From Ulota crispa (Eukaryota > Streptophyta > Bryopsida > Orthotrichales > Orthotrichaceae): 64,000 nt of DNA. The notes beneath the pieces were generated by a model. The model did no database searches. It saw nothing but the letters and a program-made list of their open reading frames with translations, and was not told the DNA's origin. Positions 1 through 64,000 of this stretch are shown here, one piece after another. A program made the translations under genes and the position numbers. Location: contig OY987246.1 of assembly GCA_963920765.1 (NCBI GenBank), forward strand, positions 15,062,868-15,126,867, in the 5' to 3' direction. Position 1 is the first letter of the stretch; the number at the start of each line of letters is the position of its first letter.

Positions 1-660
1 AAAATTCATGAATTATATTGTATTTTTGCAAAATGGTGGCAATTGGGCACACCCCTAGGAGCGCCTTCTTGGAAGAATGTGCTCCCATGGGTGTGCCAAA
101 CTGCAACCATTTGGCAAACATTCATGACTTTTATTGTGTTCTTTCATGAATTTTGCAAAATGGTTGTAGTTAGGCACATCCCTAGGAGCACCTTTGTCCA
201 CGAATGTGCTCCCAAGGGTGTGCCCAATTGCGACCATTTTGCAAAAATTCATGAATTCTATTATATTTTCTCATTAATTTGTGCAAATTAGGGGCAGTTG
301 GGCACACCCGCAAGACCTCATTCTTCCAAGAATGAGCTCTTGGAGGTGTACCCAACCCTCTCTTAAATGCACAAATATACGTCATCTATTTTTAATTTTT
401 TTATGGTTGAAAATTTGGGAGTGGCTGGGCACATTTCCAAGAGCTTAGTTGTCCTCAAATGAGCTCCTAGGGGTATGCCTAACCATCCTCAAATTTCACA
501 AATGAATGCTTTATTTCTTTCTTTTTTTGTATTTGATGGTTGAAAATTGGGGGTCACTAGGGGCACCTCTAGGAGCCTTGTTGTCAATGCATGAGCTCTT
601 TGTATTGCATCTAGCCACCCTCTAGGCTTGATTTTATAATATTTGATTTCATTGGTAGAT
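1..660. repeat. Tandem array of ~128-bp palindromic units (satellite-like)
   Basis: About five diverging copies of a unit of roughly 128 bp start near positions 28, 154, 283, 409 and 544. Each unit is itself an inverted repeat: a GGGCACACCCCTAGGAGC-like half is followed 20-25 bases later by a GCTCCCAAGGGTGTGCCC-like half, then an AT-rich spacer containing ATTCATGAATT. Divergence increases to the right, and the array runs off the left edge. Short open frames here are by-products of the palindrome and not genes. Confidence 0.7.
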
Positions 661-2994
661 GTTTGATTTTGACCACTAGAAGCACTTTGCAACGTCTATA
701 GTTTTTGTCACTTTTTAGAAACACAAATGCCTTTTTTTTATCATACTTTTCCTCATGTAATTCAATTTTTTTTAAAGTAGACTCCTTTATGGATTAAAAT
801 AAATGTGTACTTTGGACTGTTGTCATATTTTTAATAGCAATAGTGCATAGAACCATATTGTCTTGCTACTCCTAAACAATTATAATGTCATTTACTTGCT
901 CAAATGTTATGTGATTTAGGATATGGTGTTAGGCTAGATTACAATCCATTGTTGTTTTGTTTTATGATAATTACTATTAGATGATCTGAAGTGTTTGTCA
1001 TATTCTAGATATATAATTCTTTTACTTCATCACTATTGAACTCTTTTGTTTTGGATTCATAACTAGCTATTGATGCTATTGCAAATATTTTTGTGGGTGT
1101 GTCATTTGATGATGAATTTTTTTTGCTGCACCCCCAAGACCCTGTAATGTTAATATGTGGTGATTTGATTGTAGTTGTTCAACTTGCTTGATGCTTACAT
1201 CATATTAAATTCAAAAATTAGCTTGCTTTCACTAGAGAAGTGCATTGAGGTTTTGCATCTTTTTGAGCTAAAACATTGTGGTGTGGATCCAATAAAGAAG
1301 ACATGGTATACAATATTTTCAAATGTGCTTATCTCATTCATTTTTTGGGTATGCAAAGTTACTCTTAGTTGTGATTATTTCAATTCTTCTTTTAGTGGTT
1401 TTTTCTTATTGTTCTTTTGACGTAATGACTTAGTTTGTTCTTTTTATCAATATGAGTAGCAAGAGTTTATTGTTGTTTCTTAGACCTACTTTATGGAAGT
1501 ACCACGAAATCATTGTTGAGGATGAAATAAGAGATGTTGATGTAGCTGATGTCACACAAGTAGGATCAAAGGAGAAAGCTAAGAAATTTTATGTGAAAAT
1601 GATGGAATTTGTAGCTATTGCAAATCCAACCAATAGCCAAAATTATCTTGAAGAGATTCAACATTGGTATTGATAATCTTTTGTTTTAGTGCCTCATGCG
1701 TTTCTTAATCCATTCATAAAGAACATGTAGTTACTCACCTTTACATAGTTTGAGAAGCATTTCAACTTAAATGAGATACCTGAAATGATGTTAGACAAAC
1801 TCCACTTGTTGCCACAAGCCACGCAACATCATACGTACCAAAAGCCCAAGTTCTTCAAATAATGCAATTTGTTGGTGCCATCTTCTTATGCTAGATGGTT
1901 TCCACTAAAATCAATGCTAGAAGAGAACTTGAAGACTTTCCTAAGCAAATGTGTTTGATATCCTGAGGTAGGTTGCATTTTTATAACCTAAAATCTACAT
2001 TAAGGGTAATGTGATGTAGTCTAGAGTAAGTCCATTGAGACATAGACATGTGAGACTATAATTCACAAAGTGGTTTGTGTATGGTTTTTTATTATCTATA
2101 CATTTTTGTGTTTTATGGCTACATATTTCTTTCTTGCATTTATTAGTTTATTAAATTATTGTATGCTTTATATAAGTCTACAACAAATTTGAAAAATTTG
2201 ATTAAGATGTTCAATTTGTTTCATATATTCCACAAGTTCTCGTACAATATGACCTACTTATTATTTCATATTTGTACAAAAGTTTCACGGTCATAGATAC
2301 TTCACTCCAAAATTTACTTAAAAAGTTTCCCGCTCATAGGCTCACAAGCTCACAAACTCACAAGCTCATACTCACAAGCTCGCCTGCTAGCAACCCTGCC
2401 CCCCAAATGGTTGACGGTTACTAAAGAGTTAACACATACATGCAGTACAATGGCCTACCAAAAACTTTGTTGTTTTCTTTTCCAAAATTTTACTTATCCC
2501 TCAACTCCCTCTCAATTAGATTTTTCTGTTTGTCTTGCAAACAATAACTGATTTTGGACAATTGAGTGTGATGGTACAATTACTTTTCCAAACTTCAATT
2601 GCAATACAAACATATCTTTTTTCCAAAATTAGGGCATTGCCACATCAACATTGAACTCTTTTGTGGAGGGAGTATTCTTATTGAAGAAAAGATGTGCATG
2701 TCGATGTTTCCTACCCATTTTTGCATTTGAGTATACATAATTCATCATCACTTTTTCTCAATGAGTTATCACAAAAACCAAGAAAATAAAATAAAATAAA
2801 TCGCAATAAATTGAGTTTTGGCTTTTTGAAACTTAAATTTAGCTTGCTGGACTAGAATTGCGATTGATTTGAATGTTGATTGTGGAAAAACAAAAAAAAT
2901 TAACTACATTCTACACCATACCAAGAAAATTGAAGGGTCCAAATTGCACCTAGCAAACTTTTTTGTAGGCTACTGTACAGTACAGTACTCTCTA
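661..2994. other. Gene-free AT-rich stretch
   Basis: No coding region with recognisable protein similarity, RNA gene or clear transposon end was seen. The short open frames at 1175-1420 and 1452-1673 have low-complexity composition and resemble no family I know. A run of CTCACAAGCTCA-type short direct repeats lies at about 2336-2385. Confidence 0.5.
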
Positions 2995-3850
2995 GAAAGT
3001 TTTGCAATCTTTTTGTGAAGCCTTGCAAAATTTCTCCTTTATTTCCATTGTAAAAGTGACTCTATTAAACTATCCTATCAAATGTATGGCTTTATAGAAC
3101 CTTTATCAACATATGAAATTTCAATGTCTAAAAATAAAAAATCTATTTTTGGTGAATTATTTTATTTAATTTTCTTGGCTTCACATAAAATTAATTGAAA
3201 AATATGTGTGATAATTTTTTAACATTTGATTGCACAAATATACAGGAAATGTTATTGCTCACATTTTTTGTATTACAAAGATGCACACTATGTAGGTAGA
3301 ATTTTCCTCTATGTAGCTATAATGTGTTTTCTAATTTTCTTTCATATAAATATGAGGTTATGGAAATCAAGCTCATTTTATAGTAGGCTAAAACTTGAAC
3401 AAACATAGTCAAAAAAGGTATCATTAGAAAGCTATAGGAATGTAGCAACCTACTATTACATGAGTTTGACTTCTTTAGCATAAAATTTTATGAAAGAAAA
3501 TTGGAAAACACATTATAAACTTTATAGCCACATAGAGGAAAATTCTACCTACATAATGTGCATTTTTGTAATACAAAAGATGTGAGCTATGACATTTCTT
3601 GTATATTTGTGCAATCAAATGTTAAAAAATTATCACACATATTTTTCAATTAATTTTTATGTGAAGTCAAGAAAATTAAATAAAATAATTCACCAAAAAT
3701 AGATTTTTTATTTTTAGACATTGAAATTTCATATGTTGGTGAAAGTTCTATAAAGCCATACATTTGATAGGATAGTTTGATAAAATCACTTTTACAATGG
3801 AAATAAAGGAGAAATTTTACAAGGCTTCACAAAGGGGTTGCAAGACTTTC
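2995..3850. mobile_element. Foldback (long inverted repeat) element, ~856 bp
   Basis: The left arm (2995 to about 3400) reappears in reverse complement as the right arm (about 3440-3850). Outer ends pair GCAATCTTTTTGTGAAGCC with GGCTTCACAAAGGGGTTGC. Inner arms pair across a short centre near 3410-3430, and arm identity looks around 90 percent. No transposase is encoded and no convincing target-site duplication was found. The RNA could fold into a hairpin with arms of about 400 bp. Confidence 0.75.
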
Positions 3851-3989
3851 TTAAGGGCATTGTACATCGAGCTGGAGTGGTACTCTAGTACTAGAAATAG
3901 CTAGGCTCTTGGTATGCTGCACAAACTAGCCTTTTAAATTTTGTTTTTTGTTGGTTGTGCAACAGGCACCCATCAAAGAAAGCTCGTAA

Positions 3990-4215
3990 GAAAAAATTGC
4001 ACAAAAACAAATAGAATCAATGACTTGTGCACGTTCATTCATAAAATATACTAATTTTAGTAACTTTCATCCAAAATTTGACAAACATTATGTTTGCTTG
4101 TGGAATTACCTAGCAATTTCATCCTTTTTTGACATTTGCCTAGTGTTACTGTAGCCGGTCCAAAATCAAGGTGAGATTTAGGCAAAATTTGCCAAGACTT
4201 TAAAGGCTGGCATAG
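3990..4215. repeat. Dispersed repeat, related to 59095-59700
   Basis: This stretch resembles the sequence around 59095-59275 plus 59641-59670: GTTCATTCA, CTTTCATCCAAAATTTG and GATTTAGGCAAAATTTGCC occur in the same order. The copy near 59 kb is interrupted by a MITE at the GATTTA|GGCAAAA junction. Here the junction (4180/4181) is intact with a single TTA, so it acts as the empty site. Confidence 0.6.
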
Positions 4216-4694
4216 ACTTGTTTGTGGGGACATGATGGAAAAAAAAAGCTCAGCACTTCTCACCTGCAAGAAAACGCAATACATTCATACTTAGATCCAA
4301 CTTCAAAATCTCTTTGCCTTTCAAAATAAGAATATTCATAACAAAGCTAGCAACTTAAATAAAATTATCAATTATTGTTACAATAGCAAGAGGGCTTAAT
4401 AAATGATGGCTTTCTTTTCACTTCTTTAACAAAGATATCTAGTTGTATGAAAACTAATATCATTTAGAATGATCTATAGGCAAGACTCAACAAATCTAGA
4501 CAACAAAAAGTCATTTGTTGATGAATGTTCAAAAGCGAAATCAATATAAATTTCAACTTACTCAATTTTAGAATATACCAATGAGATATGTGATTAGAAG
4601 TATTTGCCAATCAACTTGGCCTTTTACAACCTTTCCATGCACCGGCCAAGCATTATTTTGGACCACACTTCAAGTAAAAACAAATATTTTGTGT
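4216..4694. other. Gene-free stretch
   Basis: AT-rich sequence. No gene, RNA or transposon end was recognised. Confidence 0.5.
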
Positions 4695-4698
4695 TTAA

Positions 4699-4913
4699 CC
4701 CTTAAACGGCAGAAAGGCCCTTTGCTACCAATACAATACAGGGTATTTTTCTTGTATTTGGAATGAATCCACACCTCTACTACATTTGAGATCAACAAAG
4801 AAGTTGGAATATAGATAAATGCAGTTCTAGTGAGCTATTTGAGATCCCAAGTTAAAATTTCTTGTTGGTAGCAAATGCCAAATATACGGCAACATATCTA
4901 CTATGCTTATGGG
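4699..4913. mobile_element. TTAA-flanked MITE (CCCTTAAACGGC end), 215 bp
   Basis: The element is bounded by TTAA at 4695-4698 and 4914-4917. It starts CCCTTAAACGGCAGAAAGGC and ends TGCTTATGGG. Its interior matches the element at 49924-50157 over most of its length (shared CAATACAATAC, TTTTTCTTGTATTTGGA and CATTTGAGATCAACAAAGAA). It has no coding capacity. TTAA duplication plus CCC ends indicates piggyBac-type mobilisation. Confidence 0.75.
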
Positions 4914-4917
4914 TTAA

Positions 4918-6588
4918 ACAAAAAAATGGATACCATTGACAAAAATCCAAGCAAAAATCATGGATGTACCATGAGGTTGTTTAGTTATAAATCAATGTGC
5001 TTTAAATGAGTTGCACAAGCAAAATACAAGTGATTCGACTTCTAAATTTAATACCAATTGTTTTGTATGATAATAGAAATTTTCCTTGCAATAGAGGAGA
5101 TGTCCTTAAATAGTGTAGATGCTCTCATTTATGTGCACTAGAAATGCCTTGTTTTAACATAAAATCTACAAAAGCTATAAACAAGTTTGAGACATTATTA
5201 GAGTGATTTGCCTCAATTTTCTTCTAATTTTTTACTCTCTCAAATTGTTGGTTGATATTAATGTCACCTTTCAAAAAAATAGAATGTACAAATAAATAAA
5301 AAACTCATTCAAAACTTTGCTTGAATTTCCAATTTTTACAAATGCCAAAACTTTAATTCCAAATTTAAGAAGTTACCAAACAACACAACATGCAAATAAA
5401 TAAGGTGCAAGTGGATGTAGTATTGTCAGTAGTACAGTTGCTTGCTGGGAGAGCCATGAACGACGTTCCAGGTGTGATTTCATTCGAAGCAAATTAAAAC
5501 TTTGGAATTCTTCTTGGGAGAAAGTATCTGTCCTTTAGCCTCAAACTCCCCTGTGCAACTTCAGTTTGTTTCCTCTTCTGCTTTCTCAGGCTCTCATCAG
5601 TGAAAAACACGATATTCCCCAAACTGTATTTCACCTAAAACCTCTCAAGTCAACTTAAATGTTTAAGGAGGTCAACTTAAATGTTTAAGGAGGTTAACTT
5701 AAATGTTTAAAGAGGTTAACTTAAACATAATTAATCAGCTTTGAGTCCAAAATCTCAAAAATATTGTTATTTTGTGGAACAAATAGTAATAAAGAGCGTA
5801 TTTCTAAAAGATTCTCAGCTTTTTGAGTAATAGAGATAATATTGTTGGAAGATATATATCTCATTTCATTGGAAAACAATCAAGTGCACACCTAACAAAA
5901 AAGGGCTAGAATTCCCAAAATGTCTGTTTTTTCCCAACTGAATATCATGTTAAAAACAATTTTTTTACCAAAATCACAATAGCATGATAGAGTATTCAAG
6001 CAATACTCACACTTTTGTGCTACTCACATACAACAAGCACCGCCCCCATCACGAAACATGCCAACTACTTGAGTGTACGTGGGGTTCTCTTGTTTTCAAA
6101 GGGGTAGTAGGTGAGAAGGGCAACACACAGAAAGTTTGTCGTGGATTTGTGTTAATCCTTCTTCCCTATATCTATTTTCCCCGATCTCTTCGTGGTCATC
6201 ACTTCTTCCTTGTTCCTGCTCTAACTAAGTTAAGTTATGTTGATCAGCAAGGGTGCTCTGGAGCTCCATCATACAGCAATGCTGCAGCACTCATTAACGC
6301 CGCAATCCCGACCCATGCTGCGGCCCTATTTCCAGACCACGTCTGAGGACTTTGCGATGGTGAGGAGCTCCGAGTTGGCGGCAGCGGAGGTGGTCCTGGG
6401 AATAGTACCGCAACATGGAGTTGGGACACGACGCCCTTGCTTGCTAAATGCAACATTGCTGCACTTGGCTAGCTCCACCGCACCCACGATCTCGGGGAGA
6501 GGAGAGAATAAGTAACCTGGGTTCCGATCATCTATGAAATTTGTCTTGGTAGTGTGCATTAGGATGTATTTGCACCAAATCAGGTACT
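4918..6588. other. Gene-free stretch before the XRN pseudogene
   Basis: Apart from a 22-bp tandem repeat at 5649, nothing clear is seen up to about 5980. From 5984 base composition becomes richer in G and C and several short overlapping frames appear (5984-6346, 6237-6515). They match no family I recognise and may be decayed upstream sequence of the exoribonuclease pseudogene. The stretch 5445-5640 shares short blocks (CCATGAACG.CGTTCCAGGTGTGAT and TTTCACCTAAAACC) with 8660-8690 and 10070-10085. Confidence 0.45.
5649..5727. repeat. 22-bp tandem repeat, ~3.6 copies
   Basis: The unit GTCAACTTAAATGTTTAAGG plus AG repeats at 5649, 5671 and 5693 with a partial copy at 5715. The later copies change GTCAAC to GTTAAC. 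Confidence 0.85.
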
Positions 6589-8334
6589 AGAGAAGTGAGG
6601 TGCTTTTTATGTGGTCAAACAGACCACTTTAGCTGCAGAGTGCCAAGGAAAACCTAAGAGGAAACAAGGAGAGCATGCATGCATGAGAAAGGCGACGAGT
6701 TAGAAACTGTATTTGGAAATTAAACCTTATCAGGTGAGTGCTCTAGACCAGAAGCCTAAGCAAGCAATATGACATCACGCAATTGCAGCTTATCATTGTT
6801 TCCCGATTTTGGTTCACTTCTCGGTGACTGTTTTACCGTGCTCTTTCAAAGTTGGAAATTCGAGCAATAATTCTTCGTTTCAGCGCTTTGTAACGATTGT
6901 TCTATTTGATTACCGTTCGTCTTTCAACAGGTGCTAACTGTGTACGTGATAGGTTTCTTGTCTCGTGAGCATGACTTGATTGGCAGTTTGTTTCCTCACA
7001 TATCAATGGCTACTGCGAGAACACCTTAAATTTGATTTGAAGATGTGTGATGCGCCGTTCGAGGTCGACTATGAACGGCTCGTCGACACTTTTGTTTAAT
7101 TTTGCGTGCTCTTTTGTCGGCACTGACTTTCTATGCACCAGTAGACTCCACTGTTGCCTCTAATGATGCCACGAATTTTGTTGGATTTTTGTTCAAAGCC
7201 GTTATTGAGTAACCTGTGGCCCTCGTTTCCAAAAGTCTCCAGTTGATATCAATTTGGGTATTCCTTCCCCTTCCTGTTCAGGATTATTGGGCTTCATACA
7301 TTGAAATTGTGATGACCTGAAAAGGGCATCATATGAAGCGTCGGGCGACCCAACGCACTAATATTTGCCATGTTCAGGGGGGGCTATCGACTTGCTTATG
7401 GCTATGTTCAAGAAGGTTATTAGGAGAATGGGAGGCTATCTTACTGACGATGGCGAGGGTAGTGCACACTTGGTTTATTTAACAATCCTTTATACTCGAC
7501 TTGTTCTTTGCAACTATGCAAGGGTGATGTTTTTACATGCTCATTTGAGGCCTGAATCAGGGTCACGGTGCACTGAGCATTGATTGTTCTGCTGCAGGTG
7601 AATTTACAACAAGTTGAGCATTGCATTCAAACCATTGGAGCTCAAGAGGATACTATCTTTCTGAAAAGGACACGAATTGACCACTCCGGTTTGAAATTGA
7701 AGGGTCGTTATGCTTGTGAAGCTACCGTTTTGGACATCATTTTTTCGTCAAATAATTTTGGACTGCATGTATGTGTCTTATTGTCTGCTGTGTCAGAAGC
7801 AATCCGATCGCCGAAAACGAGGCAAAGAATACAAACAGAAGGACGGAGAGCTAGGGGTCATGAATATGCAGAGCCGAATGTTCATCCTGACGTACTTTTC
7901 CCTGCAAGTCAAATAACGTGCGATGACGTCTTTCGATGACGGTATAGTGAAGTCGCTTAACGATGATACTGCAGATTATTTTTTTAGAGATTTTCTTAAC
8001 ACTCTACCCTCAGGAAACTTGTGTTCCTTGTAGTTTTGCAATTTTTATTCGGTTTTCTTGGCTTTATCTCGACAGGGACGATTACTTTTCTGATGCTCTT
8101 TTCTCAGGACCAGGCTGAGGAGGACAACTTGGATTCGCTGAAGTCAAGACTTAAGAATGCATTGCGGGACGAGGCCGATGCCACCAACGGAGGCGGAGAG
8201 ATTGAGGACAACGCTCGTCTAGGCGAACCTGGCTGGGAGGAGAGGTACTACGACGAGAGATTCATGACTACTTGAAAACTAACGAGGACGAGGAGATGAC
8301 AAGAAAGACACTGGCCAGGGAAGAAGAGATCGGC
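6589..8334 (+). pseudogene. XRN: XRN-type 5'-3' exoribonuclease pseudogene (fragment)
   Basis: Several blocks in order match XRN-family nucleases, which degrade 5'-monophosphate RNA. A CCHC knuckle like that in plant XRNs, CFLCGQTDHFSC (6601-6636), is followed in another frame by AAECQGKPKRK. Next come PFEVDYERLVDTF (7054-7092), FVGTDFL (7113-7133), GGAIDLLMAMFKK...GGYLTDDGE (7377-7456), VEHCIQTIGAQEDTIF (about 7610-7660) and LGEPGWEERYYDERF (8219-8263). Blocks are separated by intron-like gaps; CTGCTGCAG at 7589-7597 and TTTTCTCAG at about 8099-8107 are good acceptors. Lesions include frameshifts in the knuckle, between the PFEVDY and FVGTDF blocks, and after the ERYYDERF block. The N-terminal catalytic part is not seen here. 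The intron remnants suggest a decayed duplicate rather than a processed copy. Identification is by recalled family motifs; a functional gene with unusual splicing is less likely. Confidence 0.75.
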
Positions 8335-10727
8335 TATGATATAAACAAATGTAGTGCACACTTCTGTGTGCTGCTCTACTACCCCACGGAGACTCAATTA
8401 GTTGGCAGGTCGTTAATTGTGAAGAACACCATATTAGGTAAATTAGGAAAACAGCACATTCTGGGGCTTTCACTATTTCTGTCATTATATAAAATTTAGC
8501 ATATTACAAAAAAAAAAAACATGCAGTTTCTTGTACAATATTGAAGTCTCCAAGAATTTCAAATAGTTACAACTTTGAGCTATAGCTATGCTTACATTTA
8601 CTGTATATAAGATTAAGGTGGAGGACAAAATGGTCCCTCCATTTTTCCCAGTTTACCGAACCATGAACGGCATTCCAGGTGTGATGACAGTCATGATAGC
8701 AGTGTAAAGCTCATCTCTCTGTTGAAGTATATTAGTTGGGCCAAAAACGTGACGAACTTGCTACCGAGATGGAAGTCCAAAAAGGATTAGATCCCTTCAA
8801 AATATTTGGAAAGAAAGAAAATTTGCTGCGGTGTCCTTAAATTCCAAGTTCTGGGATGTAACCTCTGCGTCTACTCACATGTTTATGCAACAGTGCTACT
8901 CATGTGCTTTCCTTACAACCCTCTAGTTATTTGCTGCAACGACCAGACCAACATGTCATTCGTGGTTTCTCTTAAGTGCACTCAAGAGTGCAGTTGATAA
9001 AAAAAAACGATAAATAAACCTAGTGCAAGCAACTTCATAAACAGCTGTATTGATGTAATGAAGAGGTTCGCTTTCAATGAATACCACGATGACGGGAACT
9101 AAATTGGGCACCGCAAAGCTACAAAAGGTGGGAATACATACTGGGGTGCAAGAGGTTGCTTCACGAAGTAATAACAACTTTGTAGTGTCTAGTGCACCAC
9201 GTAGTCTGACGCCCCTTGAATATTGACAGAAAACGAAGGAACAACAATAACTGTCCACTTGCATCCCTTGCAGTAAGCCCATGACCATAGTTGTGAGAGA
9301 CTGTAGAGGTACATGCCTTCATAGCAACTTTCAGAATAAAGGAGAGTTTCATTGACTACGGTCGCATGACGGATAACAGATTCAACAAGGTCTTATACTC
9401 AATACAACATCAAATAACTCGAGCCACGTGGGGTTCAAAATGTATGAGTTGAGTGTGCCGTGCAGGTAATTTGCAATTCGTATTTTCGTTCTTCCATCAT
9501 AACCAGCTTGATCCTGGAGAGCGGACCACAATTAGCATCCATCCGGATGATCATAGTCTTTGTAGATCGCTCCTTAAACCAAATCTGTTAGACCTGATGT
9601 ACCTTTAAAATGAAGTCCACAAAGTATACTTGTTTTGCCTCTGCCCGCAAGAAATGAAATCCAAAACAAATCAAAAGTCAATTGATGCTTAGGAATTGGT
9701 AACGCAAAAATACTGACATTTCTCTAACCACCACCAGTTACATCTTTTGCCAATCCACAACTCAAGCTACAGCAATGGCTATAAACAACCATACCGTAAA
9801 ATTAATGTGGGCACCCGGGTATGGATTTAGGTGACAAAGAATGGATACTTCTTTATTAGCCTCCTGGATGTCATCATCCATAGCTCCTGATGGTAATTTA
9901 AGAATTGAAAAGGTTCAAAAACCTGATTGTGCATTGTCCAATAATGCACCGCCAGATTACTTTACAATATATCCACTCACGCTAACATCTGCAGCAAACT
10001 TTCCTTGATTTCCCTCCGATAGGTTTAAACACGATATTCATTAAATTGGGAAAACGCAATTCCCAAGTTGTACTTCACCTAAAACCAGATTTGAAGGTAT
10101 TGGATTCAATCTGAGCCACTAAGATTTTTTCCCTCGCAAATTCCTCCTCTCAGATGAGGGCACGTGTACCAAAAAAATGTTGGAGCTCGGTTTAAGGTGA
10201 TCACCTTAAACCTTCAAAAGTCCCAAAATGTACTATTTTTCCCAATTTAATGAATATCCTAATTTAGGAATTCTTCACGTTTTCCCTATGAGTATTTGCA
10301 AATTTGTGGTTTTCCCTGCTACCGTTACCGTTCACTTCAAAGGAATAGTTAAACATTTATGTTTATTTTTTCTTGGATTTTTCCTTCTTTCACATTTCCC
10401 TGTTACAAAATATTTTTCCTACATTTTGTATAATACTTAGGGAATTAAATGTAAATGCTTATAGAGAAAAAAAAAAAGAGTTTGTTGCTTCAAAATAATG
10501 TTTCTCAAAACAATAGAGTAAAGTTAGGGCACTATGCTCTCCTCCCTAGTATCAACAATAGTTTGATTTACCTTGCACTTGCAAGGACATATAAACAAGT
10601 TAGGTGCAACTATGATTTAACCAAATGCGGATAGCCACCCATCTCTAAAGCAAAAGAGGATTCTGCATTATCCTCAAAAGTAGCCAACTTTGAGTGATTG
10701 CATAAGAAATTTCATACAAAGTGATAA
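8335..10727. other. Gene-free stretch
   Basis: No supportable gene. A minus-strand open frame at 8956-9288 (110 codons) has no recognisable domain. The blocks at 8660-8690 and 10070-10085 resemble 5460-5490 and 5625-5640, so two copies of one older repeat may be present with different interiors. Confidence 0.45.
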
Positions 10728-10746
10728 AATATATATATAAATAAAT

Positions 10747-10791
<45 letters not shown>

Positions 10792-10815
10792 TTATGTTTA
10801 TATTTATATTTATAT
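10728..10815. repeat. AT microsatellite and T-rich tract
   Basis: Two (AT)n blocks at about 10728-10740 and 10750-10783 are followed by a T run and TTTATATTTATA units. Confidence 0.9.
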
Positions 10816-10896
10816 TTACTAGTTGGTAAACATTTTAGATAAGCTAAATGAGTAATGGCAACTCCATTTAGCATAGGTGAATCCATTTAGCATCCC

Positions 10897-11004
10897 CACT
10901 ACAAGGGAGCAGTGTCAATTTGGACATTTTTTTGCCAAATTTTTGTCAATTTGTACATTTTAGTCAATTTAGACGCATCAAAAAGGTCAGTTTTCCTTGT
11001 AGTG
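10897..11004. mobile_element. CACTA-type MITE, 108 bp
   Basis: The ends are CACTACAAGGGA and TTCCTTGTAGTG, a terminal inverted repeat with the CACTACAAG start typical of plant CACTA (En/Spm) elements. The interior carries GTCAATTTGGACATTT-like repeats. The 3-bp flanks CCC and GCC differ at one base, so the target duplication is imperfect. Confidence 0.65.
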
Positions 11005-11875
11005 GCCTTTAGCATCCATTTAGCATCCATTTGGAATGAAGAATGCTAAATTGTGAGCGGGGATCCATGAGCCATGAATTGTATGCCTAATTTTTTTGTC
11101 AAAATATTAAATTTCATCTATAAACATATACATAAAGCCTTGTGATTATGCATTATAAATGTTCACCTCTTGAAAAACTTGCTACTTTTAAGTTTTTCCA
11201 TTAAATTTGAGCTCAAAATTGGTTCCCACTCACAAAATCTTAGCTCACCACTCATAGGCTCATTGTTTTATGCTCACAAATAACATCATCCCATAGTCAA
11301 GTTGCAAGTAGAAGTGGCTTACTAGATTTGATTCTAAGGGATAATTAATGGTGAACATGGACACTAAGCCCTAAACCTTGAACCTTTACAAAAAGAACAA
11401 AATCTTCACAAAATTCCACTTTGTGCAAATCTTCTAGTGCAAGAGCAAATTGACAATGTATGGTGAAAATTGTATTACAAGTAACCACACCAAAAACTAA
11501 GCAATGCAAATCATTAACACTAACAACCATGAACATTACATTACTCCATGCACTTTGACCACATTCCTTGCTACACAACCAAATTGACAAACTCTTGTGC
11601 AAATTGACACCCACAAGAGCAACCAATGATCAACTTCATACCAAAAACATAACCAAATTGGAGCTAATGTTGGTAATTTTGAGTCTTGGCACTCTTCCTC
11701 AGTACATGAATCCTCTCGCTTCAACGCACTGTACGCTATCACGCCAACATTTCCACATGCTACATGCTCATCTTCAAAGACTCTTGCATTCACCAAAGCT
11801 CTAGGCAATAACACTTGCAAAAAAAGCACAAGCGACCAAAGTAATGCCCAAACCCAATTGCCAAGAGCCTCCTTT
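11005..11875. other. Gene-free stretch
   Basis: No recognisable gene. Overlapping frames at 11345-11829 on both strands have no domain I can name. Confidence 0.45.
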
Positions 11876-12005
11876 CACTACAAGAAAACCATGGTTGAAT
11901 CTTCACAAAGTTGACAAATACTGTGACCTAACCTATAGTATAGTGTAGGTTAGGTCATAATTTTTGTCAACTTTTTGTAAATTTGACCATGGTTTTCTTG
12001 TAGTG
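11876..12005. mobile_element. CACTA-type MITE, 130 bp
   Basis: The terminal inverted repeat is CACTACAAGAAAACCATGGT at the left and its exact complement at the right. The interior also folds (GTTGACAAA... with TTTTTGTCAAC, and GTGACCTAACCTATA with TATAGT...GGTTAGGTC). It is flanked by a 3-bp direct repeat TTT (11873-11875 and 12006-12008), as expected for CACTA elements. Confidence 0.85.
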
Positions 12006-12757
12006 TTTCTTCTTAAAATTGATCCGTTTGTGATATCCTTCTCTAGTTTCAATTTTAGGCAAGGCTCCCCTTGGTGGCAAACAATTTCAATACATGCCTT
12101 CAATGAATCCGCTCAACAACAAACCACATGCCAAGCCAAAACAATAACTAACAAGCTCAATAATAGCCAATCCACCAACAATACAAGCAACAACTAGTTT
12201 GAAGTGCTTAGATATACAAACCTCTTGGTAGACCTGTGATGTTGCATAACCTCCACAAATACATATAAACACCTCTTTATGCACTTGTAACTTTTTATTC
12301 ATAGTAAAAATTTTAAAATTGCACAATTTTCTTAGGAATATGCACCACATATTTCATAATTATTTGACGTTTTTCATAAAACCATTACCTTCAAGTACCA
12401 AATGGTCCTCAAATGAATCTTGCCAACACTTTGGTAGACAACATCCTTTAGGGGTTAATGCACTATGAACAAAATCATATAGTTTTCTCAATTATATCAA
12501 CACGTCATCTGCATCCCATGTCACAACCAACACAAGCCAACCGAGACTCAAGCTCAAGAACAAGTGCAACTAACTAACTTGGGAGGGGGAGAAAGGGAGC
12601 TGCAAAAAAAAACCTATTGTTTTGACAAAGACCAGCTACAAATAGATCGATTGATCTGAACAAAATTCAGCTAATTTGCCTACCTAATACTCAATAATTC
12701 CGCGGTGCCCAAAATGGACAAAACTCACTCTTGCACCTGAACCTGAAGGACTTGAAC
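12006..12757. other. 3' flank of the syntaxin gene
   Basis: No gene was recognised. The portion nearest 12757 presumably holds the 3'UTR of the minus-strand syntaxin gene. No clear poly(A) signal was identified. Confidence 0.4.
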
Positions 12758-14380
12758 TCAAAGAACGCCCGTGGATTTGAGGAGAGGGATGGAAATGAGG
12801 AGGAGCAGGATGATGAGCAGAATGATGCCGATGCAGCACCACTTGCGAGAGCTGCGCCGCGAGTTCTTGGCCATTTGCAGTTGCTGAGTGCCTCGCATGA
12901 CGAAGGACGACGCCCTGCCCACTTGCTGCTCGATGTCGTTCAGATGCTCGCCTTGCGCATCCACGAGCGAGGCCATGTCCATGAAGATTTGGTGCAGCAC
13001 CAGCAGGTTCCGTTCGATGTCCTTGACGGCGTCATGTCGCTCCTGGATCTCCTTGATGGTCTCCAGCACTTGCCCCCGCCCTTGCTCCTCGATGGCTCTC
13101 TGCAGGAACGTCTCGCTGCTCCCCGTCTCGATGATGCTGTCGATCGTCTCTTCGTCCGCGTGCTCCCCTGTCACCGTATAGTACCTGCATCCATCAATTA
13201 ATCGCTTACGTGCCGTCACCATCTGTGGAATTGCTTTTTTGCTTAGGCTGTGTTTTGTGTGCGTGGGCTTACAAATCCCGAGTTTCACAGGTTGTGGCCT
13301 GTTGATGAACATACTTCGATCTCACTAAGTCTTCCTCGCTTTCAAGATCATTCATTTTTTTCTTCTAGATGTGCGTGCAAACCCATTAATACTAATGCTA
13401 AGCTGATCGGTCAATAGCGCATGTCAATACACTCAATGCAAGTCAGAACACTTGCTCTAAATGATTGTTTTAACCATCGTCAATTTTTCGATTCTCAAGC
13501 TTATCTACTGTACTGTACACAACATTTTTGTAGCCCATGTGGATCGATTTTAGTCTTGTATCAATTGTGTACAGTATTCTTTTTCATTACAGAGATCTGC
13601 TCGATCCCGTCTGACTAGCCCGTGTTCGAAGATTAAGAGCTGCAGTAGGTAAATAAGGCTATGGTACGTGGAATGTGCATTGGAGCGTCCGAGGGTCGCA
13701 ATCTACTCTTTTCTGGAAGCATGTAGAGAGAAGAAAAGAACCAAAGAGGGCAAAATTTCTATACACAGGGTAGCAGTACTGCCATGGTTACGTGAAGACT
13801 GGAAAATAACGATATGGCCGGGAAGGATGGATGGGGTGATGAGGAATGCGGGAGGGCAGATGGCAAACCTGCGTTCCACAGTGTCCTTGTATTCGTCGTT
13901 CATGTTCTGCCTCAGGATTTGGAAGTCGCCCATGAGGTCCTTGAGCTTTTTCCGCAAAGTGCTCGTGATGGAGGTGCGCGTGCGATCGGTGGGCGTGCCC
14001 TCCTCGCACCCCCGAACGCGTCTGCTGTCGCTATTGCCCTTGTCGAGCTCCTCCAGCTTCGACTTGATGGACTTGGCGATCTTCGTCACCTGCCGGATGT
14101 CCGTGTCCATGCGCGCTCGCAACGCCTTCATGGCCTGCGCTTTGCTCACGTGTCGGCTCTCCTCGTGCGCGCCCTCGACCTTCGCCAGCAGCTGCTTGAT
14201 TCTCTCCATCTCGCTCTTGATCTCGCCCACTTCATCGAAGAAATGCGTCATGTCCATCTCCGGTACCCCCACCGGCACTCTGGTCCCCATCTCCACATCG
14301 CCTTTCCTCGCATCCTTCTTCAGATCCACGTAGTTCGACGATCCGTCTCTCCCGAACGACTGTGACAGTAGATCGTTCAT
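12758..14380 (-). CDS. SYP1: SYP1-class syntaxin (Qa-SNARE), two exons
   Basis: Target-membrane Qa-SNARE that drives vesicle fusion at the plasma membrane or, for KNOLLE-type members, the cell plate. Exon 1 runs 14380-13869 and exon 2 runs 13184-12758, separated by a 684-bp intron with donor CAG|GTTTGC and acceptor ATGCAG|GTAC. Splicing rebuilds [11 protein letters not shown] in frame and gives 312 residues, normal for the family. The start MNDLLSQSF matches the usual SYP1 opening; an in-frame ATG at 14467 would add 29 unrelated residues. Residues about 35-165 are the Habc three-helix region. The SNARE motif lies at about 214-275 ([12 protein letters not shown], then [11 protein letters not shown]) with zero-layer Gln at 248. 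A single C-terminal membrane anchor spans 286-307. YVDLKK near the N-terminus recalls KNOLLE/SYP11, while the C-terminal half is closer to SYP13, so I assign only the SYP1 class. No lesions are visible. Confidence 0.93.
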
Positions 14381-15860
14381 GGTGACCCCTCCCCCCAGAA
14401 CACCCGGCGGGTCCAAAATTTTCAACCACCTCCGAGTATATGTACGATATTCAAATTTCAGTACCATGCAGCAGATGCAAAATGCAGGAGAATCAGCGCT
14501 GCGGTGCCCACGATACCCCTAAACGAGTCCGTCTCATCGCCTCCATCTCGCTCGCTCCTCGTACCCATTCCCAGCTCCTCCAAGCCAATGCCACATCGCC
14601 CGCATTGCACCGGCTTTGCCTGCTAGCTCGGCGTCATTCAGAAAAAATCTCCGAAAAAACTCCAGTGCTCCCGAGGGCGATCCTGCTAGATCCCCCCTCG
14701 TACAACGAATCCGGACATACTAGCGGGTGATATCAGATGAAAAAAGCTGTTTACCGCGCTGCCAGGCATAGTTCGAGTATGCTTGGAAGTGGATCGGGGA
14801 GAGGCACACCGCCAGTCGAGAGTTTGTGAACGGAGCAACAACCGATGCCAAGCAACTTGGTGGACGACGAGCACGTGAAGAGGAGGGGAGGCGAGAGCAT
14901 CGGAGACAGCCCCAACAACAACAGGCAGCCGAATGCCATGCACATGTGTTTGCTATGCTAATCCGAGAGTCGGGTACATCGTCTTCGTCGCTCAACGAAC
15001 GCTCGCAAAGTGCGCCTGCCAAATGGCACCGGTGTGCCTGCGTCGCATTGCTTTTGCAAGCACCAGTCCTGCTGCTCTCGAGTTTTTGATTGCTCCGCTT
15101 TTCTTTTCCTTTTTTAAGCCGAAAATTCACGGGGCTTGCGTGTCTGTGGGGCCTCGGTGGACAAGCTCAGCATTTCCTACAAAAGGGCCCCTCGTTTGCA
15201 GTTGGTCAACCTCCTCTCTTTCCGCGGTTCTGGACTGAATCCGGGGAATTCAAATATGAATTCAAATTTCCCCAATCCAATATCCTAGTGATAAATTACA
15301 TCGGTAACCTTCTAAATTCTTCCGTTGCTAAATTTCTAAATCCTTGTTACTAAAGTACTAAACGCTTGTTGCTAAATTTCGAAACCCTTATGATGCTAAA
15401 TCCCTAAACGCTTGTTGCTAAACTCTATAATAAACTCTGACGTTTTGTGTATGCTGAAAAACTCTGTGCTTTTTCCACCCTGGCACAACAAACACGTATG
15501 TGGAGTAAAGCAAGCCAAACTTCACAACAAGTTTGCCTTATTTTGGCACTTGTTGCATTGACGTTAAGAAAATTGGGTGAAGTATTCGACAAAATTGCCA
15601 AGTCCTTCCAAGTTCCAAGTTCCAACTCGCCCTCCATGCTGCACACAAGTTATTGCTATGTGGAAGTACATGCACATATACAACAAAAATGCTAAAGTCC
15701 TAATAGAGTTAGAAGTAGCATATGAGGCCAAACGGTCCCCCTTATTTTGTACTAACGGTGGTGGCACTTGGCATTACACTACCTTTTTGTAGTTCAAACA
15801 TTTTAATAACTAACTCAAGCCACCTTAAAAGTGATAAATTCATTTTTATCCAAAACTAGC
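14381..15860. other. Upstream region of the syntaxin gene
   Basis: GC content is raised from 14381 to about 15240 and then falls. Overlapping frames on both strands (for example 14720-15130 minus and 14933-15238 plus) have no recognisable domains and are probably chance frames. This is the expected place for the syntaxin promoter and 5'UTR, but no TATA box or other site could be fixed. Around 15300-15425 there are loose repeats of CTAAA..CTTGTTGCTAAA. Confidence 0.45.
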
Positions 15861-15893
15861 TTAACCCCTAAGCGCCCTACAGGCAATTATTTT
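15861..15893. mobile_element. Solo left end of a TTAA/CCCCTAAGC element
   Basis: TTAA (15861-15864) is followed by CCCCTAAGCGCCCTACAGGC, nearly identical to the left end of the element at 55471 (CCCCTAAGCGCCCCACAGGC). No matching right end is seen before the LTR retrotransposon, so this is a truncated copy. Confidence 0.55.
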
Positions 15894-17098
15894 GCCCCTC
15901 TGGATCTAAAATTTGGGAAATTAAAGGGGTTCTATAATATGTACTTCCTGGTAGGGGGTACTGGCAAACAAGGGTTTATTAGCATTCCTGGATGGGAGAG
16001 GGCGATGATGGTTTTTAGTGGTGTGTTGGGCATTGACTGGGTTGGAAGATAGAGGAAATGGCTGGTTTTGTGTTTTTTGCAAAGGGTTTCACTGGGAGGT
16101 AATTCAAGTCACCGGCGTGGGGCGGTTCTCGACAGTTTGGGGTCTATTCGAGTGCATGCCCCTGGTGAACAACCTGCCACGGTGTCATTCTCGCCTCGCT
16201 CACAATCTTCGACGGTTTGTGTCTCAGATTTTTTAGTGCAAATCCGTAAAGTGCATACCGTTTTCGGGAATTGGGGTACGTCCTTTGCTTGTGTTTGGGT
16301 GGGAGGACAAGGATTTAGGGTCATTTTCTATTGTGGCCGACTAGCTTTGCCTTTGTTGGTCTACTGCGTGCTCATTTTTTTCTCAAGTAGATGGAGCATT
16401 GTGTGCCTTAGAGATTCTAGAAATTGGTCCTTTGTATTCATCACGTGGAGTGCTCCCTTGGGCAATTGCGGTGCTGCAATTTCGGTACCATGGTTGACAA
16501 TTTGGAGAATATTGGCGGTTTGTGCAAAGGCGGCGACATGTTTGTACCGAGAGCAAAGGAGTAAGGGGCTTGAATGTTTTGCCCGCCTAGACGTTTCTCA
16601 AAGCCAACCCCGACAAAGTGGCACTGATTGAGGCGGTCTTGGAAGCTTGGGCGCTGGAGAAGCACAATGCAACCCCCCAGCAAGTGCAGATGTTGAAGCT
16701 TTGCTTGCAGGAGGAATTCCTTAAATAGCTTCGAGAGCCAGCAAGGAACCATCAAAAGCCACACCATCCGAGAGCTGATTCTTGGCGCTATTTGTTTCTG
16801 TGCCAATGTTTTCAAACATTGGATGTGCACCATCGCATCCCCGAAGGGGATCTAGACGGACTGCTGGTAGTTGTCAACACTTTTCTACGAGAGAGGTGGT
16901 GGCCATCTCTGACAAAAGCGGCATCCAAGACCTACATTGACGACGTCAGGGGAGGTGGTGGTGCAATCATAGGGTCCGCCCGGAAAGGCAACCATGTCCC
17001 ATTACGCAAGCAGGGAGTTCCCTACGCCAGTCACAGAGGCATCGCTCGACCGCGCATTGCTGGGGATCGGAGGCGTCCCAAACCCACTTCCAATGTAG
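15894..17098 (+). pseudogene. Decayed coding-like sequence, unidentified
   Basis: GC is higher than in the surroundings. Short protein-like stretches occur in changing frames: ANPDKVALIEAVLEAWALEK and QMLKLCLQEEFLK at about 16595-16727, then in a different frame QQGTIKSHTIRELILGAICF from about 16736. Stops and frame changes separate them. I cannot name the family. It may be the upstream part of the interrupted Arg/Gly-rich gene that follows, or an old transposon. Confidence 0.35.
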
Positions 17099-17459
17099 GA
17101 GGGAGCCCACCTTCTGCTTGATCAAGGCGCCATTCGAGGTTGCGACACAGGTAGGGGTCGCAGTGGACGAAGTGGCCAAGTAAGGGGGACTAGTCGACCG
17201 AGGGGGGCTGGTTGCGCGAGGGGTAGAGGGGCTGGTGGAGGAGTCCATGCTACAAGCAAGGGATTCACTAGTCCAATTACTAGCGCAACAATCCGAGGAG
17301 GGAGGAGTCGGGGTTTACCAACCACATCAACAGAGCAAGATTTTGACTTGAATGAACCGGCTCCACCAATTTTTGACTTGAATTTTGAGCAGCACACGGA
17401 TGGCAAGGGAGATGCAGGCAGTTTTGGACATGAATTAGGTCCAGCAACGGAGGATGCGG
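17099..17459 (+). pseudogene. Arg/Gly-rich reading frame, 5' part, split by the LTR retrotransposon
   Basis: The frame (codons starting at 17099) is open without a stop to 17459. It is rich in Arg, Gly and Ser (GRSGRSGQVRGTSRPRGAG, ARGRGAGGG) and then has an acidic tail with a repeated DLN motif: FDLNEPAPPIFDLNFEQ. DLNEPAP fits the DLNxxP form of the plant EAR repressor motif, although one short motif is weak evidence. The LTR retrotransposon begins right after codon GCG plus one G of this frame. Read across the element and one copy of the GCGG target duplication, the frame continues at 28037 and ends with TAG at 28189-28191. The upstream start is unclear. Confidence 0.5.
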
Positions 17460-19620
17460 TGTCCTGATGGACTTCCCTCCATCATGTAAATACTTGTTAT
17501 TTCTTTATATTTGTGTTGATTTCAATAAATCAACAGTTGAGGCAAAAGGGGTGGTCGTGGTGAGGACCACGGTTTGGTGACAACGCAGCGGCCATAGATT
17601 CCAATGCGCTGCGCCGTCTTGTCACATGCACAGCTCAGGGGGGTAGGTAGCGGGTTGGCTGGGCCAATTTCCTGCCTCACTAGCTGCCAAGCCGTGAGCC
17701 GCCATCACCGCTCGACGAGTTCGATGGGATTCGAACCCGGACCGGCGGGCGGCCAGAGACGACCGCTTTTCCAGCCAACCAAGTCCACGACTTGGCAACT
17801 GAAGACAAGCGTTTGACGCTATTATATGCTCGCAAGAGCACGTGGCCATTTTACGATGGTGTTTATTTTGTAATTTAATCATTTTCATATGTTTATCTAG
17901 AGATTTTGGAAGGCTCATATATTTTGCCTTTGTTTGAATAAAAATACTAAGGATTTAGAAGTCAATGGGAAAGGTGTGAAAGGAAAAGGGTTTTGGCATC
18001 TATGGTGGGGTTAGGATAAGGAGGAGCATGGGCTGATGTGCCCCACCTCCCTACCTTAGATAGGGTCGAAATTGTGGAGGAAAGATCCCTTAGTTGTTGG
18101 AAGTTAGTGTATGAGTGTTGGTGGGAAGAAAGGAAAAAAATCCCGAAACTTTGAGAGGAGATTTTTTTCTGTGTATACATGATTTTGAATTGAAATTTGA
18201 GGAGGTTGTTCCTTGTGTGATTACCTTTCCAAAATGAGTTTGCAAGTTTGATTTGGAGTTGTGATGCAAAAGTTATGAGTGTTTGAATTTTGGAGTCAAA
18301 AAGCCAAACTATGAAGAAAGGCTGAGACTTCGACAAGCCATAACTTATGATCTGTATATCATTTTGCAACAAGATTTGGAGAGAGTGTTTATCTTGTTAT
18401 TGGCTTTCTAGAAAGTCTTTAAACTTGAAGTTTGAAGCTTGGACGAGAAAGTTATGGAAGTGTGAAGGTTTGGAGGTGGCTGCCCTTTTGTTAGGAGAAA
18501 GCCGAGATTTTGAAGAGCTACAACTTTTGGACAGTATGAGATTTTCTTCTCAAAATTTTAGGAGTGATAGTTTGTTGTCATAGCTTTTCAAATTGTCTTT
18601 AATCATTTCATTTGGAGTTTTATTGAAGAAGTTATAGTGGGTAGAAGTTGCGGGTTTGGGTGCTCTCTAAAAAATTGAGACCCACACTTTGATTGACTAG
18701 AGCTTTCGGACAAAGTTTTGTTTTGAAGTGCAAATTTTATGGATTGAAGCCAGTGATATCATCTTTCTAAATTGATATCACGTTTCTATGGGTGATGTAT
18801 AGAACAAAAGTTATAGAGGTTTTTAGAGGCAGTGTTTAGTTTGTAAAGAGGAAGAAGAGCCTCTACTTTGAACTTGCATAACTTTTGGACAGTATCTTAG
18901 ATTGAGTTGAAATTTAGAGGGATGTTAGAAGGTTAGGAGAGCTTTTCAAATTGCTATTACACTTAGCATTTGAATCTTTGAGCCATCTGTGGCATTAGAT
19001 AGAAGGTTGCTGCCTTTTCTAGGACTTGTTATTTGTGATTTTCCCCATTGTTTTTATTAAAACATGAAGACTTGAAGACTTGAAGACATGAAGATTTGAA
19101 GATCTGAAGATATGAAGATTTCAAGAGGAATGTTTTGGGTTTATTTTTTATGTATGTGTGGGATGTGGCTTTGTTATTCCTAGCCGGTTTTGGAGGCTCG
19201 TTTGTCAATTCATTTCCATTCTGTTTTGTAAACCTTGTTGCGGGCAGTTTGGGTTAAACCAAACTTAACCCCATTTATTGTCGTGGTGACGAAGTGGGAT
19301 TGATCACCCACATGGTCGAGACTTGCTCTGTTCTCACGATCTGGAGTTTTGGCCAGCAGATCGTGAATTTGATTTTAGGATCCCGTCATACGGACGGCAG
19401 CTCGTGTCTGCTGTCCCGATCTACCCGTCCCGTATCCAGTGGGCTCTTATCCCTACCTTGACCCTTATACCCTTAGAGCCAGCCACAGGATAGGCCAACG
19501 GAAGACTGAAGACTAAAGATTTGAAGAGAAGATCAAGATTGACAACGTTTTCAGTCGGCAACGCACGATCGCAGCAAGACACCCTGCGTGTTCCCAAGGC
19601 GCGCTCCTCTCAACACGACA
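17460..19620 (+). repeat. 5' LTR, 2161 bp
   Basis: Direct copy of 25872-28032 (offset 8412), starting TGTCCTGATGG and ending CAACACGACA. It contains an antisense tRNA-like segment (17700-17800), a GAAGACTTGAAGA-type 9-bp repeat at about 19065-19125, and many GTTATGGAAG or AGTTATAGAG-like low-complexity blocks. No promoter element could be fixed by eye. Confidence 0.97.
17705..17800 (-). other. tRNA-like segment (pol III A and B boxes) inside the 5' LTR, antisense
   Basis: On the minus strand, TGGCTGGAAAAGCGG (17777-17763, A-box-like) is followed 24 bases later by GGGTTCGAATCCC (17738-17726), an excellent B box in a T-arm-like context. The region between can form a short anticodon-like stem (GCGG with CCGC). 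The T-stem is imperfect and there is no full cloverleaf, so it is not a functional tRNA gene. It could be the head of a tRNA-derived SINE captured by the LTR. Confidence 0.6.
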
Positions 19621-19640
19621 TTTGGTGCTTCCACTGAGAG
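19621..19640 (+). other. Candidate primer binding site
   Basis: Directly after the 5' LTR lies TTTGGTGCTTCCACTGAGAG, containing TGG near its start as expected for pairing with a tRNA 3' CCA end. I could not assign the tRNA. Confidence 0.5.
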
Positions 19641-19670
19641 AGCTTTGGGGCGATTATTGCGTTTGTTGAT

Positions 19671-22259
19671 ATGGGAGACAGTAACGAGGCTTTCGGCGCC
19701 AATACCGGTGGTGCCAGTGGAGCTGATTTGCCTCGAGAGGTTCCAAGCGCCACTACCAGAGGTGTTGGTGGACCTCAGATGCCAATGGAGGATCTCCTAG
19801 GAGCATTGGCCATATTCATGGAGCAACATCGAGCCAACCAGGGTGGTCAAGTAGCCACCGAGGCATTGAAAGCTGTTGTTGTGAAGACTGGTAGATTTGA
19901 CGGCAAGAACATAACGAAGTTTTTGCGAGCCTATGTTTGCGAGATGGAGGTGCATCAAGTTGATGAAAATTGAATGATGGCTACCTTCGACATGGCAGTT
20001 GTGCCTGACATTCGTGACCGTGTGCGAGAGATCCGCGAAGGAGTTCACACTTGGATTGCCTTTGCTGAGCGTCTACGTGACGAGTACTTTGACGAGGACA
20101 CGGAAAGGATGACCAGAAGATCTTTTCTAGAATGGGTGGAGCAGCGGCCAGGAGACAACATGGGTGCTCATGAGCTGCTGAAGGCCTTTGAGAAGAAGTT
20201 TTCTCAGTTACCCATGATTGAGAGACGCCTCCTCAACACCAGGAAGGCAGAGCTTTTCCTTCAAGCAGCTGATGCTGCATTGGAGGATAGACTTCTTCTA
20301 CTTCTTGGAGATCGTACCACAGAAGGTGGTTTTACCACCGATTGGAGAAGGGTGGAAGAGACCGTGACCTTGTTGGCCAAACAACAACGTGTGAGGTCAA
20401 GAGGATTTGGAGCAGGAGTAGACACTAATCCAATTTTAGTTCCAAAAAGTCCCAAAGTATCTTTTGCACCATCATCATCAACAACTCCAGGGTCTATCTT
20501 GAAGACCACCAAAACCAACGAAGGTAATGCTCTTGAAGAACTCATCAAGAGTTTTAAAGAGCTGAAGGTGGAGTTTATTGAGTTGAGGAAGTCTCAGGCA
20601 TCAGGCTCTTCTTCATCGTCGCAGCCATCTGATGGAGGGAGGACACTCCCTTGGAGATGTATATGGTGTGACAAGAGCGAACAAGATGGCAAGCATCGCC
20701 TTCGAGACTGTACAGAGTGCGACGAGGCCTTGAAAGATGGCATCGTTGAATTTATTGACGGCAAGCTTCATGATTCATCCACAAAGACACCATTGAAGAT
20801 CAACTTTGGCAGAGGAGGGATGAAGAAACTTATGGAGGGAAAGATGGGACGATCTAGTTCCATACATGTACGTGAAGCTGATTCATACCACATTGAAGTG
20901 GAGCAGCACTCAATTGGAGCTTCACCCACTCAGAGAGCCACACTAATGAAACGAGGAGCTCAAGCCATCAGAAATGTAACTGGATGGGAAGACCCGGTTG
21001 ATGCAAGCAGCATCAAAGCATTTTTGGAGAGAGATCAAGCCAATGTTGATCACTATGAGGCTTCAGTTGAAGAGAAGCGTGGGAGAGTTGAAGCCGAAGA
21101 TGGTGAAGAGCCTTCATCAAAGAAGAGGGCTCAAGCGCAGAAAGATTCTGCAAATGAGTCGAGGCGCAGAGTACAAACGCGCTCGAAGACACAAAGTCCA
21201 AGCTTTGTGCACCCTGAGGATGATTTGCTTCCTGATAGAGACTGGGGGCAGTCTAGCGGCAGCGGAAGAGGCCATGAGAAAGAAGACTCTAGCAAGCCAA
21301 AGGGGAAGAGCCCTGCTTATAAGCTCCAGTCCGACATTGAGACCTCCATTGATATGAAGGGAATATTGGAAGAGAGGATCTTGGATGCCAAGATCGAGTT
21401 CACATTGAGGGAAGCACTTGGCATAGCCAAGAAAGACTTCCATGAGCTGATCATCGACATCATCAAGCGAAAGAGACAGATGACAGCAGAGACTGTAATG
21501 GTGAGTGCTTTGGACACTCACATGACCATCGATGAAGAGATTGAGATTGGCGAAGTTTTTGCCATGATGGGAGACCATGAGGCTCACTGCAGTGAAATTA
21601 CACTCACGGAGATAACAAGAAAAGAGCCAGAGAGGGTGCAGCGCTCAAATGGAAAGGCTAATGAGGCAAAAGTTCAGACAATTGATGATGAAGTATCAAA
21701 AGTTGAAGCTAAGATTTTTGAGTTCAGTTGTGATCATTCTACTGATAGACCTCATGATGTCGAGACTGAGTTTCAGCAACCGTATTGGGCTAGAGCCACC
21801 ACTGAAACAAGAGTGAAGCTTGGTGGAATGGATGAATCTGTTTTGGCCCTTGTAGATCATGGTTCAGAGATCAACATCATATCTCGCAAGACCTATGAGA
21901 AGGGCAAATGGCCAATTGACACAGAACATGGCTGGGTGATGAGAGCAGCTAACAATGGGCGCAGTTCATTGTATGGAGCTTGCCCTTCAGTGCCAGCAAA
22001 GATTGGAGATGTGGAGGTTGAGCAGAATTTCTTTGTTCAAAATACTGGGGCATATCCAGTGCTTCTGGGCCAACCTTTCATCACTGCTTCACGCATGGAA
22101 ACCAAAGTGTTGGATGATGGATCTCACTATGCTCGAATTCGAAGTATAGATGGGAAGAAGTCAGTGCAGTTCTTAACTGTGAGAGCTGACAATGAAAGGC
22201 ATCGAATGCAACTCAGAGAAGTATCTTTGCCGACTTCTCTGAACTTTCCGGATTTCTAG
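19671..22259 (+). CDS. gag-pr: Gag-protease reading frame with one internal TGA
   Basis: ATG at 19671 opens 100 codons that end at TGA (19971-19973); the same frame continues at once for 761 codons to TAG at 22257-22259. The part after the TGA contains the Gag capsid-like region (RRSFLEWVEQRP..LEDRLLLLL, residues about 40-130 of that part). A nucleocapsid-like knuckle of spacing CX2CX8HX4C starts at Cys229 (CIWCDKSEQDGKHRLRDC). A Glu/Lys/Ser-rich linker and coiled-coil-like stretch follow. The retropepsin active site VDHGSEINII has its Asp at 628 (nucleotides 21855-21857), with His replacing the usual Ser/Thr of D-S/T-G, and LLGQPFI downstream as the matching strand. The TGA is one transition from CGA (Arg), so a point mutation is simplest; programmed readthrough is possible. 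Protease is in frame with Gag and separate from Pol. Confidence 0.88.
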
Positions 22260-25200
22260 AGGGCACACGTGGGATGTGGGGATCCACGGGTGCCAAGGAT
22301 ATCAATACTAGAGAATTCCCCAATATACATACTGCTATCAAGTGTGGATTTTTGAGCGTGACAAAGTGTGGATTTGCGAGTTTCATGGATGCCAAAGATT
22401 TGGACCATGTACATAGAAGATTTATCAAAAAGAAGGAGAAAAACCTAAAAAAAATGAAGGTTCTTGAAGAAGATGAGAGCATTACTGGTGTGTATGAAGA
22501 AAGTGGCATGCCAGATGATATCTTGCATACTCTGCAAGATTTGAAGACAAATGAGGATGCAGAGCCGACTACTCATTGTCTTATTGATGTCCATACAGCT
22601 GCAATGCATCATGAGATTTACACAGCAATGGCAAAGCTGTGTTCTTCTAATATCGATGAATATAGACCTGAAGCTGCAGTACATACCAAGTACAAGACTG
22701 TGAACAAGAAGGTGAAGCCAGTGGCTACTCAGCTACCATTTGACACTGATGATCACATCAAACAAGCTGAAAAAGAGCCAAGTTTGAGAGAGTCAAGGAG
22801 AATTGGACACAAATTCACCGAAGAGACTCTAGCTAACCTCAAGATTGGAGGAGATGGTTTCCTGACTAAGCCAGAGAAAAAGAAATTTCAAGACATGCTT
22901 TTGATGCATGGAAAGGCTTTTGCTTCTTCTTCAGATGAGATTGGGTGTGTGCAGCCAAGTGTTGTAGCACCAATGGTCATATTCACAGTACCACATATAC
23001 CATGGGATTTGAAGCCTATTCCAGTGCCTAGAGCTCTACTGCCAAAATTAGTGGAGTTGCTCAAAGAAAAGACGCGCATGGGCATACTAGAGCCTTCAAT
23101 GGCTCCATATTCAAACCGTTGGTTTACTGTGCCAAAGAAGTTAGGAGCATTGAGGTTCATCCAAGATATGCAGCCTGCAAACAAAGTTACAATCAGAAAC
23201 AAAGGATCAGGCCCTGTTGTTGACGAAGTGGCGGAGGCATTTGCTGGACATGCAATCTATTCCATTGGAGATCTATACTCTGGTTATGATCAATTCCAAC
23301 TTGCTGCTCAAAGCAGGGATTTGACGACCATGAAGACTCCTCTTGGATTGGTGCGTATGTGCACATTGCCTCAAGGCGCTACTAATTCAGTGGCACATAT
23401 GCAAAGCGCTATGAATCAAATTCTAAGAGACTTTGTGCCAGAGAAAACCATACCTTTTGTGGATGATATCCCAATAAAAGGATGCGAGGAGAATCAAAAA
23501 GACTTGACAGTTCAGAGTGATGGTTGCCGAGCCTTTGTAAGCAACCATATCCATGACGTGGCTCAAATCTTGGGCAGACTTGAGGAGGTGAATTTGACTC
23601 TATCCATTGATAAGTCAAAGTTTGGGGTGAATGAAATTCTGGTGGTTGGGCACTTATGTGGCTCTTATGGAAGAAAACCTAATCCTGAAAAGGTTGATGC
23701 TATTGGAAGAATGAAAGCCTGTAGCAATATCACCGAAGTAAGGAGATTTCTTGGAGCTTGTGTCTTCTACCACATATGGATTCCCCATTTTGCTCATATA
23801 TCAGAGCCTCTCTACAAATTATTGCGTAAGAGGACCAAATTCATTTGGGAAAATGAGCAAAACTTGGCTATGGAAGAGTTGAAGAGGATTTTAGAGTCGC
23901 CACCAGTTCTCAAGCAAGTAAACTATGATTGCAAGAGGCCGGTGATCGTGACTGTTGACACAAGTCCAATTGCCATAGGTTGGGCTATTGGACAAGATGA
24001 TGAGGAAGGCAAAAGATTTGCTATTCGATTTGGAGCAAGGATTTTGACAGAGCGTCAGAGAGCATATCCACAAGTGAAAAGAGAACTATGGGGTGCTCTT
24101 ACAGCTCTGAAGGCGGACAGAAACTACCTTATTGGAGCAGAGGTGGTACTGGAGACTGATTGCTTACCTTTGCTGGGGATGATAGCAAATTGTTCTTCAC
24201 CAGACATTGCAATGCTTCGATGGATCGCCTACATCAAATCTATGAATCCGGTTCTAGTACACATTGAAGGCAAAAAAAATTCTGTTGCCGATATGTTGTC
24301 TAGAGCAAGGTATTCTAATGAAGATGAGATGATGGGCTACGAAGATGTCGAAGATTTATTGCATGGAGGCTATGTGGTGACGATAGATGCTGAGAGCTCA
24401 TCGATCGATGCTTTGCCATTCAAAGCTGAGCTTTATGAAGAAAAATTGAGAGACATTGGGCTATATTTAAGCACAATGAAGCTGCAAGAAGGATGGACAG
24501 ACAAAACATTCAAAGACATCAGGCATCAATCCTATAGATATCTTTTGAGAGAAGGATTTCTATGGAAGAGGGGAAAAAGAGCTGATGAAGTACCATTGAG
24601 AGTGGTGGGGGACTCTAAGACCAAAGTTGAAGTTCTCAAGGAGTTCCATGATACTCTTTGGGCAGGTCACAGAGGTGTATGGGCCACTTATACAAAAATC
24701 AAGGAGAGGTACTGGTGGAAAGGACTTTACAAAGACGTTGAAGAGTTTGTAGTTTCTTGTGTGGTGTGTCAACTGCAATCCAAGGTGCGCCACAGAGATG
24801 AATTACATCCTACTTACCCTCTAGCGATCCATTTTCAGTGGATGATAGATTTGGTAGCCATGCCAAATGCTATGTGGGGAATGAAGTACCTTGTTTTGGC
24901 ACGAGAGGAGCTCTCAAACTTCGTTGAGGGCAGAGCCTTGAGGACTAAGGCTACCGAAAATGTATGCCGATTTATACTCGAAGACATCTTCAGTCGTTAT
25001 GGCAGCATTGGCCGAATGAGAGCTGACAGAGGAGAACTAAATGCCACTGAGGCCAAAGAGTTCTTCAAACGTTATGGTGTGCAGTTGAAGCTGACGACAG
25101 CTTACAACCCTGAGGCTAATGGCAAAATTGAGAGAGGGCATCCTCCGATCATTCATGCTTTGGTTAAAGCTTGTAAAGGCAAACCAAATATGTGGCCAAA

Positions 25201-25861
25201 GCTATTACCATTTGCTTTGTGGGCCGACAGAACTACGCACAGTACAGTTACTGGTTACATGCCTGTCGAACTTGTGTATGGGCAGAAACCTATTATGCCG
25301 GCGGAAGAGGATATTCCCACATGGGTGTTTCTTTCATGGGAGGACGGTATAAGCAGAGAAAGATTGTTGGAACTTCGGATTCAGCAGCTTGGAAGGTTGT
25401 CAAGTGACTTTGATATCGCATTGGAGAAGATGAAGACAGCGAGGCTCAGCAATAAAGAGCGATTTGACAAAACACACAGATTAAGAACCAAGCAGATCAG
25501 AGAGGGTGATTGGGTCCTTGTATTTGACAGTACATTGGAGCATCAGCATAGTACAGTGCGCAAATTTGCTAAGAGATGGTTTGGACCCTATATTGTGATG
25601 AAAGTGCACACCAACGGCACTTATTCACTTAGGGAATTGGATGGGACTTCTCTGCGCGTGCCTGTTGCTGGTAAACGAATCAAAGCTTTTCGAAGGAGTG
25701 GAAAATTTCATCATGAAGACCTTGAGGAGATTTTTAACCCTCAAGAGATGGAAAGCCACGAAAGAGCTGAAGATAAAGATGAAGATTCAGAAGATGCAGA
25801 AGACAACCAAGATATTCATGACGAGCAAACTTGGCACATACCGGAGGATGTGCAGGTTTAG
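22196..25861 (+). CDS. pol: Pol: reverse transcriptase, RNase H, integrase
   Basis: The frame is open from 22196, overlapping the end of gag by 64 bases in the -1 frame; its first ATG is 22274, giving 1195 residues. The reverse transcriptase spans about 240-470, with DMQPANKVTI, LPQGATNS and the active-site box FVDDIPIKG (Asp397/398; FVDD rather than YxDD). RNase H follows from about 555 (first acidic residue Asp562 in VTVDTSPIAIG, later ETDCLPLLGM). The integrase has an HHCC zinc finger near 780-830 (GHRGVWATYTKIKERYWWKG, CVVCQLQ) and catalytic Asp859, Asp918 and Glu953 (D-D-34-E). A basic/acidic tail follows without a chromodomain. All expected catalytic residues are present and the frame is unbroken. 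Either -1 frameshifting or re-initiation at 22274 would express it; I saw no classic slippery heptamer in the overlap. Confidence 0.95.
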   Translation, partial: KASNATQRSIFADFSELSGFLEGTRGMWGSTGAKDINTREFPNIHTAIKCGFLSVTKCGFASFMDAKDLDHVHRRFIKKKEKNLKKMKVLEEDESITGVYEESGMPDDILHTLQDLKTNEDAEPTTHCLIDVHTAAMHHEIYTAMAKLCSSNIDEYRPEAAVHTKYKTVNKKVKPVATQLPFDTDDHIKQAEKEPSLRESRRIGHKFTEETLANLKIGGDGFLTKPEKKKFQDMLLMHGKAFASSSDEIGCVQPSVVAPMVIFTVPHIPWDLKPIPVPRALLPKLVELLKEKTRMGILEPSMAPYSNRWFTVPKKLGALRFIQDMQPANKVTIRNKGSGPVVDEVAEAFAGHAIYSIGDLYSGYDQFQLAAQSRDLTTMKTPLGLVRMCTLPQGATNSVAHMQSAMNQILRDFVPEKTIPFVDDIPIKGCEENQKDLTVQSDGCRAFVSNHIHDVAQILGRLEEVNLTLSIDKSKFGVNEILVVGHLCGSYGRKPNPEKVDAIGRMKACSNITEVRRFLGACVFYHIWIPHFAHISEPLYKLLRKRTKFIWENEQNLAMEELKRILESPPVLKQVNYDCKRPVIVTVDTSPIAIGWAIGQDDEEGKRFAIRFGARILTERQRAYPQVKRELWGALTALKADRNYLIGAEVVLETDCLPLLGMIANCSSPDIAMLRWIAYIKSMNPVLVHIEGKKNSVADMLSRARYSNEDEMMGYEDVEDLLHGGYVVTIDAESSSIDALPFKAELYEEKLRDIGLYLSTMKLQEGWTDKTFKDIRHQSYRYLLREGFLWKRGKRADEVPLRVVGDSKTKVEVLKEFHDTLWAGHRGVWATYTKIKERYWWKGLYKDVEEFVVSCVVCQLQSKVRHRDELHPTYPLAIHFQWMIDLVAMPNAMWGMKYLVLAREELSNFVEGRALRTKATENVCRFILEDIFSRYGSIGRMRADRGELNATEAKEFFKRYGVQLKLTTAYNPEANGKIERGHPPIIHALVKACKGKPNMWPKLLPFALWADRTTHSTVTGYMPVELVYGQKPIMPAEEDIPTWVFLSWEDGISRERLLELRIQQLGRLSSDFDIALEKMKTARLSNKERFDKTHRLRTKQIREGDWVLVFDSTLEHQHSTVRKFAKRWFGPYIVMKVHTNGTYSLRELDGTSLRVPVAGKRIKAFRRSGKFHHEDLEEIFNPQEMESHERAEDKDEDSEDAEDNQDIHDEQTWHIPEDVQV

Positions 25862-25871
25862 AGAGGGTGCA

Positions 25872-28032
25872 TGTCCTGATGGACTTCCCTCCATCATGTA
25901 AATACTTGTTATTTCTTTATATTTGTGTTGATTTCAATAAATCAACAGTTGAGGCAAAAGGGGTGGTCGTGGTGAGGACCACGGTTTGGTGACAACGCAG
26001 CGGCCATAGATTCCAATGCGCTGCGCCGTCTTGTCACATGCACAGCTCAGGGGGGTAGGTAGCGGGTTGGCTGGGCCAATTTCCTGCCTCACTAGCTGCC
26101 AAGCCGTGAGCCGCCATCACCGCTCGACGAGTTCGATGGGATTCGAACCCGGACCGGCGGGCGGCCAGAGACGACCGCTTTTCCAGCCAACCAAGTCCAC
26201 GACTTGGCAACTGAAGACAAGCGTTTGACGCTATTATATGCTCGCAAGAGCACGTGGCCATTTTACGATGGTGTTTATTTTGTAATTTAATCATTTTCAT
26301 ATGTTTATCTAGAGATTTTGGAAGGCTCATATATTTTGCCTTTGTTTGAATAAAAATACTAAGGATTTAGAAGTCAATGGGAAAGGTGTGAAAGGAAAAG
26401 GGTTTTGGCATCTATGGTGGGGTTAGGATAAGGAGGAGCATGGGCTGATGTGCCCCACCTCCCTACCTTAGATAGGGTCGAAATTGTGGAGGAAAGATCC
26501 CTTAGTTGTTGGAAGTTAGTGTATGAGTGTTGGTGGGAAGAAAGGAAAAAAATCCCGAAACTTTGAGAGGAGATTTTTTTCTGTGTATACATGATTTTGA
26601 ATTGAAATTTGAGGAGGTTGTTCCTTGTGTGATTACCTTTCCAAAATGAGTTTGCAAGTTTGATTTGGAGTTGTGATGCAAAAGTTATGAGTGTTTGAAT
26701 TTTGGAGTCAAAAAGCCAAACTATGAAGAAAGGCTGAGACTTCGACAAGCCATAACTTATGATCTGTATATCATTTTGCAACAAGATTTGGAGAGAGTGT
26801 TTATCTTGTTATTGGCTTTCTAGAAAGTCTTTAAACTTGAAGTTTGAAGCTTGGACGAGAAAGTTATGGAAGTGTGAAGGTTTGGAGGTGGCTGCCCTTT
26901 TGTTAGGAGAAAGCCGAGATTTTGAAGAGCTACAACTTTTGGACAGTATGAGATTTTCTTCTCAAAATTTTAGGAGTGATAGTTTGTTGTCATAGCTTTT
27001 CAAATTGTCTTTAATCATTTCATTTGGAGTTTTATTGAAGAAGTTATAGTGGGTAGAAGTTGCGGGTTTGGGTGCTCTCTAAAAAATTGAGACCCACACT
27101 TTGATTGACTAGAGCTTTCGGACAAAGTTTTGTTTTGAAGTGCAAATTTTATGGATTGAAGCCAGTGATATCATCTTTCTAAATTGATATCACGTTTCTA
27201 TGGGTGATGTATAGAACAAAAGTTATAGAGGTTTTTAGAGGCAGTGTTTAGTTTGTAAAGAGGAAGAAGAGCCTCTACTTTGAACTTGCATAACTTTTGG
27301 ACAGTATCTTAGATTGAGTTGAAATTTAGAGGGATGTTAGAAGGTTAGGAGAGCTTTTCAAATTGCTATTACACTTAGCATTTGAATCTTTGAGCCATCT
27401 GTGGCATTAGATAGAAGGTTGCTGCCTTTTCTAGGACTTGTTATTTGTGATTTTCCCCATTGTTTTTATTAAAACATGAAGACTTGAAGACTTGAAGACA
27501 TGAAGATTTGAAGATCTGAAGATATGAAGATTTCAAGAGGAATGTTTTGGGTTTATTTTTTATGTATGTGTGGGATGTGGCTTTGTTATTCCTAGCCGGT
27601 TTTGGAGGCTCGTTTGTCAATTCATTTCCATTCTGTTTTGTAAACCTTGTTGCGGGCAGTTTGGGTTAAACCAAACTTAACCCCATTTATTGTCGTGGTG
27701 ACGAAGTGGGATTGATCACCCACATGGTCGAGACTTGCTCTGTTCTCACGATCTGGAGTTTTGGCCAGCAGATCGTGAATTTGATTTTAGGATCCCGTCA
27801 TACGGACGGCAGCTCGTGTCTGCTGTCCCGATCTACCCGTCCCGTATCCAGTGGGCTCTTATCCCTACCTTGACCCTTATACCCTTAGAGCCAGCCACAG
27901 GATAGGCCAACGGAAGACTGAAGACTAAAGATTTGAAGAGAAGATCAAGATTGACAACGTTTTCAGTCGGCAACGCACGATCGCAGCAAGACACCCTGCG
28001 TGTTCCCAAGGCGCGCTCCTCTCAACACGACA
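25872..28032 (+). repeat. 3' LTR, 2161 bp
   Basis: Same length and, where compared, the same sequence as the 5' LTR. A short purine run (AGAGAGGG, 25860-25867) just upstream is a possible plus-strand primer tract. The antisense tRNA-like segment recurs at 26117-26212. Confidence 0.97.
26117..26212 (-). other. tRNA-like segment inside the 3' LTR, antisense
   Basis: Copy of 17705-17800 (offset 8412), with the same A-box-like and B-box motifs. It exists here because the LTRs are direct repeats. Confidence 0.6.
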
Positions 28033-28191
28033 GCGGCACACTACAAAACTCGAGGACGAAGATGCGTACGGGGAGATGGTAGGGGTTGCCCAGGCTCACG
28101 CAGCAGAGGTTGTGCCAAGTGGGGACAGTGTGGCACAAGGCGGCTGCGTGGGCAACCAAGGGGATTGGGTCAAAGTAGAGGAGTACCTTAG
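28033..28191 (+). pseudogene. Arg/Gly-rich reading frame, 3' part, downstream of the LTR retrotransposon
   Basis: Starting with the second GCGG copy, the frame reads AHYKTRGRRCVRGDGRGC, then SRSRGCAKWGQCGTRRLRG and ends GLGQSRGVP-TAG at 28189-28191. Composition (Arg, Gly, Cys) matches the part that stops at 17459, and the phase is preserved when the retrotransposon and one GCGG are removed. It was probably the C-terminus of the same protein. Confidence 0.5.
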
Positions 28192-31100
28192 GATTCAACT
28201 AGGGTGGTCCAATCTTTGAGTGCAAGTGACACAAATTCGAGAGGTGGAACACCAAAAGGATGGTAAGCGCGCAACATTCATCCTCAGCCGCGATCTCCAC
28301 ATTGCATCAGGCGTCCTCAGGCAACAGTACAAGCGGCAACGCCCATTTTACCTCTAGCGTGCAACCATTTAGTCAATACAATTGGAGACGTTGGGCAACA
28401 ACCACTGCATGCATACTCCCCAAACTTGGATCTGGGGCACCATCGTCAACGACGGCAACTAGGTGGTGCCGGGTTAGTGGATCTCCTTCTTTTGCAGTGC
28501 ATTGCCTCCTCCACAATGCTTATGGCGGAATGGTTGGGGTTTAGGAGGGGTAGTATATTCCTAGTAGGGTGGTTCATGATGGGCAGAACTGAATGGAAAA
28601 GTACAATACTCTACATTGGATCTCGAGATGGGAGTTGTGCATTTGGGCAAATAGAAGCATGTGTGCTAGAGCTTTACACCCAATGTGATTGCCTTATCAA
28701 TATACACATGCTTCCTATCACGTTTGAGCTTGTCCGGATGGTCATGTAATGCTTTCTGCTATACAAATTGAATGCAAATGCCTTATCACGTCAGTCCATG
28801 TGGCCATGCCATATTTGTTTACAAATCCATGCTCCTCATGAAATGAAAGGCATGCTCTGAATTTTGTCACGAAATTTAGTAATTGGACTGCAATCAATGG
28901 TTACCACCCTAATTCACGTGAGGGCCCACCACAATGCGCTTGCTTTGCTTGCTATGTTTCTTGTTGTTCTTTGGGGCCTCAATGTGTGACGTCCTTGCGC
29001 TAGTTCTCAGTAGTTTACTTTTGAAGTCTACGTGAGGTTCTATTGCACTTCTAGTCTGATCGACTTCACCATTCCCCTATCCCAATTCAATGAAGGGCTT
29101 TGAGGCTTGTAATTTCAACGTCCTCGTATATCACGTGGATTGTTTGTCTAGATTGCTACCTGTAGTAATAATTAGATGACTAGCTTTGCAAAACACAAGG
29201 ACAAGCTAACACTGAATTTGTTCAAGGAAAGTCTAAAATAGCTAAAGTTATAGGATCTAAGGTCAAATATAAGGTAAATAACACTCAATTTAGGAAATGT
29301 AAGGATAAGGTTATGACAAAGGTACATCCATTTAGGAATTGGGTAAATAGACTTGTGTTTACTCTCTCTCATGTGGGTTCTAGTAAATAATAATTAGTCC
29401 ATTAAACACGTATGCAATCCCATGCAAATGCTATAATACTATCAAAGAATTATAAATGGGATTAAGGGAATTAATATTCATCAAACAACACAAACAATTG
29501 TCTTTGGCAATAGTCACGATCAGTAGCCAAATGGTCCAAGGCTATAGTCTGACAATGAGTGTCTATCTGTAACCATGCGTTAGTGCTTTGTAATCAATAA
29601 CCATTCATAGCAAATTCAATTAATTTCCATCCTTAATCTTTTCTGCTTTTAGCACGTCTATGGCCTAGTTCAGAAAGGATTCAAAAAAGAATTAATCATT
29701 TGTATGGTTAAATGATCCACAGATTTCCATAATTATAATCATCATAGTTCTATCACTCAATCGATAAGCATTCCATTCGGTCAATAGCCCGTTCAGTTCT
29801 ATCACAAAATACTAAATCTATAAGCTAATGCTTTAGTTCCTATCACAGAAACTATCATGTAATCACTATATAAATAAACAACATTGTATGTCAACTGCCA
29901 TGTGCTTTCTCCTCGCAGTATCTTGCAATGTTCAGGAACTTGTACTTAGCTATAATATCCTGCTTCACGCTTTGGTAGTAGCCTTTTTCCTCATTCCAAT
30001 TATAAAAGGCACACGCAGAGTATCCCCCTTAGATCATGGCCATCATTTGCTTTTAATCATGCATCACATTAATTCATCTCCATCATCACAATCAAATTAT
30101 AGCTTTTCAAGTTAAACCACTTGGCTATATCCTCTTAATTCTCAATTGTAATTCAGAACCATTCTAATTCCATTCACTCTAATTATTCAAAAGCATCTCA
30201 CTTCATTGGATTAATTTGTGCATTGAGTTTGCAATTACAATTTAGTCAATTGCCTTGAGTATTCTCTCTCAGAAATACTCACATGATCTCTATTGATTAT
30301 CCGGCAATGATCTAGAGTAATACTATCACAGTTTACTCACTTTGTCTATTGCCTTGGCTATAATCAACTCAAAATTGCATCTTGCTACAGCAAGGTTTAC
30401 ATACACAAATATAATCCAACTATAGCCTTACGCTCTCAATCACTGAGACACCGTCAATGGCAATAATCTCAATTCTGCAACATGTACACACAATACAAAT
30501 CATAGCCTTCTCTCTTACAGATAAAATTTCTATAACAACTCTGGCTATGTTCTGCTAATTTCTACTCATTCATTGAGTATGCAATTGGCTATTACCCTAA
30601 GCTCTCAATCACTGAGTTGCTCTCACTAGATATAGCCTTTCTTGCTAATAAAAATACCTACTTCAGTCTATTGCCTTGCCTCTCTCAGGTTGTAATTAAA
30701 CAATTACATTTGGTTATAGACTGGTATACTAAATCACCGAGTTGCAATTGGCCATCGCCTCAATCACAATTACATCAATCAAATTAAATCATATCAATTG
30801 AATCAGATCATTCAAACAACATTGGTCTTGCTATTTGCAAGCCAGAATTTACAAACACAAAGAGAATATTGCCTTCCACAATCAAAACAGATTGGGCGCA
30901 TACATATTATAAACATAAAACTAGATACAAAGACACGAAAGAAATTTACAAGGGTAGTCAAACTACAATCACTGCTCCGTCTGCTCCAAAAAAGAAATGA
31001 GAAGTTAATAGTCATATATACTTTCCAAAAAGCTGAATTCCCATATCAACTTCCCAACTACTCAACCGTTTATAGCCTAGTGTCCTTTCATAAGACAATT

Positions 31101-31387
31101 GACTATACATTCACACTATGCTTTACAATTGGTATGCACTTTACTTCCATTTACACTTCAAAACTCAAATGCAAAACCAAAAATGAAAAATCCCAATCAC
31201 ACTTTCAAAGCCGTAAGCCCGGGTCACTAGCAAGGTACTCTAATTTTGAGGCATCACCCCCAATCAACGCCCTGTTCTACATAATTTAGCATCTTGTAAG
31301 GTTCAGGGGGGGGACTCTAGACGGTAGGAAGTGCGTCACAAAATTCTTGGAATTCTAAGGACGCTAGGTCTAGGCTAAGACTTCAGA
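28192..31387. other. Gene-free stretch
   Basis: The first 550 bases remain GC-rich with frames at 28260-28544 and 28426-28749 that resemble nothing I know, possibly decayed sequence linked to the split gene. From about 29160 the DNA is AT-rich. Between 29500 and 30800 short motifs recur (CTCTCAATCACTGAG, TATAGCC, CAATTGCCTT), giving a degenerate low-complexity texture without a fixed period. Confidence 0.4.
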
Positions 31388-32734
31388 ATGTCCAAGCGAT
31401 ACTTAGTGCAATGCACTCTTCATGACCCAAAGGTCCAGGTTCTTTCCAGGCTCATAGAGCTCTACGCATCTTCGTTGGAAAACCTCCTTTCTTTTTTGCA
31501 TGCTGTGCCTTTCAATGAAGAGTACCGTAGTCTTCTTGCCATGTTGACGGAGTCCTATGCTTTGTATATGAGTAGGTGGGTGGAGAGCCCCACATCCATT
31601 TACCAGTATTCAACGTGCTGCATTGACAAGGCTGATTCCCAATACCCCAAGTGGATCCAATTGTTCTTGTCGATGCTCTGGCAAAAGCCAATCCACTCCA
31701 TTCATTCCTGTTTACTTTTTTGGGCTGAACTTGCTTCTTTTCCATTGCCATTGCTATGCTTGTTTCTCAGTGACACTAGGCTGTTTGTAGGGCCTTCTCA
31801 AGTATGTACATCAACGTAGGTTTTTGATTGCCAAAGTACTTTGCTCCCAGGCACCTTTTGGGCAACAAGAATAGCGCCTGCAATTCTTGTTCCAAGTTCT
31901 GCATTCTTATAGTATGCAATGACGTTGATTGTTGTGTCTGTAATTGACTTATACTTTAAACTAGGTCTACTTAATTTGGAAGGCTGGAATGAAAAAAAAA
32001 AAGCCTAGATACGGTTGAATGATTGAAAATATAGAAGGGGGCCATCTTTGAGGGGAACCAAGTACACGGGAGAAGACCATGCGCTCAATGTTTTTGCAGA
32101 TTTCTAGTAACCAGATTGACATTACAGACTCTAGAATAAGTGAATTGATGAGCACTTGCATATGTTGATTGTGGTTTAGATCCAGGAGATGCTTTCAACT
32201 AGGATGTAAATTGCAAATGTTGTTTCTTTGTAGTACGCACTTGCAACATCCGATTAGCTGCATCGCTCAAATAAGATTTGATTGCTGCGATGGTAGAGCA
32301 TGGCCCAATATAATCCACATAACAAACAATGATGCGGGAGCTCAAACTCTTCTCTCTAACATGAAATTCTTCCATACAAATTGCAAGTACCAATGGGAGG
32401 GCACACGCCAAATTCAGCGAGGAGGAGATTGGACGACGCTCTTGCTGAATTGCAAAGGATGCAGGATTGGCTTACTAAAGGGGCCCAAGCAAGTATCGAG
32501 CGCTGGATTGGGACAAACGAGCACTTGCCTACTCATCACAAGCCCTAGAGGCATCTAAACATGAGGCCCTTACTGGTGGTTGTGCATGTTGCACTCCCCG
32601 TTCTCGATTGCAATCCCGCTGACTTGGGAGGATTGGGTCATTTTGTCGGTGAGCCAATACAAAGGTGGCAAGAGAGGGGACAAGTGTTTTACTTTATTAT
32701 GTTCAGGGGCTGCGTTGGTGGGAAGAAAGTTTGA
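31388..32734. other. Coding-like but unidentified stretch
   Basis: A plus-strand frame of 143 codons at 31388-31819 and another of 129 codons at 32169-32558 are open, but neither shows a domain I recognise. A different frame near 32420-32550 reads DDALAELQRMQDWLTKGAQA. These could be relics of the piggyBac element's 5' part or of an older gene. I do not call a gene. Confidence 0.3.
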
Positions 32735-34660
32735 GTGGAGGATTGCCGGCCGCTACAAGTCAGAGCAGAACTACATTGCCACAACAATGAAGCCAGTTCA
32801 TCAGCAATGACTGAGGAGGGGATCCACAAAGGCAACATCCAGCGCTTTGCAATGCAGAGACTAGGGGACAATAACAAAACACAACCGGTAGATTGGGGCA
32901 ACACCGACACAGGAACGGTGGATGAAGTGCAGCAACAACCGAATCTGCCATGGCTCCACACGGGGACTTTACTAGGCACATCCTACGGTGACTCTGATTC
33001 CTTTGGCTCTTGGCGTGCTCAGTGGAGGGACTTTGGAGGCAATCCGTCCTCTCTTGAGCAGAGCAACATGGCAAGTGAGTCTAGCCGAGGGAGTATTGAT
33101 CTCATCCACAAAATGGGCGTTTACAATGGTGAGGGGAATTTAGACAACTTGGCCTTCCGTGCCAAGTACCACAATTGCTTCTGGCAGAGCATGGCTTTGA
33201 CCCTTGTTGGTGATCGGGAAACATTCCACAAAGAATCGCCCGGGCCCAAAGCCAGAGTCACCCGGTACCGCCCATTAGCACTTGAGTTTTTCAACTCATT
33301 CTTTGATGATGCCGTGATCTAGAGTATAGTTGATCATACCAACTTATATGCAGATCAGCAGGGGACAGGTCACTCCCAAGACACCAACGGCGGCCCGGCT
33401 TGGGTTCCAACATGCCCATTGGAACTACGGGCTTTTGTTGGTGTTGTCATATTGATGGGCATCAAGTTGATGCCCACCATCAAGGATTACTAGAAAAATG
33501 ATCAATTCTTCCGTTGTTCACTGATACCGCGAGTATTCAAGAGGAACAAGTATGAATCACTTCTTCGCTGCCTGCATCTAACTGACAATACTTTGATTCA
33601 GAGTGACCGGTCTTTGCCAGCATATGACAAGCTGGCAAAGGTGCGTTGGGTGATTGATGGGTTTGTTGCACAAAGCAGGGAGCTATACAATCCAGACAGG
33701 TATATCACCTGTGATGAGAAAATAGTCGCATACCGCGGCCATTACTCCGGTTTTAGGCAGTACATGCCTGCTAAACCGACAAAGTATGGGTTCAAATTTT
33801 GGGCTGCCGTCTGCAACCCTTCCAGGTACATCTACCACTTGATTCCATACGTTGGTGCTTCAGGGCTTCCAGATGCACGACATGGTGAGCGGATAGTGTG
33901 TGACCTCACGGTTGGACTCGACGGCTTTGGGCACGTAGTTGTCTGTGACAATTTTTTCACTATGCCCAAGCTTTTCTAGGATTTGTACAATTGTGGTATC
34001 TGGGCAACCGGAACCGTACTGGTGATTTGCATGGGGCTACCAACTTCTTTGTTAGGGCACAAGAAGGGTGCCCAACCTTGCGACACACTAATCTGGAGGA
34101 TGCACGCTCAAAAATAGATGGCTGCAATTTGTTGGTACGATTTGAAACCTGTCTACATTCTATCCATGTTGATGGATCCAGTTGCCAAGGGGGTCATGTC
34201 CTCGCGTTGGATTGGTGGGACTAGAGAGCCCATACTGTCCAATCCACAGCAGGTTAAGTATCAGACGCATATGCGGGGAGTTGATTTGATTGATTAAATG
34301 CATACAAATTACAGTGTTCAGTTCCACTCACATAAGTGGTGGCACAAACATTTTTTCTTTATCAATGTTAGTGGGTTAAACAACTCTTGGATGTTGTTCA
34401 AACATGATAGGGTGACTAGACAAGAAGCTGTGTACCGCCAGCAACTTAGCTATCACATGGAGGTGGCAGAGAGCCTCATTGGTCCTTGGCTAGATAAGCC
34501 CTCCAAGTGTAGGATACAATGCTTCCAACATCCTATAGCTATCCATTATAGTAGCCAGCGGCTAGACTTGTGGCGGAGGTGTATTGTATGTAAGAAGAAG
34601 ACTTGGTTTTTTGCAGCAGCTGTGCAAGTGCGCACATGTGCGTTGACCAATGCTTTTTAA
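32735..34660 (+). pseudogene. piggyBac-type transposase pseudogene
   Basis: A single frame runs for about 640 codons with no frameshift but five in-frame stops (33320 TAG, about 33491 TAG, 33977 TAG, about 34118 TAG, about 34295 TAA). It matches piggyBac (DDE_Tnp_1_7) transposases, which excise and insert DNA at TTAA. An N-terminal acidic and polar segment is followed by LALEFFNSFFDDAVI and ELRAFVGVVILMGIKLMPTI. The catalytic core is YDKLAKVRWVIDGF, TCDEKIVAYRG (first Asp) and KYGFKFWAAV, with GHVVVCDNFFTMPKLF holding the second Asp. RGVDLID comes before the stop at the place where family members usually have Gln, then MHTNYSVQFHSHKWW. The C-terminal region has Cys pairs (WRRCIVCKKK) as expected of the terminal zinc-binding domain. 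Terminal repeats with TTAA next to this copy were not found. Confidence 0.85.
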
Positions 34661-36495
34661 AAGTTCATACCTAGGTGAAGTGGGCCTTGAAGGTCACCCG
34701 CCCTGCTCGTCTATGACAAGGACTTCTGGCTATGGTGACATGCTTTAGGTAAAGTGGCTTGAAACTTTCATAATGACATTGGTATTCCTTGTTTTTTCTT
34801 AGTTCATGTTGGTAGCATTCAGAGTGGATGCCTGCCTTCTATACCGTTCAGTTGTTCCTAGCGTGTTTGCTGCACTTTTTTCTAGGTTATTGAACGGAGA
34901 TGTGTGACTGCCGTTATTCCAAACGTGCTTGTCATCTGAACCGGTGTAGTGGCACCCTTGTAACATGAACCCAAAGGTGATGCGGAGCAAGACCTAGCGG
35001 AAAAATGCCGACAAAGTAATATCCACATTCAAAGTTGCTGTCTGTGATTTTTTTTGTTGAATGAAACCTTGGGCCACACAGAGATATTAGAAGCGGAGTT
35101 GTTTAGGTTTGTGGAAGTCAACAAGTTACCGTAAATTACTTCAAGGAAGTGGTTAGTTCATCGCGCAATAACAAGTTGGTCCGGTAAGCGGCTTCTTGGG
35201 AAAGGCGGGTCTATTGAATTCAGTGACAGTGTGCATGCAACTAATTTTCTTGGAAGGAGGGAACAAGGAAGCTGTCTGCGTAGTTGGATCGGATTTGGCT
35301 ATTCACTTGGTGTTGTCTCTCCGGGACAAGGGTGACCTCACGCCGACCAAGAATTTTTGGCAAATGCAGAACAAAGTGCCGATAGGCAAGCATCCACAAG
35401 CTCGGCATTAGGGGGGTCCACGACAACAACAAAGCTCCATCGGATATGTGAAGAACTCTAGAATTGCATCCTGGATTTGGCCAGGAGACCAAGCTGACCA
35501 TGGGTTGAAACCGCAGATACAGTGAGGTGACATTGTTGTGCGAGGGGGATGGGGTGTTTTTGGTAGGTTGCAAGGCCATCAGGGCCGATGTGGCTATGAA
35601 TCAGAAGAGAGGGATTCAATTCAAGTCACCTTCAAATTGAAATGGGACATGAATTAGCAAAGACATGAGGTTTTGCAGTAGAGACATCTATTTGATCTGG
35701 TCGATCTGGTAAGGGTCAAGCAAGTAAGAAGCGTCCCACTTACCTCAATGTATTACATGTAAGCGTTTCCATGAACAAAAACCCTTTTGTCTCTTATTTT
35801 GTGATTGTCAAGAAGGTGCACTATAATCCCTGGAAATCAACCCTAAAGAAACAAAACCCAGCAGTCAAGCCGTCCACCTCAAGAGCGCAATGCTTTCCAA
35901 AACTACAATAGCAGAAGTAACTAGGACGCGGAAGGGGCACAAAAGCGTGCAAAGCCAAAGCTTGCTTCAGCTGAAGCAAGTGGTTGAAACCGCCTCTAGC
36001 AGGCTTGATGTGGTAGGCGCTTCCGTGGCTGTACAAGCTAGGAGACTGTCTAGGTGAGGTCAAAACCAGCTGTGCATTCCAGCAATTTTCTCTGCACACT
36101 GACACTGTCAATTTCAAGAGCCCACACAAAGGGTTTGCACTTTGCAAGAATTCATGAAAATATGTAGGTACAATGGTACATACTCTACGCACAACTTAGC
36201 AAAATTTTAGGACTTGAAGATACGTATTCCCCCATAATTTAGGACCATGAAGTTGAACAAGCCCCCTAAATTCATCCAAACCACAAAAGTCAACTCACAC
36301 ATGACCACTATAAAATCCTAACCCACACGGTGAAACACATTGAAATTTGAACACGGCAGGTGAACCCTAGTTATTTGCCCATTCTAGCGGTCAATCAAGG
36401 CCGATGTGATTTTTGAAAAAGGGACATCCATTTCTGAGAGCAAAGGTCAAAATGACGCCTGAATCCTAAAATATCTGAGGGCACTCAAGGATTAA
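34661..36495. other. Gene-free stretch
   Basis: No supportable gene, RNA or mobile-element end. Frames at 35196-35579 and 35821-36192 lack recognisable domains. Confidence 0.4.
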
Positions 36496-37002
36496 CCTTT
36501 AAAGGACCAAGGCCTTTTTTTTGTGAAAATCACTCAAAATTTTCACTTTTGGAGGAATGAGTATAAAAGTAGAAAAAAAAAGCTTTTTTTGGAAATCCAA
36601 CCATAAGATCTTGCCCTAGACTATGGGAGGTAATTGTGAGAAAAAAATTAGCTCATTCTAAATGTAAAGGAGTGAGATATTTACATTTGAAGTGAAAACA
36701 AAAGTTTTTTTACCTGTTGCCCAAAATTTTAAAAGCCTTTGACCGCTCCTATATCAAAAAAGTTACTCTACGCAAAGTTGAGGTTTATTTTTTCCATATA
36801 GAAGACCAAGTTAGGTATATGTGGAAGAATTTTTAAATTAATTGGAGGTGTGAATCATAGTTTGTAAAATGTTGCAATGCTATAAGGCCATAGAATTTGC
36901 ATATACATTAGGCAAAATTGTAAGTTTTATGTAAAATTCAAAAATTTGAATTACATGAATTAGAGCAGTCAAAACATAGGAATTGTAGTCTAGTACAATT
37001 TG

Positions 37003-37050
<48 letters not shown>

Positions 37051-37758
37051 ACATATACAAAAAACAAATTCAAAGATGGCTCAAAAGAAAAACATTATTA
37101 TTTTGCAAAGGGGCAGATGGAATAGAGGTTCCAGAGGCCCATGACACGAGCCCCATCCACCCCATCCTCCCACCCTTGGGACCTAGGGTTGTCTTCTAGC
37201 AATTCCCTTGTGTTCCCAAGTTCTCATCCGAGTGCTCTTGAGGTTCCTTCATGTTCTCCAAGTTCTCCTCCAATCCTGAAGTTCCCTTCTTCTCCATGTG
37301 CTCCCTTTTTGCCCTTCGGCAATTGCTCGCATGGACCTTGCTCCCAATCGTGACTGAAAGGGCTCTGTCAACTCAACGTGTCACCTCAAGAGCTTCCACC
37401 CCCTTCCACCCTAGCTGGCCCTTGCAGCTTGTGAGGCCGGGTTTTGACACCTCCTCCCTTTAATTTTGCTGCCTAAGTAACTGGTATCTTTGCCCTCTCC
37501 AAGCTGCCCCTCTTCCTAGTCAACTCTCTCATACAAAGGAGAGGTACTGACCAGGCTGCCTCTCCTCCCCCATTTTTGAAAATTTATGCATAACTTTTTT
37601 GTTTTATGTCAAAATGAAGAAAAAATTAGATGCCCATGTAGCTTTTTGAATTCCCTACCTTCAATAAAAGTTTCAAAAAATCATGAAAACCAGTTTAGCT
37701 ATAGGTACATGCCCAAAATCCATTTGTCCCTCAAGGGGACAGTTGGTCCTTTAGGGGG
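36496..37758. mobile_element. TTAA-flanked element, ~1263 bp
   Basis: TTAA at 36492-36495 and 37759-37762. It starts CCTTTAAAGGACCAAGGCC and ends TTGGTCCTTTAGGGGG, sharing the 11-bp inverted core TAAAGGACCAA with one base of length difference at the tip. It contains a 47-base A run and a GC-rich block at 37120-37560 with no identifiable protein. Confidence 0.6.
37003..37049. repeat. Poly(A) run, 47 bases
   Basis: Uninterrupted A tract inside the TTAA element. It may mark a retroposed insertion whose 3' end lies here, or a replication-slippage tract; its length is uncertain in any assembly. Confidence 0.95.
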
Positions 37759-37860
37759 TTAAAAGTGATACATGGCGAGAGTTAAAAGTGATTATATCCA
37801 CTTTTAATCATTTTATCCATTTTTTGTGTGTTTACAAACCTATTTGAGTAAAAACAAACA

Positions 37861-38019
37861 CCTTCCAAGGATAAATTAGTAATGGACTCACGGTATTAGT
37901 CTTTCTCTCATCCAAGGATGGAGAAGTCAGATTCCACAACACCTTCCAAGGACAAACTAGTAATGGATTTGCGATATTAGTCTTTCTCGCATCCAAGGAT
38001 GGAGAAGTCAAACTCCACA
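37861..38019. repeat. 81-bp tandem duplication
   Basis: CCTTCCAAGGATAAATTAGT and the 80-odd bases through GATGGAGAAGTCAGATTCCA recur at 37942 with few changes (period 81 bp). It lies in an otherwise featureless 580-bp gap between two TTAA elements (37763-38341). Confidence 0.85.
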
Positions 38020-38345
38020 GATACAGTATTTGGAAACAATGTGACAACACCTCTTGCCCAATCACGCAATGATTTGTATTGCTAACCAACATGGAGAGCA
38101 TGACTAGGTAGAAATCTAGCACAAGATTGTTTGGCATATGTCATCTTTGACTTAAAACAAACTACAAAAAACTGGAGAACGATAGACTAGAGAATAGTTT
38201 GTGAAAATGATCTTCAAAAAGCTGGACAATAGTAGAATGGAGAATGGTTTGGAATGCAGCAAAGAACCTCAGCCACAAGTCACAAATGATATATTGATCA
38301 TATCCTTCCATGGCTTCATTGACTTCCCTCCCAAGTGGCCCTTAA

Positions 38346-39258
38346 CCCCTAAAGGACCAAGGAGCCCACTTTGGGCTTTACGAGAACTTGGGGAGGCTCT
38401 ATTGACTTCATAATTTGGAAGTTTTTCATAAATTTTTTAGGATAGGTGCTACTCATCATAATGTACATGTGAAGCTTTATTTCATGTCTTTTTGGTAAGT
38501 AATGCAAAATTTATAAGGTTTTTTCAATTTCAATGTCAAACCGGGCAGCAAAAATTATATTCTAATTTTTTATGTTTGTATTTCTAGAATTGTATAGATT
38601 GATACCTACTCAAAAAAAATTGAATCGCTCAATTCCATATAATGAGATAAGAGTTAAAAGGACTTTTATTTTGCAGGCAATGAAGGTAAGAAGAGGGTAG
38701 AAAAAACATATGAAGTTATCTTTTACTCTCAATTTTGAAAATGTTCAAATGAAAATGAAAATTAAAAGTTACTTATTGTGTGTTAGAGCATTCTCACCAT
38801 TGGGATTAACAATTTTCAAATTCTTCCAAAACTTATTAGCATATTAGTTATATCTTTCATTCATCAATACATTTTGCTTTACAATTTTTGTGAAAATGAA
38901 TCCAAATTTTATTTTGGTCAAATTTGTTTATGTATGCTTTCAACCCATTTTTCAACATATTGCCAAAATTGCACAAGAAATACAACATACGGGTTTTTCT
39001 CTAAAAAGTTTGAAAAACAAAACTTCACCTTCTGGACAAACTAAAACAACCTACATTTTGAAATTTAGGCACATTGATCTTGCAATTGGTGGGGATGTTC
39101 ATTTTGAAATTTTGGGACAATGTACTTGTGCAAGTCAACCAAAGGATCCTATGGTTGGATTTGTTAAAAAGTAAATTTCAATGAAGATTTTGACCTCGCT
39201 TTAGGGGCTAGTATTTTGAAGCAGTTTTGGGCCTCTAAACACAAAAGAATTTTAGGGG
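38346..39258. mobile_element. TTAA-flanked element, 913 bp (copy 1 of a pair)
   Basis: TTAA at 38342-38345 and 39259-39262. Ends are CCCCTAAAGGACCAAGGAGC and AATTTTAGGGG. It is alignable along its whole length to 52914-53821, at roughly 85 percent by eye. A 94-codon frame (38890-39174, contains KIAQEIQHTGFSLKSLKNKT) has a counterpart in the other copy, shorter by a stop. It shows no transposase domain. Confidence 0.85.
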
Positions 39259-39262
39259 TTAA

Positions 39263-39505
39263 CCCCTGAGCGCCCAGCATAAGTTCACTCAAATTCAAAC
39301 CCTTTGGAACTCATTCCAATCAAACTATCACCTAAAAGAGATCCACAAAAACTAACCGTACCGATTGGTAGTGAACATAGGCCCGGAGCTCCAAGGAAAA
39401 GAACGCATCCTTTCATTGTACCATTGAAAAGATTATTATAACGATCAAACACAAAAAAATTTCAAAACTGAGAGGCCATATTTTAGCCCCTTGGGCGCTT
39501 AGGGA
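39263..39505. mobile_element. TTAA-flanked MITE, 243 bp, abutting the previous element
   Basis: It begins CCCCTGAGCGCCCAG directly after the TTAA at 39259-39262 and ends TTGGGCGCTTAGGGA before TTAA at 39506-39509. The inverted ends agree at about 12 of 14 positions. The left TTAA is shared with the right end of the 913-bp element. Confidence 0.75.
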
Positions 39506-39509
39506 TTAA

Positions 39510-40256
39510 AAGTGAGAAACGACTAGTCTTAAAAGTGGTAAAAGTGGCATCTTTAATAGATTTCCACTTTTAAGGTGCCCTGAACTAACCTGCTGCTTGC
39601 AGATTCAAAGTTGTGACTCCATTGAGCTTTTGGAGGCCTTACATCCTCTAATTTGCCCATATTTGAATGAAGGTTGCAAACGATAGCTGGTGTCACGGAT
39701 GAGCATGCACACATTAATGATTCTCTTCATTATTTTCCAACACTGCAAGTGTCATATGATATGTGTTGCAAAAGGGAGCATGTCATAAACAAGGCAGGGA
39801 TTATATGGCATGTTGTTTTGGTTGGGCCCATTTTTTTTAAGTGGATCTCTATTTCTAATTTTGAGGGATGATAGTTCATTCTTGAGATTTTGAGTTCATA
39901 TAAGAAATTCTCAATTAGTACCAAGGTAACTACATCCCATAATTTGTAACATGTAGAAGAAAGAAGTGCTTTTGGAAAAAGAGCCACACCAACTACAAAA
40001 TAGGAGTAGACCTTTAGTAGGCGCAATCAAAACATGTCATTGAATCTTGGCCTATAAATAGAATTTTTGTAAAGTTTTCAAACTTCATGAATAATCATTT
40101 TCTATTTTCATCTTCAAATTCGATTATCTATTTATCTATTCGTGGTATTTCATCTTTTTAGAATATGATTAGAAGTTTTCTTAACATTTGGATCATTTGC
40201 CCTTTCAAAACATTAAAATAAACTTAAATTTTTGCTTCATTTTCACTGATCCAATA
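39510..40256. other. Gene-free stretch between MITEs
   Basis: AT-rich; no gene or transposon end recognised. Confidence 0.45.
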
Positions 40257-40569
40257 AGGTAGGAGCACCATAAGCATCAGTGTCCCCATAACCGTCACTT
40301 CTGAAATCTTGAAAAATTTGTGGAAGTGAATAGATGTAATGACAAGAATGTACAACATGTGAACATGAATTCTTAAAAGTGGTTATGGGTGCAATGGTAG
40401 TTTGCTCTTTAAAAATTCATAACTTATTCTCATAGTATCCAAATAATACATTTAAATGTGCAAACTCATTTTTTTTCTGTTCCTAATAGGATCCTATAAT
40501 TTGCTAGTTGTTTATTAATAGTCATCATGTTCAAAACCCTTAGTTTGACGTTTATAGGTGCTCCTACCT
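40257..40569. mobile_element. TA-flanked MITE, 313 bp
   Basis: Perfect 13-bp terminal inverted repeats AGGTAGGAGCACC / GGTGCTCCTACCT are bordered by TA on both sides (40255-40256 and 40570-40571), the mariner/Stowaway target duplication. It has no coding capacity. Confidence 0.75.
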
Positions 40570-40571
40570 TA

Positions 40572-41731
40572 TATATTAATTAGTTGTTCTCTTTAATCAT
40601 TGATCATTTGGCCCCTCTTTCAATTCTTATTCTAATCTGTAACATGATTAAAACTGAGTTATTTTACAATGACAACATGGCCTAGTTAGATTATAAATAA
40701 AATAAAATAAAATAAAATATATAATTTTTTTCTACAATAGATTGTTATAAGAAAAGTATTTTACAGTTGGGATTAACTTTTACTATAAGTTAATAGAATA
40801 CGAGCTACTTCTAGCTCAATTACATTTTTCACCAAAGACCTTGCTTTGCATGGATTAATGATGTTATGACATTTGCTTGCAAAATAATCTCATGAAGTTG
40901 GCTACTTTCTGTGCTGGGGTTAACCCTACTTTGTAATTTATACTTTTGAATATGGTGACTTTTTTAACACCAACTAAAAGGCAAAATTCTTCTACCTTAT
41001 CCACAAGCATGTGAGTTTCAAAAGTCAAAACTATATTCTTAGTTTAGAGAATTGACAAATTGATGTCTTGTTGCTTCAAATGGATTTTACTTGAAAAAAA
41101 ACTTAAGTGTAATTTAGAATAAGAAGTAAAAGAGGGACAAAATTAAGAGCGGTATTTTATAAATACTTCTATCCATACTGTAATGATGAAACTTTGCTTA
41201 TTTCTTCCAAAAATACGAAACAAAGTTTCTTATATTTAATGCTAATTAAATATGTGATGGCATATATGGACTATATTTTATTTTCGGAAATTCGTGACAT
41301 GTTCATACGTGTCAACACATTGGTTTATTACATTTTGTGAACCAAATGTCTATTGTGACTAGGGATAAAAGGTGAACCATCCTAGAAAGATTTTTTTTTT
41401 TCTGGGTTGAATATGCTAAAGCTAGTTTGACCAGTACTAGACTTTAGTCCAAAACCTGTTCAAATTGTGCCTCACCCGTAGTTTAAAATAAAATTACTGA
41501 ATGACCATGATTTTTTATTTTATTTTATTGTGTATTAATAACTATACAAAATTTTTAAAGTGAATTCTTTAATAGAAAAGATGATGAAAACTTTTATATT
41601 CATTACATCAACATTATTGATCAATACAAATACACTTAAATTGCCATTTTTCCTAATGAAATTTTAAATGTAAGTTTATTCTTTTTTTATAAAGAAAATT
41701 TTCAGCTCTCTTATTCTGGTTTTCATTCAAT
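40572..41731. other. Gene-free stretch between MITEs
   Basis: AT-rich; includes an AAAAT microsatellite at about 40695-40718. No gene recognised. Confidence 0.45.
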
Positions 41732-41735
41732 TTAA

Positions 41736-42473
41736 CCCCTAAAAGTTCAAGTGGTGTTTTTTAGCAACTAAGGAATTTTGGGCAGTTCACTACAAATGGG
41801 ATTTTCACATTTTTTCTTCAAAATTTTCACACATGATGTACCCAAGGAGTAGCTTTAAGATCCCACAATTTTCATAACGTTTGACAACATGAGTCAAAAG
41901 TTATTGCATGACATGTTGTTTTCTTTGTTTGGCGGGCAGTCAAGGCAAATCAAAAAACTTATTTAAAATTTACATTTTTGGGAATTTTTTTTGGAATTGG
42001 TTTTTTAGATTTATACATATATATGAGAAGTTTTGAATCATTCAATTCTAATTTGTGAGATGAAACTTAAGAGAGATTTTAGTTTGTGGGTAGGCATGGT
42101 TTTAGAGAGACTCCATACCTACCCACAAACTAAAATTTCTCATAACTTTCATCTCACAAATCAAAATTGAATGGTTTAAAGCTTCTCACATATATATAAA
42201 TTTAAAGAACCAATTCCCAAAAAAAAATCCAAAAAATGTAAATTTTAAATAAGTTTTTTGATCTGCCCGGACTGCCCACTAAATAAAAAAAATAACATAT
42301 CATGCAATAACTTTTTATTCATGTCACCAAAAGTTATGAAAATTGTGGGACCTTAAAGCTACTCCTTGGGTACATCATGTGTGAAAATTTCAAAGAAAAA
42401 AGTGAATCCCATTTGTAATGAGCTGCCCAAAATCGCTATGTTGCCAAAAAAACACTGCTTGGGCCTTTACGGG
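41736..42473. mobile_element. TTAA-flanked foldback element, 738 bp
   Basis: TTAA at 41732-41735 and 42474-42477. Nearly the whole element is one palindrome. The left end CCCCTAAAAGTTCAAGTGGT pairs with the right end (complement CCCGTAAAGGCCCAAGCAGT), TTTTGGGCAG with CTGCCCAAAA, CAAATGGGATT with AATCCCATTTG, and the centre TACCCACAAACTAAAAT with its complement near 42080-42135. Arms are about 360 bp with a loop of some 20-30 bases. Confidence 0.9.
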
Positions 42474-42477
42474 TTAA

Positions 42478-44180
42478 ATAATTAAATTGCTACTACTGAA
42501 TACTAGTGTGATTAGGTTTTTACCTTCTAGTCAAAGCATGTAAGGATATTTATATTGCTCGTAGTTGTGGTTTTCATGACACTTGACTTCAGCTTTAAAT
42601 ATTTTTCTTGCATGTAATACTGGAAATGCCTCTAATTCTTGTTTTTGTAACAACTGACTTTAGGTTTATGAATTGAGTTGGTTTTTAGTAAACTTAATCT
42701 GCTCAATTCCATTTTATTTGGTTCCAAGAGATTAAATTACTTTGAAAACTGGTTCCTACATTAGGGCAGGTCCCAAGTGCAATGAAAGTCACCTTTGATC
42801 AAAATTGTCATACATGAGTACCATAAAATAGAAACATTCAGTTTCCTCACAAGTGATTGGTTTGTGGACACTCAACCTTTTTTCTTCACATATAATTGAC
42901 GTGAGGACATTGGGGTCATATTCTTTTGAGAAGTTTGAGACCCTTGAATTCAGTAAGTGCTGTGTCAAAAAAATGCAAATAAATTCTGAAAAAGCTAAAA
43001 GGAACCTAGTGAAACTTTAGAGCTTATATTGAAATGTCCTAGATATCCTATAAACACTTTTATATGTCTTTAATACAAATGAAAGGATACATCCATATTT
43101 TTGCAACTAATGTGTTCAAAACTCTTTGATGTATGTTGATTTCAAGTATGACGGATGAGCTAAGTTTGAGACGGATGCACACTTCAATGGAAAATCTTCA
43201 AGTAAATGATGATTTTGTATCCTAGATATATGGTCATATAATAATTGAGTAAAAAGAGTAGCCTATATGGTAAAATTTGGTTAGTCGGTATAATGGCATT
43301 AATTCAGTAATTAAAATTTTCATTAACAAAATTTTATACAGTATATAATCAACAGTCCAAATTATTGATTAAATGCTTTGAATAAGGACATAATGGAGTT
43401 GTAAACAACATCATAATTTTTTTTGCATCATTTAGTAGCTTTTCAATCAATAACAAAATAGAAACCATCATATAGTAGCAATGTTATATTCTGAAAGTTA
43501 CAATGTTCTTAATATTTCAACAAAAATCTAAATGAAGGGAGGTAAAAATGAGTGCCATTCATATGAAGGGGCAACTTTTACATTGATCTTGCAACTGCAA
43601 AGGGTGGAATAAAATGTGACCTTGCACTTAAAAGCTAGCCCAAAAATTGACAATCTATTGAAGGGCTCCTTAGGATATCAATTTTAAAAACTTAATTTTG
43701 GGATTATTGAGAATCTAGTGCATAATTGAGCAACTAATTAGGTAGGTATGGGCCAAAGGGATACAAAATGTCGCATGTGTATAGTACATATATAGTCAAA
43801 GGGAGGGCTTTAGGGCTTAGCTCCACACAAGTGCACAACCAAAGGTCAAATTGCTTGAGGCTTAGAGCAACCAACTTTTACACTTCTTTCTCTTTTTCTA
43901 TCTTACAACATTAGATGCACTTATGAGGAATTTTAAATATGAAAAAGAAACTAAAACTATGGATTAGTTAGTTTTAAATTTGGAATAGCCTAAAATAGAA
44001 TATAGTAGTTGAGTTGAACATCAAATTGATCATGATAGATTAGTACTTCCTACATTCTAATAGCTTGTATAGGCTTCATTAGTGTATTTGCTTTGGTTTG
44101 AAGTTTCAAGCATATTTTGTTGTTCATTGGATTTCAATGAAAATTTATTATACGCTTGATGTTTTTAGTAGTTGTTTGTT
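42478..44180. other. Gene-free stretch
   Basis: AT-rich throughout; no gene, RNA or transposon end recognised. Confidence 0.45.
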
Positions 44181-44184
44181 TTAA

Positions 44185-44952
44185 CCCCTAAGCGTCCAAA
44201 GAGCCCAATATGGCCAAAGGAGGTGCTTGGAGGTGTGAAAGTATACAAAAGAGGCATTTTTAGCTCTTTTTTTGGTCTACCACTCAAGTCCAAATGGAGT
44301 TGCTAGTTCAATAAAAAAATTTGATTAGCTTGTTGTTCCTTGAAGCTCCTGCTTTGCTCTAGATTCTACATGGAATTTGGAGAATATTCTATTTTTTCTA
44401 CAATTAGGAGAAGATTGTCTTTGGGCAAACAAAAGAGACTGCTTAGAGAGCAGATGGGATGGGTGCTCTCATATCTTGTATTGTACAAAGGAGAAATTTG
44501 ATGATGTGTCATTTTTTTTTCTTCATTTGGGCATAGTTTTTATAGCTCTAAAGTAAGGAGCTAGTGGAATCTAGCTACTTTGAATGACCATACCTTTTGG
44601 AGTTTTTTTTCCATTTGTGGAGTTTTTTTTTCCATCAAGTATAGCAAGACACAATCTCATGGAATTGGGTATTAGGTAAATCTTTTCTTTGAGAAAATAT
44701 TACATGAAAGTCCAAAATCCATATTTTGAACCGTTGCCCAAATTGGAAAACATGAGATTCTCAACAATGGGGATTTTGCATATTTACTTGGATTTGAAAT
44801 CAAATTGGTGTAAAACACTTAATTTATACTTGGGTATAGAATGACCAATTTGGATTATGTGATTACTTGTTCAACTTTCCAAAAACTTGGGAAAAGTGTT
44901 GAAAGTTTCATGTTGGAATTATGCTGAATTTTCTTAGCAAGATGCTTAGGGG
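44185..44952. mobile_element. TTAA-flanked element, 768 bp
   Basis: TTAA at 44181-44184 and 44953-44956. Left end CCCCTAAGCGTCCAAAG, right end AAGATGCTTAGGGG; the first nine bases of the ends are perfectly inverted (CCCCTAAGC). No protein is encoded. Confidence 0.8.
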
Positions 44953-44956
44953 TTAA

Positions 44957-47123
44957 TGCTCCTTTTTCACAATTCTCATCTTTCAACTCACAAAATGGGT
45001 AAATACTTTTGAAGTGCTAATATTTTGACAACCCTACAACAGCAAAGGACAATTAAAAATTCAATATTTCTCATGAACATTGGACTCATGCTTTGAAAAA
45101 ACACTGCCAACATGAGGGGTTTATTACTTTCCATACAAGGGGTATCCTCCTTCACTTCATGGACTGCTCACTAACCACTTTGATCCCAAACATTTGTTTA
45201 ATTCTATCCTACATTCAATCGCAGTGCTGTAGTATTTATTGAACCCTTAGTGGGCAATGTTCTTGCTAATCAAAGTGGGTGATGATGACATAACATTTCT
45301 TGAGATATGAAGTGTGTCATCACCTCCTTTAAACAACATCATACATGTAATAAGTAGCATTTCACACTATGTTCCATGCCCCATTTTCACAAATCTTGAT
45401 TAAATGCAAGACCCCAACTTTGTTGCATTGCAATGGGCAAAAAGAAGTATTAGAACATTCTCAAAAATCTATATAAAAGAATCTCAAGAATTGGTTCCTA
45501 AGTTGGGTTTTCAGTTTTGCTAGATCTAATGTTTATAATGAGGTCTCATGTTTCTCAACCCCAACATTTCCAAAAAGTGCTACCATGTAAAAAATTGTAA
45601 AGGGATGGGGCTTGGGACATAATGTGAAGCCATAAGTACAAATTTTTAACCTCTCGACCATCAAACACATCTTCATAGTTAGTGGAACTTGGTATTTGGC
45701 ACACAATATATAATGTAAACTGCCCCTTAAGAAGCATTCATTTGAACAATAAAATGATACTGATTTTGTTTCTTAGCATATAGACTATCAACAAATTCGA
45801 GCCAAAGTCTCCAGGGATTGCCCCATAAGCGTTTAACTCTTTAAAAGATTGAGCAGCCTTGACTTTTTCATAAAACTTGCCTTTCAGCCTTCCACGACGA
45901 TTTTTTTGGTATCAACCCAATATCTGTCCCTATTTTGCAGATTACCTTTATCTCCTATTACTGTCCTTATGAATTTCCTACAGTAATTCAGGGTCTCTGC
46001 ATCCAAACATGAAATCAAAGATTTCCGAGTCTTAAACTTCCAGTGGAAAAACACAAGTCCTTGCGTTTCCCCGGATGCGAAGAAACGGAGGTGGCAGAAT
46101 CCAGGTCCACGTAATGGTATGATCAGTATCCTGCGTCCTCAGAAGGTCCTCACAATGGTATCAGAGGGGGTGGCTGCGGCACTGCTAAGATCTCCCGACC
46201 TTATTAAGCATAGCCTTGTCCTTTGGAAGTCTGATGATTGTCCTCCTTCCAGTAGTCTACCACTTGTTGAATGTAAAGTGCACGAGTTGGCCTAGATAAT
46301 ATGCTGGCCAGACCATTCTTACTCCAATTATCACGTTTTAAAGATTGCGTACTCTCAAAAGGAATTTGTAGATATTACGGGGAATAAACACCAGAAATAG
46401 CAAATATCCAGTGATTTGATTCAAACAAGGCCTCAACAACTCGCTACAATCGTACTACCTTGAAAATAGAGTTAGGGACGCAACGGAGATGCAAAGCGAG
46501 GAAAAATCACAAATACAAGCACACGCAAAATGATAATCAACATGGAAATTGACAAGCTCGGACAAAGTGGAGCAGATAAAAGAGTACACCATATGCGTAG
46601 AGATGGCCAAAGAAACCTCTCACCGCCTCACAAAAGCATCCCAAATGATCTCAAAGGACGTGCAAACTTCTCAGTAATCTAAGATCCATCAAATTACAAT
46701 TGAAATTGACAGTCAGAGTCCAACTTGTCAACAATCGCTATACAATCTATTCACAGCCGAAAAAAATTACATGAAAACCTACAGAATAATCCACCGGTTT
46801 TGAGGTGCCCAATCATGGAAGTGTCACAACCTCGTGACAACAATGCCACACCGACTTCGACGCTCTGCTTTGAACGCACTTGTGCCGGGCGTACCTTTTG
46901 ATATGCAAACTCTCCCTCATATCAAGTACATGCCAGCCCCAGACACCAGATTCAGAATTCTCTGCAAATTCTCCGTGCACTGTTGTTCTATCCAGCCAGA
47001 GCTCTTTCCCTGTCCTCGACAAACCGCTACTTCTTTTGTATCTATTCCTGAAAACGAGTACTCTAAAACCCTTGGTATGTCACCCAGGCACGCCCTTGCG
47101 AAAGAAGCCCACAGCCATCACAC
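44957..47123. other. Gene-free stretch ending in the rhomboid 3' flank
   Basis: AT-rich to about 45800, then less so. TGGTATCAGAG at 46156-46166 equals the usual plant LTR-retrotransposon primer site for initiator tRNA-Met, and TCCTCACA just before it could be an LTR end, but no second LTR or coding remnant was found. The last 300 bases before 47124 are probably the 3'UTR of the minus-strand rhomboid gene. Confidence 0.4.
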
Positions 47124-48089
47124 TTAACCCGAATTTGCGTCGCAAACCCAGTGAGAGGCGGGGATGCAATTGAGATAGTGACACCAGCTGCACTTCGTGT
47201 AGGCATCGACGCCAGAGTAAAGGAGAGCAAAGCCAGCAGCATACCCGGCGAGTAAAAGCAGGATGGAGAGAATGAAGAGGATGAATTGGTAAGCTTGGAA
47301 TCGGTTCTTGACAGGGCGCTCCATGCTGGGATCGATGATGTCCCTGTGGCGGACATAAGCATACTGCTCCTTCATCAGCATCACAAACCCCAGTAGAAAT
47401 CCAGAGACGAAGCCTCCAATGTGGGCGAAGTTGTCCACGCGAGGAAGCAGACCGATGGCTAAGTTCACGGCGATGACGATGATGAGCTGGAAGAGCTGCG
47501 AGAACCGGCTCTCGTAGTGCGACCAATTGGTGATGAGCTCGGAGAGCGTCGCCCCCAGCAGACCGAAGAGCGCACCGGAGGCGCCCACGGAAATAGCGTT
47601 GGAGCTGAACAAGGAGGAGAGCAGGCTGCCACCCAAGCCAGCGATGAGATAGACAAGGCCAACTCGGAGGAAGCCAAAGTCGCGCTCCAGTTGAATGCCG
47701 AACACGAGAAGCGCAATCATGTTCACGACCAGGTGGAAGACCCCGGCGTGGAGCCATACACACGACATCAGTCGCCATCCTTGGTGTTCGGTTACTACGA
47801 GATCCCGCCGTAGGCCGCCCATGTCCTGGAGGGTTAGAGACGAGGGTCCCAGCAATGGATTCTCCTTCCATGGCTGGAACGACATCCTCTTGAACGACGA
47901 CTGCAGTATGCACTTGTTGGGGGCTACAATATGCGCAGGGCAGTTGTTTCTGTACATCACGACCACAAAGACTGCAATGCATGCCACCACGGCCGTGAGC
48001 GTGAAGAGGGGCCAGTAGTGCTTCTCCCGCCTCCGCGTCGGCGCGGCATACGAAGGGTACATGCCATTGTGTGGAGGCGCTTTCTCCAT
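47124..48089 (-). CDS. RBL: Rhomboid-like intramembrane serine protease (plant RBL1/2 type)
   Basis: A single uninterrupted coding exon of 321 residues. Rhomboids cleave transmembrane segments of other proteins; plant relatives of this type work in the Golgi or plasma-membrane system. After a short cytosolic tail comes a first membrane helix (about 27-46), then a luminal loop with Cys50 and Cys60. The core carries the GWR box (Trp105-Arg106), WLHAGVFHLVVNM, the nucleophile in GASG (Ser171) and the base in FAHIGGF (His223), so both catalytic residues are present. GALFGLLGATLSELITNW and the C-terminal Cys cluster CSWCHYLNC (300-308) are typical of plant RBL proteins. A seventh helix lies near 267-291. 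TTTATTTCCAG ends one base before the ATG, a good acceptor, suggesting a 5'UTR intron. The stop is TAA. A long frame on the same strand (48153-47080) is a shadow of this gene. No lesions are seen. Confidence 0.95.
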   Translation of the reverse strand: MEKAPPHNGMYPSYAAPTRRREKHYWPLFTLTAVVACIAVFVVVMYRNNCPAHIVAPNKCILQSSFKRMSFQPWKENPLLGPSSLTLQDMGGLRRDLVVTEHQGWRLMSCVWLHAGVFHLVVNMIALLVFGIQLERDFGFLRVGLVYLIAGLGGSLLSSLFSSNAISVGASGALFGLLGATLSELITNWSHYESRFSQLFQLIIVIAVNLAIGLLPRVDNFAHIGGFVSGFLLGFVMLMKEQYAYVRHRDIIDPSMERPVKNRFQAYQFILFILSILLLLAGYAAGFALLYSGVDAYTKCSWCHYLNCIPASHWVCDANSG

Positions 48090-49617
48090 GCTGGAAATAA
48101 ACCTTCTCTACTTCAGTGCGCGAATCTGCGACAAAAAGGTGAAAACCCAACAAAATCTTAGCAATTCTCTTACAAAGGCAAGTGCAATTGATGCTGAAAA
48201 ATTTGCGTTAGCTCTTTGCGTGCACTGTTCATAACGAATCTTTCGAAAACGTCACGACACTCAGGTGCCGCACAACATGAGAATAGGAAGCGCCATAAGT
48301 GCAAAGAAAACGCAATCGACCCAATCTCCCTTGCGACCGCAACCTAACGAGTGCTAAGAACAAAGAGGTGGGAAGAAAGGCAGCAAACGAGGCTCTACCC
48401 GAGAAATTAGATTCCCTCAACAGTCAAGACAAGAACTGCAATAAACCACGAAGGCAAGTCGATACGCATGCGAAATTTCGTACCTGAGACGGGAGAGAGC
48501 TCTCAATTCCCTGAACGAAAGGCTGAGAGTAAAAATCGATGGCGGATCAATGCAGAAACACAACCTCCTCAAAAGCTTCGGTCCGCAAACGCAATCTTCT
48601 CACAAACTTTTTGCAAACGTGTATCCTCGAGGCAAGCAGGCCGGCCAACAACAACAACTACTACTACTGCGGCAACCCTGCCAATCAACCCAAAAGCGCC
48701 AGCAGGCAAGTCGCCAATCCAATTGCAAGCTCGGCTCAAGAGTCTACAGGCTCACGCGGGTGAGCAAAAAAAGTCTCAGCGCTTTTACTAGGCTTTCCAG
48801 AGTCACGCACCCCAAAATCAACACGCGACAGACGGCCCCTGCTGTACAAATTGTACTTGACCAACTCTTGAGAACGCGATTCTCACGTCGTCCGGAAATC
48901 TGGCTGGAATGAAACGCGAATAGGACTCCACCCTGTCTCAGGGCTTCGAGGAAGCTGGGTCCCACCGCGTTCGACCTATCCAAAAGACTTCTGAATATTA
49001 GCGGGCTATTCCTCGCGGACGAAGCTGGGTCCCTATTGCCGGGGATCCAGGGCTTCAGGGGATTCGTTTTACGTCGCCTCTATGGACTATGGTGCGACTT
49101 TATACGACGGAGTGTGTAGGCACTAAACTTAGTGGGATTTTAGTTACTACGGTGCTGGTGGAGTGGGGTTGCATGACTTGCATCCGTCTCAGAGAGGCAG
49201 TGCCTGCGGGAGAGTGTGGGGAACTGGAGGTTAGGGCATGGTGGTGAAGGTTAAAGCTTTGGGATGGGGAAGGGTGGCGTAACGGAGCGATGGCGATTGC
49301 GATGCTCTGCCACGCAGGTATGCGGCGCGGGCGGTGCGGCGAAAGTGGTGCGTCACAACGCGTTCACTGTGCCGTGGCTTTCTACGGGTAGGTCCAATCG
49401 TTACTCACTCAGTCGTTAGGAATAGAAAAGACGACAAAGATACAAAGAGATTTATAACTAAAGTATACAAGAAGGTCTCTTTTTGCAAGTAGGTTTTCAA
49501 CGAGAGAGGATATAAGTAAAAGTCCTCTATTATTGGTCTATGGGGTTTCTTGACTAGATTTAACTCTACTGAACTTTAGTTAGCTATAGTGTAGAGCGTA
49601 TTAATATAATACTTATC
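48090..49617. other. Upstream region of the rhomboid gene
   Basis: GC is raised to about 49400. GAAGCTGGGTCCC occurs twice (48950s and 49021-49033). Short frames at 48299-48912 have no recognisable domains and may be 5'UTR or promoter DNA. If the acceptor at 48091-48092 is used, a non-coding first exon should lie in this stretch; its donor could not be fixed. Confidence 0.45.
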
Positions 49618-49621
49618 TTAA

Positions 49622-49845
49622 TTCCTGGATGGCCCGAAAGCCCTTTGCGGTCGTATGTATAGTCATGTGTACATACATATTTGAGTTGCTTTGAGAGTTT
49701 TCCAAAAAAATTTATGCACCGACCATCATACAACCCTTCAATATGTATGGTTATAACACTTAATTTCCAACTGATTCAAACTCCTGAATATTAATTACGA
49801 CCGTGTTTGGTACCGTAACTCCAGAGCCCAAGGGCCCTTTAGGGG
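49622..49845. mobile_element. Diverged TTAA-flanked MITE, ~224 bp
   Basis: The right end is clear: GGGCCCTTTAGGGG then TTAA (49846-49849). The left end at TTAA 49618-49621 is weaker (TTCCTGGATGGCCCGAAAGC), but the following GCCCTTTGCGG resembles the same position in the 4699 and 49924 elements. Confidence 0.5.
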
Positions 49846-49923
49846 TTAACACTCCTCCTTGCTCGACAATATAATATGATAATTTATGTAATCTTGTAAG
49901 ATATACGGTTGTTATCTCATTAA

Positions 49924-50157
49924 CCCCTAAACGACAAGGCAACCCTTTGCGACCAATACAATACGGTGTATTTTTCTTGTATTTGGAGTGCATCCACACC
50001 TTTATTACATTTGAGATCAACAAAGAAGTTAGAATATAGATCAATGCTATTCTAGTGCGATAGTCAAGATCCTGAATTAAAACTTTTTGTTGGTAGCAAA
50101 TGCCAGTTATACAGTAGCGTACATGGTACATATTATAGTAGCCTTGTCCTTTAAGGG
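49924..50157. mobile_element. TTAA-flanked MITE, 234 bp
   Basis: TTAA at 49920-49923 and 50158-50161. Terminal repeats CCCCTAAACGACAAGGC and GCCTTGTCCTTTAAGGG match at 15 of 17 positions. The interior is homologous to the element at 4699-4913. Confidence 0.88.
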
Positions 50158-50161
50158 TTAA

Positions 50162-50517
50162 AACCTTATCCATGAAAACCTTGGTTATGTTCAAGGGTAG
50201 AACCCTGTAGATGAAGGAAAAAGAGTACAACACCTTTGAAATCCATTCTCATGGTAAAACCCAATAGAAAAAAAATCCATGGAAAGATAACAAAGATTTC
50301 TACAAATTTATAAATCTATTAAACTTCTTGCTTTACTTGACAGTTCCGCAGTTGAACCTATAGTCAACCTTGTTAGAGTAATTATCCAGGTCCCTTCATT
50401 TCCTCTTTGTCCAATCAAGAAGGGATGGCCACTTGTATCCTCAATGACAATGAAATTGGCTAAGTATAGTGTCAACCAATTAGAAGTCAAAGAGCTTCTA
50501 AAAGCAATAAAATAAGC
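50162..50517. other. Gene-free gap between MITEs
   Basis: Only chance frames; nothing recognised. Confidence 0.45.
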
Positions 50518-50519
50518 TA

Positions 50520-50805
50520 CATTGAATATTGCATTTAGGTTGCCTTGACAATTAGGTTGCCTTACCTTGGAAAGTTACCTTATGACTCCTTGTTTGACCA
50601 CTTGGAGGCACGTGCAACTCTCTAGATTTCAAGATTTCACATGGTTTACAACATGGATGCTGCTACTTTGTTTTTTTGCAGCATCATTGTTGTTACCAAG
50701 ATCTTAAAAAAAATTATTGTAGTAATTATTGATGAAAATTATTGTAGCATTTACCGTAAAATGTCCAAAAATTAGTCTAGGGCAACCTAAACGCAATACT
50801 CAATG
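50520..50805. mobile_element. TA-flanked MITE, CACTGAATATTGC family, copy 1 (286 bp)
   Basis: Ends CATTGAATATTGCATTTAGG and, inverted, CATTGAGTATTGCGTTTAGG; 23 of 25 terminal bases pair. TA on both sides (50518-50519 and 50806-50807). Homologous to 51041-51344. Confidence 0.8.
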
Positions 50806-51040
50806 TATGACAACAAAAAAATATAACTTGTGGAGACTTTAGAGACCCCTTCAAATATGACTTATTTGAAGGAAAAGGTAAATGTAGAGTGTGTAGAATA
50901 TGTTACTTTTCATCTAAATGTCAAAGGGGCTTGGACATTTGAAGGGTTGCAAGAGATGCTTTTACCATACTAAGGGATATACTAATATGACATGGGACGG
51001 TCCTTTTAGCACAAGATTATACAAGCATAAGAATCCTCTA

Positions 51041-51344
51041 CACTAAATATTGCATTTGGGTTACCTTGACAATTAGGTTGCCATCTTGGAAGGAAAATTA
51101 CCTCATGACTCATTGCTTGACCACTTGGAGGCACATGCAACTCTCTAAATACTTGAATTTTACATGGTTTATGGCTTGGATACCACTAGTTTATTTTTCC
51201 ATAACTTTGTTGTTGTTGTTCAACCTTTTAAAATTTACTTATTGCAATAATCATTGATGAAAACAAGTGAAGCAACAATAAATATTTATACAGTGTAAAA
51301 TGTCAAAAAATTAGTGGGGAACAACCTAAATGCAATATTCAGCG
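51041..51344. mobile_element. TA-flanked MITE, CACTGAATATTGC family, copy 2 (304 bp)
   Basis: Left end CACTAAATATTGCATTTGGG, right end (inverted) CGCTGAATATTGCATTTAGG, TA on both sides. Internal blocks GACCACTTGGAGGCAC.TGCAACTCTCTA and AAAATGTC.AAAAATTAGT are shared with copy 1. Confidence 0.8.
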
Positions 51345-51648
51345 TAGGTCGGTGAGTGAATAGTTTGAGCTACAAACTCAAATCTAAAGCTTTATATTTA
51401 TATTCATAAATATATATGTTATGTATTAATATTTACACTTATATTTATACTTATATTTATATTTATGTGTTCATAAATACATATAGAGTGACCAAAGATT
51501 TTCTTTTTTGTCCCTGAATTACAACGTAATATATATTATTATGTATAAGATGTTGGAAAATGGTTTTCTAAATGTTTGACCAACCAGAAGTAACACATTT
51601 CAAAAGCAACATATTTCACATTAGTGACTTCCTATATTTAACCACTTA

Positions 51649-51795
51649 GCACAGGTGAAAAAGTGGGTTCACAATGACTAAGTGACAATGATTGCAATGA
51701 CTAAACAATGATTACAAAATGACTGTAAAATGACTGTACAGTCATGGTTTAGTCATTGTCACTTAGTCATTGTGGACTTGTTTTTTTACTTGTGT
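51649..51795. mobile_element. Small hairpin MITE, ~147 bp
   Basis: Left ACAGGTGAAAAAG...CACAATGACTAAGTGACAAT pairs with right ATTGTCACTTAGTCATTGTG...ACTTGTGT. The 22-base stem CACAATGACTAAGTGACAATGA is perfect. Target duplication not resolved. The preceding gap 51347-51648 contains a TATATTTATATTTATA microsatellite and nothing else recognised. Confidence 0.65.
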
Positions 51796-52909
51796 AGGGT
51801 TTTCATGTAATTATGGTCCTTTTATGTCTATGAACATTTGGAAATCTCTTCATTTTTTGCATGTATTTTTTGATTTGATACATCTTTGGATATTTTGCAA
51901 ATTTACTAATTTTGGTATGTCTCCCATTGTTTTGCAAGCATTTATCAATATTTTGCAAGCTATTGCACTTTTGGATTATTAGTTATGAACTTTGGATAGG
52001 TCATAAGTAGTTGAATATGGCATATCTATCCTTATAAAAAACAAGTCATGAGACCATTTTGCGGTAGCAAAATGGGATCAAGACTTGTCTATATATATAA
52101 TAAGTTTAGTTCTATTAGTTGGGTAGTTGGGTGTCAAAATAATAGAATGTAAGGCAGTAGAGAAACTAATTAATAACCAAATTTGTTGCAACCAAATTTT
52201 CTACCTTACTAACCAGCATTGGATGGGGGGCCATGGGCATGTGATGGGTCATGGGCATGGGATGGGATGGGATTCTTTGGTGGAATCCATCTTTTTCCAA
52301 CTTGAATTTGGAACTCACACATAAAGGGGTGGGAAGGGAGATGAAAAGTCAACTTGATTTGAGTTTAAAATTGAATTTGAGTTTATATTTTCCCATGGAA
52401 TATTTTCTATGAGCATGGGGTGATCCGATAGCTTTCCGCTAGAACAGCGGGTGCACAAGTCCACTAGTTAGAGAATGATAAGAATTGAAGTATATCATGA
52501 AGTTGTTTTCAAGAAGACAGAAAATTGTACATATAGAAAGAATAAATCATACCTTACAACACTTCGCATGTGTAAAATACCAATCCAAATTTTATTTAAG
52601 TTCTCACGCACAAGACTATATATATAAATTTCGATTTACAATGGAAATTAAATAGATAATAAATAAATTTCTTTTATTTTCCAAAGCAAAATGGAGGCAA
52701 ACATAAAAACATGAACTTCAAGAATAATTTCTAGTTGGTTTTGAATTTAGCTTTACATACAGATTAAAAGCCCAAGTGGTTTTGTGTAGCAAACATGATT
52801 TCCTACGTATCTATAATTAAAAAAATGTGTTAAAAACTTCTATTTTTCTATCGTAAATTTTTGGTTTGACACAAGTCAAAATCAGCCTCTTTCATATTAT
52901 TCCAACCTA
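51796..52909. other. Gene-free stretch
   Basis: AT-rich; a GGGCATG..ATGGG short repeat at 52226-52270. No gene recognised. Confidence 0.45.
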
Positions 52910-52913
52910 TTAA

Positions 52914-53821
52914 CCCCTAAAGGTCCAAGGAACCCACTTTGGGCTTTATGAGAACTCAGGCAGGCTCTATTGATTTCAAAATTTGGAAACTTTTCATGAA
53001 ACTTTTAGGATGGATGCTAGTCATCATAATTTACATGTGAAGCTTTATTTCATATCATTTTGATACGTAATAAAAAAGTTAGAAGCTTTTTTAAATTTCA
53101 ATGTCAAACTGGTAGCAAAAAATGTATTCTAAATTTTTTATTTTTTTATTTATAAAAATTTATAGATTGATACCTACTCAAAAAAACTAAATCACTCAAT
53201 TCCAAATAATGAGGTAATAGTTAAAAAGAGTTTTATTTTGCAAATAGTGAAGGTAGGAAGAGGGTAGAAATAACATATAAAGTTATCTTTAACGCTCAAT
53301 TTTGAAAATTTTCAAATGAAAATGAAAACTAAAGTTATTTATTGTCCGTTAGAGCATTCTCACCATTGGGATTAACAATTTTCAAATTCTTCCAAAACTT
53401 ATTAGCATATTAGTTATATCTTTCATTCATCAATACCTTTCACTTTACATCTTTTGTAAAATGAATCCAAATTTTTTTGGTTAGATTTTTTTATATATGC
53501 TTTCAACCCATTTTTCAACATATTGCCAAAATTGCACAAGAAATACAACATACAAGTTTTTCTCTAAAAAGTTTGAAAAACAAAACTTTGCCTTCTAGAA
53601 GGACTAGAAAAGTCTACATTTTGAAATTTAGGCACATTGATCTTGCAATTGGTGGGGATGTTCATTTTGAAATTTTGGGACAATATACTTGTGCAAGTTG
53701 ACCAAAGGATATTATGGTTGGATTTGTTAAAAAGTAAGTTTCAATGAAGATTTTGACCTTGCTTTGAGGACTAGTATTTTGAAGCAGTTTTGGGCCTCAA
53801 AATACAAAAGAATTTTAGGGG
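52914..53821. mobile_element. TTAA-flanked element, 908 bp (copy 2 of a pair)
   Basis: TTAA at 52910-52913 and 53822-53825. Ends CCCCTAAAGGTCCAAGGAAC and AATTTTAGGGG. Homologous over its length to 38346-39258. The internal frame (53477-53701) is 74 codons and ends earlier, at a TGA after CAS. Confidence 0.85.
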
Positions 53822-53825
53822 TTAA

Positions 53826-54672
53826 AAAAATCAAAATAATCCCATCTCATAAAGTGGTCTTTTCCAATATTTAAGCGCAAGAAGAGTTTTCATCAAATCA
53901 GTAACGAGGTTTTAAAAGCCTTGTTTCTTCCCTTATCAATTTTCTTCTTTATAAAGTTTCTAAATCTTAAAGAGTCATGAGAGAGTTCTAGTCACAATTT
54001 AAGTTCAACAGGTGAGTGTGTTTGAACAATTTAGTCATATACCCGCGTCATTAGAATGGCATGGTAACAAGGAAATTTGAAGGAAAAAGGAGATGGAAAA
54101 TGCATGTAGATATCTTCTTTATAGGTCAACAACCCCATCATTTAAGTAAAATTGTTTGCAAGTTTGAGCATCAAAAAGCAAAGCACAAGTAACATGTAAA
54201 TTGACTCCATTTTGAAAATGTTATAAAACAATCTACGTTATCAAGTTATGTTGATATTGCTATTAAGAATAAATGACAACCAAAAAAATAGTCCAATATT
54301 AACATGTCATTGTATGAACTTTGTAAGCTGCATGCAAAAAAGGCTTGAACTATTGGTAGTTACATTTTGGTGAAATCTAGGTGTATTAAGTATTGACAGT
54401 AGTATGACAACTTTAGAAGAGTGCGGAGAATTTGCAAATTTTTGTAGACTACATACATTCTTTGCAAAAATTGCTATTAATATTAAACTTGAAGAAAATA
54501 TGATAATTGCTAGCATAAAAATGCACAAAAGGAAGTGGTGGGTCCCACATAAAGTATTGGGATTCTTCTAATGTGCTAAAGATTATTATAGAAATACTAG
54601 TTTGCACCCATTGTACCAATGGGTTGATATGGTGATGCATTGACTCTATACCACATCACCCCTTACCCTTGT
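53826..54672. other. Gene-free stretch
   Basis: AT-rich; no gene or transposon end recognised. Confidence 0.45.
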
Positions 54673-54797
54673 GTTCCCTATCCCCGTGCCCCCTATCCTC
54701 ATGCCCCCTATCTCCGTGCCCCCTATCTCCGTGCCCCCTATCCTCATGCCCCCTATCTCCGTGCCCCCTATCCTCATGCCCCCTATCTCCGTGCCCC
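54673..54797. repeat. 15-bp minisatellite, ~8 units
   Basis: Units CCCCCTATCTCCGTG and CCCCCTATCCTCATG alternate in the order b-a-a-b-a-b-a after a diverged first unit. As 15 is a multiple of three, the plus strand stays open and would encode a five-residue APY(L/P)(R/H) repeat, but no gene context supports translation. Its CCCCCT-rich strand stands out sharply from the AT-rich surroundings. Confidence 0.95.
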
Positions 54798-55466
54798 CAA
54801 ACTTGATTTTATTCCAATTATAAATTTAGTAAAACTTGTACTCTACTCTATTATACTTTTCATCCAATATGGGATTGCTTTACTCTATTTTGCTTTTCAT
54901 TCAATATGAGATTCTTTTAAGTATATAAGATAAGTTTGAAAAATACATAGAAAAATAATTGTGAGTTCCAATTGCTAGTAAATAGAAGAATAGAACATAG
55001 GTTTAAACACAGACATGATTGTGTGTTTACAAAATTGATGAAATCTGGTTTTCTAAAAAAGAATTTTTGCACAATTGTGTCCTATATTTTTAAAATTCAT
55101 GCTTAAACCCTACCTTGCAATCAAGCATATAACTTTTTTTTAGACACTCTTCTTAACACAAAACTAAACCAATTAAAGGAATGTTTCTTAAAAAATTGAG
55201 CCCAAAATACATAATTATGAACCAAAAAAAAACCTTCGACCATAATTGTGTATACGAAAAAATCCTTCAAACGTTTGTTCAAAGCGTAACATACTTATCT
55301 ACAATCTTAGACTCAATGTTCTAAATGATATGCTAAAATTTGTGCTGGAGAACAAAATATGACACTAAAAACAAATGTTCCCTTCAACCACCCCCTTAAA
55401 TTACGTGAAGAAGCTAACACCTACTAAAATCACATCAAGAAAATATGTCAAAAATCATTTTATCCA
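54798..55466. other. Gene-free stretch
   Basis: AT-rich; nothing recognised. Confidence 0.45.
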
Positions 55467-55470
55467 TTAA

Positions 55471-56579
55471 CCCCTAAGCGCCCCACAGGCAATATAAGGG
55501 GTGCTGAGAATGCTCAAACCCAGTTGAGTTGATCAAGGTCCGGGAAGAACCTACTGCTAGTGTAAGATTAGCCAACTAAGATTGAGATTTGGTTGGTTCA
55601 AATGCAAGTCGTTAGGTTGTAAAACTGAAAACAATGAAAATAAGAGAGAAATTTACAGATTAATAAAAAAATACGAAGGAAAATGATCTGCTCTTTTTCA
55701 AGATGGGTAGGAAATTGACCAAAAGAAAATACAAGAAACTAGATATTAGAGGATCTTCAAAGGATATGTCCAGATTTCAATTGACAAAGTCAAGGATAGC
55801 TAATCATCAATGGTAGTATAAGTTCAATATTTCAAGGCCAGCCACCTGAGCCTAGAGTTGCAAAGGCTCTTGACCTATTCCTGCCTTTAAACCACTAGGT
55901 GATTTCATTTTAGCCTATTCATGATACCATTTGCAAATAAGTGCCACCAAGTAATCTCTCTATCTCTCTCTTCTAGCAAGTAGGATTTTTTTAAATTGCA
56001 AATGTGAGCTTTGTACTTTAGTAAAGCTAAGTATCTTGTCCTCAACTAATGAGGAGTTTCTAGGTTCAACTTTTGCTATAGACATTACATTGTTTATTGA
56101 TTTTATATATGTATATGTCTTTGTTATTTTTGAAATCTTTTTGAGGATTTTGGCTAATTTAAGTTAAATATAGAAGGAAATTTAGTTGATTCATTTCCTA
56201 CATGAAAGAAAAATCAACTGATCCGCACATAAGATAAAAGGAAATTTAGTTGCTTAAAATTCGGTACCAAAAGAAATTGACCGCTTTCCTTGAGTGCAAA
56301 AAGGCAAAAACCAATCTCAAACAATGTTCAGCCAAACATACTCTTGAGTAACCAGCTTTCAGCTGAAATTTTTGAAATATTTCCCGAACCCTAGAGTTGA
56401 CTGCTATAAACTTTTGGATTGTAAGGTTAGTCATTCCAAAATTTGTTCTATTTGATGCGGATCCTACCTCTTTCCATTTTCCAGCGGTGAGATTGCCCTG
56501 ATTCTCTTTCTCGGGAAGCAACGCCACTTCATCTAGACAACCTTCAAAAATCCCTCGTTTTGTGATGGGCGCTCAGGGG
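55471..56579. mobile_element. TTAA-flanked element, 1109 bp
   Basis: TTAA at 55467-55470 and 56580-56583. Ends CCCCTAAGCGCCCCACAGGC and GATGGGCGCTCAGGGG; CCCCTAAGCGCCC pairs with CCCCTGAGCGCCC at 12 of 13 bases. A minus-strand frame of 93 codons (56246-56527) has no recognisable domain. Confidence 0.88.
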
Positions 56580-56583
56580 TTAA

Positions 56584-58544
56584 TAGTCAACACCCGTTTG
56601 CCACCTTCACATATCTATTATGCATGAAGTCAATCTTTAAATTGATCTTTCTTACATTTTGGTTTTTGGATTCAAACATTTATTCAAAAGCTATCATTTA
56701 ATTCAGAAATTTTAATCACTTATTGTGCAATAAAGTATTTGCATTTGAAATATGAAACCACCCTCCAAACCACGTGAATTGGCCAAGTCTAATTCACAAA
56801 ACCCATACAATTAACTCATTCTTCCCAATTGATGCCATTCATTTCTTGTGGTTACTATAAGATAATTTGAAGTATTATCAAATGAGAGTTCTAAGGTAAA
56901 TTTGAGTCATTTAAATTTGAATTAACAAAATGGTACAACCTAATTTTTTTTCTAATATTGTGTTTTCTCACTTTTCTGGACTATCTAAAAGGAATACATC
57001 ATTTCATTCCATATGACTTCAAGCATTTGTATTAACAATAGTATGTAGGAGCCTTATTTCCTCTTTATATAAAAAATTTTGAGGCCAAAAAGTTGAGGTT
57101 ACAACTACAAGCCTTCAAATTCAAAAAAAAAGAAGGAATGAATTTGACCAAATGAAGGAGTTTTGGTTCTAATATCATGCCACTATGTTGATCACCCAAA
57201 ACAAATACTTTTTGAATTAGAATAAACAAAATTTAATTATTTTTGGTGTGATGTAGCACAATGTATGTTTTAAAAATATAGTTGATATTGTATTAATATG
57301 AGTAAGTATATGGCCAAGAATGAAAAAAGAAGAGATTATGGGAAGTAGGAGAGGATTCAAGTAAAAAGGATTTTGGTAAACCCACAATATAAGTTGTCTT
57401 GGTGTTTGATCATGCATTCAAGTAATTTTTAGATTTTTGGTTATAGTTTTCATTAGGTTTAAGTACTGTATTTTATTTTATATTCTTCCTTTTTTGAATA
57501 GTTGTTTTAAGTGTGTGGGTTTATGTCTAAATACTTTCATTCAATAATTCTTAATAAATGAAAGACAATAACAGATAATCAAAGAAGAATGTTGGAGAGA
57601 AAGTCAAGCTAACTGGAGTGATATGGACTCACATAAGAAGATATGGGCAAAAAATAAAGGTGGGTCATGAATGTAGGATCAAAATACTATACATATGTCA
57701 ATGTGGACCCAAGGTGGAAAAACTCCATTTTTTTAACAAATAAGGGTGAAAGTAAGAATGTACCTTTTATTTTGACATTGTTTGGTTGTATACTTGTATC
57801 ATCCTCTGTGGTTCTAAACTAAATTATAATTTTTAAATTCAAAATGTAAATTCAATATTCTTCAATTCAATCTCCTAATGCTAAATATTCAAACTTTAAT
57901 ATTTTCTAACAAGTGAGAAATCACCAGTTGTTTTGCCTTGATCCCACATTGATAAATATGCGGTAAACCAAGCCGTGAGTGTAGAAGGAGAAGAGTTATA
58001 AAAAGAAAATATGGAGATTTTATTTTTGAATTTTTTTGTATCTTAATCTATAATAAATTAGCACTGTCTGTTGGTCGTAACTCGTATTAGTTTTATTAGC
58101 TCACCATTCAGTTTGCCCAATGCTTTACTTTACCAGATCAGGTACCGTTCAGTTCTTTTACTTTACTAAAACCTGTCACTTCACTGCTGTTGGTGGTAGG
58201 AAAATAATAGGTTTCGGGGTGCTTTGGGTGATGAAGGTTGAGATACTTTATGATTCTAACTTGTAAGCTTTGTACTTGATTTACTAGTTCCAAATAACCC
58301 CATGTTTTTTAGTGCAAGAAATCACACCACAACACCACTCCAAGCAAAGAAAACAGAAAGTTGAACATTTTGTTGTCAACGTAACCAATACTCAAAATCG
58401 AGCCTTATCAGACCTTGAGTATTGAACATTGAAATCTCTTTTTACAAATTTTGACCATGACTTCTAATATAAAGGCCTTGGGATTCATTTCAAAAATAAT
58501 CCAAAGTGTCATTAAATCGTAGTCTAATGCTGCCTCCACTACTA
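56584..58544. other. Gene-free stretch
   Basis: AT-rich; no gene, RNA or element end recognised. Confidence 0.45.
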
Positions 58545-58792
58545 TAGTGAATATTGCGTTTAGGTTACCCCACGTTAATTTCTCAAAATTTTAAACTTTT
58601 TATCAAAAAAACTACTGCAACAAATCATTTCAAAGAGCCCATAGAAAAATAAATTGATGACTTCCAAGTCGTAAAGTATGTAAAATCTAAGCATTTAGAG
58701 AGTTGCATGTGCCTCCAAATGATAAATCACGGGATAATTTACCAAAGTAAGGCAACCTAATTATCAAAGCAACCTAAATATAATATTCAGTG
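58545..58792. mobile_element. TA-flanked MITE, CACTGAATATTGC family, copy 3 (~248 bp)
   Basis: Left TAGTGAATATTGCGTTTAGG, right (inverted) CACTGAATATTATATTTAGG, TA flanks. Internal block AGAGAGTTGCATGTGCCTCC is the reverse complement of the block in copies 1 and 2, so it sits in the opposite orientation. Confidence 0.7.
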
Positions 58793-59275
58793 TAGGGTAA
58801 ATCCACCCTTACCCGTTGCTCATATGCAATTATGCACCAGTTTCATGGTGATATGGGTTGAACACCTTACTCGTAAGCTTACTGCCACATGACGGCGGCA
58901 AGTCTTGCTTTGGAGAAGGGCATTATGTCGTGGACCACATACGGTGTGCATCTACATCAATACAAGAATTTCATACGGCAATGAACTACATATAATTGAC
59001 ATACTGTCCACAACACAGCTAGGGTTTAATTTTTGATTTTGTCAGGGTAGAGCGACCCGCACCCCCAACCTGCTGGCAGGTAAGGAAAATTTGGTTAAAA
59101 TAGTAACAAATGAATGATACACAAAAGTTCATTCAAAAATTGCTATTATAAGCTACTTTCATTCAAAATTTGGCGGATTGGGAATCTACTCTAGGAAGGA
59201 TCTGGCATTTTCATCCATTTTTCACATTGGCTTCACTGTATAAAAGTAGCTAGTGCAGTTTTGAGGTAAGATTTA

Positions 59276-59640
59276 GGGCGGCTTCACACTATGACTGGCC
59301 AAGTTGAGAGGCTCTCAAATTGAGTGGCCAAATTTTGTCGAGAGGCCAAGAAAATGTGCTGAAAATAGACAATAAATGCTGAAACTAATAGCAATAAATG
59401 CTGAAACTAATGGCCTCTTGCCCATAGTTTGGGTCTCCGTTTTTGCTGAACCCAAACTTGCCTTTGAGAGGCTGTCAACCTTGGATGATAAAGTGCTGCC
59501 ATGTAGGCAAATGGTGGATGACAGCCTTTGGAGTTTGACCTCTAGTGTGAAGGCTTGAGCAGCCGGACTCTCGATTTTGTGCAATTTGATTGGTGCAGAC
59601 CGACAACCTCTCGACCTTCAGCCATAGTGTGAAGCCGCCC
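59276..59640. mobile_element. PIF/Harbinger-like MITE, 365 bp, with TTA duplication
   Basis: The terminal inverted repeat GGGCGGCTTCACACTATG is perfect for 18 bases and continues with mismatches. TTA flanks it (59273-59275 and 59641-59643), typical of Tourist/Harbinger. It interrupts a dispersed repeat (about 59095-59700) whose uninterrupted relative is at 3990-4215. Confidence 0.88.
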
Positions 59641-59707
59641 TTAGGCAAAATTTTGCCAAGAAATTAAACTCTGAATACAATAGACAGACCATGTCAGGAA
59701 TTGGTAT

Positions 59708-60648
59708 ACAGTGGCCTCGAACAAAGTTTGTTGGGCCCTATTTTTGCATTTAGAGATCAGGTCATGTTTTGACATGAAAATGAGGTTCATTGGCCATTTT
59801 TTTTTTGCATTTTTTATATCTCAATCTTACCCCCAATCCCAACCAAGCATACCAAATTTCAACCCCAAAAAATCAAAATCCAAATTTGATAAATTGTTTT
59901 GTGTCACAAATCATGGTTTTACATGATTTTACAAGAAAATTGATTGAAAAACATTGATGATGAATTTTGGAGATTTGATTGCATGGGTATATAGGTAGCA
60001 TCCATATGTGCATCCAAATGCAAATCTTCCATGCTAAAAAAAACCCCTTAAGTAAAACAAAATTGATCTTTGAAGGGTTTAGTGTGACCCATGATATGTT
60101 CAAATTTTGTAAAATAGATGTTTTCTTATGATAATCAAATTTTGCTATTTGACTCATACATTGTGACTAAGATTGTACCTTTGAACATGCTATTGTGTTT
60201 CTTTGGTGAAAAGCTAACTAAAACTAAAAAACATATATTATACAAAATTTGGACATATCACGGGTAACACTAAACCCTTCAAAGATCAATTTTGTTTTAC
60301 TTAAGGGGTTTTTTTAGTATGGAAGATTTGCATTTGGATGCGCGTATGGATGCTACCTTTATACACAAGCAATCAAATTTCCAAAACTCATCATCAATGT
60401 TTTTCAATCAATTTTCTTGTAAAATCATGTAAAACCATGTATTGCGACACAAAACAATTTATCAAAATTTGAATTTTGATTTTTTGGGGTTGAAATTTGG
60501 TATGCTTGGTTGAGATTGGGGATAAGATTAAGATATAAAAAATGCAAAAAAAAAGTGGCCAATGAACCTCATTTTCATGTCAAAACATGACCTGATCTCT
60601 CAATGCAAAAATAGGGCCTGACAACCTTTGTTCGAGGCAACTGTACTG
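59708..60648. mobile_element. Foldback element, ~940 bp
   Basis: Left arm about 59708-60110 and right arm about 60230-60648 are inverted copies: GGCCTCGAACAAAG with CTTTGTTCGAGGC, CTATTTTTGCATT with AATGCAAAAATAG, and GATCTTTGAAGGGTTTAGTG with CACTAAACCCTTCAAAGATC. The loop is about 110 bases. No coding capacity or clear target duplication. Confidence 0.85.
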
Positions 60649-61629
60649 TACAAACTGCTATTGGCTTTCCTAAAATCATTGCAGAAGTGGCAGCTTTGAA
60701 TCCCAATGAAACCACCACAACCAAAAGATTGGAGCTCGTGAGCTTATCCACCATTTTATCTCCTCTGACAACGCAATTCAATACAGTGTTTTTGTTTGGG
60801 GCGAAACATCGCCCAAAAGCAAAATAATTTTAGGGGCATCAAAAATTAACGCCAAAAGTAGGGTTTTTAGTGAAAATGTTTTGTCAATTTTTTTTATATA
60901 TCATTAAAAGATATGGACATGTTGCTAGATAGCACCATCACCATTCACCATTAATCATTCACCATCTACCATCCACCATTCATCAGTGATAAAGCACAAT
61001 AAATGTATAATTTTCTTCGTATGTGGTAATTGTACCAGCATGATCATCAATTATAAATTAGTACCAAATTGTAAAAGCCTCTCAAGTGGGTCCACAATCC
61101 ACACAAAGATTTAAGTTTACATGGTAACTTGATTCCAAAGTACCATGATTTTATTGAGGCATAAAAAAATACTACTTTGATGGATAAATACTAAGTGTCA
61201 TGTATGTACTGGTTAAATTATGTAAACAAAAGATGGCGTGGTACAATCAATCAATTTCATTGGTCAATTGCGCCCAACTAAGCTACTCTGAATATTGCAT
61301 GTAGGTCGGTGTTTTGTTTGGGGCTACAAATCTTCAAAACTTTTTTTTTTAGGAACTTGAAATTAGCACCAGAGCCAATGAAAACAATGAGTGTAATTTG
61401 CCAAAATTCACCAATGAAAGGGACTACTTTTGCCTCCTGTTTCCCACATATCACACCACAATCATTTATTTTAGATGTCTTTTTGCACTAAAAATTTGAG
61501 GATCTCTTGTGGACTTCACCAAAAAGTAAATTTAAAGAAGCCAGATTTGCACCCAAAAAAAAAGGCAATTGCCAAATTTGCTCTAAAGGAAAAATTCCAA
61601 TTCAAACACTAATTCAATATGACTGCTAA
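60649..61629. other. Gene-free stretch
   Basis: A degenerate CACCATTCACCAT repeat at about 60938-60985 and a partial match to the CACTGAATATTGC MITE end at about 61290-61310 (CTCTGAATATTGCATGTAGG). No gene recognised. Confidence 0.45.
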
Positions 61630-61942
61630 GAGCATCTCCACGGGTTTGGGCTCTTTCAAAGTTTTCCATCTGCTTTGGCCGGCCTCAAGCCCCTCGATCT
61701 CCACTCATGTTCTTTAAAAAGGTGGGCTTGCACTCCAACACACCCCATAAATAAGCAATTGACCACTTATCAAGGAAAGTAGAGAATATAATCCACTAAA
61801 CTTAGAGTGAATAGTGAATGAATATTGGCTTGAAGGGCCCTTGCTAGACTCAATAGGACACAATGTCAAGAGAGGCTTTTGAGAGGGGCCGCAACACATT
61901 TCATCTACTTTGAGCATGTTGGGGTTACTGGTGGAGATGCTC
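61630..61942. mobile_element. PIF/Harbinger-like MITE, 313 bp, with TAA duplication
   Basis: Ends GAGCATCTCCACGGGTTTGG and CTGGTGGAGATGCTC; the outer 12 bases are perfectly inverted and match the (G/A)GCATCTCCA start common in plant Tourist-like elements. TAA flanks it on both sides (61627-61629 and 61943-61945). Confidence 0.8.
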
Positions 61943-61945
61943 TAA

Positions 61946-62781
61946 GGTAAGTATACCCATACCCGACCGTTTAAGGCTAGTTTGGGTACCTTGAGGTTTA
62001 GGAAAATTCACGATTTTTTTTTGTAGGATTAGCCTTTAAACAAGCTATCATGGAAAGCCATTTTTGTGGAAAAAAGTATTGTAGAATATTTTGTGTTATA
62101 GGGCAAAGTTACAACTCATAGGATCCCTAAAAGCAACTCTAAACTAACACTAAAACTGTTTGGATGTGTTCTTATAACAGCACTTGAAAATCCCAATCCT
62201 AACCTCCCAAATCAATTTAGCAACCAACATGTGGTAAGATATGCTTGTACAAGTAGTGTTCACTGCTCCACTTTAAGTTCACAATGAGTGGTGAACACCT
62301 TAAATATAGGAGTCGATTTTGGGGACCAGTTGGAGAAAGGTATGTCTACCTTACACAAATTCTCACATACAAGGTGGGTCATCTTGTTTGCAAACTTTAA
62401 ATACAGGTAGCCGTGCATGCCACACTAATTGTTCATTCATGCTATCATCTAGATTGCAACAACTATGTAGCTCACAGTATTTCAAGAAGCTTATTGATAG
62501 TGGAGGTGCTTGACAGAGATGTAGAGTCCTGAACATAAAGTTGTAGTCCCTTTTTAAACCCCTCCCACATATCACTATAACAAATGAGGATCCTAATCAA
62601 CAATATTGTGTTCACCCCTTTTTTTTTGGTTTTGGCAGAAAGCCAGATTGGCTATGTTATATTTTAAACCGTTGCTCACATGGCGAGTACTTCATATCCG
62701 TTAATGAATTGTTGTGGCGATAGTGGATTGTAAATATGGTGAATCTGGCATAGTGTGCTAAAAATTGGTGATAATTTTTGG
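61946..62781. other. Gene-free stretch
   Basis: AT-rich; nothing recognised. Confidence 0.45.
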
Positions 62782-63348
62782 CACTACGGGAATTTTTTTT
62801 GAGCTAAAGCTATTATATTGCTCAAAACTATTGAGTTCTCCAAGCATTAGAGATAATTATATTCAAGCAAAAAGGGCAAAATTGCTAAAAAGAATGATGT
62901 CATCTTGCACTTGGTAGATTTTTTGTAAGGAAATGGACAATGTAGTTCCATATTTGCACATGTTAGAATATCTAAAAATATAAAATTTCATTCATGGAGG
63001 CAAGGTTGTCCTATAAATTGTAGCAATTTGGCACTTGAAATAAAATAAGAGATGCCACATGATCTCTAGAGGTGGCAATGACTATGGCCAAGGTTGAAGC
63101 TTTCTGGTTGAGCCCTTAAATCCTTAAGCTGTTGTCTAGCTACTTTTATTTTATTTTCTTTATTTTTCCCTTATGTTTTTTTGCCTGCTTTTTTCAAGTA
63201 GTGCTTTCTGGCCCCATGGTGCCGAAAAAAAGGCTAATTGTGTTGATTTGGACATCTTAATTAGGACATTTTGAACATAGTAGTGTTGATTTGGACATTC
63301 AATTGTGTTGATTAGGACCACTTGATTAGGACCTACTTTCTACTAGTG
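62782..63348. mobile_element. Possible CACTA-type non-autonomous element, ~567 bp
   Basis: Left end CACTACGGGAATTTT and right end CTTTCTACTAGTG (inverted CACTAGTAGAAAG) both begin CACTA as in plant CACTA elements. GTGTTGATTTGGACAT/GTGTTGATTAGGAC subterminal repeats precede the right end. The 3-bp flanks (TGG and TAT) do not match, so the boundaries are tentative. Confidence 0.4.
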
Positions 63349-64000
63349 TATTCAATCCTTCATCCGATTTAAAAGTGATTACATATTTGAAAAGCTTGTT
63401 ATGGGGGATAAAATGTATTAGAATTTGAAAAGTAGATTATTCTTATTTCAGGCTTTTATAATCCATGTCAAATATGATTTTGCACAAATGAGTGCCATAT
63501 TTATCAACTTTTATCAACATCATCAACATCTTTGTGACTTTCAACCACCTTTTAGAACTTGAAATTGTCTCAACTCAAGCAAGCATGTTGTACATTGAAC
63601 ATAGGTTGGGGATATACTGGTGGTAAATTGTTGACAAACTTGTAGTGATTTTAAAAGCATTCAAATCATTACTAGACTTTTTTTTCAATTTTCTTTTCTA
63701 AAGCCCTAGTTAGATTTATGCCAAACTTCAACAGAATTTGCTCCTTTTTCTAAGCTTTTCAAATATGTAATTAGTTTTAGATTTGGTACAGTAATGATTG
63801 CGTGAGAGTTTTTTTATTTTTTAAGGACTACGGCTTTTTGAACATGCGGCTATACAATGGTTTTGACATGCTAATTTGTGATCTCTGAAGACCGTTTACG
63901 ACATCCACCACAACACGAGCTTATTTATTACTAGGGAAAATTTCATGGATATTCTTAAAGTTTGCAATATTTGCACAGATATCCCTACTTTTTTTGCACA
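63349..64000. other. Gene-free stretch at the right edge
   Basis: AT-rich; nothing recognised. Confidence 0.45.

Follow-up and report, generated by a model that had tools for sequence, protein, structure and literature searches.

The window analysed here is a stretch of 64,000 nucleotides (C5:15062868-15126867, in an assembly of 274.8 Mb and 157 contigs) in which short elements bounded by TTAA and beginning with CCCCTAA or a variant of it occur repeatedly, and the question it raises is which transposase superfamily gave rise to them and on what scale. We consider it very likely that the elements are non-autonomous members of the piggyBac superfamily, that is MITEs together with longer derivatives, their transposase having come in trans from elements whose ends are related. 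The same assignment had been made in an earlier note from the sequence alone and is upheld here by the TTAA that precedes most ends, by the single TTAA-like site in the empty copies of one insertion, by the position of the element boundaries at TTAA and by a transposase relic.

Elements of the window and their abundance

The earlier note had listed nine complete elements and a diverged tenth, and direct reading finds TTAA immediately outside both ends of all ten (Table 1). Our end search found 19 of these 20 ends again, the exception being the left end of the 49618 element. The description of the ends as starting CCC(C)TAA does not hold throughout, exceptions being among others the 4695 element (CCCTTAA / CCCATAA), the 36492 element (CCTTTAA / CCCCCTAA, with one extra C), the 39259 element (CCCCTGA / TCCCTAA) and the diverged left end just mentioned. 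The interiors had been called largely unrelated, and two pairs depart from this: 38342-39262 and 52910-53825 share 89% identity over their full length, and 4695-4917 is 85% identical across 195 bp to 49920-50112, within the 49920-50161 element. A further isolated end, at 12458 on the - strand, was absent from the list; roughly 100 bp of the adjoining internal sequence align at 80% with one end of a 249-bp element of a sampled locus (L015:6011-6259).

Table 1. Features of the window bearing on the TTAA-bounded elements (window coordinates)
Position	Strand	Feature	Remarks
4695..4917	.	MITE, 223 bp including both TTAA	TTAA on each side; family of 49920-50161
12360..12458	-	Isolated element end	Partner lost or diverged
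15861..36495	+	Probable transposase-bearing piggyBac element relic	~20.6 kb, ~10.6 kb of that nested LTR retrotransposon
17460..28032	+	Ty3/Gypsy-type LTR retrotransposon in relic	LTRs 17460-19620 and 25872-28032; GCGG next to each outer end
32735..34657	+	piggyBac transposase relic	One frame, 5 in-frame stops (4 TAG, 1 TAA)
36492..37762	.	MITE, 1271 bp, AGGACCAA-type ends	TTAA 36492-36495 common to relic
38342..39262	.	MITE, 921 bp	Family of 52910-53825
39259..39509	.	MITE, 251 bp, GCGCCC-type ends	TTAA 39259-39262 common to 38342-39262 element
41732..42477	.	Fold-back MITE, 746 bp	Inverted arms; nearly all inverted repeat
44181..44956	.	MITE, 776 bp, GCG-type left end	
49618..49849	.	Diverged MITE, 232 bp	Right end canonical, left end TTCCTGG
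49920..50161	.	MITE, 242 bp	Family of 4695-4917
52910..53825	.	MITE, 916 bp	Family of 38342-39262
55467..56583	.	MITE, 1117 bp, GCGCCC-type ends	Left 27 bp near-identical to relic end 15861

As MITEs should be, the elements of the window are short (223-1271 bp) and without a transposase, and several of their families are multicopy with exact, fixed boundaries. The 921-bp family is matched over its complete length at four places, 38342-39262 aligning end to end at 88-89% with 52910-53825, L010:1427-2345 and L008:1501-2422, and these matches stop at the TTAA. The 4695-4917 element aligns with pieces of L027, L022, L019, L015, L011 and L025, both terminal parts of 36492-37762 are matched in L027, L010, L001, L018, L025 and L006, and 49618-49849 has relatives in L021, L026, L005 and L020. 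The self-complementary match of 41732-42477 spans its whole length, and the element has relatives in L015, L022 and L020; 44181-44956 has none among the sampled loci. Copies of the 921-bp family diverge by 11-12% and those of the 223/242-bp family by 10-26%, values that do not point to very recent movement in either.

A genome-wide count of ends gave 34,662 exact occurrences of TTAACCCCTAA in the 274.8-Mb assembly (17,299 forward and 17,363 reverse), against 231 (115 and 116) for the backwards-read control pattern. Closer counts were made in a sample of 264 kb that combines the window with 20 separate 10-kb stretches of contig C1, spaced along its length; a wider sample also has eight pattern-selected loci, likewise on C1. 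TTAA followed by CCCCTAA occurs 43 times in the 264 kb, and the remaining 104 permutations of this heptamer at most twice each. The window was itself chosen for the finding, and the 20 C1 stretches (200 kb) were counted apart: they contain 31 exact ends, 61 with at most one mismatch and a single occurrence of the reversed control with one mismatch, and four of the 20 are without any end. Scaling the exact genome-wide count by 61/31 gives about 68,000 ends, which is an arithmetic extrapolation. Paired ends 120-1600 bp apart make up 7.3% of the 200-kb sample (22 pairs), a rough share that excludes unpaired ends and in which two pairs appear to be fortuitous and two wrongly joined; in the window they make up 10.1% (9 pairs).

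The interiors of the 39 sampled pairs fall into 23 clusters, a figure that is too high because the rule splits partly related elements and because some pairs are chance or mis-paired. L015:1662-1842 and L019:1188-1806 are likely chance pairs, kept in the cluster, boundary and end-resemblance counts, and L011:4862-5952 and L022:5733-6632, which probably join the ends of different elements, were kept in the counts as well. Shared TTAA sites number four among the 80 ends in 264 kb, plus the one at 36492. With 76 of 1,502 TTAA sites being element ends, about two shared sites would be expected for some 40 insertions, and a preference for the TTAA of another element, which we considered, does not emerge as a clear excess. 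At L015:6011-8102 three TTAA-bounded stretches stand head to tail with a single TTAA common to neighbours, an arrangement that recalls the tandem arrays of coral CMITEs.

The window holds other repeats besides. Two long fold-back elements (2980-3865 and 59707-60645) with TACAGT/TACAAT-type ends are a class distinct from the TTAA family; they have no direct mutual match at E 1e-8, and both match pieces of L004, L010, L015 and L022. A palindromic element of 130 bp (11876-12005) with ends CACTACAAGAAAACC has one relative, L027:7137-7258, and we take its ends to be those of CACTA-superfamily MITEs. Between TTAA elements lies a tandem array (54629-54818) of about ten copies of a 15-bp unit (CCCCCTATCTCCGTG-like). 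Among the PDB matches of the syntaxin encoded at 12758-13321 are syntaxin-1A and yeast Sso; the protein presumably resembles the plant SYP1 proteins. On this resemblance and on the earlier note the genome is probably that of a plant, a point on which the PDB matches are not decisive.

Ends, boundaries and empty sites

The 80 ends give the consensus CCCCTAA[A/G][G/C]G[A/C/T]CCAAG. The initial CCC is present at 97% at each of positions 1-3, position 4 is C in 76% and T in 20%, position 5 is T in 99%, position 8 is A in 72%, and conservation fades after about position 17; the ends were found by CCCCTAA with one mismatch, so that positions 1-7 are biased and those from 8 onward are unbiased. Beyond this search motif the two ends of the same element are alike at 5.7 of 10 positions as compared with 4.4 in shuffles, and none of 2000 shuffles of the 39 pairs was as high. 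Many ends read CCCCT and deviate slightly from the CC[C/T]T that the available text of PMC2872659 describes for the piggyBac superfamily; in these ends CCCT sits one base in from the terminus.

When the ends were searched without requiring TTAA, TTAA still preceded 38 of 47, and T stood at position -4 in 45 of 47. The earlier note had made its claim depend on whether the ends coincide with copy boundaries in alignments and on whether related empty sites carry TTAA once or twice. In alignments around 33 of the 39 elements, 134 of 290 alignment ends near boundaries lie exactly at the TTAA (offset 0) and 24 lie one base outside, while 31 run at least 40 bp past the boundary; these alignments are reciprocal and the ends are not independent. 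The 50 joined-flank queries (49 candidate pairs and the relic described below) returned clear paralogous empty sites for one element only, L022:633-1552, which is inserted in a repeat of which seven copies are empty. TTAA stands twice in the filled copy, whereas the empty ones have a single site (TTAA in three, TCAA in three and TTAG in one) and none has a second; the alignment of filled and empty copies shows four duplicated bases and no other gap at the site. Both checks thus come out in favour of the earlier note's claim, the second on this one element.

The repeat that hosted this comparison is a dispersed repeat of about 320 bp at 40255-40571 in the window, with seven other sampled copies at 83-92%, one of which is split by the L022 element; the window copy (40315-40571) is one of the seven empty ones. 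Joined-flank matches of L001 and L015 were rejected as empty sites as they fall on the element's own right end, and an L020 match that lies 560 bp farther along its own locus was likewise not counted.

A transposase relic and the possible source of mobility

The best evidence, which the earlier note overlooked, lies in the window itself: the relic of a piggyBac transposase. Its frame, read through the stops, matches PF13843 (E 2.7e-62, profile positions 3-349 of 349) and the structures of piggyBac (6x67, E 2.1e-26) and piggyBat (9c0f, E 1.3e-21), and the unbroken piece 33494-33976 matches PF13843 (E 3.4e-28) and 6x67 (E 4.4e-18) on its own. Three aspartates lie in register, in the alignment, with D268, D346 and D447, given as the catalytic triad of the piggyBac transposase in the available text of PMC7351741; read through its stops, the relic is thus a DDE_Tnp_1_7-family transposase with the catalytic aspartates. 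The part from about 33990 to 34280 looks frame-shifted. An NCBIfam search of the relic gave no match, and a single-sequence structure prediction of the unbroken piece had a mean pLDDT of 38.4 and was not used.

The end at 15861, which had been described as a solo end, is probably paired with a decayed - strand end at 36495 (TCCTTGAGTGCCC), and the two would bound one relic element, the pairing being drawn from one copy. The 36495 end agrees with the 13-bp GCGCCC-type reference end at 15861 at 9 of 13 positions. Only 15 of the 654 TTAA sides in the window score at least 9, all of them at listed ends, at 15861 or at 36492-36495, and no other TTAA side between 15861 and 36495 does so. At its right end the relic abuts the next element directly, and its left 27 bp (15861-15887) are identical at 26 of 27 positions to the left end of 55467-56583. 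Beyond these 27 bp none of the 39 sampled pairs matches the relic (E up to 1e-3), and for none of them is an origin from it by simple deletion shown. In the window and the sampled loci, tblastn (E up to 1) found no second copy of the transposase and no intact transposase was seen.

The retrotransposon nested in the relic has LTRs of 2.16 kb that are 99.86% identical in a 2171-bp alignment, which extends about 10 bp beyond the LTR start, and is therefore a younger event than the piggyBac relic. It has RT, RNase H and integrase-type domains, the rve match falling below Pfam's cut-off, and besides a long pol frame there is another, upstream, that matches DUF4100. Subtracting this insertion leaves a relic of about 10 kb, a large size for piggyBac; captured host genes were considered and rejected, nine frames from the remainder having no Pfam match at E 0.1.

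The ends could in principle be read in two other ways. T-TA-A is symmetric about TA, so that a single filled TTAA site is readable as the TA duplication of Tc1/mariner-type MITEs with ends ACCCCTAA..., the TA standing in TTAA by chance. In such Stowaway elements, however, the base before TA should vary, whereas it is nearly always T in our ends even when this was not required, and among the selected window frames scanned the transposase found between such ends is that of piggyBac; we regard a Tc1/mariner origin as extremely improbable. A 3-bp TAA/TTA duplication, used by plant Tourist MITEs according to the available text of PMC10004981, would make the elements PIF/Harbinger (Tourist-like) MITEs, but with inverted ends TTA and TAA on the two sides are not direct repeats, and it is TTAA that stands as a direct repeat on both sides of the listed elements. 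All four bases are constrained, the comparison of filled and empty copies shows four duplicated bases and not three, and the transposase is not a PIF/Harbinger one, which leaves this origin with hardly any probability.

On the piggyBac assignment, a piggyBac-type DDD transposase would recognise an end of about 16 bp (CCCCTAA[A/G][G/C]G-CCAAG), excise the element by way of TTAA hairpins and reinsert it into another TTAA, each copy thus being TTAA-flanked and an empty site retaining one TTAA. Excision with TTAA hairpins and insertion into TTAA are known for piggyBac (PMC7351741, in the part available), and by analogy the same hairpin chemistry may apply at these ends. The transposase would have come in trans from elements with related ends, the broken relic would be what is left of one of them, and the MITEs would retain only what the transposase must bind. 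We infer that the relic's transposase lineage moved these MITEs; an intact source presumably existed, or exists, elsewhere in the genome. It may instead be that the MITEs are of piggyBac type and the relic belongs to another piggyBac lineage, the transposase that amplified most of them being elsewhere or lost. The unmatched MITE interiors, the G that the relic has at position 8 where most ends have A and the lack of another transposase copy in the window and sampled loci point that way, whereas the near-identical 27-bp end shared with 55467-56583 and a 13-bp end of the same type as in the other GCGCCC elements argue for a common lineage; we consider such a separate lineage a serious possibility, though a rather doubtful one. 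Our broader reading is that piggyBac is a leading MITE-producing superfamily in this probably plant genome, with tens of thousands of TTAA elements of many different interiors amounting to about 7% of the DNA and moved by one transposase lineage tolerant of variable ends, some of it possibly still intact. It is put forward tentatively, its chances being a little short of even.

Comparison with known systems

The earlier note also held that such elements are rarely described as a dominant class in green plants. The superfamily is less foreign to plants than this implies: a 2015 survey counts piggyBac with the superfamilies present in every group it covered, among them the land plants (PMC4438587, in the text available), and an account of angiosperm MITEs counts it as one of seven superfamilies, naming it once, in a list, in the portion at hand (PMC10004981). 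The plant literature searched, as far as its text was available, yielded no report of piggyBac as a leading MITE class. For the fern Ceratopteris, the accessible part of PMC6890710 gives piggyBac 1,230 copies and 0.00%. Among the flowering plants and the one fern listed in these excerpts, piggyBac is entered as absent, as marginal or by name only. MITEs of piggyBac type are a known kind, and abundance on this scale would be out of the ordinary for a plant. Should the host be a land plant, a superfamily best known from animals would have given rise to a considerable part of its genome, and this genome would offer native plant ends, perhaps with a native transposase, for study and a setting in which to test how one transposase mobilises many families whose common sequence amounts to only about 16 bp.

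The angiosperm piggyBac MITEs of PMC10004981 (same portion) are alike in superfamily and in being non-autonomous, and differ from the present case with its 34,662 exact ends. With piggyBac of Trichoplusia ni (PDB 6x67/6x68; PMC7351741, part available) the elements share the TTAA target and its duplication, the CCC terminus, PF13843 and the aligned aspartates; they differ in that the ends here continue CTAA[AG][GC]G-CC and the transposase is broken by five stops. The size of the relic without its LTR element likewise contrasts with the approximately 2,472 bp given for piggyBac in an excerpt of PMC10813416. In general, piggyBac elements are described as duplicating TTAA and as having terminal inverted repeats of 12-19 bp whose terminal motif is CC[C/T]T (PMC2872659, in the passages available). 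The same passages report the CMITE and AmiPB elements of Acropora corals, where TTAA-flanked MITEs with CCC ends of 13-16 bp likewise occur beside piggyBac-like transposons, a MITE family has the ends of the transposon and little of its interior, and tandem arrays are found. The CMITEs keep a conserved interior, whereas the interiors of the elements described here fall into many groups.
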